NCBI GenBank assembly: GCA_015488335.1
Contig: WFNZ01000051.1
Coordinates: 1 to 64,000, forward strand
DNA: 64,000 nt
Origin: Thermovibrio sp.
GTDB lineage: Bacteria; Aquificota; Aquificia; Desulfurobacteriales; Desulfurobacteriaceae
Direction of reading: 5' to 3'
The first letter of the stretch is position 1. Every line of letters begins with the position of its first letter. Below are positions 1 to 64,000 of this stretch, in pieces. Both the position numbers and the translations under genes were made by a program. The notes beneath the pieces were generated by a model. That model did no database searches and was not told the DNA's origin. It saw nothing but the letters and a program-made list of their open reading frames with translations.

Positions 1-943
1 CTATAAGTCGCTCATTAGTAGAGAAGCTCCTCACATCAATTACACTTCTTTGGTAAACAGAGAAATAGATTTTGCTATTTGATAATCTATATCCTGATTC
101 CTTTGCCAAATCTTTCTTTTTTAAGAGAAAACCATCTCTTTCTAAATCTCCATTTTTAAATTTATTTAAAATCTTTATAGGCTCCAACGTCCCAATTTTT
201 CTGGAAGTTACGTTCTTCAGATGGAAGCTCACTTTTTGATCTTTCAGCACAGACGTTCTCTCTTTTGAACTTTCAACCGTGGTAACTAAACTATGATTCA
301 CTATTTGCCCAGGAGCTACGCCAAAAAAGTGGATTGAATTTTGGGGAGCTCCCTCAAGGCTCACATGGTCTTTATCCAATTTGAATAGTCGTTCACTCCT
401 ATTTTTAATCAATTTTAACTGAAGTTTGGCGGGTAAAAACCTCTTTAAAGGTTTATAAGTAAAGACAGGAAGTTTTTCTTTCCTTTTTACTGCAGAAGAT
501 GAAAGTAACTCCTTTCTCAGCTTTGCTTTCAGAACCGGAAAAATGTAGCTCTTTCCATTATAAAGCCGACGTGCCAATCTATACTTCACAAAAACATCTT
601 TCTCTTTAAGTGGAACTCTCAACATAAGTCCCTTATCTGGGGTAATCTTTTTTTCTTGTTTACTAAGCTTATCAGGAGAATTTATACTAATAGAACGGAG
701 CTTTCCAGAATAGAGATTTGTTAAGGTGGATTTGTAATCCTGTAAAGAGAGAAGAGAAACATTTGAGTATTTTTTCAAAGGAAAACTACGAGAGATATTG
801 GCAGTTTTTACTTCCTCCTTTAAGGAGTTTAGTAAAATATACCTAAAAAGGTTTTCACTACTATGCTCTTTTAAGGCATCAGCCCTACCTTTCTTTTTTG
901 TGCTAAATCCTGGAGCAGACAGCAGAACGTGAAAAATGTTCAT
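1..943 (-). CDS. Partial Ser/Lys-rich protein at end of flagellar cluster (possible FliK)
   Basis: An uninterrupted reading frame of 314 codons runs from an ATG at 943 off the left edge, so the C-terminus is missing. The start is preceded by GGGAGAG at good spacing and lies 37 bases after fliA on the same strand. The visible part is hydrophilic, low in complexity and rich in Ser, Lys, Leu and Asn. It has no signal peptide, membrane segment or catalytic motif that I recognise. Position after fliA in a flagellar operon, composition and length fit the variable N-terminal part of a hook-length control protein FliK. The diagnostic C-terminal hook domain would lie outside the window. It is more AT-rich than its neighbours. 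The CDS is well supported; FliK is a guess. Confidence 0.8.
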   Translation of the reverse strand, partial: MNIFHVLLSAPGFSTKKKGRADALKEHSSENLFRYILLNSLKEEVKTANISRSFPLKKYSNVSLLSLQDYKSTLTNLYSGKLRSISINSPDKLSKQEKKITPDKGLMLRVPLKEKDVFVKYRLARRLYNGKSYIFPVLKAKLRKELLSSSAVKRKEKLPVFTYKPLKRFLPAKLQLKLIKNRSERLFKLDKDHVSLEGAPQNSIHFFGVAPGQIVNHSLVTTVESSKERTSVLKDQKVSFHLKNVTSRKIGTLEPIKILNKFKNGDLERDGFLLKKKDLAKESGYRLSNSKIYFSVYQRSVIDVRSFSTNERLI

Positions 944-980
944 CTCTCCCTCTTTAAAAATTGACATTTTCAATTATAAC

Positions 981-1592
981 TTATAATTGACGTTCCAGTG
1001 TTTTCTTTAATTTCTTTAAAGCTCCTGTTTTTATCTGCGAAACTCTTGAGACTGAAACTCCCAGTATCTCTCCTATAGACTTAAGGTCAAGCTCCTCAAC
1101 AAATATGAGCTGAAGAACCAACTGCTCCTTTTCTGAAAGCTGAGATATTGCGGAAGAGAGGACTCTCTTTGCTTCTTCCCTCAAAACCTGTTCTTCCGGG
1201 TCGGGAAAGTCTGAAACGAGAGTATCCTTTACAAAGTATCTCTCCGAATTTCCAAAGAGCTTTTCCTCAATTGAGATAAGTGTGGCTATCTCTTCCCTTA
1301 ATTCTGATGTTTCCCCATTTTTTATCTTCTCCCTCACATTTCGTGGGAGAAAGTCCAGTTTCCTCAAATAATCTAATATCTCTCCCCTTATCTTTATGTA
1401 AGCATAGGTGGAGAACTTCGCTCTGTTTGAATCGTACTTTTCTATAGCTTTGATAAGACCTATAACTCCCGTATTTACCAGTTCATCAAAATCAACAACC
1501 CCTTCAGGGAGCCTCCTGAAAATTTTACTGGCAACCTTCCTGACAAGAGGAAGGTGCTCCATAACAAGGTCTTTCCTTGACTTCGTATACAT
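981..1592 (-). CDS. fliA: Flagellar sigma factor sigma-28 (FliA/WhiG family), short form
   Basis: Alternative sigma factor expected to direct late flagellar promoters. Region 2 is clear near residues 30-75 (DFDELVNTGVIGLIKAIEKY, then FSTYAYIKIRG). A region 4 helix-turn-helix lies near 165-195 (LKSIGEILGVSVSRVSQIK). At 203 residues it is shorter than the usual 230-250, and the stretch between regions 2 and 4 does not look like a normal region 3. I start at the ATG at 1592, which overlaps the flhG stop as TGATG and has GGAAGG upstream; the longer frame would need a TTG. The family is confident; the reduced region 3 is the odd point. Known partners are anti-sigma FlgM and RNA polymerase; flgM is not seen here. 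Confidence 0.92.
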   Translation of the reverse strand: MYTKSRKDLVMEHLPLVRKVASKIFRRLPEGVVDFDELVNTGVIGLIKAIEKYDSNRAKFSTYAYIKIRGEILDYLRKLDFLPRNVREKIKNGETSELREEIATLISIEEKLFGNSERYFVKDTLVSDFPDPEEQVLREEAKRVLSSAISQLSEKEQLVLQLIFVEELDLKSIGEILGVSVSRVSQIKTGALKKLKKTLERQL

Positions 1593-2446
1593 CAAACACC
1601 TTCCCTGAAGAACCGAATTAGCCTGCTTATAAAACTCTCCTTCTCTTCGGGAATAACCTCTCCCGTTTCTAACTGAACTATCTTTTTAAGCTCTGTAGAA
1701 AACGGATCTGAAGGGTATAGATGAACTACAGGTTTGGCTTCTTTCAAGGCTTCTTTCAATCTTGAAGAGTAGGGAAGAATACCTGCAAGTTTTAAACGGA
1801 AACCTAAGAACTTTTCAACAGACGTTCTGAGTCTGTCAAAGGTCTCAAAGCCCTCGTTCTTAGACGAAGCAGAGTTGACTATGACTTTAAATGAAGAATA
1901 ACCGTAAACCCTGTAAACGCTTTTTATAAAGGCATAGGCATCTGTAAGAGCAGTAGGCTCTGGAGTAGTTATAACGTAGGTTTCAGAAGCTGCCCTTGAA
2001 AAGTTAACTGTAAACCGGGAAATGCCGGCAGAGTTGTCTAAAATGATAAAGTCGTAGTTATCTATAACTCTGTCTAACTGGATTAACAGGTTTGCCGCTT
2101 CGTAAGATTCCAACTCTTCTAAGGAGTCTATACCGGAGAATCCCAGAACAACGTCAAAGTTGTAGGCCCGTTGAACAACCTCTTTGAGGGAGCTCCCCTT
2201 CAAAACCGCCTTCAAGTTCTTTGAAGGGTCAAGCCCCAGTAGAAGGTGAACATTTCCAAGACCTATATCGCAGTCAAGAAGGAGAACTCTTTTACCAAAA
2301 ACGTTAGCAAGTGTATAGGCAAAGGACGTTGATACGGTCGTCTTTCCAACCCCTCCTTTGCCGCTGACAAAAGAGAGGACTTTACACCTGTTACCTCTGT
2401 TTCTCTCCCTTACAAGCTCTATCAACTTTTCTGCCTGCTTCTCCAT
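1592..2446 (-). CDS. flhG: MinD-like ATPase, flagellar number regulator FlhG/FleN
   Basis: ParA/MinD-superfamily ATPase of 284 residues. The deviant Walker A motif KGGVGKTT lies at residues 30-37, after an N-terminal segment (EKLIELVRERN) that resembles the DQAxxLR-type helix by which FlhG activates the FlhF GTPase. Later motifs include the switch DCDIGLGNVHLLLG and IILDNSAG. A membrane-targeting helix is plausible at the C-terminus (ISRLIRFFREG). It is wedged between flhF and fliA with 3-4 base overlaps, the usual arrangement. FlhF and FlhG together set flagellar number and position. Confident assignment. Confidence 0.93.
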   Translation of the reverse strand: MEKQAEKLIELVRERNRGNRCKVLSFVSGKGGVGKTTVSTSFAYTLANVFGKRVLLLDCDIGLGNVHLLLGLDPSKNLKAVLKGSSLKEVVQRAYNFDVVLGFSGIDSLEELESYEAANLLIQLDRVIDNYDFIILDNSAGISRFTVNFSRAASETYVITTPEPTALTDAYAFIKSVYRVYGYSSFKVIVNSASSKNEGFETFDRLRTSVEKFLGFRLKLAGILPYSSRLKEALKEAKPVVHLYPSDPFSTELKKIVQLETGEVIPEEKESFISRLIRFFREGV

Positions 2447-3591
2447 CAGCCTCCCAGTAAAATATCAGCTATTACGGTAGGTGTCAGGAGTTTAATATCC
2501 TCAGGAACCCTCTGACCTGTGCTTACATACGAAAGGGGAAGACCCGATTTAACACCCACATTAACCATAACACCAGGTTTTGAAGATTCATCAATCTTCG
2601 TAAATAAGAGGAAATCTACAGGGAAAAAGCTTCTGTACCGGTTTACAACCTCTATGGCCTCTTTAGTATCGTAGTTGCAGGAGATTAGCAGAACGTACTC
2701 TATAGAAGTTCCTAAAATAGAAAGAGTGGCTTTTATCTCTCCCAATCTGAAGTAGTCGTAGTGGCTCCTGCCTACCGTATCTATCAGGATAACGTCTAAG
2801 TCCTTCAGGTTTTCAACTATCTCTTTCAGTTTCTTTTGATCTGTAGCAACGTAGAAAGGGACGTTAAGTATTGAAGCGTAAATACGTGCCTGTTGAGTTC
2901 CCCCAACTTTAAAAGTGTCTGTGGAGATAACACCAACTTTTAGTTCCTGCTCTATAACGAACTTACTGGCAAGCTTAAACAGGTTTGTGGTCTTTCCAAC
3001 TCCTGTAGGACCTACGAAGGCAAAAATCCTCTGGTTTCCCTTCTCTACCTTTAATTCACCGGTAAAGGAAAGTTTCTCTTCAAAAGCATTTATCAGTGCT
3101 TCTTTAAAAGTATTGGTGTTAAGGTCTAATTTCTCTGCCTCTATGTCTAAGCCACAGGAAACTTTAACTAGTTCAACGGCAATGTCGGGTTCTACTCCCT
3201 TTTTAACAAGAATGTTAATAAGCTCAACAGCATCTCCGGTAAACTCATCAATCTGCGGAATGGAACAGGGTGCTTTATCCTCAAGGTGTTCTGGAACAGA
3301 TGGAATAGGCACAGGCTGTTGAGAAGGCAGTTTGGAAACGTTTTCTTTGAGGGTTAAAAGGAGCTCCTTAACTTCCTTCAGCTCCTCCTCAAGTTTTTCT
3401 ACCTCCCTCTCCTTTTCTTCTCTCTTTTCTTTCTTTGTAACAAAGAGTCTATAACGTCTTTTCTTAAGAAAAGGAATTATACCGGGAATCTTCTCTACCT
3501 CGTAGTAGAGTATCTCAACGTCACCCAACTCCTCTTTAGCCCTTTCTATAAGGGCATCTAAATCCTCTCCTTCATAAATCTTCACACTCAT
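2446..3591 (-). CDS. flhF: Flagellar biosynthesis SRP-type GTPase FlhF
   Basis: A 381-residue protein with the FlhF layout. A charged, low-complexity coiled N-terminal region (about 50-105, rich in E/K, then proline) precedes an NG GTPase domain. The P-loop GPTGVGKTT is near residues 194-202, followed by DTFKVGGTQQ and the DTVGR motif near 271. FlhF is a homolog of Ffh/FtsY that marks the site of flagellar assembly and is activated by FlhG. Its start overlaps the flhA end by 4 bases (ATGA), and its TGA overlaps the flhG ATG, implying translational coupling. Confident. Confidence 0.94.
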   Translation of the reverse strand: MSVKIYEGEDLDALIERAKEELGDVEILYYEVEKIPGIIPFLKKRRYRLFVTKKEKREEKEREVEKLEEELKEVKELLLTLKENVSKLPSQQPVPIPSVPEHLEDKAPCSIPQIDEFTGDAVELINILVKKGVEPDIAVELVKVSCGLDIEAEKLDLNTNTFKEALINAFEEKLSFTGELKVEKGNQRIFAFVGPTGVGKTTNLFKLASKFVIEQELKVGVISTDTFKVGGTQQARIYASILNVPFYVATDQKKLKEIVENLKDLDVILIDTVGRSHYDYFRLGEIKATLSILGTSIEYVLLISCNYDTKEAIEVVNRYRSFFPVDFLLFTKIDESSKPGVMVNVGVKSGLPLSYVSTGQRVPEDIKLLTPTVIADILLGG

Positions 3592-5666
3592 TTTCCGTCA
3601 ACCACCCCCACAATATTCAGCTGAACCCCAGGTTCAACCTCTGCATAAGAGAGAACGGCAACGTTCGGAAGGTAAGGTTCAAAAATCATCCGAACAAATC
3701 GCCTAACAGCCGGTGAGGTAAGAACAACAGGAATCAGCTGTTGACTCAGGAAGTGACCAACCCCTTCTGAAACGCTTTTAACCAAGTTCTGAACAAAAAC
3801 AGGGTCTAAAGGTGGAAGGTAGCCTTCATTTTCCTTAACCTTCTTTAGTATAAAGTCTTCAGCTTCTGGAGAGAGAGAAAGGGCTGTTAAAACACCGTTC
3901 TTAGCGTAAAGGCTCGTAATGAGACGGGATAAGGACTGTCTCGCAAATTCTGTAAGGACATCGGGATCCTGGGTCTTCTCAATGTTATCTGCAACAGACT
4001 CAATAATCGTTAATAGGTCTTTAACGGGAACTCCCTCCTTCAGGAGGTTCTGAACAACTTTTGTCAGGATACCGTAAGAGACCGGCTCTGGAACCATATC
4101 TCTAACAACCGGGTATCGTGAAGCCAGTTTTGTAACCATTTCTTTAATATCAGACCTGCTGATAATTTCGTGAGCATGCTTTTTGATAACCTCCGACAGA
4201 TGGGTAACTATAACGGTAGGAACATCTACAACCGTATAACCTAAAAGCTTTGCCCTGTCTTTCTCAGAATCATCAACCCAGTATGCCGTAAGACCAAAGG
4301 CTGGCTCCTTGGTAGGTTTCCCCTTTACCTCTCCCCTTACACCTCCAGTATCAATTGCAAGAAACTTGCCAGGTTCAATCTCTCCCCTCGCAACTTCCAC
4401 ATCTCTCAAAAGTATTCTGTACTCGTTAGGCTTCAGCTCAAGGTTATCCCTTATATGAACAAGAGGAATAACTATTCCAAGCTCCTTAGCAAGCTGTTTC
4501 CTGAGGTTCTTTATCTTCTCAACGATCTCTCCTCCCTGGCTCTCATCAACGTAAGGAATGAGGGAGTAGCCGATTTCAAGGGTTATAGGTTCAGGTTGAA
4601 CTATCAGATCTTCTACCTTTTCTTCCTTACCCTTTTCTATGAGTTCCTTGGCTTTCTTCTGGGCCTCTTCAAATTCTTTAACTGTTTCGTACTTATAGAC
4701 CATATAACCGACAGCAGCAACAAGGGCAGCAAGAAGAGAGAAGGGAAGCGTAGGCATTCCGGGAACTATACCGATAATGGCCAGAATCAGGGCAGCCATA
4801 AAAAGGGGTTTATGGTACTTGGTAAGCTGTTTGAATATCTCATGCCCCAGGTCTGTTTCAGCTGCTGCCCGCGTAACCATAAGACCTGCAGCAGTTGAGG
4901 TGATAAGAGAAGGAATTTGAGATACAAGGCCATCTCCAACTGTGAGAATAGTAAAGGTTTTAAGGGCGTCTGAAAAGCTCATGTGGTGCTGAACCATACC
5001 TATTATTAAACCACCTATGATGTTTATAAGGGTTATGATAATGCCAGCTATGGCATCTCCACGGATAAACTTTGAAGCACCGTCCATAGCTCCGTAAAAG
5101 TCGGCTTCTCTGGCTATTTCCTCTCTCCGCCTTCTGGCCTCTTCTTCATCTATAAGACCGGCGTTCAGATCTGCATCTATACTCATCTGTTTTCCGGGCA
5201 TTGCATCCAAAACGAAGCGTGCGGCAACTTCTGAAATCCTCTCTGTACCTTTTGTAACAACGATGTAGTTTATTATGACCAGAATGGCAAAGACGATAAT
5301 TCCAACAACGTAGTTACCACCAACAACGAACTGACCAAAAGCTTTTATAACGTTACCGGCTGCCTCTGGCCCCTCGTTTCCGTGGAGAAGAATCCTCCTG
5401 GTTGTAGCCACGTTGAGGGAGAGACGGAGAAGGGTTGCAAGGAGAAGGAGTGAAGGGAAAGAGGAGAGCTCCAACGGGTGCCTCACGTAAACCGTCGTCA
5501 TAAGGATAACTAAAGAGAAGGAAATGCTGAAGGTAAGGAGAATATCTAAAAGGAGTGGTGGAATGGGAAGTATCATGCTAGCCAGAATGGCCAGTATAAG
5601 AATGACAAATATGAGGTCTGAATACTTGTAAACCCGCGAGTAGTACAGAGTTAGAGATTCTTTCAT
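3588..5666 (-). CDS. flhA: Flagellar type III export apparatus protein FlhA
   Basis: A 692-residue export-gate component. The N-terminal half carries about eight hydrophobic segments (for example residues 18-70, 110-135, 200-300). Between them is the conserved FHIPEP-family cytosolic loop with ADLNAGLIDEEEARRRR. The C-terminal half is the soluble docking domain for export chaperone-substrate complexes, with typical phrases such as GVRGEVKGKPTKEPAFGL and PAVRRFVRMI. I start at the ATG at 5666 rather than the upstream TTG; the ATG overlaps the preceding stop. FlhB, FliP, FliQ and FliR are not in this window. It contains no copy of the GGAGCTCC palindrome. Confidence 0.96.
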   Translation of the reverse strand: MKESLTLYYSRVYKYSDLIFVILILAILASMILPIPPLLLDILLTFSISFSLVILMTTVYVRHPLELSSFPSLLLLATLLRLSLNVATTRRILLHGNEGPEAAGNVIKAFGQFVVGGNYVVGIIVFAILVIINYIVVTKGTERISEVAARFVLDAMPGKQMSIDADLNAGLIDEEEARRRREEIAREADFYGAMDGASKFIRGDAIAGIIITLINIIGGLIIGMVQHHMSFSDALKTFTILTVGDGLVSQIPSLITSTAAGLMVTRAAAETDLGHEIFKQLTKYHKPLFMAALILAIIGIVPGMPTLPFSLLAALVAAVGYMVYKYETVKEFEEAQKKAKELIEKGKEEKVEDLIVQPEPITLEIGYSLIPYVDESQGGEIVEKIKNLRKQLAKELGIVIPLVHIRDNLELKPNEYRILLRDVEVARGEIEPGKFLAIDTGGVRGEVKGKPTKEPAFGLTAYWVDDSEKDRAKLLGYTVVDVPTVIVTHLSEVIKKHAHEIISRSDIKEMVTKLASRYPVVRDMVPEPVSYGILTKVVQNLLKEGVPVKDLLTIIESVADNIEKTQDPDVLTEFARQSLSRLITSLYAKNGVLTALSLSPEAEDFILKKVKENEGYLPPLDPVFVQNLVKSVSEGVGHFLSQQLIPVVLTSPAVRRFVRMIFEPYLPNVAVLSYAEVEPGVQLNIVGVVDGK

Positions 5667-5962
5667 CAACTTCCCTCTCTCCCGTAAGCCTTCAAAACTC
5701 TACTGAACATAGGTTCAAGGCTCTTTCCAATTTCTTCTCCTATCTTCTGGGAGAGCTCCATATTGAAAAGATCCCAGTAAAGCTTCGTAGAGAAATTCCC
5801 TTCAGGAGAAAAAAGACCTTCTGGCATAGACTTTTCTGCCTCTTTGAGGAACTGGTTAACAAGGTAAACTTCAAACTGTCTAACCGCCTCTTTTCCGCTC
5901 TTTATTTCCTCAATCTGGGCAAGATCCCAGTAAACCTCTGCTCTACCTACCCCGTCTAACAT
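5666..5962 (-). CDS. flgJ: Rod-binding protein, FlgJ N-terminal type
   Basis: A 98-residue protein that resembles only the rod-binding domain of FlgJ: a helix around FEVYLVNQFLKEAEKSMP, then YWDLFNMELSQKIGEEIGKSL. The peptidoglycan hydrolase half found in enterobacterial FlgJ is absent, as in many bacteria where the muramidase is a separate protein. It starts 8 bases after flgI, matching the flgI-flgJ order elsewhere. It probably acts as the rod-cap scaffold in the periplasm. The ribosome binding site (GGTGA) is weak, which suggests coupling to flgI. Fairly confident from domain and context. Confidence 0.85.
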   Translation of the reverse strand: MLDGVGRAEVYWDLAQIEEIKSGKEAVRQFEVYLVNQFLKEAEKSMPEGLFSPEGNFSTKLYWDLFNMELSQKIGEEIGKSLEPMFSRVLKAYGREGS

Positions 5963-5970
5963 CTTTCACC

Positions 5971-7062
5971 CTACATAATTATCAGTTTTGCGTGGAGCTT
6001 ACCTGCAGCTTTTATGGCCTGAATTATCGCTATAAGGTCACCAGGGGAAACTCCTAACTGGTTTAAAGCCTTTACAAGGTCTTTAAGTGACGGAGAGTTA
6101 ATCGCAAATATCCTTCCGTGCTCCTCAACAACCTGGGTTTGAACGTTTTGAACAACTTTAGTCTGGCCACCAGAAAGGGGAGGTGGTTGTGAAACAACAG
6201 GAGTTTTTGTAACAGAAACGTAAATGTTGCCGTGGGAAACGTATACAGGAGGATCTATTTTAACGTCGCCACTCATTATAACAGTCCCCGTCTTCTCGTA
6301 GATAACAACTGTGGGTTCAGGATTTGTATCCACTTTAAGGTTCAAAACTTCAGAGATAAACTGGACTTTATCCACTCCCGGAGGATAGTTAACCTTAACA
6401 GTTGCAGAGTCTACAGCTCTTGCTATTTTCATTTTAAAGTGGCTGTTTATCTTTTCGGCTATCTCACTGGCAATGGAAAAGTTGGGAGAGTTCAGTGTAA
6501 GGGTTAAATTTTTAAGCTGGGAAAGTTCAAAAGGAAGAGGCCTTTCAACGATACCACCGTTTGGAACAATACCCGCCGTAGGAAAGTTCTTCTGAACCTT
6601 TCCCCCTCTGTTTGACTCGCTGTAACCTCCTCCGGTTGAAACAGGTCCCTGGGCAAAGGCGTATATCTTTCCGTCGGGTCCCATAAGTGGAGTTCTGATA
6701 AGAACTCCGTTGGCTATGCTCTTTGCATCACCTAAAGAGGCAACTTCAACGTCAAAGGTCATTCCCGGCTTTGCAAAAGGGGGAAGCTTTGCCGTTACGA
6801 TAACGGCAGCAGCGTTTTTCGTCTTTATAGCCTTAGGGTCTATGTAAATTCCCATTTTCCTGAGCATATTTGCAATACTCTGGAGCGTAAAAACGCTGGT
6901 AGTTCCATCTCCGCTACCGTTTAAACCAACAACAATTCCGTAACCGGTAAGGTAGTTAGGCCTTACCCCTTCAACGTTAACCAGAGTTCCTATTTTTACC
7001 TCTGCTCCCAACGAAACGGCTGTAAAGAGGAAAAAGAGGAGTAGAAATCTCAAAATAACCAT
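5971..7062 (-). CDS. flgI: Flagellar P-ring protein FlgI
   Basis: A 363-residue periplasmic P-ring subunit. A signal peptide (MVILRFLLLFFLFTAVSLGA) precedes the conserved start VKIGTLVNVEGVRPN and the hallmark GYGIVVGLNGSGDG. The C-terminus has the typical SLKDLVKALNQLGVSPGDLIAIIQAI pattern, broken here only by small substitutions. I chose the internal ATG at 7062 because AGGAG lies directly upstream and the signal peptide then starts properly; the 7-residue longer frame begins inside flgH. It lies between flgH and flgJ as in many flagellar operons. Very confident. Confidence 0.95.
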   Translation of the reverse strand: MVILRFLLLFFLFTAVSLGAEVKIGTLVNVEGVRPNYLTGYGIVVGLNGSGDGTTSVFTLQSIANMLRKMGIYIDPKAIKTKNAAAVIVTAKLPPFAKPGMTFDVEVASLGDAKSIANGVLIRTPLMGPDGKIYAFAQGPVSTGGGYSESNRGGKVQKNFPTAGIVPNGGIVERPLPFELSQLKNLTLTLNSPNFSIASEIAEKINSHFKMKIARAVDSATVKVNYPPGVDKVQFISEVLNLKVDTNPEPTVVIYEKTGTVIMSGDVKIDPPVYVSHGNIYVSVTKTPVVSQPPPLSGGQTKVVQNVQTQVVEEHGRIFAINSPSLKDLVKALNQLGVSPGDLIAIIQAIKAAGKLHAKLIIM

Positions 7063-7070
7063 GTTAACTC

Positions 7071-7751
7071 CTAAAACGGCCATATTTTCTCAAGGAGTCT
7101 TGCCAGCCAGCCGGGTCTTTGGGAGTTGTTAAAGTAGCCTTTCCCGTTGTATTCAACGTACATATCGGCCACTTTAGAAGAGGGAACGGTGTTATCGGGC
7201 CCTATATCGCTCGGACGGACTATTCCCGATATTCTGAGAACCTGAAAGTCGTCGTTTATTTTTATCGTCTTCTCTCCAACGACAAAAAGGTCTCCGTTGG
7301 GATAGACCTTAACAACCCTTGCTGATATTGTGGCTATAAGTTTGGCGTTCCTGCTGGTAGAACTCTTACCACTAAAACTTGTAGAGGGAGAAGTAGAAAA
7401 ACCTAAGAGAGGGTCTTTACTCTTGCCTGGAAATGGTTTTCCAAAAACTTTAGGCTTATTGAGATTTATGTTGTAAGAGCTTTTCTTACCAGAACTGGTT
7501 TTTGCAGAGCCAACTCCTGACAGGTTTTCGTAAACGGCAATAGTAACAACATCTCCAACGTTGTGGGCTTTGGGGTCTGAGAAAAGGTTGCCGCTCCCGG
7601 TAAAGAGTGAACCAGGAGACACTATTCGTTCCTGAGCAATAGACTTTGGTTCTTTAGGAAAAACAACTACCTCCTTTTTTTCCTCCCCACACGAGGAAAG
7701 GAGAACTAATGGGATACAAACTCCACCAATCCATTTCCAGTAACTCTGCAT
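7071..7751 (-). CDS. flgH: Flagellar L-ring lipoprotein FlgH
   Basis: A 226-residue outer-membrane L-ring subunit. The N-terminus is a lipoprotein signal with lipobox LLSSC (Cys near residue 21). After it come the FlgH signature features: GSLF, the VGDVVTIAVYE motif, a Ser/Lys-rich variable loop, and a C-terminal beta domain with VVGEKTIKINDDFQVLRISGIVRPSDI. The start overlaps flgA by 46 bases out of frame. An L-ring implies a Gram-negative envelope. Confident; the exact start is less sure because of the overlap. Confidence 0.93.
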   Translation of the reverse strand: MQSYWKWIGGVCIPLVLLSSCGEEKKEVVVFPKEPKSIAQERIVSPGSLFTGSGNLFSDPKAHNVGDVVTIAVYENLSGVGSAKTSSGKKSSYNINLNKPKVFGKPFPGKSKDPLLGFSTSPSTSFSGKSSTSRNAKLIATISARVVKVYPNGDLFVVGEKTIKINDDFQVLRISGIVRPSDIGPDNTVPSSKVADMYVEYNGKGYFNNSQRPGWLARLLEKIWPF

Positions 7752-8686
7752 AGCAAAACTTTTCCGGTAGATGGGTTTTTCACCTTTATTATATTCCCCA
7801 CAACGCCGTCCTGCAGAGCTATTCCCAGGAGCTCCACCCTTATAGCCCCGCTTCTGTAAACCACCCTTACGGGCTGATTCCTCTTCACCGCAAAGTTTGG
7901 AATGATTCCAGTTTTCGTTATAACGTCTCCAGGCAGAAAATCCTTCCTTGCCGTAGCCCCAACGATAGAAGAGATACTATCAGTTCCTCCTCTGGCCCTA
8001 CTTTCAACAACCTCTTTCAGCGAGACTTCATCGGAAGTGATAACACTTCCTCGGGGAATAGGTTTTACAGCAACGACAACTTTCACCTTTCTCTCAACTC
8101 TAACTGGGAGCCAGAACTTTTTAACCGTTTTCCCGTTAACAGTTATCTCGTAGATAAATCGGGCTGAACTCCGCCCCAAATAATCAAGTGATAGGTGCTC
8201 TTCATATTTACTGTAGGGAAGCTTTAACTTTAAGTCGGGAACAGAAATCACCTCGTACTGAGGGTAGTTTCTCCTGAAAAAATCTTCAATCAGTTTCCTT
8301 ATGTGGTCGCCGTCAACAACTGAACAGACAGAGGTTATCAGAATCCTCTCTGGCCCTTTTACAGCTATCTCCCTTATAGAGATGCCATTCTCTCTCAGGT
8401 AATCGGCTATTTCCCTTGCAACATCTGTTTTTGAAATGCTCCTCTCACTGCAGGGTGGTGGTGAATCGGCAACTTTTATGGCAGAGAGGAGCTCCCTCTC
8501 AGCAGGACTTCCCTTAATCTCTGAAATCTCTCCTAAGGTTACCTCTTGACCGGAAACCCGAGAGTGATTTTTAAGGAAAACTTCAGCCCCAAAGGAAATG
8601 GAAGAAGAGAGGAGAAAGAAGAAACAGAGGGTCAAAAGGTTAACTCTTAAGGCTAGCAACAGTTCTGAGCATCTCATCGGCAGCAA
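7706..8686 (-). CDS. flgA: Flagella basal body P-ring formation protein FlgA
   Basis: Periplasmic chaperone for P-ring assembly. A hydrophobic signal segment (LLTLCFFFLLSSSISFGA) is followed by a variable region and a C-terminal SAF domain with RGSVITSDEV, DFLPGDVITKTGI and QPVRVVYRSGAIRVELLGIALQDG. The open frame reaches 326 residues, but its first ~17 codons lie inside flgG. A TTG at 8635, just after the flgG stop and immediately before the hydrophobic segment, is a plausible real start. The 3' end overlaps flgH by 46 bases. Family call confident, start uncertain. Confidence 0.88.
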   Translation of the reverse strand: MLPMRCSELLLALRVNLLTLCFFFLLSSSISFGAEVFLKNHSRVSGQEVTLGEISEIKGSPAERELLSAIKVADSPPPCSERSISKTDVAREIADYLRENGISIREIAVKGPERILITSVCSVVDGDHIRKLIEDFFRRNYPQYEVISVPDLKLKLPYSKYEEHLSLDYLGRSSARFIYEITVNGKTVKKFWLPVRVERKVKVVVAVKPIPRGSVITSDEVSLKEVVESRARGGTDSISSIVGATARKDFLPGDVITKTGIIPNFAVKRNQPVRVVYRSGAIRVELLGIALQDGVVGNIIKVKNPSTGKVLLCRVTGNGLVEFVSH

Positions 8687-9440
8687 TTATCCCTTTAGAA
8701 TTAATTTCGTAAGCTCTCTGGGCGACTATCAGGTTGACCATCTCCTCAACAATGTTTACGTTTGAAGCCTCCAAGAAGCCCTGAGTCAGCTTTCCAAAAC
8801 CGTCTGTGTTCGGGTCTCCCTCTATAGGCTCTCCGGAAGCGTCGGTCTGAACAAAGAGGTTTCCACCTATAGCTTTCAGACCAGCCGGGTTCATAAACCT
8901 GTAGAGCTTAATCTGGCCTACTTCTTCAGTTACCTCCTGACCACCGGAGTTCCTTACAACGTAAACTTTCCCACTGGGGGAAATTGAGATACTTACAACT
9001 GTCTCCGGAGATGAGATTTGAATGTTTGGAGAGAGTTTGTATCCTTCAGGAGTGACGAAGTAGCCCTGGTCGTCAAGCTGGAAGTTTCCAGCCCTCGTAT
9101 AAGCCTCTCCTCCGCCGGGAAGCTCTATCTTAAAGAAGCCGTGCCCCTGAATGGCTATATCAAGGGGTTTGTCCGTCTTTATTAAACTCCCTTGAGTAAA
9201 TATCTTGCTGACGTCTGAGAGTTTTACACCAAGGCCTATCTGAATTCCAGAAGGAACCCTGTTCTCGTCGGAGCTCATAACCCCCGGGTCTCTGATGTCC
9301 TGGTATATCAGGTCCTCAAAGTTAGCCCGCGATTTCTTAAAACCTACGGTGTTAACGTTTGCTATGTTGTTTGAGATAACGTCAAGGTTTGTCTGCTGAG
9401 CTTCCATTCCAGAAGCTGAAGTCCAGAGAGCCCTAAGCAT
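8640..9440 (-). CDS. flgG: Flagellar distal rod protein FlgG
   Basis: A 266-residue axial protein, near the usual 260-262. It begins with the family pattern MLRALWTSASGMEAQQ, then NLDVISNNIANVNTVGFKKS. The middle has the FlgG-type GLGVKLSDVSKIFTQGSL and AGNFQLDDQGYFVTPEGY. The C-terminus is the conserved EASNVNIVEEMVNLIVAQRA followed by YEINSKGI. A strong AAAGGAGG lies upstream of the ATG. It follows flgF by 11 bases. Proteins of this family form the distal rod that crosses the P and L rings, which are encoded downstream. Very confident. Confidence 0.96.
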   Translation of the reverse strand: MLRALWTSASGMEAQQTNLDVISNNIANVNTVGFKKSRANFEDLIYQDIRDPGVMSSDENRVPSGIQIGLGVKLSDVSKIFTQGSLIKTDKPLDIAIQGHGFFKIELPGGGEAYTRAGNFQLDDQGYFVTPEGYKLSPNIQISSPETVVSISISPSGKVYVVRNSGGQEVTEEVGQIKLYRFMNPAGLKAIGGNLFVQTDASGEPIEGDPNTDGFGKLTQGFLEASNVNIVEEMVNLIVAQRAYEINSKGIIAADEMLRTVASLKS

Positions 9441-9451
9441 ATCTCCCTCCT

Positions 9452-10168
9452 TTAAACTTTTCCTATCTCGTTGCTCTTAAGGTTCAGTTGGTCAAGGCCT
9501 CTAATTAGATTCCCGTATATCTCAAACCTCCTCTGGGCCTCTATGAGCCCAACCATCTCCTTTACAGGATTCACGTTTGAATCCTCTAAGTACCCCTGAA
9601 GAACTGCAGCATCTGTAGCCATTGGTTGTCCATTTCCGGCGTAGTAGGAGTTTCCTAAAGGTTTTACAGAGGAGAAATCAACAATCTTTAAAACGCCTAC
9701 CTTTCTATCCCCATCGTAAACAACTCCGTCTTCCGTAATGGTTACTTTTGACTCACCACTTAAAACTATCTCCCTATCGGATATATCTAAAACCGGATTG
9801 CCGTTTGCATCAACAAGCTTCCCGTCTGAACCGATAAAGAAGTGGCCGTTTCTGGTGTAGACCTCACCGGCCTTCGTCTTCACCGCAAAGAACCCTCTTC
9901 CCTTAAGAGCAACGTCTAACGGGTTTCCTGTTTTCCTGAGAGCTCCCTGCTCCAGTACAACGTCTGTCTGCTTGAACCTGGGAAAAATTAAAAGGTTGTA
10001 GCTGTCTCCTCTGTTCTTGGGAATGTGCTGGGAAAACTCCTCCATAAGGATTCTCTTAAAACCGGGAGTGTTGAGGTTGGCTATGTTATTCGTAACGATG
10101 TTTAGCTGCTCTTTCGCCCTTTCACTGCCTGCAGCAAGAACGTAAAGAGGCTGAACCGTAAGCGCCAT
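9452..10168 (-). CDS. flgF: Flagellar proximal rod protein FlgF
   Basis: A 238-residue rod/hook-family protein paralogous to FlgG. It has the N-terminal NIVTNNIANLNTPGFKR motif, a central GRGFFAVKTKAGEVYTRNG element and the C-terminal EDSNVNPVKEMVGLIEAQRR followed by FEIYGNLI. It is shorter than FlgG and lies directly upstream of it, the usual flgF-flgG order. The ATG is 2 bases after fliN. FlgF versus a second FlgG-like protein is decided by length and position, so the symbol is slightly less sure than the family. Confidence 0.88.
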   Translation of the reverse strand: MALTVQPLYVLAAGSERAKEQLNIVTNNIANLNTPGFKRILMEEFSQHIPKNRGDSYNLLIFPRFKQTDVVLEQGALRKTGNPLDVALKGRGFFAVKTKAGEVYTRNGHFFIGSDGKLVDANGNPVLDISDREIVLSGESKVTITEDGVVYDGDRKVGVLKIVDFSSVKPLGNSYYAGNGQPMATDAAVLQGYLEDSNVNPVKEMVGLIEAQRRFEIYGNLIRGLDQLNLKSNEIGKV

Positions 10169-10170
10169 AA

Positions 10171-10695
10171 CTACTCCTCAATAAGTTTCAGTCTCTCCTC
10201 CGGCGTTATTATCTGAACTATCTCAACGCCGTAGTTATCCTCAACCTGGTAGAGCCTACCCTTTGCCACTAACTTTCCGTTTATCTTTATATCTACCGGC
10301 TCATCTACAAACCTGTCAAGCTCAACAACGCTGTTTGAGTGAAGCCTCAGTATCTCTTCAAGTGTTAACTTCGCAGAACCTATCTCAACGCTTATTTCAA
10401 GAGGAATGTCCTTTAAAAGTTCAAACTCCTTATCACAGTTCTCTCCCTTTTCAGAGGAAGGGGCTTCTGTTTCGGAGGGAGCTCCCTGCTGCTTTAGAGC
10501 CTCCTCCCACTCCTTCGCCAGCTCTTCCTGACCCTCTTCTCCTTCTTTACTCTCCTCCTGCTGTTTCAGGGCCTCTTCCCACTCCTTCGCTAGTTCCTCC
10601 TGACTCTTCTCCCCTTCCTGCTGCTTCAGGGCTTCTTCCCACTCCTTCGCCAGCTCCTCCTGGTTCTTCTCCTCCTCTGCCATCATCATCTCCAT
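10171..10695 (-). CDS. fliN: Flagellar switch protein FliN with repetitive acidic N-terminus
   Basis: The C-terminal ~80 residues are a SpoA/FliN domain (DIPLEISVEIGSAKLTLEEI, then DEPVDIKINGKLVAKGRLYQ). The N-terminal ~70 residues are three near-copies of QEELAKEWEEALKQQ separated by E/K/S/G linkers, predicted helical and strongly charged. These repeats come from 45-bp DNA repeats, two of which are also read in another frame as the fliM 3' end. The first in-frame ATG is at 10695; a later ATG at 10683 is an alternative, and either overlaps fliM heavily. No methionine follows the repeats, so they must be translated. The protein forms the C-ring with FliM and FliG. Confidence 0.92.
   Translation of the reverse strand: MEMMMAEEEKNQEELAKEWEEALKQQEGEKSQEELAKEWEEALKQQEESKEGEEGQEELAKEWEEALKQQGAPSETEAPSSEKGENCDKEFELLKDIPLEISVEIGSAKLTLEEILRLHSNSVVELDRFVDEPVDIKINGKLVAKGRLYQVEDNYGVEIVQIITPEERLKLIEE
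10486..10662 (-). repeat. Three imperfect 45-bp tandem repeats inside fliN/fliM
   Basis: Near-identical 45-bp units at 10486-10530, 10558-10602 and 10618-10662 encode QEELAKEWEEALKQQ in the fliN frame. Unit spacing is 72 and 60 bases, both multiples of three, so the fliN frame is kept. The second and third units also lie in the fliM frame, where they give Gly/Glu/Arg-rich peptide. Confidence 0.95.
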
Positions 10696-11632
10696 TTATG
10701 AAATTGTAGATAAGGGCAGCGTATCTATCCTTAACCTTACCCATTCTGGCTAGGAATTTAGGACTATCCTCAACGTAGAGTTTCAGGAGATCCTCTTTAC
10801 CAACTCCTAAATCTATCCTATCACCAACTCTCCAGGAAAGAACCTCTTTCATTGAAAATGTTTTCCTGGTAAGCTCTAATGAAACCTTCAGTCTCGTCTT
10901 CAGAAGTTTATTTTTCAGGTGCTCTTCCCAGACCGGATCCCTTTCTGCAAAGAGGGACTCAGAGAAAATGAGCTCTTTAATCGGCATAAAGAGACCCTGA
11001 GGGAAGCAGAAGAAAAATGGAGCCTCATAACCGTCAATATCCATACTGCACTCTACAACTATAACTTTCTCGTTTCCTGAAACTATTCTGGCAAGTGCAG
11101 GGTTCAGCTCTATTCCACGGAGTTCCAACGTAACAGGGTAAACGTCCTGCCACACCTGTTCAAAGGTCTCTAAAGAGAGCTTTACCAGATCCTGAATAAC
11201 TCTCATTTCAAGCTTCGTAAACTCTCTACCCTCTATTTTAAAGGGCTCTGCAGGACCTCCGAACATAACGCTGATAATGACAAAGACCAGACGGGAGTCA
11301 AGAACAAAGAGGAAGTTCTCTTTAAATGGCCTCATTGCAACTATGCTGTAGCTTGCAGGCATGGGTATTTTTGCCATGAAGGACTGGAAGCGAGTTATGT
11401 AAACAGAATCTTTTGTTACCATACCTATCTGGGGAACGAGCCCCCTCACCCGCTCCCTGTAAACCTTGACCCACCGTTCAAAGAGGAGTTCAAGACCGGG
11501 AACGCCCCCTTTCTTTATGTGCTCTACCTGGTCAAAGTCAAAGGGAGCTACCTTCTTTTCCTCTTTTTTCTCTTTCTTACCGCCACCTAAAAGGGCGTCT
11601 ATCTCTTCCTGAGAGAGGAACTCTTCTGCCAC
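10547..11632 (-). CDS. fliM: Flagellar motor switch protein FliM with Gly/Glu-rich tail
   Basis: A 361-residue C-ring protein. The N-terminus holds the CheY-binding motif LSQEEIDALLGG, followed by the CheC-like middle domain (GGPAEPFKIEGREFTKLEMR, a match to the GGxG-type region) and a C-terminal SpoA domain ending near residue 318 at RYAALIYNF. The last ~40 residues (GDDDGRGGEEPGG onward) have no FliM counterpart. They are produced by reading through the fliN N-terminal repeat DNA in another frame, a 149-base overlap. Translation probably starts at a GTG at 11632 after GGAGG. Domain call very confident; whether the tail has a role is unknown. Confidence 0.93.
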   Translation of the reverse strand: MAEEFLSQEEIDALLGGGKKEKKEEKKVAPFDFDQVEHIKKGGVPGLELLFERWVKVYRERVRGLVPQIGMVTKDSVYITRFQSFMAKIPMPASYSIVAMRPFKENFLFVLDSRLVFVIISVMFGGPAEPFKIEGREFTKLEMRVIQDLVKLSLETFEQVWQDVYPVTLELRGIELNPALARIVSGNEKVIVVECSMDIDGYEAPFFFCFPQGLFMPIKELIFSESLFAERDPVWEEHLKNKLLKTRLKVSLELTRKTFSMKEVLSWRVGDRIDLGVGKEDLLKLYVEDSPKFLARMGKVKDRYAALIYNFINGDDDGRGGEEPGGAGEGVGRSPEAAGRGEESGGTSEGVGRGPETAGGE

Positions 11633-11640
11633 AGAGCCTC

Positions 11641-12678
11641 CTAAATAAGCTCCTCAGAGCCGCCAAGCTCTATTTTTCCTTCTTCTGCCAGTTTCTTGAT
11701 TATAGCAATGACTTTCTTACGGGCCCTCTCAACGTCAGACTTCTTAACAGGTCCTAAAGCCTCAAGGTCTTCAAGGAACATCTGAGCAGCACGCTTAGAC
11801 ATGTTGGAGAGGAACTTATCAAGGATTTCCTGGGGAGCTCCCTTAAGGGCCAGAAGCAGGTCGTTCTTATCAACAGCCTTGAGTATTTCAATAATTGCCC
11901 TGTTATCAAGCTTAATGATGTCTTCAAACTTGAACATCCTCTCTTCAATTGAATCGGCAAGGGATGGATTCTCTTTGCGAATTTCGTCAAGGAGCTCCTG
12001 AGCAACCTCTTTAGGTAGGTTGTTAACTATTTCTGCTGCAATATCTAAACCGCTCAAGGTCTGCTCTTTACCGGCACCAATACTTGCAAGCTCCTCTTCA
12101 AGGGCTTCCGTAACAATCTTTAAGGTTTTCATAGAGATCTTCTCAAGCTGGGCAAGTCTTTTTATAACTTCCTCCCTAACGTTCGTAACACCCAACCGTT
12201 TCGGAAGGTACTGTATAACCTCAGCAGCCTTCATAGGGGGAAGCTGGGAAAGAATAATGGCAATTATCTGTGGGTGCTCTTTCTCTATGAGTTTTGCTAT
12301 AAACTTGGCATCCATCTTTTTCAATTCTTCAAATACAACCTTGCCAGACTCAGAGAGCATTGTCTCCTCAAGGAGCTCCTGTAGTTTATCGGGCGGAAGG
12401 GCCTTCTCAAGTAAACGCCTTAACTCATCGGGAGCCGTTCTGAGGGGGGCTATTTCTGATAGCTCATCGTAAGCCTCTTTCAGAACCAGCTTAACCATAT
12501 CCTTCTTTATCGTTCCAAGGGAGAGAATAGTTTTCGCAATACGGGTTAGCTCGTGCTCTCTGAGTTTTTTTATAACGTTAATTGCAACATCTTCGGGCAG
12601 AGAAAGAATGAGAATTGCAGCCTTCTGAGTTCCCGTAATCCTCTCTGTTCTGTGTTTCTCTTCCCCTTTCTGAGCCAT
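11641..12678 (-). CDS. fliG: Flagellar motor switch protein FliG
   Basis: A 345-residue switch protein. It has the N-terminal FliF-binding domain (TGTQKAAILILSLPEDVA), the middle domain with the EHPQ motif (IEKEHPQIIAIILSQLPP), and the C-terminal torque-generating domain with charged residues on the helix around DLEALGPVKKSDVERARKK. It heads the flagellar part of the run and is followed after 8 bases by fliM. FliF, the MS-ring anchor, is not in this window, nor are motA/motB. Very confident. Confidence 0.96.
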   Translation of the reverse strand: MAQKGEEKHRTERITGTQKAAILILSLPEDVAINVIKKLREHELTRIAKTILSLGTIKKDMVKLVLKEAYDELSEIAPLRTAPDELRRLLEKALPPDKLQELLEETMLSESGKVVFEELKKMDAKFIAKLIEKEHPQIIAIILSQLPPMKAAEVIQYLPKRLGVTNVREEVIKRLAQLEKISMKTLKIVTEALEEELASIGAGKEQTLSGLDIAAEIVNNLPKEVAQELLDEIRKENPSLADSIEERMFKFEDIIKLDNRAIIEILKAVDKNDLLLALKGAPQEILDKFLSNMSKRAAQMFLEDLEALGPVKKSDVERARKKVIAIIKKLAEEGKIELGGSEELI

Positions 12679-12685
12679 AATTCAA

Positions 12686-13192
12686 TCAGTCCTTTTTATG
12701 ACTGAAGTAGAGTGCTAAAGCAAGCATCAGAACACCAACAGCTAAATAGAGGGTCTGAAGAGGAGTTTCATACCTGATGTGAATAGCGTACTTAAAGAAC
12801 GTAACTATAAGAACCATTAAAACAACTTTCGCAAGCTTTTCCTTCAAATCGTCAAGGTTGTGAATCGCCAGAATCTTACTTGAGTTCTCGTCGTTCTCTG
12901 CCTCGTCTATTTTGCTGATAAAGAGTTCATAGAGTCCCAAAGAGAAAATGATAAGAACCGTTGCAATAAGGTAGAGGTCAATGGCGCCAACAATGGCGCT
13001 GACAAGGACTTCATGTTCCTCTTTTGAAATGTGGAAACCGTTGACAAAAAGTTCATAAACAGGCTCGTATATCTCATAAGAAGCAACCACAAACAGACCA
13101 AAAGAGGCAAGAAGAGAGAAGAGAACAGCAATAATAACCATCCAACGGGTTCTCCAAAGAAAAGCCTCAAAGAATCTCTCAATAAATTTCAT
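12686..13192 (-). CDS. YqhA/UPF0114-family membrane protein
   Basis: A 168-residue integral membrane protein with four likely transmembrane segments (about residues 15-40, 65-85, 115-135 and 145-165). A short charged cytoplasmic stretch contains ISKIDEAENDE, resembling the LISRFD-type motif of the UPF0114 (YqhA) family, whose biochemical role is unknown. It lies 7 bases upstream of fliG and directly after a sodium/proton-antiporter-type gene, with no visible terminator on either side. Co-transcription with flagellar switch genes is therefore likely. Family call moderately confident; function unknown. Confidence 0.75.
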   Translation of the reverse strand: MKFIERFFEAFLWRTRWMVIIAVLFSLLASFGLFVVASYEIYEPVYELFVNGFHISKEEHEVLVSAIVGAIDLYLIATVLIIFSLGLYELFISKIDEAENDENSSKILAIHNLDDLKEKLAKVVLMVLIVTFFKYAIHIRYETPLQTLYLAVGVLMLALALYFSHKKD

Positions 13193-14563
13193 TTAAAATC
13201 CTCCAAAAACTGCGTGCTCAACGTAGAAAAGGAGTATGGCCGTTATAACAGTAACAGCTGCAACGGGCGTTCCGTACTTCATAAACCTGAAAAAGTCTAT
13301 TTTGTAGCCGTTCCTCTCTGCAATGTCTGCAGTTACGATATTAGCAGAAGCACCTATCAGGGTAAGGTTACCGCCCAAACAGGCCCCTAAAGAGAGTGCC
13401 CACCAGAGGGGGTCCATAACAGATCCCATCTGCATCTCCATTCCCTTAAGGACGTAAGCCATAGACATTGTAAAAGGAATATTGTCAACAAACCCTGAAA
13501 TAAGAGCAGATACGAAACCTACGAGGATTATCCCTTCGTGGATGTTGTTGCCAATAGCCTCTATCAGCCACTTTGCAGCTATGTCAAAAACGCCGTTGAC
13601 TTCAAGGGCACCAACAACCATAAAGAGACCCATGAAGAAGATGAGAGTTGTCCACTCAACTTTTTCTAATATCCAGGCGGGAGAGAGACTGCTGATAAAG
13701 GCAAGAACTGTGGCCATTGTTAAAGCGATGACTCCCGGTTCAAGACCGATGTCGTGACCTACAATAAAGAGAAGTATTGTTATAACGAAAATGCTGACAG
13801 ACTTCTTCATCAGTTTTCTATCAAGGAGCTTCTCATCAACTTTTCCAGAGAGTATATCCTCAAGTTCCTCAGCAGTTGCCTGAGCCCTCAGGAATCCGCC
13901 TTTAGCCATCATAAAGTGCATAACGGCAAGGCCTAAAAGGAAGGCTAAAATAGCATAAGGAGCAACTTCTTCAAGGAAATCGTTAAACGTTTTACCTGCA
14001 ATACTTCCAATGATAATGTTTGGCGGGTCACCGATTAGAGTTGCAGTACCACCGGTATTTGAGGCAAGAACTATAGCTATAAGGTAGGGAATGGGGTTAA
14101 GCTTCAGCCTTTCAGCGATGTTTATCATAACGGGAGCCATGAAGAGAACTGTTGTAACGTTATCAAGGAAGGCTGAAAAGAGAGCTGTTAGAAGCGAGAA
14201 AACCCAGAGAACTCTCGTTGGTGAGCCCTTTGTTATCTGAACTGCCTTTGCTGCAACAAGGTGGAAGAAACCGCTTTTACCCATTACGGTAACGATGTTC
14301 ATCATTCCGAAAAGAAGGAGTATGGTGTTCTGATCAATTGACTCCCATGCCTTTTCAGGAGTTATAACTCCAATGATGAGAACGAGAGAAGCTCCTATAA
14401 GGGCTGCAATGGTTCTGTGGAAGAACTTTTCAAGGAGTATCATTGCGTAGGTTAGAATGAAGAGAAGGACTGAGAGCTCTGCCAGCTCCGTTTTGGTTAA
14501 GTGAACGTGGAAAGCTTCTAAAAGTCCCCCTACCGTCTTTGCAGCTTCACTTCCGTGCTCCAT
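13193..14563 (-). CDS. NhaD/ArsB-superfamily ion transporter (SLC13-like permease)
   Basis: A 456-residue polytopic membrane protein with ten or more hydrophobic segments. Ion-transporter superfamily hallmarks include NVTTVLFMAPVM and SNTGGTATLIGDPPNI in the first half, mirrored by DNIPFTMSMAYV and LGGNLTLIGASANIV in the second half. Paired NxTT/GDPPN elements are typical of NhaD-type Na+/H+ antiporters and ArsB-like transporters. I start at the ATG at 14563, spaced well from GGGAGGAG and overlapping the recN stop; a GTG at 14566 is also possible. Substrate cannot be settled from sequence: Na+/H+ exchange is most likely, an anion permease possible. Confidence 0.85.
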   Translation of the reverse strand: MEHGSEAAKTVGGLLEAFHVHLTKTELAELSVLLFILTYAMILLEKFFHRTIAALIGASLVLIIGVITPEKAWESIDQNTILLLFGMMNIVTVMGKSGFFHLVAAKAVQITKGSPTRVLWVFSLLTALFSAFLDNVTTVLFMAPVMINIAERLKLNPIPYLIAIVLASNTGGTATLIGDPPNIIIGSIAGKTFNDFLEEVAPYAILAFLLGLAVMHFMMAKGGFLRAQATAEELEDILSGKVDEKLLDRKLMKKSVSIFVITILLFIVGHDIGLEPGVIALTMATVLAFISSLSPAWILEKVEWTTLIFFMGLFMVVGALEVNGVFDIAAKWLIEAIGNNIHEGIILVGFVSALISGFVDNIPFTMSMAYVLKGMEMQMGSVMDPLWWALSLGACLGGNLTLIGASANIVTADIAERNGYKIDFFRFMKYGTPVAAVTVITAILLFYVEHAVFGGF

Positions 14564-16125
14564 CACTCCTCCCAGCTCTTTAGTAGGTCTTGAGCAGTTT
14601 TTATACCGCTCTCTGTAACTTCACCCGAGAGCATAATAGAGAGCTCCCTAACCACCTCCTCACCCTCAAGGACTCTAATGTTTACGTTCCCATTAAAGTC
14701 CTTCTCTAACTTAAAAACCCTGTCTGCCGCAGCAGCAACCTGAGGAGAGTGGCTAACGGCAAGAACCTGCTGGTTCTCCGATATAGCCCTGAGCTTCTTA
14801 GCAACCTTCCGTAGTATTTTACCCGACATTCCAGCGTCTATCTCGTCAAAGACCATCGTTACACCGGGAAAAGAGAAGAAACTGAGAATTGAGAGGAGAA
14901 ACCGGGAGAGCTCCCCACCTGAAATAGACTCTGAAAGGGGAGAGAGAGGAAGTTTTGGGTTTCCGGAAAAGAGAAAGGAGATCTTTTCAAGGCCAAAAGG
15001 AGAAGGCTTTTCAAGCTCTTCAAATAATACCTCAAAGCGGGCGCTTTCAAGTCCTAACTCAGAAAATGAACGCTTCAGGTACTCCTTAAGCTTCTCAGCT
15101 CCCTCTCTTCTCCTCTCAGAGAGCTCCCTTCCCAACCGGTAGAGCTCTTCCTCAAGCTCCTTTACCCTTTTCTCTGTCTGTTCAACTTCAAAGGTTATAT
15201 TTTCAAGCCTTTCAAGTTTTTCTCTAACATTTTTCAGAAAAGCGTTAATCTCATCGTAACTTGAACCGTACTTCCTCTTTAAACGCTCTATCTGGTAGAG
15301 TCTGTTCTCTATTTCCTCTAAGGAGAGTTCTGTTTCAGGGGGTTCAACTTCTCTCTCTATTTCAGAAACGATGCTCTCTATTTCAAAGTAAACAGAGTTA
15401 AGCTTATCAAGGATTTCTGAATAGAGACCGCTTTTTTCAAACTCCCTGACAACCTCAGCTAACCTGTCTAAAACGGAACCCTCACACTCGTAGAGGAAGC
15501 AGAGGGATTTTGAGCGGAGCTCCCTTATCTGATCAGCCCTTTCAACTCTCTCTTTCAACTGTCGCAGCTCTTCCTCTTCACCGGGTTGAAGATTAACCCT
15601 TTCAATCTCTTCAATTTGGAACCTGAGTATGTCAATCTCTCTGTCCCTCAGCCTCTCCTCTTCCCTGAGTTTTTCAAGTTCTAAAAGCACTTCTGTGTAT
15701 TCAGCGTAAACTTCCCTGTACTCCGATAGGAGTCCTATGTTTTCTGAGAATGTGTCAAGGAGCTGGAGTTGAACAGAAGGCTTAAGGAGTGTTACCCCCT
15801 GTCTCTGAGACTGGAAAACAAAGAGGGGTGAAACAACCTCTTTAATTTTCTGCTGGGGAACTCTCATACCGTTGAGGAAGTAACGGGAGCGATTTCCTAA
15901 GACTTCCCGTCTGACGCAGACCTCCTCGCCGTTTAAATGGAAAACGGCTTCAACAAAGGTTCCGTCGGAAACGAAAGGGAAACGGTGGCCGGTGAGAAAG
16001 TTTATTGATGAAAGAAGAAGAGACTTCCCCGTTCCAGTTTCCCCAACAATAACGTTAAAACCCTTAGATAGAATAAGCTCTCCGGAAATTGCACCGAACC
16101 TGTGAAGGCGGAGCTCCTCAAGCAT
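14563..16125 (-). CDS. recN: DNA repair ATPase RecN
   Basis: SMC-like protein of 520 residues, slightly short for RecN (about 550). The Walker A motif GETGTGKS is at 28-35. Two coiled-coil arms occupy roughly 150-370, rich in E/K/R/L. The C-terminal head has the ABC signature SGGELSRFLL and Walker B MVFDEIDAGMSG, then AVSHSPQVAA. RecN gathers broken DNA ends for RecA-dependent repair. It sits between engB and the antiporter gene with 1-4 base junctions, so it is probably read from an upstream promoter, not an SOS promoter of its own; I see none. Confidence 0.94.
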   Translation of the reverse strand: MLEELRLHRFGAISGELILSKGFNVIVGETGTGKSLLLSSINFLTGHRFPFVSDGTFVEAVFHLNGEEVCVRREVLGNRSRYFLNGMRVPQQKIKEVVSPLFVFQSQRQGVTLLKPSVQLQLLDTFSENIGLLSEYREVYAEYTEVLLELEKLREEERLRDREIDILRFQIEEIERVNLQPGEEEELRQLKERVERADQIRELRSKSLCFLYECEGSVLDRLAEVVREFEKSGLYSEILDKLNSVYFEIESIVSEIEREVEPPETELSLEEIENRLYQIERLKRKYGSSYDEINAFLKNVREKLERLENITFEVEQTEKRVKELEEELYRLGRELSERRREGAEKLKEYLKRSFSELGLESARFEVLFEELEKPSPFGLEKISFLFSGNPKLPLSPLSESISGGELSRFLLSILSFFSFPGVTMVFDEIDAGMSGKILRKVAKKLRAISENQQVLAVSHSPQVAAAADRVFKLEKDFNGNVNIRVLEGEEVVRELSIMLSGEVTESGIKTAQDLLKSWEE

Positions 16126-16126
16126 A

Positions 16127-16711
16127 TCAAGACTCTACAAAGTTTCTTATCTCTCTCAGAAGAACGTCTCTACCCTCTCGGGTTTTAGAGGAAAAAGGTA
16201 TCACCTTAACAGAAGAATCGTTAAACGTTTCCCGTATCCTCTCTCCTAACTTTGCTCTCTCCTTCTTTTTTAGCTTATCAACCTTTGTGGCAACAACAAC
16301 GTAAGGAATCCCGTAAAAATCAAGCCAATCTTTCATCTGAACATCTTTTTCTGTAGGGCCAACCCGTGAATCTACGAGGAGAAAAACACCTTTAAGCCTA
16401 TCTCTCTCTTTCAGATAGCTCTCTATAAGCTCCCTCCACCTCTTCTGCTCCTCAAGGGGAACTTTTGCAAAACCGTAACCGGGAAGGTCAACGAGGAAAA
16501 ACCGGTCGTTGACAAGGTAGAAGTTGACAGAACGGGTCTTCCCCGGCTCAGAACTCACTTTCGCAAGTTTAAAGTTGTTAACCAGAGTGTTTAAAAGGGA
16601 AGATTTCCCCACGTTTGAACGGCCAACAAAGGCCACCTCGTTGTAGGGAGTTTGGGGAAGGTCTTCAGGTTTATAGACAGTTCTGTATAGCTTTACCTTC
16701 CTTATCTTCAT
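16127..16711 (-). CDS. engB: Ribosome biogenesis GTPase EngB/YsxC
   Basis: A 194-residue single-domain GTPase. G1 is GRSNVGKS at about 30-37, G2 includes PGKTRSVNFY, G3 is DLPGYGFAKVP, G4 is TKVDKLKK and G5 is FSSKTREG. Length and the YGFAKVP phrase are typical of the YihA/YsxC family, needed for large-subunit assembly in many bacteria. The start codon overlaps the stop of the upstream thioredoxin-like gene by one base (TAATG), indicating coupling. Confident. Confidence 0.95.
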   Translation of the reverse strand: MKIRKVKLYRTVYKPEDLPQTPYNEVAFVGRSNVGKSSLLNTLVNNFKLAKVSSEPGKTRSVNFYLVNDRFFLVDLPGYGFAKVPLEEQKRWRELIESYLKERDRLKGVFLLVDSRVGPTEKDVQMKDWLDFYGIPYVVVATKVDKLKKKERAKLGERIRETFNDSSVKVIPFSSKTREGRDVLLREIRNFVES

Positions 16712-17277
16712 TACTCCTCTTTGAGGAGCTGGTCTATGGCCTTCCTGAAGAGCCCCTCGTAAGATGGGGCAAACCCTACCTCGTAGTAGCGGATATAACC
16801 GTTTTTGTCTATTATGTAGGTCTGTGGAATTGAATCAAGGCCTGTAATTCTTCCTGCATACTCGTCCCATGCCTTGTCTGTAGATGGCCCAACAAGGTAG
16901 CTGACCCCCATCTTCTCAACAAAGGGTTTGAGCTTTTCAGGGGGAGCTCCCGTATAGTCAACAGATAGACCTATAACAACAACCTTCCCTTTGTAGTCTT
17001 TGTAGATTTTGTCAAGAACCGGCATCTCTGCCCTACAGGGCGGACAGTAGGTTCCAAAGAACTGAAGAACAACAACCTTCCCTCTAAAGTCAGAAAGGTG
17101 GTGAACCTTACCGTTTACGTCTGTAAAAGTGAAATCGTAAGCTTTAACGCCTTGATTTTCTGTCTTTTTGGAACTTACAGTACTCTTTTCAACTGGCTTT
17201 ACACCGGTAGATTCCTTCTGACATCCAGAAAAAGCTAATAGTGAAAAAACTATCGTGGCGGTTAGAAGCTTTCTCAT
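16711..17277 (-). CDS. TlpA/ResA-like thiol-disulfide oxidoreductase lipoprotein
   Basis: A 188-residue protein. The N-terminus is a lipoprotein signal with lipobox AFSGC (Cys19). A Ser/Lys/Thr-rich linker leads into a thioredoxin fold with active site CPPC at Cys78 and Cys81, and later the cis-Pro region SIPQTYIID. I use the ATG at 17277, preceded by AAGGAAGG. Open frame upstream of this would extend into trxB and lose the signal. It likely reduces or oxidises extracytoplasmic thiols, for example cytochrome c precursors. It follows trxB directly. Family confident, substrate unknown. Confidence 0.88.
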   Translation of the reverse strand: MRKLLTATIVFSLLAFSGCQKESTGVKPVEKSTVSSKKTENQGVKAYDFTFTDVNGKVHHLSDFRGKVVVLQFFGTYCPPCRAEMPVLDKIYKDYKGKVVVIGLSVDYTGAPPEKLKPFVEKMGVSYLVGPSTDKAWDEYAGRITGLDSIPQTYIIDKNGYIRYYEVGFAPSYEGLFRKAIDQLLKEE

Positions 17278-17278
17278 C

Positions 17279-18202
17279 TTATCCTTCCTTCTCCTCAAGG
17301 TATTTGCTTGCAGACATTGCAGCAACAGCTCCGTCAGAAGCCGCAGTTACAACCTGCTTCAACGGTTTATGCCTTACATCCCCGGCAGCAAAAAGGCCGG
17401 GAGTTTTTGTCTTCATCTCCTCATCAGTAACTATAAATCCCTGCTCGGTTGTCTCAACAAGGTGAACAACAGGAGCTACGTTAGGTTCGTTGCCAATAAA
17501 AATAAAGACACCATCTACAGGTAGAACACTCTCCTCCCCTGTAACAGTATCCTTTAGGGTAAGGGACTCAACAAAATCTTTCCCGTTAATGGAAACAACA
17601 ACTTTGTTAAGAACCGGCTCTATCTTCTCGTTCCTCTTAACTCTGTCCTGAATTATTTTTACAGCCCTGAACTTATCCCGCCTGTGTATCAGATAGACCT
17701 TACTTGCAAACTTCGTTAAGTAGAGAGCCTCTTCTAAGGCAGAATCGCCACCACCAACAACTGCAACGGTTCTATCCTTAAAGAAAGCACCGTCGCAGAC
17801 GGCACAGTAGGAAACCCCTCTTCCTACAAACTCTGCTTCACCTGGAACGTTGAGCTTCCTCGGAGTTGAACCGGCAGCCCAGATAAGGGTTTTTCCTCTA
17901 AACTCCTCCCCAGCTGCCTTGACAACGAAAATATCTCCGTCTAAATCAACAGATTCAACAGGTTTGCCGTTCTCTATTCTGGCTCCGAACTTCTCAGCGT
18001 GCTGGCGAAACTTCTCAGAAAGCTCAAAACCGGTAATTCCCTCGTAAAAACCCGGGTAGTTCTCTATAGTTTCTGTTATGAGGAGCTGGCCTCCCGGCAT
18101 CATCTGGTCAAGTACCAGAGTATCAAGCTGCGAACGGCCTGCATAAATGGCGGCAGCCAGCCCTGCAGGACCGGCGCCCACTATTAACACATCTCTAACC
18201 AT
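17279..18202 (-). CDS. trxB: Thioredoxin reductase
   Basis: A 307-residue flavoprotein. It has the FAD-binding GAGPAGLAAAIYAGR motif at the N-terminus, the redox-active CAVC at Cys133/Cys136, the NAD(P)H-binding GGGDSALEEA, and the closing FAD motif GLFAAGDVR. It reduces thioredoxin, encoded immediately upstream. I start at the ATG at 18202, 6 bases after GGGGAG, rather than the TTG one codon earlier. The HRRDKFRA stretch after the nucleotide-binding motif suggests NADPH preference. Confident. Confidence 0.95.
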   Translation of the reverse strand: MVRDVLIVGAGPAGLAAAIYAGRSQLDTLVLDQMMPGGQLLITETIENYPGFYEGITGFELSEKFRQHAEKFGARIENGKPVESVDLDGDIFVVKAAGEEFRGKTLIWAAGSTPRKLNVPGEAEFVGRGVSYCAVCDGAFFKDRTVAVVGGGDSALEEALYLTKFASKVYLIHRRDKFRAVKIIQDRVKRNEKIEPVLNKVVVSINGKDFVESLTLKDTVTGEESVLPVDGVFIFIGNEPNVAPVVHLVETTEQGFIVTDEEMKTKTPGLFAAGDVRHKPLKQVVTAASDGAVAAMSASKYLEEKEG

Positions 18203-18205
18203 CAA

Positions 18206-18532
18206 TTACTCCCCAAGAACACGCTGAATCATGTTCTCAAAAACGGCCTTTGGCTGAAGACCAACTTTAACGTCTGCAACGTCTCCATTGACAAAGAGCA
18301 TAACTGTGGGAATTCCCCTGATGCCGTACTGCATTGCAACCATTGGAAGCTCATCTGTGTTTACCTTAACAACTTTAACCTTTCCGGCATACTCCTGTGC
18401 CAGCTCTTCAATTGTTGGAGCAAGCATTCTACAGGGTCCACACCAGGGTGCCCAGAAGTCAACCAGAACGGGAATATCGGACTGGAGAACTTCCCTTTCA
18501 AAATCTTCAACTGTCCTAATCTCTTGAGCCAT
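18206..18532 (-). CDS. trxA: Thioredoxin
   Basis: A 108-residue thioredoxin with the canonical active site WCGPC (Cys31, Cys34), the conserved cis-Pro loop [10 protein letters not shown] and a C-terminal helix ending in IQRVLGE. The ATG at 18532 lies behind GAGGAGGT and overlaps the 3' end of the arsR-like gene by 17 bases. Together with trxB downstream it forms a complete cytosolic thiol-reducing pair under a probable ArsR-type regulator. Confident. Confidence 0.95.
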
Positions 18533-18803
18533 TACCAACCTCCTCTTTTAAAAGTTGCAGTATTTTAATAACTATCGGCTTCTCTATCCTGTAACAGGTT
18601 TTTACCCCGTCTTTCCTGTAAGAGATAATACCTGCCGTTTTAAGTATGTTGATGTGCTGGGAGACGGTAGGCTGGGGAACTCCCAACTCCTGCCATATAT
18701 CCTTTACGCACTTTTCACCGTTAGAGAGATACTCAACTATCTTAACCCGTGTAGGGTGGGCAAGTGCCTTAAAAATTTCGGCTAACTGCTCCTCCTTCCC
18801 CAA
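18516..18803 (-). CDS. ArsR-family winged-helix transcriptional regulator
   Basis: A 95-residue regulator with the ArsR/SmtB fold: [16 protein letters not shown], then the recognition helix [12 protein letters not shown] and the beta wing SYRKDG. Two cysteines are visible, Cys32 (GEKCVKDIW) at the start of helix 3 and Cys70 after the wing. The classical CVC metal site is missing, so a thiol or sulfide/redox sensor is as likely as a metal sensor. Translation appears to start with TTG at 18803, well spaced from GAGGAGG. It heads the trx-trxB operon and probably regulates it. A TACAAT at 18831-18836 is a possible -10 box, with no convincing -35. Confidence 0.87.
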
Positions 18804-18842
18804 AAACGCCTCCTCTTAAAGTTTGAGCGAATTGTATCATAG

Positions 18843-19646
18843 TTAATATATGATGATTCCTGCATACCCAACAACCTGACTGTAGTCTCCCGTTACATCT
18901 CCAGAGGTTCTGTACATAACCAGCTCAGCTCCCTTTGCCCCGAGGAGTTTCGCCGCAACAAGACCAACTGTAGCAGGGATAACGCCACACATAGAGATGT
19001 TGTAGCTGTGAACTCTTCTGTAGAGCTCCTCAGGGTCAAGGTTCAGTATTGCATCTATGGCAAGGGAATCAAGCTCTTCTGCAGTTTTCTGGGAAACGTA
19101 GTGGGAAAAGTCTGTACTGATTACTACGAGCGAATCCCTCTCTTTCAGAACTTCAACAAGGGCTTCTCCTGCGGCAACACAGTCTGAGTAGGGAAGGTGC
19201 TGGAAAACTACCGGAACGATAGAGAGGTCTTCCCTGTAGCTGGAACAGTGCTGTAAGAACGGAACCTGAACTTCTAAAGAGTGCTCGTAGATGTGGGCAG
19301 TTGGGTCGGGCTCGTAAGGGTAGTGTTCAACAAGCTCCGAGGAGATCTCGCTGTTTACCGGAACCTCTCCGAGGGGCGTAAGCCACACACCTTCCGGGAA
19401 AACCGAGGCAGGCTTTCCAAGGCCTGTATGGTTCGGGCCCATAATAATGCAATCTGCCGGTATTTCTACTCTGCTGTAGGTCTCTCCTGCAACTTTACCC
19501 GAGTAGATGTAGCCTGCGTGGGGAACTACAATCGCCTTTGCTTTAACTTTGGGGAGCTCCCTCCTGCAGAAAGAGTCTAAGAAGAGGCGGAGCTCCTCAG
19601 CCGTCCCCGGGTAGAACTGACCTGCAACTGCTGGATACCTTACCAT
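18843..19646 (-). CDS. Memo-family protein (AmmeMemoRadiSam system protein B)
   Basis: A 267-residue protein of the Memo family. The opening is RYPAVAGQFYPGTAEEL, followed by VVPHAGYIYSGKVAGETY, the GPNHTGLG motif, HSLEVQVPFLQ, and STDFSHYV. The conserved His/Cys/Asp residues match the dioxygenase-like pocket of this family (His of PHAGY, Asn-His of GPNH, Cys of SMCGV). Its partners AMMECR1 and the radical SAM protein are not beside it. Biochemical role uncertain. It diverges from panD across a shared inverted-repeat region. Family confident. Confidence 0.9.
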   Translation of the reverse strand: MVRYPAVAGQFYPGTAEELRLFLDSFCRRELPKVKAKAIVVPHAGYIYSGKVAGETYSRVEIPADCIIMGPNHTGLGKPASVFPEGVWLTPLGEVPVNSEISSELVEHYPYEPDPTAHIYEHSLEVQVPFLQHCSSYREDLSIVPVVFQHLPYSDCVAAGEALVEVLKERDSLVVISTDFSHYVSQKTAEELDSLAIDAILNLDPEELYRRVHSYNISMCGVIPATVGLVAAKLLGAKGAELVMYRTSGDVTGDYSQVVGYAGIIIY

Positions 19647-19680
19647 CTCTCCCTCCTTTAACCGTTGTCCTTCCGATTCT

Positions 19681-19725
19681 TAAATATAGTTATCTTTCTT
19701 CACCGAATCTGCCAAACTATATTTA
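19681..19725. promoter_or_regulatory. Divergent promoter region with perfect 11-bp inverted repeat
   Basis: TAAATATAGTT at 19681-19691 and its exact reverse complement at 19715-19725 flank a 23-base centre, between the divergent Memo gene and panD. Each arm holds a TATATT/TATAGT-like -10 candidate for one direction. No strong -35 boxes are visible, so the arms may be -10 elements, operator half-sites, or both. Confidence 0.5.
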
Positions 19726-19755
19726 GTGGTGCAAACTCCCTTTAAGGAGTGGTTT

Positions 19756-20136
19756 ATGAGAAGGATAATGTTTAAGTCAAAAATACACAGGGCTACAGTA
19801 ACAGGAGCAGACCTCAACTACGAGGGTAGCATAACCATAGACAGCGAACTTCTAAAACTTGCAGACATCTACCCTTACGAAAAGGTTGACATATACAACG
19901 TAAGTAACGGAGAGAGATTCTCAACCTACGTGATACCGGGGGAGCCGGGGAGCGGTGAGATCTGCCTCAACGGAGCAGCAGCAAGAAAAGTTCAAAAGGG
20001 AGACATTGTAATAATTGTAAGCTACTGCGAGTTAACAGAGGATGAGATAAAAGAGTTTTCTCCGACCGTCGTCCTTGTAGATAAGGAGAACAGGCCCGTT
20101 AAGGTAAGCAGAACTTCCGGAGGACTTTTAGTTTAG
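19756..20136 (+). CDS. panD: Aspartate 1-decarboxylase precursor
   Basis: Pyruvoyl-dependent enzyme that makes beta-alanine for pantothenate and coenzyme A. The family start [20 protein letters not shown] is clear, with self-cleavage expected between Gly24 and Ser25, the canonical site. Arg54/Tyr58-type residues lie in the region [10 protein letters not shown]. At 126 residues it is a normal length. I use the ATG at 19756, 3 bases after AAGGAGTGG; the longer open frame from 19726 is not typical. Single-gene transcript ending in the hairpin at 20142. Confident. Confidence 0.95.
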
Positions 20137-20141
20137 AAAAC

Positions 20142-20156
20142 GGGGCGCGGAGCCCC
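20142..20156 (-). terminator. GC-rich hairpin between convergent panD and ino1
   Basis: GGGGC-GCGGA-GCCCC. On the minus strand it is followed by GTTTTC, so it best serves as the ino1 terminator. On the plus strand the tail is AAATTAT, which is poor for termination of panD. Confidence 0.6.
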
Positions 20157-20159
20157 AAA

Positions 20160-21257
20160 TTATCTCTCAACTTCTCCAGCTATAAACTTATCAACCAACT
20201 CCTTTGCCTTCCAGTCTGGATACTGAATGGGTGGGTGTTTCATAGTGTAAGAGGAGATAGAGTAGAGAGGACCGGAAATTCCTCTATCCATGGCAAGTTT
20301 TGCACACCTTATGGCGTCTATGGCTGAACCGGCGCTGTTTGGAGAGTCTTCAACAGAGAGCTTCAGCTCTATATACATTGGAACATCGCCAAAGAGCCTT
20401 CCCTCAAGCCTTATGTAGGCAATCTTGTTGTCTTTAAGCCAAGGCACGTAGTCGCTGGGGCCAATGTGAATGTTATTGTCGTCAATCGGATAAGGAATTA
20501 GAGAACGAACAGCTTCAGTCTTAGAGACTTTCTTGGTTTTGAGCCTCTTCCTCTCAAGCATGTTAAGGAAGTCTGTATTCCCACCGAAGTTGAGTTGGTA
20601 AGTCCTGTCTATTGGAACTCCTCTATCTGCCATGAGGGTAGCAAGAACTCTGTGGGTTATCGTTGCTCCAACCTGAGACTTTATGTCATCACCAACTATG
20701 GGAAGCCCTTTCTCCTTAAACTTCTGTGCCCATTCTTCATCTGAAGCTATAAAAACGGGAATACAGTTTACAAAGGCACATCCGGCCTCTAAAGCACACT
20801 GAGCATAGTAACGGGTAGCCTCTTCAGAACCTACGGGAAGGTAGTTAACAACCACCTCTGCACCGCTTTCCTTAAGAACCTTAACAACGTCAACAGGTTT
20901 CTTATCAGCTGGAACAAACCTCTGGTCTTCAGGGTAGTCAAGCATGTGCTCTGCAAAACCGTCCATAACAGGGCCCATCTGGACTTCAACGCCCATTTTT
21001 GGAACATCAGGATTGAAAACTTTGGTGCAGTTTGGCTTTTCAAAAATAGCTTCACTAACGTCTTTTCCCACTTTCCTCGCATCTATGTCAAAAGCTGCAA
21101 CAACTTCTATGTCCCAGGGTTTATAACCTCCGATGTCGTAGTGCATAAGACCGGAGATCTCATCTTTACTCTTGTTCTGGTAGTAGTAAATCCCCTGAAC
21201 TAACGAACTTGCACAGTTTCCAACTCCAACTATTGCCAGCTTCACCTTCTTTGACAT
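20160..21257 (-). CDS. ino1: Myo-inositol-1-phosphate synthase family protein
   Basis: A 365-residue NAD-dependent isomerase. It has a Rossmann start [20 protein letters not shown], then [41 protein letters not shown] and [10 protein letters not shown]. These are the hallmarks of the short prokaryotic MIPS type, which converts glucose 6-phosphate to inositol phosphate. In thermophiles this can feed inositol phospholipids or the solute di-myo-inositol phosphate. No IPCT/DIPPS gene is seen here, so the end product is open. It is last in a minus-strand run with cpoB-like and M16 genes. Confident. Confidence 0.92.
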
Positions 21258-21641
21258 CTACTCTCCTCCCGAACGGTACTTTCTGGAGAGTTCTTTAAAC
21301 TCTCCAATCTTTCTCTCTAACAGGTCAAGTATAGACACCATCTCATCAACTATCTTTGGGAAGTTCTCAGCCAGAGATTCTACTACATCCTGAATAATCT
21401 TTTCTCTCTCCTCATCTGAAAGATACTGCCTGTTTTTCAGGGCATCTTCAATCAAGGCCATCTCAAGGAGCCCAAGGGTAAGGAGAAGAGGATTTATTTC
21501 CTCTGCCTTAAACCTCTGCTTTAAGAACTCAACAATCTGCTGGTAGTTACTGTCGGGTCTACACCTTCCGAGCTCAAGGTTCAACCACAGATCGGCAGCC
21601 CTACAGGCAAGCCCTTTTATCCCTTTCTCGTCAATTTCCAT
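21258..21641 (-). CDS. Small helical protein of unknown function
   Basis: A 127-residue soluble protein that I do not recognise. It is predicted mostly helical and acidic. An N-terminal stretch has two cysteines (GLACRAADLW, LGRCRPDS), and a long C-terminal helix IVDEMVSILDLLERKIGEFKE could form a coiled coil. No signal peptide or membrane segment. It lies directly upstream of ino1 and one base after the cpoB-like gene, so it is co-transcribed with both. Nothing in the sequence reveals its job. Confidence 0.78.
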   Translation of the reverse strand: MEIDEKGIKGLACRAADLWLNLELGRCRPDSNYQQIVEFLKQRFKAEEINPLLLTLGLLEMALIEDALKNRQYLSDEEREKIIQDVVESLAENFPKIVDEMVSILDLLERKIGEFKELSRKYRSGGE

Positions 21642-21642
21642 T

Positions 21643-22338
21643 TTACTGCTCCAGTTCCATAAGTTTCACTTTAGCTATACCTGCCTCAGGGGTTCCCGGG
21701 TACTTCTGGATAACCTCCTGAAGTATCTGCTTAGCCTTGTTTATGTCCCCCATTCCCCTATAGCAGAGGGCCAGCTTAAGCATTGCCGCAGGAACTTTGT
21801 TTCCATCGGGATACTTGTCTATTACCTGCTGGAAGTATTTTGCTGCAGTTTCGTAGTCGTTGTGGGAGTAGTAGATCTCACCTATCCAGTAGAGGGCATT
21901 GTCTGCAAGGTCGCTGTCCGGATACTGCTGAACTAACTGCTGAAAGAGCTGTTCCGCCTTATCAAAATCTCCTGCCTCCATTGCGTTGAAGGCCTGACGG
22001 TATAGGTCACTGGCTCCTGTTTGAACAACGGGCTGGGATTTCTGCTGTTTCTGTGGCTGAGAGGGAGCTCCCACCGTAACCTGAGAAACCACGCTTTTCA
22101 GCTGGTCAACCTCTTTCTTCAGGTCGTAAATGTTCTGCTCGTTTGTGGCAACTCTGTCTTCCACTTTAGAGATTCTTGTCTCAAGGCTGTTTGTTTTCTT
22201 CTCGTCCTGAGAAACCCTTGCTTTCAGTGCCTGGATTTCTGCCTTCAGCGAAGAGAGTTCACCACCAGACTGTTGATTAACAGTTGCACAGCTGAACGAC
22301 AAAAGGGATAGAAAAGCTATTCCAAGAAACTTTCTCAT
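21643..22338 (-). CDS. CpoB/YbgF-like periplasmic TPR lipoprotein
   Basis: A 231-residue exported protein. It has a lipoprotein signal with lipobox SFSC (Cys17), an N-terminal coiled coil (about 30-85, heptads such as LETRISKVEDRVATNEQNI), a Gln/Pro linker, and three tetratricopeptide repeats (DLYRQAFNAMEAGDFDKAEQ, ALYWIGEIYYSHNDYETAAK, KLALCYRGMGDINKAKQI). This is the layout of YbgF/CpoB, which coordinates outer-membrane constriction and peptidoglycan synthesis with Tol-Pal. No tol or pal gene is adjacent. The lipid anchor differs from E. coli CpoB, which is soluble. Confidence 0.85.
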   Translation of the reverse strand: MRKFLGIAFLSLLSFSCATVNQQSGGELSSLKAEIQALKARVSQDEKKTNSLETRISKVEDRVATNEQNIYDLKKEVDQLKSVVSQVTVGAPSQPQKQQKSQPVVQTGASDLYRQAFNAMEAGDFDKAEQLFQQLVQQYPDSDLADNALYWIGEIYYSHNDYETAAKYFQQVIDKYPDGNKVPAAMLKLALCYRGMGDINKAKQILQEVIQKYPGTPEAGIAKVKLMELEQ

Positions 22339-23412
22339 CTACTCCTCCCCAAAATTAAGGTTTTTCTTCTCAAGCTCCTCCTCACATTCCTTTACAAGTT
22401 CATCTATAAGTTCCTTAACGCTGTACATTCTGTTAACCCTTCCAACGTTGCTCCCGGAAAAGACCAATCCCCTTTCTACGTCTCCCGAAACAGACTTCAG
22501 CAGTACATCTGCAATACAGTATATAGAATCTTCGCCGGAACAGGTTTTTAAGCAGTTAAAAGGACACTTGTGAGGAATCTTTCCTTCCCTTTCAAGCCTT
22601 TCTGTAAAGGGATTTCTAACGGCGTGGGCAGGCATTCCAACAGGGCTCTTTATGTATATAGAATCTTCCGGTTTCGCCTGAATTATGTAGTCTTTAAACT
22701 CCTGAGCTGCATCGCACTCGTAGGTAGCTATGAAACGGGTGGCTATTTGAACTCCTTTCGCTCCAAGCTCAAAAGCCCTCGCCATATCTTTTCCGTCAAA
22801 AATTCCACCAGCAGCTATAACGGGGATGTTAACGGCTTCAACGATAGATGGCAGAATATCCCAGAGTTTATCCATCGTTCCAAGGTGTCCTCCGGCATCA
22901 CCGCTTTCAACGATAACGGCAGCGGCACCCAACCTTTCTGAAAGTTTTGCTCCTTTAGGTGTTGCAACTATTTCCACCAAAGGCATATCAAAGGTATTAC
23001 AAATTTTGAAAACGTCTTTCCCAAATCCCGCTCCCTGAATTATCAGGTCTGCACCGGCATCTATAGCTGTCATCAGGAGTTCATAGAAGTGGGTTAAGGC
23101 GTACATTATGTTTACGCCTATTATTCCGTTGGGAGCAAGCTCTTTGGCTTTTCTTATCTCCTCTGCAAGTTCGTGAGCGTAGTGGTAGGGTTTAAGACCA
23201 ACGCTCTCAACATCTATCCCTTTACAGGTGGTCTTTTTCGGTTTTGACCTGTCCTTTTCATGGAGGAGAACTGCCGAAATTACGCCTATTCCACCGGCGT
23301 TTGCAACCGCAGAGGCGAGCCTGTGGAGTGAAACTTTTGCTCCCATTCCACCCTGAATGATGGGATACTTAGGTTCAAGGTGCCTTATTCTAAGTTTAGG
23401 AAGTCTACTCAT
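22339..23412 (-). CDS. Nitronate monooxygenase / FabK-like FMN enzyme
   Basis: A 357-residue TIM-barrel flavoprotein. It begins LRIRHLEPKYPIIQGGMG and continues with NAGGIGVISA, GVNIMYAL, the GDAGGHLG motif (His residue typical of class I/II nitronate monooxygenases), IPVIAAGGIFDG and GAKGVQIATRF. The C-terminal third has a cluster of cysteines (CPFNCLKTC, then C of IYCIA), an addition found in some bacterial homologs that might bind an Fe-S cluster. The true substrate cannot be inferred. It overlaps the DUF523 gene by 8 bases. Confidence 0.85.
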   Translation of the reverse strand: MSRLPKLRIRHLEPKYPIIQGGMGAKVSLHRLASAVANAGGIGVISAVLLHEKDRSKPKKTTCKGIDVESVGLKPYHYAHELAEEIRKAKELAPNGIIGVNIMYALTHFYELLMTAIDAGADLIIQGAGFGKDVFKICNTFDMPLVEIVATPKGAKLSERLGAAAVIVESGDAGGHLGTMDKLWDILPSIVEAVNIPVIAAGGIFDGKDMARAFELGAKGVQIATRFIATYECDAAQEFKDYIIQAKPEDSIYIKSPVGMPAHAVRNPFTERLEREGKIPHKCPFNCLKTCSGEDSIYCIADVLLKSVSGDVERGLVFSGSNVGRVNRMYSVKELIDELVKECEEELEKKNLNFGEE

Positions 23413-23899
23413 CTATCTCCTCTATTAGTTTCTCTATACTCTCTCTATCTTCTGAAGGTAGAATTTTAAACCCTTTAGAGCTTAAAAGTGCAGCCGTAAC
23501 TCCCCTTCCATCTTTCAGGTCGTCATTTTCAAAACGGTAGATTTTCCTGACGCCACAGGAAGGGCTCTTCTCTTTCAGTATACAGGCTACACAGCTGTCT
23601 TTAAAAAGTTCCGCAACGTAAAGTGTTTCGTAAGCTCCCTTCAGAAAGTTCTCTGTAACGTCTAAATCTGAACCGTCAACTGTTTTAACTTTTGCCTTTC
23701 CGGAAATGACGGAAAATCCGTCTCCTTCTGTAATTTTGGCAGGAGGTCTTGGAGTCGGAAGTCCTCCAAGCTGTTCAGGACATAGAGGTACGGCAATTCC
23801 CCTTCTAAAAAGCTCAACTATTAGAGGGTCTCTGTTGTTCCCTCCGTTGTACTTACAGTTTATACCTAAAAGACACGCACTAACAATAACTCTCTTCAT
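23405..23899 (-). CDS. DUF523 family protein
   Basis: A 164-residue protein of the DUF523 family. Its signature is VSACLLGINCKYNGGNN at the start, then CPEQLGGLPTPRPPAKI and, after the middle, KEKSPSCGVRKIY. Four conserved cysteines suggest metal or Fe-S binding or thiol chemistry. Function is not established for the family. It overlaps the M16 gene by 20 bases upstream and nitronate monooxygenase by 8 bases downstream, so it is tightly coupled. Family confident. Confidence 0.87.
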   Translation of the reverse strand: MKRVIVSACLLGINCKYNGGNNRDPLIVELFRRGIAVPLCPEQLGGLPTPRPPAKITEGDGFSVISGKAKVKTVDGSDLDVTENFLKGAYETLYVAELFKDSCVACILKEKSPSCGVRKIYRFENDDLKDGRGVTAALLSSKGFKILPSEDRESIEKLIEEIDE

Positions 23900-25097
23900 C
23901 TTTTACGACCACCTCGTGGAACGGTTCACACGATACTTTCTCTGCAACGTCTAAAATATCCCTTATACCGACGTTTTCTATCTCCTGCAAAAACCGAGTA
24001 TCGTAAGAATAACCTATTCCCAAAACCTCCCAGAAGCCGAAATACCATGCTTTCTTCCCTCTCGTTTCGTGGTCAAGGAGGTAGGTTCCTCTAAAGTAGC
24101 GCTTACCCCTTTCTACCAGGTCTTCAGTCAGAAAGTCAGGTAGGTTAGAGATAATACTGCGGAGCTCCCCCCTCACAGCCTCTTCTTTTTCAGGAGAGGT
24201 ACCTATGTAGATAAGGAGTCTTCCTGAGTTTATCCTTGAAGGGTAGAGGGAACCGGTTGAATAGGCAAACCCTCTTTTCTCGCGGAGCTCCTGAAAGAGA
24301 ACCGACCCTATTCCCTCTCCCAAAACTGTATTTAAAAGTTTGTAAACGGGATATTTAGAATCCCGAACCGGAGGAGCATTTAAAGCAATAAGAATAAAGC
24401 TCTGAGCAGAGCCTTTCCTGTGAACAAACTCTGTTCTAAACTCCATTATTGGGCACTCAAATCTTTTAGTTTCCAGCGGCTTAAGAGCAATCACCTCAAG
24501 TTCTTTTAAAATGGAGTCAATTCCTCTTAAGTCTCCACAGAAAGAGACTAAAGAACCTTCTGGTATGAAGGCTGATTCAAACCAGTCAGAACACCTCTCA
24601 ACAGTAAGGGAGGAAATGCTCTCTTCTCTGCCGTAGGGCATTTTGCTGTAGGGAACTCCACCGTAGGTCAACCTCATCATTGTTTCGTAGGCTAGAGTGA
24701 AGGAGCTCTCCCTCTTCGCCCTTATAGAGGCCAGAAGTGAGGCCTTTTCAATTTCAAAGCTCTCCTCTAAAAAACCGGGATTTAAAATGGTCTCTACCAG
24801 TAAAGAGATGTAATCTGCCGAAAACCGGGAAACAGACTGAAACCGAAGCTGAGAGTAGTCAACAGAAACTTCAGGAGAAAAAGGCGTCCCCATCTGCTCC
24901 TGAAGTGAGTAAAACTCCCCGGCAGGCCGTTTCAAACTCCGCTTAAAAGCCGTTCTAAGGGTTAGGAGAGTTATTCCCTCAACAGGATCTACAGAGGAAC
25001 CTCCCGGCATAAAAAGGGTTCCCGAAAGTATTTCAAATCCCTTCTCCTCTTTAAGCAAAACCTTAAGACCGTTAGAGAGACTAACCTCTTCAACCAT
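23880..25097 (-). CDS. M16-family peptidase-like protein lacking the zinc motif
   Basis: A 405-residue two-domain M16 fold. The usual HxxEH zinc-binding motif should follow the GxxH-type helix near residue 45, but here the helix reads GITLLTLRTAFKRS with no His or Glu ligands. The C-terminal half keeps the R/Y pair region ELREKRGFAYSTGSLYPS. This matches the non-catalytic subunit of heterodimeric bacterial M16 peptidases, which helps bind substrate while a partner supplies zinc. No catalytic partner lies next to it in this window. Inference rests on motif absence; the fold is confident. Confidence 0.85.
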   Translation of the reverse strand: MVEEVSLSNGLKVLLKEEKGFEILSGTLFMPGGSSVDPVEGITLLTLRTAFKRSLKRPAGEFYSLQEQMGTPFSPEVSVDYSQLRFQSVSRFSADYISLLVETILNPGFLEESFEIEKASLLASIRAKRESSFTLAYETMMRLTYGGVPYSKMPYGREESISSLTVERCSDWFESAFIPEGSLVSFCGDLRGIDSILKELEVIALKPLETKRFECPIMEFRTEFVHRKGSAQSFILIALNAPPVRDSKYPVYKLLNTVLGEGIGSVLFQELREKRGFAYSTGSLYPSRINSGRLLIYIGTSPEKEEAVRGELRSIISNLPDFLTEDLVERGKRYFRGTYLLDHETRGKKAWYFGFWEVLGIGYSYDTRFLQEIENVGIRDILDVAEKVSCEPFHEVVVKDEESYC

Positions 25098-25744
25098 CAG
25101 AAATCCTCTAAAGCGGGAACTACCGGAAGCCGGCTGTAGTCTGCCCCTTCAACAAGAACTTTCCTCCCTTCCAGCTTAACTCTTCCGTCTGCAAACCACT
25201 TAACGGCCTGAGGATATATCCTGTGCTCCCACTTTAAAATTTTCTCAGAGAGGCTTTCAGGAGTATCATCGGGAAAAACCGGAACGGCAGCCTGGACAAC
25301 GATAGGCCCCGTATCAACGCCTTTATCAACAATGTGAACAGTAGCTCCTGAAATCTTCACGCCGTAGGTAACAGCCTGCCAGTGCGGTTTTAAGCCCGGG
25401 AAAGAGGGAAGGAGAGAAGGGTGAACGTTCAGAACTCTGTTTGGGAAGGCGTCTATGAAAATTTCTGAAACGATGAGCTTATAGCCGGCCAGACAGACAA
25501 GGTCAACCTTAAGGTGTTTCAGTATCTCTACAAGGCGCCTGTCGTAGTCTTCACGGCTCGGGAAGGAGAAAGGGTCAACAAAGAGCCAGTTTACTCCAAG
25601 TTTCTCAGCTCTACTAATAGCCTGAGCGTTCCTCTTATTAACAATCAGGGCAACCAGTTCTCCCTTTATTTTCCTTTCCAAAAACGCCCGTGCAATGGCC
25701 TCAAAGTTGCTTCCCCTTCCGGAAGCCAGAACGGCAACCCTCAT
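25097..25744 (-). CDS. purN: Phosphoribosylglycinamide formyltransferase
   Basis: A 215-residue folate-dependent GAR transformylase of purine synthesis. It has the N-terminal [15 protein letters not shown], the active-site Asn-His in [14 protein letters not shown], the substrate loop [18 protein letters not shown] with catalytic Asp, and [16 protein letters not shown] near the end. It overlaps purM by 4 bases upstream, a common purM-purN pairing, and touches the M16 gene downstream. Confident. Confidence 0.95.
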
Positions 25745-26775
25745 TCTATAACCACCTTCCCCTCTCCTTCCGTAATCTTCCCTATTTTGAAAACTTCTTC
25801 GCCTGAAGACTTTAAAACCTCAACGGCCCTTTCCACATCTTCCGGCGCCACAACAACGGTGTAGCCTATGCCCATGTTAAAGGTTTTAAACATCTCCTCT
25901 TCAGGAACGTTTCCCTTCTCCTCAATGAAACGAAATATCTCTGGAACTTTCCAGGAACCTTTCTCAACAACCGCATTAACGCTTTTTGGCAACACCCTTA
26001 CAAGGTTTCCAGGTATACCGCCGCCGGTAATGTGAGCCATCCCCTTTACGTTAACCTGGTCAAGGAGTTTAAGGATGCTCTTAACGTAAATTCTCGTAGG
26101 AGTGAGGAGAACCTCGTAAACTTTTCCGCGGAGCTCCTCTACGTAGTCATCAACCTTCATGCCTAAAATCTCAAAGAAGAGCTTTCTAACGAGTGAGTAG
26201 CCGTTGCTGTGGATTCCCGAAGAGGCAAGGCCTAAAACTACATCTCCCGGTTTTATCTCCTCTCCGGTTATATACTTCTTCCTGTCAACAATTCCTACAA
26301 CAAAGCCGGCAAGGTCATACTCTCCTTCAGGGTAGAAGTCTGGCATTTCTGCTGTTTCTCCCCCTATAAGGGAACACCCTGCAATCTCGCATCCTTTAGC
26401 AATTCCCTTAACGACATCTGCAGCAACGTCAACAGAGAGCTTTCCGGTAGCGAAGTAGTCAAGGAAGAAGAGAGGTTTCGCACCAACAGTCAGAATGTCG
26501 TTTACGCACATGGCAACAAGGTCTATTCCAACGGTGTCGTGGACGTTGGCCATCTGGGCAACCTTTAGCTTCGTTCCAACGCCGTCGGTTCCCGAAACCA
26601 GAACAGGCTCTGAGTAACCTTTGGGAAGGAGATAACCTGCTCCAAACCCTCCTATCCCAGCCAGAACATTCTCATCAAAAGTTCTTTTTGCAAAAGTTTT
26701 TATCCTGTCTACAAGTTTCTCTCCGGCTTCTATGTCAACGCCTGCATCTTTATAGGTAAGCTTTCTCTCCTTCAT
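25741..26775 (-). CDS. purM: Phosphoribosylformylglycinamidine cyclo-ligase (AIR synthase)
   Basis: A 344-residue ATP-dependent enzyme that closes the imidazole ring in purine synthesis. Typical features are the start [66 protein letters not shown] and [14 protein letters not shown], then [11 protein letters not shown]. Length is normal. It overlaps the exonuclease gene upstream and purN downstream by 4 bases each. Confident. Confidence 0.96.
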
Positions 26776-27746
26776 TCTTCCTCTCCGTAGTCAATTTTAC
26801 CGTCAAAGTAGATTGGAACCTCGTAGGCAAAGTGGCGCTTAGTCCAGCCTGTTCCTCCACCAAGTTCTCTCTCTATGAACTCCTCAAATCCCTTTACCTT
26901 TGAATCAAGAGCATCGGCGTAGGCAAGGGCAACTGCCTCAAGGGTTTTTGGTTTTTTAGGAGAACCGTGCTCGTACTGGCCGTGATGGGCCAGTATGCAG
27001 TGGATAAGTTTGGTCTTCAGGTCTTCAGGAAATCCGTTAATTTCTGCTATTTTGAATGCCACCATTTCACAGCTCATGTAGAGGTGGCCAAGGAGTATTC
27101 CCTCTTTTGTCCTGTCAATTGAGGTCTCTACACTATACTCGTATACCTTTCCTATATCATGGAGAATTGCAGCAGTAATGAGCAGGTCTCTGTCTAAACT
27201 CCTGTAGCGCTTTGCCACAGTTTCACATATCTCTGTAACGCCCAAAGTGTGTTCAAGAAGCCCACCGATGCAGGCGTGGTGGATGGTTTTACCGCCGGGA
27301 GCTCTCAGAAACTTTTCAACAAACTCCTCGTCGTAGAAGAAGCCCTCAAGGAGTTTTTTCAGGTATACGTTCTCTACAGTCTCTATAATCTCAAGGAGCT
27401 TTGTAAACTGCTTCTCTATTGAAAAACGGCTCTCGGAGATGAACTTCTTAGGGTTGTACTCTCCCTCTTCTGCAACCCTTATCTCTGAAAGTTTTGGCTG
27501 AAGATTCCCGTTGAAGTACTCAACGTTTCCCCTTACAAATACTACGTCTCCCTTTTTAAAAACTGTAAGATCCGCATCTTTCGGCGGCTTCCACCAGAGA
27601 GCCTGAAATGTTCCAGTTTTGTCTGACAGAACAAGTCTTAAGAAGGGCTCCCCTGTTCTGTGTTTTCTTATTTCTACGTGCTCAATGACAAAGTAGCCTT
27701 CAAAGGGAGCTCCCACCGGCAACCTGTAAATATCCCTGACAAGCAC
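26772..27746 (-). CDS. YhaM-like 3'-5' exoribonuclease (OB fold plus HD domain)
   Basis: A 324-residue protein. The N-terminal OB fold (about 20-90, [19 protein letters not shown]) precedes an HD domain with [38 protein letters not shown] and [19 protein letters not shown]. The arrangement and the [10 protein letters not shown] phrase are typical of YhaM, a 3'-5' exonuclease on single-stranded RNA or DNA. It opens the purM-purN run. A TATAAT-like element upstream near 27780 may be its promoter. Confident at family level. Confidence 0.88.
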
Positions 27747-27815
27747 ACCATCTCCTTGAGGGAAAATAGGTAGTGGGAATTATAAACGATAGAGGAGAGG
27801 GAGCAGGAGCTCCCG

Positions 27816-29231
27816 CTAAAACCCGACCTTAGCTGCGTAAACCGCAGAAGCGTCAACAACCGGGTTGACCCAGATACCGAAAACTATGAGAAGAATTGCC
27901 ATAACTGCTAAAGGCAGAAGAATCCAGTTCTTGTTGGGAGAGTCGTTAATCGGTTTCTCAAGTGTAGGCTCCTCAAGGTACATCTGCTTGGCAATCCAGA
28001 TGTAGTAAGCAACAGAGAAGGCGCTGTTGAGAAGACCTACAAGGGCTAACCAGGTCATACCGGCATCAACTGCAGCGGTAAAGACGAAAACCTTACTGAT
28101 AAAGCCCGCCATAGGAGGAACCCCGGCAAGGGAAAGGAGGAAAATAAGGAAGAGAGCTGCCAGGAGTGGTTCCCTTCTACCAAGCCCCTTGTAGTCGTCC
28201 ATAGTTCTTGCTCCCCAAACAAAGAGGAAAACGGCAAAACAGAGAAATGCAGCCGTTTTCATAAAAACGTAGGCAACGGAGTGGTAGATGATACCGGTAA
28301 CGCTCAACGGAACAGAAAGGGCTGCAAAGGCTACAAGTGTATAACCTGCATGGGCAACGGAAGAGTAGGCCAGTATCCTTGAAACCCGCCTTTGAGCAAG
28401 GGCTAATAGGTTACCTACAGTCATTGTAAGGGCAGCTATAATGGCAAGAATCAGGGTGAAGTGGCCGGCAATCACCGGAATTGCCTCGTAGACAACCCTC
28501 ATAAGCCCTATAAAGGCAGCACTCTTAGAGATACCGGTAAGGAGAGCAGCAACGCCAGGACAGGTTCCATCGTAAACATCAGGTCCCCAGAAGTGGAACG
28601 GAAAGGCCGTGATCTTAAAGCCAAAACCTGCGAATATGAAGACAGCGGCAAGGGCAACAAGAGGATCTATAAATAGGTTTTTAACAAGGGCTGAAAACTC
28701 AAAACTGCCGGTCATTCCGTAGAGAAGAGAGATTCCAAAGAGCATAAACCCTACTGCAAGGGCTCCGTTGAAGAAGTACTTAACACCGGCTTCAAAAGAC
28801 TTATCGTCAAAGGCAAAGAGAACCATAAGGTAGGTAGGCATCGTCATCAGTTCCATCGCAATGGCGAGGGAGACAAAGTTGTTGGCGCTAATGAGGAGGA
28901 GAGCTCCAGCCGTAGATATCATAAGGGCAGAGATCAGCTCGTTAACGAACTTATCCTTCTCCGTAATCCAGTAGATAACCAGCATCACCATCCAGGAAGC
29001 AATTAAAATAAGAGCTCCCAACAGAATAGAAACCGGATCTGTAGTGTAGAAAACTTCTAAAACGTGTTTTCCCTTATCTGATATAAGAACTAAAAAGAGG
29101 GAAACCACATAACCTATAGAAGAGATGAGAGCTCCCTGAATCCCCGATATCCTGAAAAGCCTGTTTATAACGGGAAGAAACGCTCCCGTTAAGGCCAGAA
29201 CCATTGTTGCTGCAAGGTAGTTAATGTTCAC
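27816..29231 (-). CDS. nuoN: NADH-quinone oxidoreductase subunit N
   Basis: A 471-residue antiporter-like membrane subunit of complex I with about 14 hydrophobic segments. The conserved proton-channel Glu lies in IAMELMTMPTYLMV, the half-channel Lys in GFGFKITAFPFHFWGPDVY, and the central Lys in LTGISKSAAFIGL; ILAYSSVAHAGY is also typical. It is the last gene of the nuo operon, and its end is followed by a GGGAGC/GCTCCC hairpin near 27800-27815 that may stop transcription. Confident. Confidence 0.94.
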   Translation of the reverse strand: MNINYLAATMVLALTGAFLPVINRLFRISGIQGALISSIGYVVSLFLVLISDKGKHVLEVFYTTDPVSILLGALILIASWMVMLVIYWITEKDKFVNELISALMISTAGALLLISANNFVSLAIAMELMTMPTYLMVLFAFDDKSFEAGVKYFFNGALAVGFMLFGISLLYGMTGSFEFSALVKNLFIDPLVALAAVFIFAGFGFKITAFPFHFWGPDVYDGTCPGVAALLTGISKSAAFIGLMRVVYEAIPVIAGHFTLILAIIAALTMTVGNLLALAQRRVSRILAYSSVAHAGYTLVAFAALSVPLSVTGIIYHSVAYVFMKTAAFLCFAVFLFVWGARTMDDYKGLGRREPLLAALFLIFLLSLAGVPPMAGFISKVFVFTAAVDAGMTWLALVGLLNSAFSVAYYIWIAKQMYLEEPTLEKPINDSPNKNWILLPLAVMAILLIVFGIWVNPVVDASAVYAAKVGF

Positions 29232-29241
29232 CTGTTACCCC

Positions 29242-30687
29242 CTACTGAAAGAGTTGTGAAAAAGCGTTAACCACAGGGTTATAGAGGTTAAAGACAACAG
29301 CCGGAATAACTCCAACCAGTATAAAAGCCCCTATGTAAAGGGCAAGAGGAATGTTCTCAATTAGAGGGAGCTCCGTAAGTGACTTCAGGTTCTTGAACTC
29401 CTCTCTTAAAGGACCAAAAACTGCCCTCTGGAGCATCCACATAAAGAAACCGGCACCAAGGGCACTGGCAAGAGGAACGATAACCATAACCCAGCCATAG
29501 TAGTCAAAAGCAGCAAGCATGACAGAGAGCTCCCCTACAAAACCTGCAGTTCCAGGAAGCCCAACGGCAGCCAGAACTCCTATAACGAACATCGTCATAA
29601 GGCCGGGAATCTTCTTCATAAGACCACCAAGCTCAGAAATGTACCAGGTGTGGGTTTTATGGTGAATGTAGCCTGCAATCATAAAGAGGAGAGAAATAAC
29701 AAGGGCGTGGCCAACCATCTCATAAACGGCAGCAGAGATTCCAGCAGCAGTAAGGGCAGAAAGGCCTAAAAGGACAAACCCCATATGGTTAATACTTGAG
29801 TAGGCAACCATCCTCTTAATGTGGTCTTCTGCAAGGGCTCTGAAGCCAGCGTAGAAAATCGTAAGAACGGCAATAAAGGCCATAAGCGGAGCAAAGAACT
29901 TACTGGTTTGAGGAAAGAGGAAGATCTCCCACCTTAAAAGACCGTAAGCACCCATTTTAAGAAGAAGTCCTGCAAGGAAAACAGAAATTGGAGAAGGTGC
30001 CTGAACGTGTGCATCGGGAAGCCAGGTGTGGAAAGGAACAACGGGCATCTTAACGGCAAAACCTATAAACATCAGTATCCAGACAAGCTTTGCAACAGAA
30101 GGATCAAGGTGGATGTTCAGTAGTTTTTCAAACTCAAATGTGTGTGTAGACAGGTAGAGAACGATAATTCCAAGAAGGAGGAATACGCTCGCAAGGTGGG
30201 TATAGATAAAGAACTTCATCGCAGCGTAAATCCTGTTTTCTGCTCCCCAAATACCGATGTGGAAAAACATAGGAACCAAAGTAAACTCCCAGAATATGAA
30301 GAACCAGAGAAGATTAAGTGAGACAAAAACTCCAACCATAGGGCCAAGGAAAATAAGAATTAAGAAAAAGTAAGCCCCAGGCCTTTCAACGTGCCATGAA
30401 GAGAGGGTAACTGTAATGGCAAGGAAAGCAACTATTCCCAAAAGAACAAGAGATATACCGTCGGCAGCAAGGTGGAGGTTGAAGTCAAAAGGTGGATAAA
30501 TCTGATAGAACTCATGAAATGCAAATCCATTTCCTGGATACTTGGCGATTAAGTAAGCTGTACAGAAAGCCAGGAAAACACCTACAGCCAGAGAAAGGTA
30601 TTTTGGAATGTCCCTGTTAACCTTCTCACCTATCCAGGCAAAGGGTGCTACCAGAACAGGGAGCAGAATCATACTCAGCAGAACCAT
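29242..30687 (-). CDS. nuoM: NADH-quinone oxidoreductase subunit M
   Basis: A 481-residue antiporter-like subunit. Proton-channel features are FWEFTLVPMFFHIGIWG (Glu), FAVKMPVVPFHTWLPDAHVQ (Lys and His) and LAGLLLKMGAYGLLRW (Lys), then VAYSSINHMGFV. About 14 membrane segments. Its position between nuoL and nuoN with gaps of about 10 bases is standard. Confident. Confidence 0.95.
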   Translation of the reverse strand: MVLLSMILLPVLVAPFAWIGEKVNRDIPKYLSLAVGVFLAFCTAYLIAKYPGNGFAFHEFYQIYPPFDFNLHLAADGISLVLLGIVAFLAITVTLSSWHVERPGAYFFLILIFLGPMVGVFVSLNLLWFFIFWEFTLVPMFFHIGIWGAENRIYAAMKFFIYTHLASVFLLLGIIVLYLSTHTFEFEKLLNIHLDPSVAKLVWILMFIGFAVKMPVVPFHTWLPDAHVQAPSPISVFLAGLLLKMGAYGLLRWEIFLFPQTSKFFAPLMAFIAVLTIFYAGFRALAEDHIKRMVAYSSINHMGFVLLGLSALTAAGISAAVYEMVGHALVISLLFMIAGYIHHKTHTWYISELGGLMKKIPGLMTMFVIGVLAAVGLPGTAGFVGELSVMLAAFDYYGWVMVIVPLASALGAGFFMWMLQRAVFGPLREEFKNLKSLTELPLIENIPLALYIGAFILVGVIPAVVFNLYNPVVNAFSQLFQ

Positions 30688-30696
30688 CCACTCCTC

Positions 30697-32532
30697 CTAA
30701 ACAAAGAGAATGAGCAAGACAAGTGTTATTACGCCAGCAACAAAGTAAGTAAGGTAATCTATAACATCGCCAGTCTGAATCTTCCTGCACCTATCCCAGC
30801 AGGCAAGGGAAAGTCTGGCAGTTCCGTTAACTGCACCGTCAACAACGTGTATATCCACCCACTCAACAGCTTTGGCAATTGAGCCGTAGAAAACGTGGCG
30901 GCAGATCCACTTTATTGCAGCGTCAACATACCATCCGTTGTAGAGAAACTCATTTATCCCTTTACCTAACGGATGGGCTAGGAACTTGACAGTACTGATA
31001 ACCCTCTTGTAGTAAATAAGGAAGACAATACCGAAGAGGATAAACATTACCGTTAAAGTTGCAACCAGCAGGTTCAGGAAGAAGGGCTCATGGACTTCAC
31101 CGAAGAGGAAGTGGATAATCTGCTCTTTAAAGAAGGGAATAACTACCGTAAGTACAGCGAGAACATAGAGTGGAACGAGCATTATGGGATAAGCCTCTCT
31201 GGCGTGCTTTGAGTATTCAGAAGGCTCTCCTGTGAAGACAACAAACCAGAGCCTGAAACCGTAAGCAATACAAAGGACAGCAGCAACAAAGGTAAGGCCA
31301 AAAATCACCGGGTTACCGTAAGCGTAAGTCGCTCCGATTATCCAGTCTTTACTGAAGAAACCGTTGAAGGGCGGAACACCGGCAAGGGCAAGAATACCCA
31401 CAAGGAAGAGAAGAGCTGTTTGAGGCATGTATTTGTAGAGCCCTCCCAACTTAAAGGCATCTTTTTGATGGGTCATGTGGATAACGGCACCTGCTGCCAG
31501 GAAGAGGAGGGCTTTGAAGATGGCGTGGTTCATAAGATGGAAAATTCCTGCAGCGGCTGATCCAACACCAAGGGCAACAAACATTAGAGCAAGGTGTTCC
31601 ATCGTAGAGAAAGCAAGTATTTTCTTGATCTCTGTATGGGCAAGAGCTCCCGTAGCAGCAATGAATGCAGAGAGAGCTCCCACAAATCCAACAACTATTA
31701 AAGCATGGGAGTAGTCAAAGAACGGGAACATTCTTGCAACCAAGTAGACACCTGCGTTAACCATTGTGGCAGCGTGGATGAGAGCAGAAACTGTTGTCGG
31801 ACCTTCCATAGCATCAAGAAGCCACGGGAAGAGGGGAAACTGGGCAGACTTTCCAACAGCTCCAATGAAGATGAGTAGTGAAATCAAGAGTCCCAGCTTA
31901 ACGGAAAATGCTCCTGCAAGGGCAAGGGCGTTGAGCTCCTGGAAGTTAATTGTTCCAAGAAGAACCCAAGCAACAATTATGCCTGCAAACATAAAGACAT
32001 CACCGAAACGGGTCATAACAAAGGCTTTCAGTGCAGCTTCTGCAGCACTCCTCTTCCAGTACCAGTAACCGATGAGGAGGTATGAGCAGAGACCAACACC
32101 TTCCCAGAAGATGTAGAGGCCGACAAGGTTGCTGACAAAAACAAGACCCACCATAGAGCCTATGAAGAACAGCTTTTCAAAGTAGTACCTGTGTGGAGAC
32201 TCATCGTCTTCCATGTAACCTTTGGAGAAAACGATATCTAAGAAACCGATTCCTGTAGCGATTAGAGCCATAACAACAGAAAGGCTATCAACGTAAATTC
32301 CAAGAGGAATTTTAAAGGAACCGAAGGTAAACCAGTTAAACTTATGAACTATCGGATGCTCACCAAGGTTAAGTGCAATATAACAGGTAAGGATAAAACC
32401 TATTAAACCTGTTAGAACAGCCACCCAGAAGGAGTTCCATCTCTCTGTAAACTTCCCTATCAGAAAGGCGGAGATGCTTCCAAGGAAAAAGATTCCAATT
32501 GTGAGATAAGTTATCCAGACCAGCTTCTCCAT
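30697..32532 (-). CDS. nuoL: NADH-quinone oxidoreductase subunit L
   Basis: A 611-residue subunit and the largest antiporter-like component. It shows FWEGVGLCSYLLIGYW, GAVGKSAQFPLFPWLLDAMEGP, ALIHAATMVNAGVYL and AFSTMEHLALMFV, plus the long C-terminal region that forms the lateral helix across NuoM/NuoN (about 480-580). The length is normal for NuoL. It is separated from nuoK by 1 base. Confident. Confidence 0.95.
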   Translation of the reverse strand: MEKLVWITYLTIGIFFLGSISAFLIGKFTERWNSFWVAVLTGLIGFILTCYIALNLGEHPIVHKFNWFTFGSFKIPLGIYVDSLSVVMALIATGIGFLDIVFSKGYMEDDESPHRYYFEKLFFIGSMVGLVFVSNLVGLYIFWEGVGLCSYLLIGYWYWKRSAAEAALKAFVMTRFGDVFMFAGIIVAWVLLGTINFQELNALALAGAFSVKLGLLISLLIFIGAVGKSAQFPLFPWLLDAMEGPTTVSALIHAATMVNAGVYLVARMFPFFDYSHALIVVGFVGALSAFIAATGALAHTEIKKILAFSTMEHLALMFVALGVGSAAAGIFHLMNHAIFKALLFLAAGAVIHMTHQKDAFKLGGLYKYMPQTALLFLVGILALAGVPPFNGFFSKDWIIGATYAYGNPVIFGLTFVAAVLCIAYGFRLWFVVFTGEPSEYSKHAREAYPIMLVPLYVLAVLTVVIPFFKEQIIHFLFGEVHEPFFLNLLVATLTVMFILFGIVFLIYYKRVISTVKFLAHPLGKGINEFLYNGWYVDAAIKWICRHVFYGSIAKAVEWVDIHVVDGAVNGTARLSLACWDRCRKIQTGDVIDYLTYFVAGVITLVLLILFV

Positions 32533-32533
32533 C

Positions 32534-32842
32534 CTACCACCTCAGGTTCCTGATTTTTGATGGAATAACCTCACCAAACCGCTTGTAGAAGACGATAACT
32601 ATAGCCAGACCAACGGCAGCCTCAAGGGCCGCAAGACCTATGGTGAAGAACGCGAATATCTCACCGTCAACGTTCCTCTGAGCTGAAAAGATGGCAAGAT
32701 TCAGGTTTGCAGCGTTGATAATCATCTCAACGGCAAAGAGCATCCTGATAACTGATCTCCTTGAGAGAAGGCCGTACACCCCCACAGCAAGGAGAGAAAA
32801 GGATAGAAATAGGTAAGCATGAACGTCCGCTTCAAGAAGCAT
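32534..32842 (-). CDS. nuoK: NADH-quinone oxidoreductase subunit K
   Basis: A 102-residue, three-helix membrane subunit. The conserved glutamates are in helix 2 (MLFAVEMIINAANL) and helix 3 (LAALEAAVGLAIV), both needed for proton movement in complex I. It overlaps nuoJ by a single base at ATG/TAATG. Confident from length, motif and position. Confidence 0.94.
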   Translation of the reverse strand: MLLEADVHAYLFLSFSLLAVGVYGLLSRRSVIRMLFAVEMIINAANLNLAIFSAQRNVDGEIFAFFTIGLAALEAAVGLAIVIVFYKRFGEVIPSKIRNLRW

Positions 32843-33321
32843 TACTTAGCCTCCCTCTTTTTCGTAATGATGGCGTTTGCCATGTAAAGGAGGGCTGACA
32901 CGATAAAGCCCAGAACTATAGTGAAGAAAGAGTACTTCTCAACAAAAACAGTTCCAAGAACTTCCGTTGAAAATGTCTTAAATGGCAAGGTATCTATAGC
33001 ACTTAAGAAAGAGAAAAAGGTTCCCAGAATAAGGAGAAGCAAGCTCAAGACTATAGCCTTAACGGCTTTCCCTTCAGGCTTCTTGTAGCTTTCACCGATC
33101 ATCATTATCGCAAAGAGAACGAGAATCGTTACACCACCTGCGTAAATGGCAAGCTGAACACCACCCAAAACGGGCATATTTAGACCGAAGTAGACAAGGG
33201 CTATCTCTGAGAGGAGAACGACAAATGAAACGGCCGCCCAGAGGAGTGAAGTCGCCTCAAGGGCTATTATGGCGCTCCCTATAACAACGGCATAGATAAT
33301 CCAGAAGTAGACGTTCCCCAT
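32842..33321 (-). CDS. nuoJ: NADH-quinone oxidoreductase subunit J
   Basis: A 159-residue, five-helix membrane subunit. The conserved third helix QLAIYAGGVTILVLFAIMMI, which contains the pi-bulge region, is clearly present. The C-terminal hydrophilic loop is short. It overlaps nuoI and nuoK by one base each, implying coupled translation. Confident. Confidence 0.93.
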   Translation of the reverse strand: MGNVYFWIIYAVVIGSAIIALEATSLLWAAVSFVVLLSEIALVYFGLNMPVLGGVQLAIYAGGVTILVLFAIMMIGESYKKPEGKAVKAIVLSLLLLILGTFFSFLSAIDTLPFKTFSTEVLGTVFVEKYSFFTIVLGFIVSALLYMANAIITKKREAK

Positions 33322-33932
33322 TACTCCTCTCCTTTACTTCCTTTCTGAGAGTTATCTCCCTGTTGTGGCTTTTCCTCTTTTCCCTTTTCTAAAGAGGGCT
33401 GTTCTTTTTTAGCTTCAGCTTTTGCTTTGGCTTGTTGAGCCTGCTGTTTCTTCTTCAAGGCTTCCTGTTTTTTCTTCTCAAGGAGTTCCTCCATCTTTTT
33501 AGCCTTCTCAAGGGCCTCTTCAAGGTTTTCAGGCTCAAAAACGTACTCTGTTAACTTATCCCAGGTAACATCTTCAAGAATCATTGAGTAGTGGTCTGTA
33601 AGTTTTATTGCTTTCTCTGGCTTTGTTGGACAGGCATCCTCACAGAGCCCGCAGAACATACACTCATTGGCCCTAACCTTTGGAACAGCCCTTGGCTTCT
33701 TAACCCCTGTTGGAACCATATCTATACAGTTAACGGGGCAGGCCCTTGAACACATTCCACAGCCAATGCAGAGCTCCGCATTTATGATGTGTTTGCCACG
33801 ATAGTGGAGCTCCCTCTTTATCCCTTTATCCCACCATATTTCCGTAGCCTTTGGAGCAAAGAGAGCTTTAGTTACCCTTATAACTTTTTTCGTTGCCTCA
33901 AAAGGTATCTTTAAAGCGTCTTTAGCTTCCAT
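33321..33932 (-). CDS. nuoI: NADH-quinone oxidoreductase subunit I with charged C-terminal tail
   Basis: A 203-residue peripheral subunit carrying clusters N6a and N6b, shown by two motifs: CIGCGMCSRACPVNC and CMFCGLCEDACPTKP. The core ends near residue 135. The remaining ~65 residues form a Lys/Glu/Gln/Ala-rich tail (KKKQQAQQAKAKAEAKKEQ region) with no iron-sulfur ligands, unusual in length and composition, and perhaps a docking surface. In a complex without NuoE/F/G, NuoI lies close to where electrons must enter. The core call is confident; the tail's role is unknown. Confidence 0.93.
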   Translation of the reverse strand: MEAKDALKIPFEATKKVIRVTKALFAPKATEIWWDKGIKRELHYRGKHIINAELCIGCGMCSRACPVNCIDMVPTGVKKPRAVPKVRANECMFCGLCEDACPTKPEKAIKLTDHYSMILEDVTWDKLTEYVFEPENLEEALEKAKKMEELLEKKKQEALKKKQQAQQAKAKAEAKKEQPSLEKGKEEKPQQGDNSQKGSKGEE

Positions 33933-33941
33933 CTAACCTCC

Positions 33942-34886
33942 TTAAGAGATGAACATTTTGACGAGAATAATGAAGGCAAGGTTCAAAAGGGCTAAAGGAG
34001 TTAAAACTTTCCAACAGAACCTCAAGAGCTGGTCCATTCTGATACGGGGAGTTGACGCCCTTACAACGAAGGTAAAGACGTAAAGCCCAAGAATCTTTAT
34101 GAAAAACCAGACAATTCCCGGAAGGACAGGCCCTTTAAACCCTCCTAAGAACAGAACAACGGCAACAGAATAGAGAGCAAAGAGCTCTATCAGCTTAGAG
34201 AGAACGAGGATTGCGTAGTTAAACCCGCCAAACTCTGTAAGGAAACCATAGACAATTTCCTGCTCAGCCTCCGGTATGTCAAAGGGCGGTCTGTCTGTAA
34301 CTATGAGAGTTGCAGTCACAAAGATGAGAAACGCCGGAAGAAGGATAAAGAAACCTAACCAGGAGCTCTCATGAACTATCTGAAGGTGGTTGAGAGTTCC
34401 GTAGAAAACAGCAGCAGCAAGGGCGGAGAGCCAGAGCGGGATCTCACCCGAAATCATCTGGTTAACAACCCTTAAACCACCGATGAAAGAGTACTTACTC
34501 TTTGAAGCCCAGCCTGCGTAGAAGAAAACCGGAGGCATACCGGTAACAAGGGCCAAAACAATAAGGAGATCAAAACTTGTGCTTACTATATAGCTGTGCT
34601 CAGAGAACGGTATAAAGGCAATCAGAGCGGCAACCATCAGGAAAGCAACAAATGGAATGAGAGAGAACAACAGTTTGTTCGCCCTCCTCTGAATGATGAA
34701 CTCCTTTTGAAGGAGTTTAAAAACGTCTGCTGTTGTCTGAAGAATTCCCCATTTACCAACGTAGTAGGGTCCCGTCCTCAGGTGAACATCGGCAAGAATC
34801 TTCCTCTCCATGTAGAAGATTGTAAGGAAAACGACCAACAGAAAGAGAAAACCGGGGAAAAATATCGCTTTAATCCAGGCTTCCAT
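33942..34886 (-). CDS. nuoH: NADH-quinone oxidoreductase subunit H
   Basis: A 314-residue membrane subunit that forms much of the quinone chamber. It has the conserved YMERKILADVHLRTGPYYVG loop, GWASKSKYSFIGGLRVVNQM, and the acidic TDRPPFDIPEAEQEIVYGF loop with its essential glutamates. About eight membrane helices. Separated from nuoI by 9 bases. Confident. Confidence 0.95.
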   Translation of the reverse strand: MEAWIKAIFFPGFLFLLVVFLTIFYMERKILADVHLRTGPYYVGKWGILQTTADVFKLLQKEFIIQRRANKLLFSLIPFVAFLMVAALIAFIPFSEHSYIVSTSFDLLIVLALVTGMPPVFFYAGWASKSKYSFIGGLRVVNQMISGEIPLWLSALAAAVFYGTLNHLQIVHESSWLGFFILLPAFLIFVTATLIVTDRPPFDIPEAEQEIVYGFLTEFGGFNYAILVLSKLIELFALYSVAVVLFLGGFKGPVLPGIVWFFIKILGLYVFTFVVRASTPRIRMDQLLRFCWKVLTPLALLNLAFIILVKMFIS

Positions 34887-34896
34887 TCCAGGCCTC

Positions 34897-36066
34897 CTAC
34901 CTGTCTATATCACCGTGACACATGTATAGTGATGCAAAGATAACGGGAACGTCTGCAAGCTTAACGTTTTTCATCATTTCGGGCATCGCCCAGAGGTTGG
35001 CAAAAGAGGGAGCTCTCATCTTCAACCTGTAAGGCCCGGTTCCACCATCGCTAATAAGGTGGAAGCCGAAGCATCCACGGGCCCACTCAACGTTAACGTA
35101 AGCCTCTCCAGGAGGAACTTTAATGGGGAACTTTGTTCTCCACTCTCCCTCTGGAAGTCCCTCAATAGCCTGCCTGATAATCTTTGCAGACTCTATAAGC
35201 TCCTCCCATATGACCAGATACCTTGCGTAGGCATCACCTTCTTCCTTCGTTACAACCCTAAAGTCAAGCTCTCCGTAAGCAGTATACGGGTAGTCTTTCC
35301 TAACATCTGAAGCAACGCCAGAAGCCCTAAGAGCAGGACCCGCAAGACCGAGCTCTACAGCTTTCTCCTTTGGGACAACACCAATCCCCTGGGAGCGGAG
35401 TTTTAATGTAGGATTATCAATAAACACTTCTGTATACCTTGGAATAAACTCTTTTTCAAGGAAATCAACAGCCGAAATCATTTTCTCTATAAACTTTCCT
35501 GTTGGTTCATACCTGACACCGCCAGGAACAATAGAAGCAGTTGCAATTCTCTGCCCGGAGTAAACCTCAAAGGCGTCAAGGAACTTCTCACGGGCAATCA
35601 GTGCCCATTGCATAGGGGTATGAACACCGAGAACACCGATAAAGCCACCAAGACCTATGAGGTGGCTTACAATTCTTCCACCCTCACAGAGGATAGTCCT
35701 CACGTAGTCTGCCTTCTTTGGAACTTCAACGCCTGCAATCTTTTCAGCTGCAATGGAGTAACCGGTCATCGTTCCAAAGTTATCTATGAAGCAGGCCCTC
35801 TCAACGTTTACAATGGCGTTCTGCCATGTTCTATACTCAACCAACTTCTCAAGGAGCCTCAGAACGTAGCCGATATCCGGGTCAACCTTTACAACCTCAT
35901 CTCCGTCAACCCAAACCTTCAGCCTCATAGGACCTGAGGCTGGATGCTGAACACCCCAGTTGAGCTGGAGAAGTTTCTCCTGTAAAAGACCTAAATCCTC
36001 TCCGGAAACCTCTTTTGTCTCTTCAACGACAAACGTGTATCCTGCAAGAGAGATGCTGTTTCCCAT
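34897..36066 (-). CDS. nuoD: NADH-quinone oxidoreductase subunit D
   Basis: A 389-residue hydrogenase-like subunit lining the quinone site, separate from NuoC (not fused). Recognisable parts are NWGVQHPASGPMRLKVWVDG, the early DIGY motif, IPGGVRYEP, GPALRASGVASDVRKDYPY, and the end RAPSFANLWAMPEMMKNVKL, then CHGDIDR. The last Asp-Arg matches the conserved DxDR terminus. It overlaps nuoC by one base. Confident. Confidence 0.95.
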   Translation of the reverse strand: MGNSISLAGYTFVVEETKEVSGEDLGLLQEKLLQLNWGVQHPASGPMRLKVWVDGDEVVKVDPDIGYVLRLLEKLVEYRTWQNAIVNVERACFIDNFGTMTGYSIAAEKIAGVEVPKKADYVRTILCEGGRIVSHLIGLGGFIGVLGVHTPMQWALIAREKFLDAFEVYSGQRIATASIVPGGVRYEPTGKFIEKMISAVDFLEKEFIPRYTEVFIDNPTLKLRSQGIGVVPKEKAVELGLAGPALRASGVASDVRKDYPYTAYGELDFRVVTKEEGDAYARYLVIWEELIESAKIIRQAIEGLPEGEWRTKFPIKVPPGEAYVNVEWARGCFGFHLISDGGTGPYRLKMRAPSFANLWAMPEMMKNVKLADVPVIFASLYMCHGDIDR

Positions 36067-36539
36067 TACTTCTTCTCCTTAGAGGGCTTCCTGTGTTTTT
36101 TGAAGTCGTAAGACTTCCTCAATGGAAACCAGCCTTCTGCCCACTCTGGAAGGAGCATAACCTCAAGACGTGGGTTCCCTATGAACTCAACTCCAAACAT
36201 CTCCCACGCTTCCCTCTCGTGGGGCTGAAGGGGAGGGAATATGTCTGAAACTGTTGGAATTGATAAATTGTCTTCCGGTAAATTGACTCTAACCATAACG
36301 AACTTTTTATCGTTCAGGTTTTCCAGAATGTAGTTAACCTGAAAACCCTCTCCCTTTGGAGTGTAGTCAACAACAGAAACAGTATGGGGGTAGTTAAAAC
36401 CATTGCTCTTCAGAAACTTCATCAGATCCCTGAGCTGCTCTTTCTTACACTCTATAAGGAGCATATTGGTATCGTAAGCTTCCGATTCAAGCCCAAACTC
36501 AGACTTTACTTTTTCCCTTATCTCCTCAAGCATGGCCAC
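36066..36539 (-). CDS. nuoC: NADH-quinone oxidoreductase subunit C
   Basis: A 157-residue peripheral subunit. The 30-kDa signature is present near the end: PPLQPHEREAWEMFGVEFIGNPRLEVMLLPEW, which I cite as PHEREAWEMFG and LLPEWAEGWFPLRKSY. It is somewhat short but complete. It lies between nuoB and nuoD with 3-base and -1-base junctions. Confident. Confidence 0.93.
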   Translation of the reverse strand: MAMLEEIREKVKSEFGLESEAYDTNMLLIECKKEQLRDLMKFLKSNGFNYPHTVSVVDYTPKGEGFQVNYILENLNDKKFVMVRVNLPEDNLSIPTVSDIFPPLQPHEREAWEMFGVEFIGNPRLEVMLLPEWAEGWFPLRKSYDFKKHRKPSKEKK

Positions 36540-36542
36540 TCC

Positions 36543-37013
36543 TTAATACTCCAGCTCTTCCATACGGTTCGGGTGTTTTTTAGCAGCGTTTTCTCTATCT
36601 CTGAGAATTATCTCTTTAAGTCTTAAGAAACCTTCAAGAGTTGCTTCAGGGTTTGGTGGACAGCCTGCAACGAAAACGTCAAACGGGATATACTGAGAAA
36701 CGTCAACGGCAACGAAGTCTGAATCCCAGTAAGGACCTCCGCCTCCTGCACAGGCACCCATACCGAAAACGTATCTTGGCTCAGGCATCTGCTGGTAAAC
36801 CCTCAACAGAACGGGAAGAACCTTCCTTGAAACAAGCCCTGTAACGATGATGAAATCTGCCTGACGGGGGCTGGGAGTCATCATAAAGCCGTACCTTTCC
36901 CAGTCAAAACGTGGTCCCATAAGGGCCAGAACTTCTAAGGAACAACAACCGCTGCAGAAATGAACTCCCCAGGGGGAGTTTGACCTTGTCCAGTCAAAGA
37001 ACTTAAGTATCAT
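36543..37013 (-). CDS. nuoB: NADH-quinone oxidoreductase subunit B
   Basis: A 156-residue subunit carrying cluster N2. The tandem Cys is in FCSGCCSLEVLALM, further ligands in GACAGGGGPYWDSD and FVAGCPPNPEATLEG. The motif between them is RYGFMMTPSPRQADFIIVTG. The cysteines for N2 are all present. It overlaps nuoA by 4 bases. Confident. Confidence 0.95.
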   Translation of the reverse strand: MILKFFDWTRSNSPWGVHFCSGCCSLEVLALMGPRFDWERYGFMMTPSPRQADFIIVTGLVSRKVLPVLLRVYQQMPEPRYVFGMGACAGGGGPYWDSDFVAVDVSQYIPFDVFVAGCPPNPEATLEGFLRLKEIILRDRENAAKKHPNRMEELEY

Positions 37014-37345
37014 CGTCTGTTTCCTCCAACCATCACGTAGGTAAGTGGAATCATTAAGAGGAGTGAGAAGAGGATGAATATCCAGCCGAACTTTGGATCG
37101 CCTTTACCAACGGAGTAGAGAACGAAGAAGACACCGGCTATATCCATTGCAATGAAGATAATTGCGTAGAAGTAATACTGAAAGTTAACGCTTGAAATGA
37201 TAGGCTCTGGAGCTGGAAGACCACACTCGTAGGTGTCTTCCTTTACAGGGTGCGGGTTTTTGGGAGCTACAGCAACAGACATCACCCACAGAGTGAGACC
37301 TGCAAGCGCCATAACGACTATGAAAACGATAAAGCTGTAGAGCAT
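37010..37345 (-). CDS. nuoA: NADH-quinone oxidoreductase subunit A
   Basis: A 111-residue, three-helix membrane subunit. The conserved loop KEDTYECGLPAPEPIISSVNFQYYF (quoted in part) includes the Glu-Cys-Gly around residue 42. Helix 2 has FIAMDIAGVFFVLY. First gene of the nuo operon, with GGAGAGGAGAG upstream and two candidate promoters in the 134 bases before it. nuoE, nuoF and nuoG are absent, so NADH use is not supported here. Confident. Confidence 0.94.
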   Translation of the reverse strand: MLYSFIVFIVVMALAGLTLWVMSVAVAPKNPHPVKEDTYECGLPAPEPIISSVNFQYYFYAIIFIAMDIAGVFFVLYSVGKGDPKFGWIFILFSLLLMIPLTYVMVGGNRR

Positions 37346-37374
37346 CTCTCCTCTCCTGAGCTACCGTTTAGGTG

Positions 37375-37460
37375 ATATTACCAAATTGTAAAAGAAATGT
37401 AAACAATCTGTAAAAATCCCGGTTGAGATTATTTTAAGATAGAAGAGACGGAAAGGTCAA
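37375..37460 (-). promoter_or_regulatory. nuo promoter region with three phased TTTACA repeats
   Basis: Between pstB and nuoA on the minus strand. P1: TTGACC at 37460-37455, an 18-base spacer and TAAAAT at 37436-37431. Just downstream are three exact TTTACA copies (37414-37409, 37403-37398, 37392-37387) at 11-base intervals, then TAATAT at 37380-37375. The middle copy has a 17-base spacer to TAATAT and may itself be a -35 box (P2). Exact 11-base phasing suggests an operator for a dimeric or tandem-binding regulator. Confidence 0.65.
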
Positions 37461-37479
37461 GGATTATGAATTTCTAATT

Positions 37480-38259
37480 TTACCCAAATCTTCCTGTAAT
37501 GTAGTCTTCGGTAAGCTTTTCTTTTGGCTTAACGAAGAGCTCCTCTGTTTTGTTGAACTCTATCAGCTCTCCCATATACATAAAGGCCGTGTAGTCAGAA
37601 ACCCTTGCAGCCTGCTGCATGTTGTGGGTAACGATTATCACAGTGAGCTTATCCCTGAAGCTGACAACTAATTCCTCAATCTTTGCAGTTGAGATGGGAT
37701 CTAAGGCAGAGGTGGGCTCGTCAAAGAGGAGAACTTCCGGTTCAACAGCTATAGCCCTTGCGATACATAGCCTCTGTTGCTGTCCGCCTGAAAGTGCTGT
37801 TGCCGGTTTGTTGAGTTTATCTTTAACCTGATCCCAGAGAGCTGCATCTTTTAGAGCCTTTTCAACCCTATCGGCAAGCTCAGTTTTGTTCTTTATACCC
37901 TGGAGCCTTAAGCCGTAAGCAACGTTGTCAAAGATAGACATGGGGAAGGCCGTGGGCTTCTGGAAAACCATTCCAACCCTTATTCTGAGTTTTATAACGT
38001 CGTAGTTGGGGTCAAGTATGTTCTCTCCATCAAGGAGAATTCTCCCCTCGTACCTGTTCCCGGGGTAGAGGTCGTGCATCCTGTTGAAACACCTGAGAAG
38101 TGTCGTTTTACCGCAACCGGAAGGGCCGATGAGGGCAGTCACTTTTTTCTCTGGAACCTTGAAGGAGATGTCTTTCAAGACCTGATGGTTGCCGTAGTAG
38201 AACTTGAGGTGGTCTACAACTATTTTCTCAGGCTCTGAAGGCTCTATAACAAAGGCCAT
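37480..38259 (-). CDS. pstB: Phosphate ABC transporter ATP-binding protein PstB
   Basis: A 259-residue ABC ATPase. Walker [10 protein letters not shown] at about 45-53, the PstB-specific [16 protein letters not shown], signature LSGGQQQR near 158, Walker [14 protein letters not shown] and the switch His in [15 protein letters not shown]. It couples ATP hydrolysis to phosphate import through PstA/PstC, encoded upstream. The binding protein PstS and the regulator PhoU are not in this window. Confident. Confidence 0.95.
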
Positions 38260-38267
38260 TTTCCCTC

Positions 38268-39110
38268 CTACTTTTTGAACTTATAGTGGGCAATAACTCT
38301 ACCTAAAATGTTTGCCCCTAAAACGCCAAACGTGAGGATTATAGCCGCTGCCCAGGCAAGATCCTGCCAGTACTTGTAGGGGCTCATTGCGTAGTCGTAC
38401 ATGGTAACGGTTAAAGAGGCCATTGGCTGGAAGATGTTTAAAGTGAAGAAGTTATTGTTGAAAGACGTAAAGAGGAGTGGAGCTGTCTCTCCGCCTATTC
38501 TGGCAACGGAGAGTATTACGCCGGTTACTATTCCCGTTATTGCAGCCCTGTAGACAACGTCTTTTATAACCTTGAACTTTGTTGCTCCGAGGGCGTAGGC
38601 GGCCTCGCGGAGCTCCGGCGGAACCATCCTCAGCATATCATCCGTTGTCCTGAGGATTATGGGAATCATCATTATGGCCAGAGAAACTGAGCCGGCCAAT
38701 CCCATAAAGTGGCCGAAGGGCTTAACCATAATGGCGTAAACAAAGGTGCCCACAACTATTGAGGGAATGCTCATCATAACGTCAGACAGATCCCTTACAA
38801 AGTTTGCCCATCGACTTCCTTTCCCATATTCTGAAAGATACGTTCCTGCAAGGATTCCAATGGGAATTCCTATAACTGTTGCAAGAAAGACAATTATCGT
38901 CTGGCCAACTATTGCGTGTTTCAGTCCACCGGTGTTGTCTCCAGGGGCAGGCGGATCCCCGATGAAGACTTCCCAGGAAAGGGAACCTAAACCTTTATAC
39001 AGAAGAGTTCCCAGTATCCAGAAGAGCCACATAAGGCCAAAAAGGGCTGCAAGGGTTGAGAGGACAAGGACTAAGCCGTTTACAAACTTTCTTTTCTTAA
39101 CTGCGTCCAA
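38268..39110 (-). CDS. pstA: Phosphate ABC transporter permease PstA
   Basis: A 280-residue permease with six membrane segments. The phrase [21 protein letters not shown] opens the permease core (quoted partly: GLKHAIVGQ), followed by the EAA-like loop [36 protein letters not shown] is typical of PstA. It lies between pstC and pstB with gaps of 3 and 8 bases. Confident. Confidence 0.94.
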
Positions 39111-39113
39111 GAT

Positions 39114-40043
39114 CTACCTCTCCACCTTTTTAAGGAAAAGGAACTTTCCAACAACTATTACAAAGAAGCTCATAACGAAGAGAATAAAAGCAAGGTAGAA
39201 CAGGCTTGAAAGGTAGATGTCTGTATCTGCCTCTGTGAACTCGTTTGCCAGAGTAACAGTAATAGAGGTTGCCGGCTCTAAAAGGGAGTGGGGGATTACA
39301 GGCTGGTTACCCATAACGAAGGTTACTGCCATCGTTTCGCCTAAAGCCCTTCCTAAAGAGAGGATTACTCCACCTACAACGCCGAGCTTTGCGTATGGAA
39401 TAACAACGTCTTTCATAACGTCCCACTTTGTAGCTCCCAGGGCGTAGGCAGACTCTTTCAGGATGTCTGGAACCATTTTGAAGGAATCCCGGGATATGGC
39501 GGCAGTGTAGGGAAGTATCATTATTGAAAGGACAATTGAAGCCGTTAAAAGGCCGATACCCGGAGTGTAGCCTTCAAACCACTGGCCGATTAAGGGAAGT
39601 TTCCCTAAAGTGGCGTGGATTACCGGCTGGAGCTTATCCCTCATAAAGGGTGCAAAGAAGAAGAGCCCCCACATTCCGTAGATGATACTGGGAATGGCTG
39701 CGAGGAGCTCTATGGCCACACCAACGGGAGTTCTCAGGTAGTGGGGAGCAATCTCTGTGAGGAAGATTGCAACGCCGATAGCCACGGGAACGGCTATAAG
39801 AATGGAGATTATGGTGCTGACAACGCTTCCGAAGATGGCGGGAGCTCCCCCAAACTTATTCATTGGGGGATTCCACACCGTTGAGGTTATAAACTTCCAG
39901 ACGCCAAAGGTTTTAATGGCAAGTTCGGATTCGCCGTATAGAACAACTGCAAGGGCAATCAGTATAAAAATGACCAGAATTGCCGAAAGAGCTGCAACCT
40001 TACCGAAAGTCCAGTCTGCCCAGAATCCACGGCTTTTGGCCAT
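39114..40043 (-). CDS. pstC: Phosphate ABC transporter permease PstC
   Basis: A 309-residue permease. Six membrane segments, the EAA-type loop [20 protein letters not shown], and PstC phrases GAPAIFGSVVSTIISILIAV and RALGETMAVTFVMGNQP. I choose the ATG at 40043 (MAKSRGFWADW), preceded by TTGGAG; an upstream in-frame start at 40094 would add an atypical 17 residues. The 90-base gap upstream contains TATAAAAT and an inverted repeat. First gene of pstCAB. Confident. Confidence 0.93.
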   Translation of the reverse strand: MAKSRGFWADWTFGKVAALSAILVIFILIALAVVLYGESELAIKTFGVWKFITSTVWNPPMNKFGGAPAIFGSVVSTIISILIAVPVAIGVAIFLTEIAPHYLRTPVGVAIELLAAIPSIIYGMWGLFFFAPFMRDKLQPVIHATLGKLPLIGQWFEGYTPGIGLLTASIVLSIMILPYTAAISRDSFKMVPDILKESAYALGATKWDVMKDVVIPYAKLGVVGGVILSLGRALGETMAVTFVMGNQPVIPHSLLEPATSITVTLANEFTEADTDIYLSSLFYLAFILFVMSFFVIVVGKFLFLKKVER

Positions 40044-40094
40044 ACTCCAACTCCAAGCCTTTATGCAGGCCAATTTTATAACAAGTCTACTCAA

Positions 40095-40124
40095 CTGATA
40101 GAATTTTCAAGAAATTCTTATCAG
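40095..40124. promoter_or_regulatory. Inverted repeat between pstC and a divergent small gene
   Basis: CTGATAGAATTTT at 40095-40107 faces AAATTCTTATCAG at 40112-40124: about 12 of 13 positions pair with a single-base slip. It lies just upstream of a TATAAAAT -10 candidate for pstC on the minus strand and just before the TTG start of the divergent gene. A regulator operator is plausible; a phosphate-type PhoB box is not recognisable. Confidence 0.45.
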
Positions 40125-40133
40125 GAATAGCTC

Positions 40134-40352
40134 TTGAGCAGAGTAGAAAAAGAGATTGAGTTCTACAAAGAAATTTCGGGAAAGCTCATTTCCATTTCTA
40201 TTCTTGTAGGAGCTGGCACCCTGGCCGTCTGGCATAAGGAGGGTTTCTCCATCTGGGTTGCGGCTGGAATTGTAGGTTTTTACTTCTCCATCTTGGCTGT
40301 TGGGATTAGTTTGAAAAAGTGGAAAAACAGAATCAACTCACTGGAGGATTAA
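40134..40352 (+). CDS. Small two-helix membrane protein, unknown
   Basis: A 72-residue protein with two hydrophobic segments (about 17-34 and 39-58), a charged N-terminus (VEKEIEFYKEISG) and a basic C-terminus (KKWKNRINSLED). I do not recognise the family. It would start with TTG at 40134 behind AGGAA, a weak signal. Its TAA overlaps by one base the ATG of a 31-residue membrane peptide, so the two are translationally coupled. It diverges from pstC and lies upstream of dnaE. The real status of the gene is moderately sure. Confidence 0.6.
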   Translation: MSRVEKEIEFYKEISGKLISISILVGAGTLAVWHKEGFSIWVAAGIVGFYFSILAVGISLKKWKNRINSLED

Positions 40353-40447
40353 TGGCAACAGTTGCAGGTCTTTTGATATTTATAGGCATACTGCTCCTCA
40401 TAGGAGTTCTACTCTGGAGCGTTGTCTGGACACCAAAAAAAGCCTGA
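40352..40447 (+). CDS. 31-residue single-span membrane peptide, unknown
   Basis: A tiny open frame translating to one hydrophobic helix (VAGLLIFIGILLLIGVLLW) capped by TPKKA, with basic residues at the cytoplasmic side. A good GGAGG lies 5 bases upstream of the ATG, inside the end of the preceding gene, and the start overlaps that gene's stop as TAATG. Such layout suggests a genuine small membrane protein working with its 72-residue neighbour, for example as accessory subunits of an oxidase or transporter. No family recognised. Confidence 0.55.
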   Translation: MATVAGLLIFIGILLLIGVLLWSVVWTPKKA

Positions 40448-40451
40448 TTCC

Positions 40452-40485
40452 CTCTGTGGACAGAGAAATCCTTTCAAAGTATATT
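40452..40485 (+). promoter_or_regulatory. dnaE promoter with overlapping palindrome
   Basis: TGGACA at 40457-40462, a 17-base spacer and TATATT at 40480-40485, about 33 bases before the dnaE ATG. The -35 box lies inside the palindrome CTCTGT-GG-ACAGAG (40452-40465), a possible operator. Confidence 0.6.
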
Positions 40486-40518
40486 GACCTTTCTAACGAA
40501 ACGTAAAGGGAGAAAAGA

Positions 40519-43500
40519 ATGGCAGTAAAACCCGGAGACTTTGTCCACCTTCATCTCCACTCACAGTATTCCATCTTAGACGGTGCAATAAAGGTAAAAG
40601 ACCTTGTTGATAAAGCTGTAGAGTATGGAATGCCTGCCGTTGCAGTAACGGACCACGGGAACATGTTTGCCTCTTACGAGCTCTACAAAACCTGTAAAGA
40701 TAATGGGATAAAGCCAATAATCGGCCAGGAGTTCTACATAGCCAGAGGCTCCCGCTTTGACAAGAGCAAGGGAAAAGAGGGAGAGAAGGGGAGCTACCAC
40801 CTGATACTCCTTGCAAAGAACGATACAGGACTCAAGAACCTTATGAAGCTCAGCTCAATAGGGTTCATTGAGGGTTTCTACTACAAGCCGAGAATTGACA
40901 AAGAGGTTCTGGAAAAGTACAGCGAAGGTTTAATAGCCCTCTCTGCCTGCATTCAGGGAGAAATTCCTCTTCTTTACCTTATGGGTAAGGAGAAAGAAGC
41001 CGAAGAAGCTGCAAAGTGGTATAAGGAACTTTTCGGAGACGACTTCTACTTAGAAATCCAATACCATGGAATTAAGGAACAGGAAAAAGCCAACAGGTTC
41101 CTGATAGAGCTCTCCAAGAAACTTGACATAGACCTTGTTGCAACAAACGACGCCCACTACCTCAACAAAAAGGACTGGGAAGCCCACGACGTTCTCCTCT
41201 GCCTTCAAACAGGCAAAAAACTTGCTGACGAAAAACGAATGAGGTTCCCGAGCAAGGAGTTCTACTTCAAAAACGCCCAGGAAATGATGGAAGTTTTCAG
41301 TGAAGTTCCCCAGGCCGTTTTTAACACGCTGAAAATAGCAGAAAAGGTGGAAGACACACTGGAAACATTTGAGAACAGAGGATACCTGCTTCCAAAGTAC
41401 GAGGTTCCAGAAGGTCACACTTACGAAAGCTATTTAAGGAAACTTGCAGAGGAAGGCCTTGAAAAAAGGTTTAAAGAACAGGGAATTTTAGACGGAGAGG
41501 AGAGACAGAAATACTACGAAAGGCTCAACCACGAGCTGAAAATCATCAGTGATATGGGATTCCCGGGCTACTTCCTCATAGTCTGGGACTTTATCAACTG
41601 GGCAAAGAGAAACGGAATACCAGTGGGACCGGGAAGGGGTTCGGCGGCAGGCTCTTTAGTTGCATACGCTATAGGAATTACAGACATAGACCCGCTGAGA
41701 TTCAATCTTCTCTTTGAAAGGTTCTTGAACCCTGAAAGGGTAACGATGCCAGATATTGACGTTGATATCTGTCAGGAGGGAAGGGACAGAGTAATCCAGT
41801 ACGTTCGGGATAAGTACGGAGAGGACAAGGTCTGCCAGATTATCACCTTTGGAACCATGAAAACAAAAATGGTTGTTAGGGATGTTGGAAGGGTTCTTGG
41901 AATCCCGCCGAAAGAGGTAGATAAGTTAGCAAAGCTCATTCCCAACGACGCAAAGTCTGTTGAAGATGCTGTTGAGAGAGCTCCCGAAATCAAAGACCTG
42001 ATGGAGAAAAACCCGACAATTGAAAGGCTCATAAAAATAGCCAGAAGGCTCCAGGGGCTTGCCCGCCAGACGGGAGTCCACGCAGCAGGCGTCGTTATAG
42101 CACCTGAAACCCTCACAGACTACATCCCCCTTGCAAAGAGTAAAGACGGAGACATCACAACACAGTACGACATGGGTCAGGTTGAAGCCTTGGGTCTTCT
42201 GAAAATGGACTTCTTAGGCCTTAAAACATTAACAATCATAGATAGAACCATAAAGCTCATAAAGGAAAGGCACGGCGTTGAGATAGTTCCGACAAAACTT
42301 CCTTTAGACGACAAGAAGACCTTTAAGCTTCTTCAGGAGGGGAACACAATCGGCGTCTTCCAGTTAGAATCAAGGGGAATGAGAAACCTGATGAAGAGGC
42401 TAAAGCCCAGCGTTTTTGAGGACATAATCGCCCTTGTTGCCCTCTACAGGCCCGGTCCCCTTAACTCAGGAATGGCGGAAAGCTACATAAAGAGGAAACA
42501 CGGAGAGGAGGAGGTTGACTACATCTTCCCCGAGCTTGAGCCGGTTCTTAAAGAAACCTACGGCCTCTTCATCTACCAGGAACAGATAATGCAGATAGCC
42601 AACATACTTGCAGGCTACTCTTTAGGAGAGGCAGACCTTTTAAGGCGGGCAATGGGTAAGAAGAAGAAGGAGATAATGGAGGAGCAGAGGGGAATCTTCG
42701 TCTCAAGGGCTGTTGAGAGAGGATACCCGAAAGATAAGATAGAGAAGCTCTTTGACGATATTGCAAAGTTTGCAGAATACGGATTCAACAAGTCCCACTC
42801 TGCAGCCTACGGATTCCTTGCCTACGTAACCGCCTACCTGAAAGCCCACTACCCGAAAGAGCTGATGGCAACAATGATGTCTATTGATTTTGACAAGACA
42901 GACGAGATTGTGAAGTTCATGAAGGACTGCAAGGAGAACGGAATTCCTGTATTCCCGCCGGACGTAAACAAGAGCGGTGCCTACTTTGAGATTGAAGGTG
43001 AGGGAATTCGTTTTGGGCTTGCAGGAATTAAGGGCGTTGGAGAGAAAGCCGCTCTCCACATTGAGGAGGTAAGAAAGAAGGGTGGGGAGTTTAAAGACCT
43101 CTACGACTTCTGCCAGAGGGTTGACCTGAAGATTGTAAACAGGAAGGTTATTGAAGCCCTTATAAAGGCTGGAGCTTTTGATTCAACGGGAATTTCAAGG
43201 GCTGCAAACTACGAGGTTTTAGACAGGGCAATGAACGCAGCCCAGAGCATTCAGAAGTCAAGGAGCAAGGGGCTTATGAGCCTCTTTGGAGATGAGACGG
43301 CAGTTGTTGAAAAGGAGTTTCCCGATATTCCAGAGTGGAACGACAGGATTAAGTGGGAGTATGAGAGACAAGCCATAGGATTCTACCTCTCCGGCCACCC
43401 GTTGGAGGAGTATAAGGGTGTTGTTGAGCTGAAGTTCAACTCCTCGTCTGAGAAAGAGGAGTGGAAGGATGGAGAGGAGGTTTTCCTTGCAGGAGCCATA

Positions 43501-43974
43501 ACTGAAGTGAAGCTTAGGAGGACTCAGAGGGGAGAGCTCTGGGCAACCTTAGAACTTACAGACCTTGACGGAACCGTATCCGTTCTGGTCTTTCCAAACG
43601 TTTACAGGGAGGTTTCGGAGCTCCTCACTGAAGGAAACCTTATAGCCATCAGAGGACAGGTGAGAGAAGAGGAGGAGAGCAAGAGCGTTATAGCAAGGGA
43701 GATAGTTTCCGTCCGTGAAGCGGTTTCTGGGCAGGTAAACGAGATTGTTATAACAATTGAGGGAAATCAGATTTCAGAGGAAACCCTAACGAAGCTCAGG
43801 AGCTTCATAGAGGAGAACTCCTCACCCGACGGGAAACCGGTTGTTGTTGAGGCGGAGCTCCCCGACTGTTTTGTAAAGTTGCAAATAGACCCGGACTTGA
43901 AGCTACCCCTTGATGCACATATTCTTAAGGAGCTTCAAAACAGCCTGCAGCTCAAAAAAGTGAAGGTAAACTGA
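40519..43974 (+). CDS. dnaE: DNA polymerase III subunit alpha
   Basis: The replicative polymerase, 1151 residues, normal for DnaE1. The N-terminal PHP domain starts FVHLHLHSQYSILDGAI. The palm has PGRGSAAGSLVAYAIGI and the catalytic aspartates in MPDIDVDICQEGRDRV near residue 411, with a further VDLVA-type region after it. The beta-clamp region and C-terminal OB fold (about 990-1060, GTVSVLVFPNVY) are present. ATG preceded by GGGAG. The first 3 kb of this gene contains no GGAGCTCC palindrome; two copies lie in its last 400 bases. Confident. Confidence 0.97.
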   Translation: MAVKPGDFVHLHLHSQYSILDGAIKVKDLVDKAVEYGMPAVAVTDHGNMFASYELYKTCKDNGIKPIIGQEFYIARGSRFDKSKGKEGEKGSYHLILLAKNDTGLKNLMKLSSIGFIEGFYYKPRIDKEVLEKYSEGLIALSACIQGEIPLLYLMGKEKEAEEAAKWYKELFGDDFYLEIQYHGIKEQEKANRFLIELSKKLDIDLVATNDAHYLNKKDWEAHDVLLCLQTGKKLADEKRMRFPSKEFYFKNAQEMMEVFSEVPQAVFNTLKIAEKVEDTLETFENRGYLLPKYEVPEGHTYESYLRKLAEEGLEKRFKEQGILDGEERQKYYERLNHELKIISDMGFPGYFLIVWDFINWAKRNGIPVGPGRGSAAGSLVAYAIGITDIDPLRFNLLFERFLNPERVTMPDIDVDICQEGRDRVIQYVRDKYGEDKVCQIITFGTMKTKMVVRDVGRVLGIPPKEVDKLAKLIPNDAKSVEDAVERAPEIKDLMEKNPTIERLIKIARRLQGLARQTGVHAAGVVIAPETLTDYIPLAKSKDGDITTQYDMGQVEALGLLKMDFLGLKTLTIIDRTIKLIKERHGVEIVPTKLPLDDKKTFKLLQEGNTIGVFQLESRGMRNLMKRLKPSVFEDIIALVALYRPGPLNSGMAESYIKRKHGEEEVDYIFPELEPVLKETYGLFIYQEQIMQIANILAGYSLGEADLLRRAMGKKKKEIMEEQRGIFVSRAVERGYPKDKIEKLFDDIAKFAEYGFNKSHSAAYGFLAYVTAYLKAHYPKELMATMMSIDFDKTDEIVKFMKDCKENGIPVFPPDVNKSGAYFEIEGEGIRFGLAGIKGVGEKAALHIEEVRKKGGEFKDLYDFCQRVDLKIVNRKVIEALIKAGAFDSTGISRAANYEVLDRAMNAAQSIQKSRSKGLMSLFGDETAVVEKEFPDIPEWNDRIKWEYERQAIGFYLSGHPLEEYKGVVELKFNSSSEKEEWKDGEEVFLAGAITEVKLRRTQRGELWATLELTDLDGTVSVLVFPNVYREVSELLTEGNLIAIRGQVREEEESKSVIAREIVSVREAVSGQVNEIVITIEGNQISEETLTKLRSFIEENSSPDGKPVVVEAELPDCFVKLQIDPDLKLPLDAHILKELQNSLQLKKVKVN

Positions 43975-43984
43975 GGTTGAAAAA

Positions 43985-44920
43985 ATGGCCGGACTGCACG
44001 AGTTTGAACTTCAGGTAGATAGACTCAGAAAGAAGATTGAGGAACTAAAGAGCATGGGAAAGCACGACCCTGCCGTAATTGAGGAGATAGAAAAGAAGTT
44101 CCAGAAGAAGATTGAGGAGTTCTACAGGAACCTCTCCGCCTGGGATAGGGTTCAGATTGCCCGCCACCCCAACCGCCCCCACGCCGTTGACTACATAAGG
44201 GCAGTTTTTGAGGATTTTGTGGAGCTCCACGGCGACCGCCACTGCGGAGACGGAAAGGCGATAGTTGCAGGATTTGCAAAGTTTGAAGGCGAGAGCGTTT
44301 GTGTAATCGGCCAGGAGAAGGGAAGGGAGACAAAGGAGAAGATAGAGAGGAACTTCGGAATGCCCCTTCCCGAGGACTACAGGAAGGCCCTAAGGGTTAT
44401 GAAGCTGGCAGAGAAGTTCAAAAGGCCCATCATCACTTTAGTTGACACCCCTGGAGCCTTTCCCGGAATAGAGGCAGAGGAGCACGGCCAGTCTGAGGCC
44501 ATTGCAAGGAACCTCTTTGAGATGTCAAAGCTGAAAGTTCCAGTAATCAGCGTTGTTATTGGAGAAGGAGGAAGCGGAGGAGCTCTTGCAGTTTCAGTTG
44601 CAAACAGGCTTTTAATGTTTGAGAACTCTATCTACTCAGTAATTTCCCCAGAAGGGTGTGCAGCAATTCTCTGGCAGTCTCAGGATAAGGTTAAGGAGGC
44701 AGCAGAGGCTCTAAAGCTGACCGCTGAAGAGCTCAAAAAATTAGGAATCGTTGATGAGGTAATTCCTGAGCCTTTAGAGGGTGCCCACAGGGACTGGGAA
44801 ACAACATTTGAGAACTTCAGAAACTACGTTAAGAAACACCTTGACGAACTGAAAAAACTCTCACCTGAAGAACTCGTTGAAGACAGGTATCAGAAGTTCA
44901 GAAAGATTGGAGCTTTTTAA
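43985..44920 (+). CDS. accA: Acetyl-CoA carboxylase carboxyltransferase subunit alpha
   Basis: A 311-residue subunit. The carboxyltransferase signature is IITLVDTPGAFPGIEAEEHGQ, quoted as DTPGAFPGIEAEE, then SVVIGEGGSGGALAV and ISPEGCAAILWQ. Together with AccD it moves a carboxyl group from biotin to acetyl-CoA, for fatty acid synthesis. It follows dnaE after 10 bases, an order also seen in other bacteria. Contains the 12-bp palindrome GTGGAGCTCCAC at 44219-44230. Confident. Confidence 0.95.
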   Translation: MAGLHEFELQVDRLRKKIEELKSMGKHDPAVIEEIEKKFQKKIEEFYRNLSAWDRVQIARHPNRPHAVDYIRAVFEDFVELHGDRHCGDGKAIVAGFAKFEGESVCVIGQEKGRETKEKIERNFGMPLPEDYRKALRVMKLAEKFKRPIITLVDTPGAFPGIEAEEHGQSEAIARNLFEMSKLKVPVISVVIGEGGSGGALAVSVANRLLMFENSIYSVISPEGCAAILWQSQDKVKEAAEALKLTAEELKKLGIVDEVIPEPLEGAHRDWETTFENFRNYVKKHLDELKKLSPEELVEDRYQKFRKIGAF

Positions 44921-44937
44921 AGAGGCAGGCGGAAGGC

Positions 44938-53159: not shown

Positions 53160-53902
53160 ACCGCCCTCCGGAGCTCCCCAATTCCCTTTAAAACCTGAGG
53201 GCTGGGGTGGAGCAGCTCATCGGCAGGCTTCACCCTTACAACGTGAAAACGGGCTAACAGATACAGGTTGCCATTCCCTACAAGAAGAACAGTATCGGGG
53301 CGGAGCTCCACCAGGGATTCGTAAGAAATAACAGAGAATGTAGTATCCGGAACAACCTCTGCTCCGGCCAGTTTAAGGATTTCTCCTAAGTAGCTCTTAC
53401 TCCCGGCAACGTATAGAGGCCTTGAAGAGATAACAATAACTACCCTCTTTCCCTTTAAACACCGGGAGAGGGGGAGAACAGCTCTTCTTATTCTTCTTAA
53501 GAGTTTCCTCCCCTTTGCCCCATCTCCTCCAAGGAGCTCCCCCAGTCTCCCGGTAGCATCAACTACATCCTCAAGAGAAACAAGTCTGAAAACAAGAACT
53601 TTTAAACCTAAACGTTTTAAGGCTTCAACATCTCTTTTTGGTGTTAAAGTCGTGGCTATAACAAGATCTGGATGGAGGGAGTAAATTTTTTCAACGTTGG
53701 GGTTAACAATTCCGCCAACTTTCTCCTTTCCCCTGCAGACTTCTCCCGAACAGAAAACCGTTACGCCGATTAACTTCTTCTCCGCTCCAACGTAAGCGAT
53801 AATGTCGGTAAGGGCAGGAGAGAGAGAAACAACCCTGTCAAAACAGAAACCGTTTAAACCAAATAGAACTACCCAGAAAAAGACAAAAAGAACCCTCTTC
53901 AC
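53147..53902 (-). CDS. btuF: Cobalamin ABC transporter substrate-binding protein
   Basis: A 251-residue periplasmic binding protein. Signal peptide (VLFVFFWVVLFGLNGFCF), then RVVSLSPALTDIIAYVGAEKKLIG, quoted as RVVSLSPALTDIIAY; KVGGIVNPNVEKIYSLHPDLVIA and GSKSYLGEILKLAG. This is the class III helical-linker BtuF/FhuD-like layout. First gene after the cobalamin riboswitch; translation starts at GTG (53902) with GGGAGG 5 bases ahead. Confident at family level, corrinoid ligand from the riboswitch. Confidence 0.9.
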   Translation of the reverse strand: MKRVLFVFFWVVLFGLNGFCFDRVVSLSPALTDIIAYVGAEKKLIGVTVFCSGEVCRGKEKVGGIVNPNVEKIYSLHPDLVIATTLTPKRDVEALKRLGLKVLVFRLVSLEDVVDATGRLGELLGGDGAKGRKLLRRIRRAVLPLSRCLKGKRVVIVISSRPLYVAGSKSYLGEILKLAGAEVVPDTTFSVISYESLVELRPDTVLLVGNGNLYLLARFHVVRVKPADELLHPSPQVLKGIGELRRAVCGK

Positions 53903-53929
53903 TCTACCTCCCTGCCCTGACCCCCCGCA

Positions 53930-54115
53930 GGGCAGACGAGTTTTCGCACGGGCCGGTCTCCCGGCTCGCAGGGTTCATTTAGGCCAGTGCCTTCCCGGAG
54001 TGGCGGCTCTTAACCTCTCCACTCCAGTGGCAAAGGCCCGGTTATTCCCTGCTCACGGTTGCGGGGACAGCGCCGGACTCTCACCGGACTTCCCGTTCAC
54101 CCGTGCAGCCAAATT
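53930..54115 (-). promoter_or_regulatory. Cobalamin (B12) riboswitch
   Basis: Upstream of btuF on the minus strand. The conserved core GCTGTCCCCGCAACCGTGA (near 54075-54050) and the B12 box AGCCGGGAGACCGGCC (53966-53951) are unmistakable. It is preceded by GGTGAACGGGAAG and by GCCACTG-type segments. The region ends in a hairpin CTGCCCTG/CAGGGCAG (53912-53935) directly before the GGGAGG ribosome binding site of btuF. No U-tract follows this hairpin, so control of translation is more likely than transcription termination. Binding of adenosylcobalamin or another cobamide should lower btu expression. Confidence 0.93.
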
Positions 54116-54166
54116 CTAACAAAAGGGCTGTATAATTAGGTCTTACTCAAAGGTAGGAGTAAGAAA

Positions 54167-55384
54167 ATGCCCCAGTTTCAGTTTGCAAGGATAGACAGGC
54201 TTCCACCCTACGTTTTCGCAGTTGTAAACGACCTGAAGATGAAGCTGAGAAGGGCGGGAGAGGACATCGTTGACCTTGGAATGGGAAACCCCGACCTTCC
54301 AACCCCACAGCACATAGTAGACAAGCTGTGTGAAGCTGCACAGAACCCGAAAAACCACAGGTATTCCCAAACAAAAGGCCTTTTTAAACTGAGGGAAGCC
54401 TTAGCCCTCTGGTATAAGAGGAAGTATGACGTTGACTTAGACCCTGAAACTGAAGTTATCACAACAATTGGCTCAAAAGAGGGGCTTGCCCACCTTGCGC
54501 TTACACTCATAAACCCGGGAGACGTAGCAATAGTTCCAACTCCGGCGTATCCGATTCACCCCTACTCAATAATCATTGCCGGCGGAGACGTTCGGAGCGT
54601 TCCCATCCTCACAGACGAAGGGTTTGATGAAGAGGCATTCTTTGAGTCCATCGTAAAAGCCTACAAAGAGAGCTGGCCAAGGCCAAAGGTTTTAATTTTG
54701 AACTTCCCTCACAACCCTACAACGGCAACCGTTGAACTACCTTTCTTTGAAAAGATCGTTGACTTTGCGAAAGACAACAACCTCATAGTGATTCAGGACC
54801 TTGCCTACGCAGAAATAGCCTTTGACGGCTACGTTCCGCCAAGCATCCTCCAGGTAAAAGGAGCGAAAGAAGTTGCCGTTGAGTTCTACTCCCTATCAAA
54901 AACCTACTCAATGGCCGGCTGGCGGGTGGGGTTTGCCGCCGGAAATAAGGAGATAATCCACGCCCTCTACAGAATGAAGAGCTACTTAGACTACGGAATG
55001 TTCCAGCCCATCCAGATAGCGGCAATAATAGCTCTAAAGGGAGACCAGTCCTGCGTTGAAGAGTACAGGAAGATCTATGAGAGCAGGAGAAACACGTTAG
55101 TTGAAGGGCTAAACAGGATAGGCTGGCACGTTGAGAAGCCGAAAGCAACAATGTTTGTCTGGGCAAAAATACCCGAGAAGTTCCAGTCTATGGGCTCTCT
55201 GGAATTTGCGAAGATGCTCCTCTTAGACGGTAAAGTTGCAGTCTCCCCTGGAATAGGCTTTGGGGAGTATGGAGACAAATACGTCCGGTTTGCGTTGGTT
55301 GAGAATGAGCTGAGGATAAAGCAGGCAGTTCGGGGAATAAAGAGGGCATTTGAGAAGTATGGTCTGCGGAACATCAACGTCTGA
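54167..55384 (+). CDS. Class I/II aminotransferase (AlaC/YfdZ-like)
   Basis: A 405-residue PLP enzyme of fold type I. Features: [19 protein letters not shown], the substrate loop [41 protein letters not shown], the PLP-binding lysine in [15 protein letters not shown] and YVRFALVEN for the carboxylate Arg. The sequence resembles AlaC/YfdZ alanine-glutamate type; some homologs act on LL-diaminopimelate. It is followed after 14 bases by homoserine dehydrogenase, so a role in aspartate-family or alanine metabolism fits. A TATAAT is at 54131. Confidence 0.87.
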
Positions 55385-55398
55385 CTCTGGAGGAGGTG

Positions 55399-56685
55399 GT
55401 GGAGAGTTTCAAGGTTGGAATCGTCGGCTGCGGAACGGTGGGGGGCGGTGTTGTGGAGCTCCTTTTCAAAAACCGAGAACTGATAGAGAAAAGAATCGGG
55501 AAACCGGTTGAAATAGCCTTTGTTGCAGATAGAGACACGGAAAAAGTTAAAGCCCTCGGTGTTCCTGAGGAAAAAGTTTTTGATGATGGTCTGAAAGCCC
55601 TTGAGGTCCAATGTGATGCCGTTGTTGAGCTGATAGGCGGAACGGGAATTGCCAAAAGAGTTGTTGAGGAGGCCCTAAAGAGAAAGAGGCATGTAGTAAC
55701 GGCAAACAAGGCACTCCTTGCAGACTACGGAGAGGAGCTCTTCAATCTGGCAAGGGAGAACGGCGTTTCGCTGAAGTTTGAGGCAAGCGTTGGTGGCGGT
55801 ATTCCTGTAATAAAGGCCTTAAGGGAAGGGCTTGTTGGAAACAGAATAGAAGCCATCTACGGAATCATAAACGGAACGGCGAACTTCATTCTAACAGAGA
55901 TGAGCCAGAAGGGAATGAGCTTTGAAACAGCCCTTAAAGAGGCCCAGGAGTTGGGATTTGCCGAAGCCGACCCCACCTTAGACGTTGAAGGATTTGACGC
56001 AGCCCACAAAATCGCAATCCTCTCAAGCCTTGCATACTGCAGATGGGTGAAAACAGAAAACGTTTTCGTTAAAGGGATAAGAGAGCTTACTCCCTTAGAC
56101 ATAGAGATAGCCCGTGAGGAGTTCGGCTATTCGGTCAAGCTCCTTGCAATAGCAAAGACTACAGACGGAGAGCTTGAGGTAAGGGTTCACCCAACAATGA
56201 TTCCAGAGGAGAATATCCTCTCAAGCGTCAACGGAGTATTCAACGCCTGCCTTATAGAGGGAGATTTTGTCGGGGATACCCTTTACTACGGCAAAGGTGC
56301 AGGTAGAAGGCCAACGGCAAGCGCAGTAGTTTCAGACATAGTTGACGTTGCTCTGGGAAATACCTACGATGTTCCAGAGTGTTTGATAAAGGGTAGAGAG
56401 GAGCTCCCCCTAAAACCCCCCAATCAGTTTACTTCAAGTTTCTACTTAAGGTTCACAGCTGTTGATAGGCCGGGAGTTCTTGCAAAAATTGCGGAAATAC
56501 TTGGAAAAGAACAGATAAGCATAAAGAGCGCCCTCCAGAAGAGTTTAGACTTTGAGGGGGGCGTTCCGATAGTTATGACAACCCACCCTGCCAGAAAAGA
56601 GCAGATAGACAGGGCAATAGCCGAAATAAACAGGTTGGACGTGATAGTAAAACCGACATTCATCTGCATGATTGAGGAGCTCTGA
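55399..56685 (+). CDS. hom: Homoserine dehydrogenase
   Basis: A 428-residue enzyme. Rossmann start VGIVGCGTVGGGVVE, then TANKALLADYGEELF, EASVGGGIPVIKALREGL, GIINGTANFILTEM and the catalytic ELGFAEADPTLDVEGFDAAHK. The C-terminal ACT domain is at about 350-428 (YLRFTAVDRPGVLAKIAEIL), supporting feedback control by threonine. Starts at one of two GTG codons (55396 or 55399); GGAGGA spacing favours 55399. Converts aspartate semialdehyde to homoserine for Thr, Met. Confident. Confidence 0.95.
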   Translation: MESFKVGIVGCGTVGGGVVELLFKNRELIEKRIGKPVEIAFVADRDTEKVKALGVPEEKVFDDGLKALEVQCDAVVELIGGTGIAKRVVEEALKRKRHVVTANKALLADYGEELFNLARENGVSLKFEASVGGGIPVIKALREGLVGNRIEAIYGIINGTANFILTEMSQKGMSFETALKEAQELGFAEADPTLDVEGFDAAHKIAILSSLAYCRWVKTENVFVKGIRELTPLDIEIAREEFGYSVKLLAIAKTTDGELEVRVHPTMIPEENILSSVNGVFNACLIEGDFVGDTLYYGKGAGRRPTASAVVSDIVDVALGNTYDVPECLIKGREELPLKPPNQFTSSFYLRFTAVDRPGVLAKIAEILGKEQISIKSALQKSLDFEGGVPIVMTTHPARKEQIDRAIAEINRLDVIVKPTFICMIEEL

Positions 56686-56686
56686 G

Positions 56687-57385
56687 ATGGTAATCGTAGC
56701 CCTTGACTTTGACAGGTGCGAAAAGGCTCTAAACCTTGTTGACACACTTGGAGATACGATAAACCACTACAAAGTTGGCCTGGAGCTCTTTTCAAGGTGT
56801 GGAATAGAGGTTGTAAAAGAGATTTCAAAGAGAGGGAAAAAAGTTTTTTTAGACCTCAAATACCACGACATTCCAAACACAGTTAAGTCTGCAGCAAGGG
56901 TTGGCATAGAAGCTGGAGTCTGGATGTACAACGTCCACGCCCTTGGTGGATTTGAATTTTTAAAACAGATTGCAGAGTTCAATAAAGAATACGCTGAAAA
57001 AATCGGCGCTGAGAGGCCGCTTCTCATAGCCGTAACAATTTTAACCAGCATGGATGAAAATGACCTTAAAAGTGTTGGAATAGAGTCTTCAGTGGAAGAT
57101 GAGGTTTTAAGACTGGCAGAGCTCTCCAAAAAAGCAGGGCTTGACGGAGTAGTCTGTTCTGCAAGAGAGGTAAGGCTCATAAAGGAGAACCTCGGAGAGG
57201 ACTTCATAACCGTTACGCCGGGAATAAGGCCAACCTGGGCTGCAAAGAACGACCAGAAGAGGGTTGTAACGCCGAAAGACGCTGTAAAACTTGGAACGGA
57301 CTACATGGTGATAGGAAGGCCGATAACGGGAGCTCCCGACCCCAAAGAAGTAGCAGGGAAAATAATTTCTGAAATTTCAAAGTAA
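56687..57385 (+). CDS. pyrF: Orotidine 5'-phosphate decarboxylase
   Basis: A 232-residue TIM-barrel enzyme of pyrimidine synthesis. Active-site DLKYHDIPNTV (Lys-Asp pair) and VTPGIRP, preceded by VALDFDRCEKAL, fit the E. coli-type group. I start at the ATG at 56687, 1 base after the hom stop and behind GAGGAGC; a TTG 5 codons earlier lies in hom. It is the last gene of the run; the T-rich hairpin region after it may stop transcription. Confident. Confidence 0.95.
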   Translation: MVIVALDFDRCEKALNLVDTLGDTINHYKVGLELFSRCGIEVVKEISKRGKKVFLDLKYHDIPNTVKSAARVGIEAGVWMYNVHALGGFEFLKQIAEFNKEYAEKIGAERPLLIAVTILTSMDENDLKSVGIESSVEDEVLRLAELSKKAGLDGVVCSAREVRLIKENLGEDFITVTPGIRPTWAAKNDQKRVVTPKDAVKLGTDYMVIGRPITGAPDPKEVAGKIISEISK

Positions 57386-57462
57386 GAATTACCAGAGAAG
57401 AAAAAGAGTAAACCTTAAAATAGAGGCTTATTTCCGATATCTACTTCTATTTTCTTCCTGTT

Positions 57463-57500
57463 AGAAACGTTAACGTTCTGGTTTTCTATTTTCTTTTAAG
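57463..57500 (+). terminator. Possible weak terminator after pyrF
   Basis: The 12-bp perfect palindrome AACGTTAACGTT (57466-57477), extended by AGAA/TTCT, can fold as a small hairpin followed on the plus strand by GGTTTTCTATTTTCTTTT. The 183-base gap between pyrF and the convergent HD-GYP gene holds nothing else I can name. Confidence 0.4.
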
Positions 57501-57568
57501 AAAGGCGAGATTTTACAACTATAGTCCCTTTTGAGTTCTCTTACTTATCTTAAATACTCATTGAAATC

Positions 57569-58891
57569 CTAATTTTTACAAGACGACTCAAAACTTGAAA
57601 CGACTTCTTTAAGTTCGCCGTAGAGCTCTGCAGCCAACCTCTGGGAAATTTGCCTGCTCCTATCAATTGCTTTCAAGTTATTCCTCAAAACAGAAACAAC
57701 CTGAGTATCAAGCTCTCCTTCTTCTGAAAGTTGAATCATCATTCTTACAGCTTCAGAGCTGGAAATAGATTTCTTGTAAGGTCTTTCTTCTGTTAAAGCT
57801 GTGAACATATCTGCAACTGCCATAATCCTTGAACCGAGAGGGATTTTGTTGGCCTTAAGCTTAAAGGGATAGCCTTTACCGTTTAACCTTTCATGATGGT
57901 AAGAAGCCCATTCCACCACATCTTCATTCTTTATAAATCGGCTAAGTATTCTGTAGGTATGGTAAACGTGTGATTTCATAATGAAGAACTCTTCCTCTGT
58001 TAACTGTGCCGGTTTCTCCAAAATTTCGTTGGGGATAAAAATTTTTCCAATATCATGTAAAAAACCTGCAATCTTCATTTTTCTTAACTCTTCCTGAGAA
58101 AAATGGAAATAAGAGGCCAAATGGGTTGCCGTCTGAGAAACTCCAGAGGAGTGGGTGGCGGTAAAAGGGCTTTTGAAGTCTATAATGAAACCAAAAAGGT
58201 TAACCGTTCTGAGGAGCTCCCCAATACTCATAGCAAAATCTAACCTGTCAAGCCAGTCAACAACAGTCTCTCTAACATACTCTTCTTCAGTATAAAGGTT
58301 AAACCAGAATGCTTCCTTCTCGTAGTAAAAGTTGAACAGTATATCAAGCAATTTTGGACTAAATAGAAAACCGCGCCCTTCCTCCAGTTTTCCTTTTAAA
58401 GAAGAAATAGCATCAAGGAGAGAATACCCTTTTAACAGTCTATTGTTAATCCATACATCTACTCTATCTGCAAGAAAAAGTATCTGTGCTGGAAAAGAAA
58501 ATTTCTGGGGACTGCCAATAAATTCAGAATAGGATCTATGGTGGTCTCTTATTATTTTCGCAGCTTCTTTAAAAAAGGGATATCTGTTTAAAAGGTTAAA
58601 ACCTATCTCAGCATGAAGATGGATTGCTCTACTATTGAAGTTCTCTTCTTTTAAAAGAGCTACCTGCTCCTTTTCTTTAAAAAATAAAATACCAATATCG
58701 TGGAAGAGCGAGGCTATGAGAATATTTAAAAGAAACTCACGGGAAAATGAGAGCTTATTAGCAATCGCAAGAGAAATTAAAGCAACCCTTAAGTTGTGTC
58801 CTCTAAGTGAAGGGTCAAAACAGGCACTAAGATTTGAAATTTCAATTAAGAGCTTGGATATATTGTAGTAATAACCGAGATTAAATACCAA
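57569..58891 (-). CDS. Tandem HD / HD-GYP domain protein
   Basis: A 440-residue cytosolic protein with two HD domains. The first (about 29-160) has FHDIGILFF, HAEIG and IRDHHRSY but no GYP. The second (about 243-400) is a full HD-GYP: HSSGVSQTATHLAS, FLHDIGKIFIP, SHVYHTY, HHERLNGKGYPFKL and the VADMFTALTEERPYKK tail. HD-GYP proteins hydrolyse cyclic di-GMP; no receiver or GGDEF domain is attached. It is AT-rich and isolated by gaps. Enzyme activity is inferred from the motif. Confidence 0.88.
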   Translation of the reverse strand: MVFNLGYYYNISKLLIEISNLSACFDPSLRGHNLRVALISLAIANKLSFSREFLLNILIASLFHDIGILFFKEKEQVALLKEENFNSRAIHLHAEIGFNLLNRYPFFKEAAKIIRDHHRSYSEFIGSPQKFSFPAQILFLADRVDVWINNRLLKGYSLLDAISSLKGKLEEGRGFLFSPKLLDILFNFYYEKEAFWFNLYTEEEYVRETVVDWLDRLDFAMSIGELLRTVNLFGFIIDFKSPFTATHSSGVSQTATHLASYFHFSQEELRKMKIAGFLHDIGKIFIPNEILEKPAQLTEEEFFIMKSHVYHTYRILSRFIKNEDVVEWASYHHERLNGKGYPFKLKANKIPLGSRIMAVADMFTALTEERPYKKSISSSEAVRMMIQLSEEGELDTQVVSVLRNNLKAIDRSRQISQRLAAELYGELKEVVSSFESSCKN

Positions 58892-58914
58892 ATTAACCCC
58901 TTCCCGCCCTCACA

Positions 58915-58941
58915 AAAATAAAAAGGGGGCAGAATGCCCCC
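58915..58941 (-). terminator. Intrinsic terminator after the ferredoxin gene
   Basis: GGGGGC (minus 58941-58936) and GCCCCC (58930-58925) with loop ATTCT, then TTTTTATTTTT on the minus strand. Almost the same hairpin, GGGGGC-GTTCT-GCCCCC, occurs after tsf at 60462. Confidence 0.85.
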
Positions 58942-58953
58942 GATGGTTGCCGA

Positions 58954-59130
58954 TTACTCGGCTGAGATTGCGTCTGTTGGGCAGACCTCTACGCAGGCAC
59001 CGCAGTCAATGCAGTCGTCTGGGTTGATGTAGTATTTTCCGTCGTCAGTTGGGCTGATGGCGTTCGTTGGACATACAGATGCACACGCGCCACAGCCGAT
59101 GCAGAGTTCAGGGTCAATCTTGTGAGCCAT
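58954..59130 (-). CDS. fdx: Ferredoxin, 2[4Fe-4S] bacterial type
   Basis: A 58-residue ferredoxin with two clean CxxCxxCxxxCP motifs: CIGCGACASVCPTNA and CIDCGACVEVCPTDA. I choose the ATG at 59130 (AAGGAGG at 7 bases) over a GTG 3 codons earlier that touches the ribosome binding site. Such small ferredoxins feed low-potential electrons to oxidoreductases such as 2-oxoacid oxidoreductases of the reductive TCA cycle. It sits after frr in the same strand. Confident. Confidence 0.95.
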   Translation of the reverse strand: MAHKIDPELCIGCGACASVCPTNAISPTDDGKYYINPDDCIDCGACVEVCPTDAISAE

Positions 59131-59143
59131 AGTACTCACCTCC

Positions 59144-60450
<1,307 letters not shown>

Positions 60451-60456
60451 TTATAC

Positions 60457-60478
60457 GAAAAGGGGGCAGAACGCCCCC
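60457..60478 (-). terminator. Terminator between tsf and pyrH
   Basis: GGGGGC (minus 60478-60473) with GCCCCC (60467-60462), loop GTTCT, then TTTTCG. The short U-tract (four) suggests incomplete stopping, that is, an internal attenuator lowering pyrH-frr expression relative to rpsB-tsf. Confidence 0.7.
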
Positions 60479-60483
60479 GGGAA

Positions 60484-61080
60484 TTACTTGCCAACTTCAA
60501 AACGGCAGAAGCGCTTAACCTTGATGTTCTCACCAAGCTTGGTGATGTAGTCTGTTAAGAGGTCTTTTATTGTCTTGCTGTCATCCTTTATCCAGGGCTG
60601 CTCCAAGAGGCACTTTTCGGAGAAGAATTTGGAGAGCCTTCCCTCAACTATCTTCTCAACTATGTGCTCGGGCTTGCCCTCGGCAAGTGCCTGCTCCTTA
60701 AGGACTTCTTTCTCTTTTTCAACTATTTCAGCAGGAACGTCCTCTCTGCTCACGTACTCGGGAGCCATTGCAGCAACCTGCATTGCTATCTCGTGGCCTA
60801 AGTTCTTGAAGTCTTCAGTCCTTGCAACGAAGTCAGTTTCACAGTTGAGCTCAACTAAAGCTCCAACCTTACCGCCTGCGTGGATGTAGGAGACAACGAT
60901 TCCCTCAGCTGTTGCTCTTTCAGCTTTCTTTGCAGCCTTAGCAGCACCCTTCTTCCTCAGTATCTCAACGGCCTTCTCTATATCTCCGCCGGCCTCCTGA
61001 AGGGCCTTCTTACAGTCAACAATTCCCGCTCCTGTCTTCTCACGGAGCTCCTTTATCATCTGAGTTGTTATCTCAGCCAT
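60484..61080 (-). CDS. tsf: Elongation factor Ts, short form
   Basis: A 198-residue EF-Ts, as short as the Thermus type and lacking the extra domains of E. coli EF-Ts (283). It has the N-terminal [20 protein letters not shown], quoted as [15 protein letters not shown], and the TDFVAR motif ([12 protein letters not shown]). I use the ATG at 61080, behind GGAGGAG, dropping the ORF's first six codons. Exchanges GDP on EF-Tu. Confident. Confidence 0.95.
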
Positions 61081-61097
61081 TTCTCCTCCTCCTTTCA

Positions 61098-61964
61098 TTA
61101 CTCTTCAGGCAGGAAGTCAAGCTCTTCCTCGGCAGCTTCCTCACCTTCGGCAAGCTTTATAGCCTCTCTCCTCATCTTTCCTTCAAGAACGGCGTCTGCA
61201 ATCCTTGACGTGAGGAGCCTGATAGCCCTTATAGCGTCGTCGTTTGCTGGAATCGGGTAGTCTACGAGATCTGGGTCTGCGTTTGTGTCAACGAGGGCAA
61301 CAATAGGAACTCCGGCCTTCCTGGCCTCTCTAACGGCGTTTTCTTCCCTAACGATGTCAACAATGAAGAGGGCGTCGGGAAGGCGGTTCATGTTCTCAAT
61401 ACCGCCGATGTATTTCTCAAGCTTCTCCTTCTTCCTGCGGAGCCTTACAGCCTCTTTCTTTGGAAGCTGCTCTAAAACCCCTTCCTCTTCCATCTTCTTG
61501 AGCATCTTCAGTTTGTAAACGGATTTCCTGATGGTCTGGAAGTTTGTGAGGGTTCCACCTAACCACCTCTTGTTAACGTAGAACATTCCGCAGCGCTTTG
61601 CCTCTTCCTCAACAATGTCCTGACCCTGCTTCTTTGTGCAGACAAAGAGAACTGTTCCGCCGTTTGCAACTAAGTCTGCGATGTAGTCGTAGGCTTCCTC
61701 AAAGAACTTGATGGTCTGCTGAAGGTCAATGATGTGGATGCCGTTACGCTCTGTGAAGATAAACTTCTTCATTTTGGGGTTCCAGCGCTCCTTCTGGTGG
61801 CCGAAGTGGACGCCGGCCTCAAGGAGCTCCTTCATCGTAACCCTCTGGCCAGGCGGCCTTGGCTTAAAGGTCTCCTGCTCCTGAACTTCTTGAGTCTGCT
61901 CCTGCTGAACTTCCTGAACCTCTTGAGTTTCCTGAGGCTGCTGCTCTTTCATCTCTTCAGACAT
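61098..61964 (-). CDS. rpsB: Ribosomal protein S2 with Gln/Glu-rich N-terminal extension
   Basis: A 288-residue S2. The conserved core starts near residue 43 ([16 protein letters not shown]), with [28 protein letters not shown] and [15 protein letters not shown]. The first ~40 residues are a repeat-like Q/E/V extension ([18 protein letters not shown]) absent from most S2 proteins. It is probably real: an AGGAGGT sits right before the ATG at 61964, and no ribosome binding site is obvious before the core. C-terminus is acidic. Structured leader upstream. Confident. Confidence 0.94.
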
Positions 61965-62005
61965 TTCTACCTCCTGATATGGGTTTTTCCTCCCGAGCCT
62001 TCATC

Positions 62006-62041
62006 CTCCGGAAGAACCCGTAAAGGGCACCCCTTCCGGAG
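62006..62041 (-). promoter_or_regulatory. rpsB leader hairpin
   Basis: A perfect 9-bp stem, CTCCGGAAG (62041-62033) with CTTCCGGAG (62014-62006), in the rpsB 5' leader about 40 bases before the start. Candidate for S2 autoregulation, as leaders of rpsB-tsf bind S2 in other bacteria. A TATATT -10 candidate lies about 30 bases upstream; no convincing -35. A smaller GGTTTC/GAAACC hairpin (62079-62095) lies just after hyuB. Confidence 0.5.
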
Positions 62042-62097
62042 TCTGGCCGGTGAGTTTTCAACGGGAAATATATCCGATTTGGTTTCAAAAAGAAACC

Positions 62098-63636
62098 TTA
62101 ACTTCCCCAGCCGCCGCCTCCGGGGGTCTCTATTCTCAGCTTCTCGCCGGGGTGGAAACGGCGGGTGAACTTGGCGGGGAGCTCCACCTCCTCCCCCTCT
62201 GGTTTTACGAGGACGTTTCTTCCTCTCTTTCCAGGCTTTCCCCCGTTTAGTCCATAGGAACTGTGGGTTCTCCTCTCAGAAACAACCGTTACGTCAACTT
62301 CCTCTAAAAAGAGGAGTTCTCTAACTATTCCGTCTCCTCCTCTCCACTTTCCATCTCCGCCGGAACCCCTCCTTACGCCGTAGCGGGTAACCATAACGGG
62401 AAACTGGAACTCAAGGGCTTCAACGGGAGTGTTGAGGGTGTTTGTCATGTGGGTATGAACAGCGCTGGCTCCGTCAAAACCGTTTCCTGCTCCCGCTCCC
62501 CCTCCAATTGTTTCGTAGTAGGTGAACTTCTCGTTTCCAAAGGTCAGGTTGTTCATAGTTCCCTGAGAAGCTGCGGGGATTCTCTCGGGGATAGCTTTTG
62601 AGAGAGCTCCAAGTTGAACGTCTGTTATCCTCTGTGAGGTTTCAACGTTTCCACCTGAAACGGCCGCAGGGAACTCAGCATCAACAACTGTTCCCGGCTT
62701 CGTTATAACCTTTATCGGCCTTAGTATTCCCTCGTTTGTCGGTATCTCCTCCCCTGCAAGACACCTGAAGACGTAGAGGGTTGACGAGACAACTATTGAG
62801 CGAACTGCGTTTAAACAGCCACGAACCTGAGGGTCTGATGGTGAGAAGTCAACTGTTGCCTCTTCTCCTTTTATTGTAAGAACAACCCTTATCCTTACGT
62901 TCCTGTTTCCCGCTCCGTCGTCGTCTAAGAAGTCCCCAAAGGTGTAAACGCCGTCGGGAATTTCTGATATTACTCTTTTCATCATTTTCTCTGAGTAGTC
63001 TAAGAGGGCTTCCGAGTAGGCCTCAAGGAACTCTGAACCGTACTTCTCAAGGAGCTCCCTTAATCTCCTTATCCCAATTCTGTTTGCCATAACCTGAGCT
63101 TTAAAGTCTCCCTCCCTCTCATCGGGAGTTCTTGTGTTGGCCTTTAAGAAGTTCAGGAAATCGGTTAAAACCTCTCCGTTTTCAACACACTTAACAGGGG
63201 GAATTACAAGCCCTTCCTGAAAAATTGAAGTTGAGAGGGGCATTGAACCGGGGGTTATTCCACCAACGTCTGAGTGGTGGGCACGGTTTGCAACGTAGAA
63301 GAGGAGCTCCCCTTCGTAGTAAACGGGGGCAACAACGGTTATGTCTGGAAGGTGTGTTCCCCCTTTAAAGGGGTCGTTGATAGCTGCCATATCTCCTTCT
63401 TTCAGCTCAACGTTTTCAACAACGCTCCTTACAGACATGGGCATTGAGCCAAGGTGGACGGGGATGTGGGCTGCCTGTGCAACCATCCGGCCGTGGCGGT
63501 CAAAGATGGCGCAGGAGAAGTCTCTCCTCTCCTTTATGTTTGGCGAAAAGGCTGTCCTCTGGAGAACTGCTCCCATTTCTTCGGCAACCGAGATAAGGGC
63601 GTTCTTTATCACTTCAAGCTTTATCGGGTTAACCAT
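62098..63636 (-). CDS. hyuB: Hydantoinase B / oxoprolinase-type subunit
   Basis: A 512-residue HyuB-family protein. It starts VNPIKLEVIKNALISVAEEM, quoted as IKLEVIKNALIS, then RTAFSPNIKERRDFSCAIFD, HIPVHLGSMPMSV, NDPFKGGTHLPDITVVAPV and NRAHHSDVGGITPGSMP. The C-terminus ends in glycines (TPGGGGWG). Partners with HyuA (upstream, overlapping by 8 bases) in ATP-dependent 5-oxoprolinase, hydantoinase or acetone/acetophenone carboxylase-like enzymes. Substrate not resolvable. Confident family. Confidence 0.92.
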   Translation of the reverse strand: MVNPIKLEVIKNALISVAEEMGAVLQRTAFSPNIKERRDFSCAIFDRHGRMVAQAAHIPVHLGSMPMSVRSVVENVELKEGDMAAINDPFKGGTHLPDITVVAPVYYEGELLFYVANRAHHSDVGGITPGSMPLSTSIFQEGLVIPPVKCVENGEVLTDFLNFLKANTRTPDEREGDFKAQVMANRIGIRRLRELLEKYGSEFLEAYSEALLDYSEKMMKRVISEIPDGVYTFGDFLDDDGAGNRNVRIRVVLTIKGEEATVDFSPSDPQVRGCLNAVRSIVVSSTLYVFRCLAGEEIPTNEGILRPIKVITKPGTVVDAEFPAAVSGGNVETSQRITDVQLGALSKAIPERIPAASQGTMNNLTFGNEKFTYYETIGGGAGAGNGFDGASAVHTHMTNTLNTPVEALEFQFPVMVTRYGVRRGSGGDGKWRGGDGIVRELLFLEEVDVTVVSERRTHSSYGLNGGKPGKRGRNVLVKPEGEEVELPAKFTRRFHPGEKLRIETPGGGGWGS

Positions 63637-64000
63637 TCTTTACCTCTAAGATAAGGTTTCCAAAGCTGTCAACTCTCACCTCTGCAAAGGGTGGAACAAC
63701 TGTTGTTGAGCTGTACTCAACGATAACTGCAGGGCCCTTAAACTCGTGGCCTGGAAGTAGCTTTTCCCTATCAATAACCGGAGTTTCTACCCACTCACCA
63801 TCAAAGTAGACTTTCCTGCATTTTAAGAGAGCTCCTTCCGGGAACCCCTCTCCGCACTCCTTCATCGGCTCAAAAGAGGGTTTTTCCGTTATCCCAACCG
63901 CCCTTAGCCGAACGTTAACAACTTCTACATCTCGGCTGTGCCTGTAACCGTAGAGTTTCTCGTGGGCTTTCTCAAAGGATTCCTTAAACTTCTCTGAGTA
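63629..64000 (-). CDS. hyuA: Hydantoinase A / oxoprolinase-type subunit, C-terminal part
   Basis: The frame is open to the right edge: 124 codons in phase, of which the last 123 are amino acids. Only the C-terminus is here. The visible motifs YGYRHSRDVEVVNVRLRAVG, quoted as YGYRHSRDVEVVNV, then GPAVIVEYSSTTVVPPFAEV, match the HyuA end, which contributes to nucleotide/substrate binding. A shorter frame from the ATG at 63865 is only an internal methionine. It overlaps hyuB by 8 bases. Confident family, truncated by the window. Confidence 0.88.
   Translation of the reverse strand, partial: YSEKFKESFEKAHEKLYGYRHSRDVEVVNVRLRAVGITEKPSFEPMKECGEGFPEGALLKCRKVYFDGEWVETPVIDREKLLPGHEFKGPAVIVEYSSTTVVPPFAEVRVDSFGNLILEVKNG

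What the first reader, a model, noticed from the sequence alone, without database searches (positions are those of the whole stretch)
345..63310. HIP1-like iterated palindrome GGAGCTCC across the window
I count 47 exact copies (about one per 1.4 kb) of a palindromic 8-mer expected about once in 64 kb. Many are longer (GGGAGCTCCC; 12-mers CGGGAGCTCCCG at 57327, AAGGAGCTCCTT at 44995 and 61821, GTGGAGCTCCAC at 44219). It is read as Gly-Ala-Pro, Glu-Leu and, at least once, Ser-Ser, and one copy (27806) is between genes, so codon choice alone is not an obvious cause, although Glu-Leu context may add to it. It is scarce in flhA-flgH (3.4-7.8 kb), in most of nuo and in the first 3 kb of dnaE. Possible roles: methylation or restriction target, uptake sequence, repair or recombination signal, or neutral mutation bias as suspected for cyanobacterial HIP1. 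No equivalent is known to me in this phylum.
Basis: partly seen in the sequence, partly recalled or inferred. Interest (0 to 1): 0.72.

Follow-up and report, generated by a model that had tools for sequence, protein, structure and literature searches.

The report
Genome-wide palindromic tag, GGAGCTCC
A heat-loving deep-branching bacterium carries the same 8-letter DNA palindrome about once per 1,100 letters throughout its genome; it is not a by-product of codon use, related species carry the same or altered spellings, and the best guess is a 'this is our DNA' tag, although what reads it is not known.

Summary
GGAGCTCC occurs 47 times in the window (1.7 expected) and 1451 times in the 1.645-Mb genome. 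A codon-pair-preserving model of 338 kb yields 43 ± 6 coding copies against 253 seen. All three frames are enriched, and strict intergenic DNA has 9 copies against 0.07 expected. The genome belongs to Desulfurobacteriaceae (Aquificota).

The real signal is RGAGCTCY, best as GGAGCTCC. It is lineage-specific within the family. Thermovibrio ammonificans and another genus instead iterate the one-base, non-palindromic variant RGAGCTTC (2177 and 925 copies). A third genus iterates AAAATCCCC. Copies are kept between close relatives beyond codon expectation.

A HIP1-style orphan methyltransferase is not supported: Thermovibrio sp. S141_83 (1309 copies, 99% complete) has none of the type II methyltransferase families searched. 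Most likely this is a self-DNA recognition signal with dialects, as in Neisseriaceae (confidence 0.4). High density on a conjugative-type plasmid and in restriction loci counts against that and for a repair bias. No reader protein has been identified.

The parts
345..352 (.). GGAGCTCC, frame GGA GCT CC in ORF 2-973(-)
2189..2196 (.). GGAGCTCC, frame xGG AGC TCC (Ser-Ser)
3360..3367 (.). GGAGCTCC, Glu-Leu frame
7828..7835 (.). GGAGCTCC, Glu-Leu frame
8488..8495 (.). GGAGCTCC, Glu-Leu frame
10478..10485 (.). GGAGCTCC, frame GGA GCT CC in fliN-like ORF 10171-10695(-)
11834..11841 (.). GGAGCTCC, frame GGA GCT CC
11991..11998 (.). GGAGCTCC, Glu-Leu frame
12372..12379 (.). GGAGCTCC, Glu-Leu frame
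15516..15523 (.). GGAGCTCC, Glu-Leu frame
16110..16117 (.). GGAGCTCC, Glu-Leu frame
16943..16950 (.). GGAGCTCC, frame GGA GCT CC
19553..19560 (.). GGAGCTCC, Glu-Leu frame
19589..19596 (.). GGAGCTCC, Glu-Leu frame
22064..22071 (.). GGAGCTCC, frame GGA GCT CC
24161..24168 (.). GGAGCTCC, Glu-Leu frame
24284..24291 (.). GGAGCTCC, Glu-Leu frame
26130..26137 (.). GGAGCTCC, Glu-Leu frame
27706..27713 (.). GGAGCTCC, frame GGA GCT CC
27806..27813 (.). GGAGCTCC, intergenic; intact in 3 relatives although the flanks diverge (47-72% identical)
29367..29374 (.). GGAGCTCC, Glu-Leu frame
33806..33813 (.). GGAGCTCC, Glu-Leu frame
38609..38616 (.). GGAGCTCC, Glu-Leu frame
39841..39848 (.). GGAGCTCC, frame GGA GCT CC
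43617..43624 (.). GGAGCTCC, Glu-Leu frame (dnaE)
43854..43861 (.). GGAGCTCC, Glu-Leu frame (dnaE)
44221..44228 (.). GGAGCTCC within GTGGAGCTCCAC, Glu-Leu frame
44997..45004 (.). GGAGCTCC within AAGGAGCTCCTT, Glu-Leu frame
45408..45415 (.). GGAGCTCC, Glu-Leu frame
47316..47323 (.). GGAGCTCC, Glu-Leu frame
48580..48587 (.). GGAGCTCC, Glu-Leu frame
49216..49223 (.). GGAGCTCC, frame GGA GCT CC
51649..51656 (.). GGAGCTCC, Glu-Leu frame in ORF 51569-52399(-)
51676..51683 (.). GGAGCTCC, Glu-Leu frame in ORF 51569-52399(-)
52084..52091 (.). GGAGCTCC, Glu-Leu frame in ORF 51569-52399(-)
53170..53177 (.). GGAGCTCC, Glu-Leu frame
53302..53309 (.). GGAGCTCC, Glu-Leu frame
53533..53540 (.). GGAGCTCC, Glu-Leu frame
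55455..55462 (.). GGAGCTCC, Glu-Leu frame
56400..56407 (.). GGAGCTCC, Glu-Leu frame
57329..57336 (.). GGAGCTCC within CGGGAGCTCCCG, frame GGA GCT CC
58213..58220 (.). GGAGCTCC, Glu-Leu frame in ORF 57569-58891(-)
61044..61051 (.). GGAGCTCC, Glu-Leu frame
61823..61830 (.). GGAGCTCC within AAGGAGCTCCTT, Glu-Leu frame
62178..62185 (.). GGAGCTCC, Glu-Leu frame
63051..63058 (.). GGAGCTCC, Glu-Leu frame
63303..63310 (.). GGAGCTCC, Glu-Leu frame
5465..63835 (.). 41 further copies of the degenerate form: AGAGCTCC or GGAGCTCT x33, AGAGCTCT x8 (first at 5465, last at 63828)
   Evidence: enriched against synonymous shuffles

Best explanation
GGAGCTCC is the best form of a degenerate, iterated 8-bp signal, RGAGCTCY. 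The signal is kept at about one copy per kb over the whole genome of a Desulfurobacteriaceae bacterium and most of its relatives. Shown: it is not codon usage; it lies in every frame and between genes; it is conserved at the DNA level between close relatives but turns over between genera; it has no strand or positional polarity; and related lineages have switched to another spelling (RGAGCTTC) or another word (AAAATCCCC). Inferred: a sequence-specific DNA reader uses it as a mark of self DNA, most likely during natural transformation by type IV pili and ComEC. The reader protein is not identified.
For: Density is 1451 per 1.645 Mb. Coding copies number 253 against 23.4 (synonymous permutation) and 43.3 +/- 6.1 (codon-pair model) in G000; 214 against 39 in G001; 78 against 18 in G010. 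It is the top word among all 8-mers in G000 and G001. Strict intergenic: 9 against 0.07 expected. Of the one-base neighbours only AGAGCTCC is strongly enriched (O/E 4.97; GGAACTCC 1.82, all others at most 1.44), so a specific RGAGCTCY reader fits better than decay. One-base dialect RGAGCTTC: 2177 copies in T. ammonificans and 925 in G006 against 121-461 in the other genomes, often at the same orthologous sites. AAAATCCCC: 427 and 282 copies in genus g5 against 86 or fewer elsewhere. Motif codons are kept 96/111 against 73 expected in G001, with the same trend in G002, G003 and G005. The intergenic copy at 27806 is intact in three relatives. Sites sit at otherwise variable residues. No strand, replichore or gene-position bias. 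ComEC is present in all 16 good genomes. Dialect switching can be placed on the tree.
Against: The conjugative-type plasmid of T. ammonificans carries its dialect at 2.2 per kb of coding DNA, above the chromosome's 1.4. Restriction-modification loci carry RGAGCTCY at 1.38 per kb, close to the genome average of about 1.6. In Neisseriaceae, DUS accumulate in the core genome. Known uptake sequences are not palindromic. ComEC is also present in genomes without the motif, so it does not discriminate. Natural transformation was not shown for this family in anything read here. Beyond the genus, site-by-site conservation is no better than codon expectation.
Confidence: 0.4

Rival explanations
1. A biased replication-repair or gene-conversion process acts on all resident DNA and creates and protects RGAGCTCY, as in Elhai's model of HIP1 but without a conserved methylase. 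The word itself would have no use.
For: Plasmid and restriction-modification loci are saturated like the rest of the genome. Density rather than position is conserved at long distance. Spacing is close to Poisson. O/E is constant over gene G+C from 36 to 52%.
Against: A bias needs a sequence-specific reader of 8 bp. One-off words are not strongly enriched except AGAGCTCC. The non-palindromic dialect RGAGCTTC has no place in the published model.
Confidence: 0.22
2. HIP1-type element tied to DNA methylation: an orphan methyltransferase modifies GAGCTC (or AGCT) and the mark has a cellular use.
For: [quoted passage not shown] G000 itself has three PF01555 enzymes. GAGCTC is strongly avoided in G006, as if restricted there.
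Against: G001 (1309 copies, 99% complete) has no PF01555, PF00145 or PF02086 match and only a type I HsdM among PF02384 and PF07669 matches of DNA-methylase size. No PF00145 match in any of the six same-genus genomes. Different PF01555 groups occur in different motif-rich genomes. The dialect word is not a palindrome.
Confidence: 0.18
3. A chromosome-wide binding site for an architectural, segregation or recombination protein (nucleoid protein, Chi-like or KOPS-like).
For: Genome-wide spread in coding and intergenic DNA; conservation between close relatives; also on a plasmid.
Against: No strand or replichore polarity of the non-palindromic dialect (81 forward, 96 reverse over seven regions), unlike Chi or KOPS. 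No regional concentration, unlike matS or parS. No position bias in genes.
Confidence: 0.17
4. Codon or dipeptide usage (Glu-Leu written GAG CTC) produces the word.
For: About 80% of coding copies are in the Glu-Leu frame.
Against: Five to ten times more copies than synonymous or codon-pair shuffles; 9 against 0.07 in strict intergenic DNA. T. ammonificans, where codons do roughly explain GGAGCTCC (26 against 18.7), is the exception that shows the test works.
Confidence: 0.01

Closest known systems
HIP1 (GCGATCGC) of cyanobacteria
   Same: G+C-rich 8-bp palindrome, about one per kb, in coding and intergenic DNA, first/last position most tolerant, lineage-dependent, longer 10-mer form preferred in free contexts
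   Different: Different phylum and word; no methyltransferase shared by motif-rich genomes; purine/pyrimidine degeneracy at the ends; sister lineages iterate a non-palindromic one-base variant
DNA uptake sequences of Neisseriaceae and their dialects (PMC3630211); uptake signal sequences of Pasteurellaceae
   Same: Thousands or more than a thousand copies per genome, coding and intergenic, permissive positions, dialects of few base changes distributed consistently with the species tree, competence genes present
   Different: The main dialect is palindromic; dense on a conjugative-type plasmid and in restriction-modification loci; no receptor or uptake preference known
Chi / KOPS / matS signals
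   Same: Short, frequent, genome-wide or chromosome-scale signals
   Different: No strand polarity and no regional concentration
Methylation-based self recognition of Campylobacter jejuni (RAATTY; from memory, not read here)
   Same: Degenerate palindrome of the same R...Y form proposed as a self mark
   Different: There the mark is the methylation; here no common methylase was found and the word itself is in large excess

Membership tests
HIP1-type highly iterated palindrome | Palindromic octamer in large excess genome-wide, beyond composition and codon usage | tested here: met
HIP1-type highly iterated palindrome | Cognate orphan methyltransferase for an inner sequence in the genomes that carry it | tested here: not met
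   G001 has 1309 copies and no type II methyltransferase of five Pfam families; caveat: MAG, 1% missing, rarer families not searched
HIP1-type highly iterated palindrome | Alternates in related genomes are again palindromes | tested here: not met
   RGAGCTTC and AAAATCCCC are not palindromes
HIP1-type highly iterated palindrome | Methylation of the sites | not testable with these tools
   needs long-read signal
DNA uptake sequence (DUS/USS) | Dispersed word at roughly one per kb in coding and intergenic DNA | tested here: met
DNA uptake sequence (DUS/USS) | Dialects differing by few bases that follow the phylogeny | tested here: met
DNA uptake sequence (DUS/USS) | Competence machinery encoded | tested here: met
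   ComEC in 16 of 16 good genomes, also in motif-poor ones; PilY1-like gene and minor pilins in G000
DNA uptake sequence (DUS/USS) | Concentration in core genes, poor in mobile DNA | tested here: inconclusive
   Plasmid and restriction-modification loci are rich; the two longest motif-poor stretches of the G000 DNA sampled are a low-G+C island with pilin genes and an ankyrin/CsgG region
DNA uptake sequence (DUS/USS) | Word-dependent DNA uptake and a receptor | not testable with these tools
   needs transformation and binding assays
Chi / KOPS | Strand polarity with respect to replication | tested here: not met

The most novel reading that the evidence does not exclude
A family of self-DNA recognition words with dialects in a deep-branching thermophilic phylum.
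Probability: 0.35. Interest if true: 0.82.

Novelty: new variant of a known kind. Interest (0 to 1): 0.64.

Why it matters
The use of HIP1 has been open since it was described in 1995. Here is a second, independent HIP-type system, apparently with no methyltransferase in at least one motif-rich genome and with one-base dialects in close relatives, including the cultivated and fully sequenced Thermovibrio ammonificans. That makes two long-standing ideas directly testable against each other: a methylation or repair by-product, and a self-DNA uptake mark. If it is an uptake mark, it would extend sequence-specific transformation well beyond Neisseriaceae and Pasteurellaceae.

Tried and rejected
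Codon or dipeptide usage: rejected by two shuffles and by intergenic copies. Conserved orphan methyltransferase: five Pfam families searched in 22 genomes, none tracks the motif. Reversed-word control: judged unsafe because TCGA is avoided. rRNA as the cause of the motif-free stretch in L226: no Rfam match. Viruses: four CRISPR spacers of G000 searched in IMG/VR gave no hit, so the motif content of its viruses stays unknown. Literature: no paper in the held library contains the word GGAGCTCC, and none seen reports an iterated palindrome in this family. A call to name the G000 methyltransferases failed on frame coordinates and was not repeated.
Full report
WHAT WAS CHECKED. The window is contig C51 of a 1.645-Mb, 70-contig, 99% complete genome (G000) that holds 1451 copies. 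DnaE matches and contig lengths place it in Desulfurobacteriaceae, phylum Aquificota. Its genus (g1) includes the MAG Thermovibrio sp. S141_83 (G001; 98% DnaE identity). G027 is Thermovibrio ammonificans HB-1; its 76,561-bp second contig matches plasmid pTHEAM01.

NOT CODON USAGE. On 338 kb of G000, 253 coding copies compare with 23.4 after permuting synonymous codons within genes and 43.3 ± 6.1 under a model that keeps amino-acid sequence and codon-pair frequencies. The excess is in all frames (32, 16 and 205 observed; 8.5, 2.6 and 32.1 expected). On 658 kb the coding count is 499 against 46. In DNA with no ORF of 60 aa or more in any frame (17.1 kb) there are 9 copies against 0.07 expected; six of the seven control palindromic octamers gave none and one gave two. 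An unbiased scan of all 8-mers against the synonymous null ranks GGAGCTCC first in G000 and G001. The excess is constant over gene G+C from 36 to 52%.

THE REAL MOTIF. AGCT-centred words show additive half-site preferences GG (2.8x) and AG (2.1x). Of the twelve one-base neighbours only AGAGCTCC is strongly enriched (377 against 76), GGAACTCC mildly (112 against 62), and the rest are near or below expectation. The signal is therefore RGAGCTCY with GGAGCTCC as optimum. Spacing is near Poisson, copies lie evenly along genes, and the non-palindromic dialect shows no strand bias relative to genes or along the chromosome.

LINEAGES AND DIALECTS. In the family GGAGCTCC is high in g1 (683-1451), g4 (327-1257) and g6 (457-787), low in g3 (44-169) and near absent in g2, g5 and g7. 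In 136 genomes of the phylum RGAGCTCY exceeds 1500 only in this family and in one outlier, G071. T. ammonificans (g4) has no real excess of GGAGCTCC once codons are considered (26 against 18.7). Instead it and G006 iterate RGAGCTTC, one base away and not a palindrome (GAAGCTCC 90 against 22 and 62 against 14); genome-wide 2177 and 925 copies against 121-461 elsewhere. At G000 motif sites the commonest aligned word in both is GGAGCTTC. G006 avoids GAGCTC itself (7 against 62). Genus g5 iterates AAAATCCCC (427 and 282 copies), also within coding sequence and on both strands. On a tree from 21 concatenated proteins the simplest history is RGAGCTCY arising after the split from g7, lost in g5 and respelled in G006 and G027. 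Deep nodes are not all well supported.

CONSERVATION. Against G001 (83% nucleotide identity) 23 of 31 sites are intact, and codons in the motif are unchanged 96 of 111 times against 73 expected from the same codons elsewhere; G002, G003 and G005 agree. Beyond the genus the excess vanishes (G010 37/65 against 34.8), so density rather than position is kept. The intergenic copy at 27806 is intact in G001, G003 and G005 while its flanks are only 47-72% identical. Motif sites lie at residues that vary more than average in distant relatives, i.e. at permissive positions.

METHYLTRANSFERASE TEST. G001 has 1309 copies and is 99% complete, yet has no match to PF01555, PF00145 or PF02086. Among PF02384 and PF07669 it has one type I HsdM (493 aa, at a contig edge) and small 250-295-aa proteins that I take for RNA or protein methylases. 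No PF00145 match exists in any of the six g1 genomes. [quoted passage not shown]). One missing gene in a MAG or an enzyme of another family remains possible.

MECHANISM. Shown: a sequence-specific process keeps RGAGCTCY (or a lineage-specific respelling) at about one per kb. Density, permissive sites, DNA-level conservation, one-base dialects and the presence of ComEC in all good genomes fit DUS-like biology (PMC3630211). Against it, the conjugative-type plasmid pTHEAM01 and restriction-modification loci carry the word at or near chromosomal density, which a repair or conversion bias on all resident DNA explains more simply. I rate uptake tag 0.40, repair bias 0.22, methylation 0.18, chromosomal binding site 0.17. 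A lead only: one of the two longest stretches without the exact word in the 658 kb of G000 sampled, and the more clearly anomalous one, is a low-G+C island (33-39% against 45%) holding lptAB, a PilY1-like gene and several minor pilins. Minor pilins are the class that reads DUS in Neisseria. Low G+C alone may explain the absence.

Noticed in passing
L124-L128 and L109 (genus g5 genome G009): Non-palindromic AAAATCCCC dispersed on both strands, 427 copies in G009 and 282 in G025 against 86 or fewer in other genomes, also in coding frames; looks like an independent uptake-type word.
   Followed up: partly
window 1-64000 and all g1, g4, g6 loci: Extreme avoidance of 4-bp palindromes: TCGA O/E 0.07 in G000 and 0.00 in G010, GATC 0.00-0.04 in G004, T. 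ammonificans, G028, G029 and G009, GTAC 0.04 in G005; the set differs by genome, as if from past restriction systems.
   Followed up: partly
L226:1-7500 (G000 contig C32): Low-G+C island with no RGAGCTCY in its first 6 kb, coding lptA, lptB, a PilY1-like protein of 1288 aa and several minor pilins; candidate locus for a DNA-reading pilin.
   Followed up: partly
G006 (genus g2): GAGCTC strongly avoided (7 against 62 expected) while GAAGCTCC is in excess: either restriction of GAGCTC or a respelled motif.
   Followed up: partly
G071 (family f4, genus g11): RGAGCTCY 1783 copies in 1.2 Mb, far above its relatives: possible independent origin in another family.
   Followed up: no
L099 near 15030 (G001, ortholog of window 27806): The conserved intergenic copy sits in a 24-bp perfect palindrome AAAGGGGTGGAGCTCCACCCCTTT in G001.
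   Followed up: no
L215 from 36 (G000 contig C21, CRISPR array): One CRISPR spacer of G000 contains GGAGCTCCC, so some invading DNA may carry the word.
   Followed up: partly
L235 (plasmid pTHEAM01 of T. ammonificans): Plasmid with F-type transfer genes carries 114 RGAGCTTC in 50 kb, denser than the chromosome.
   Followed up: yes
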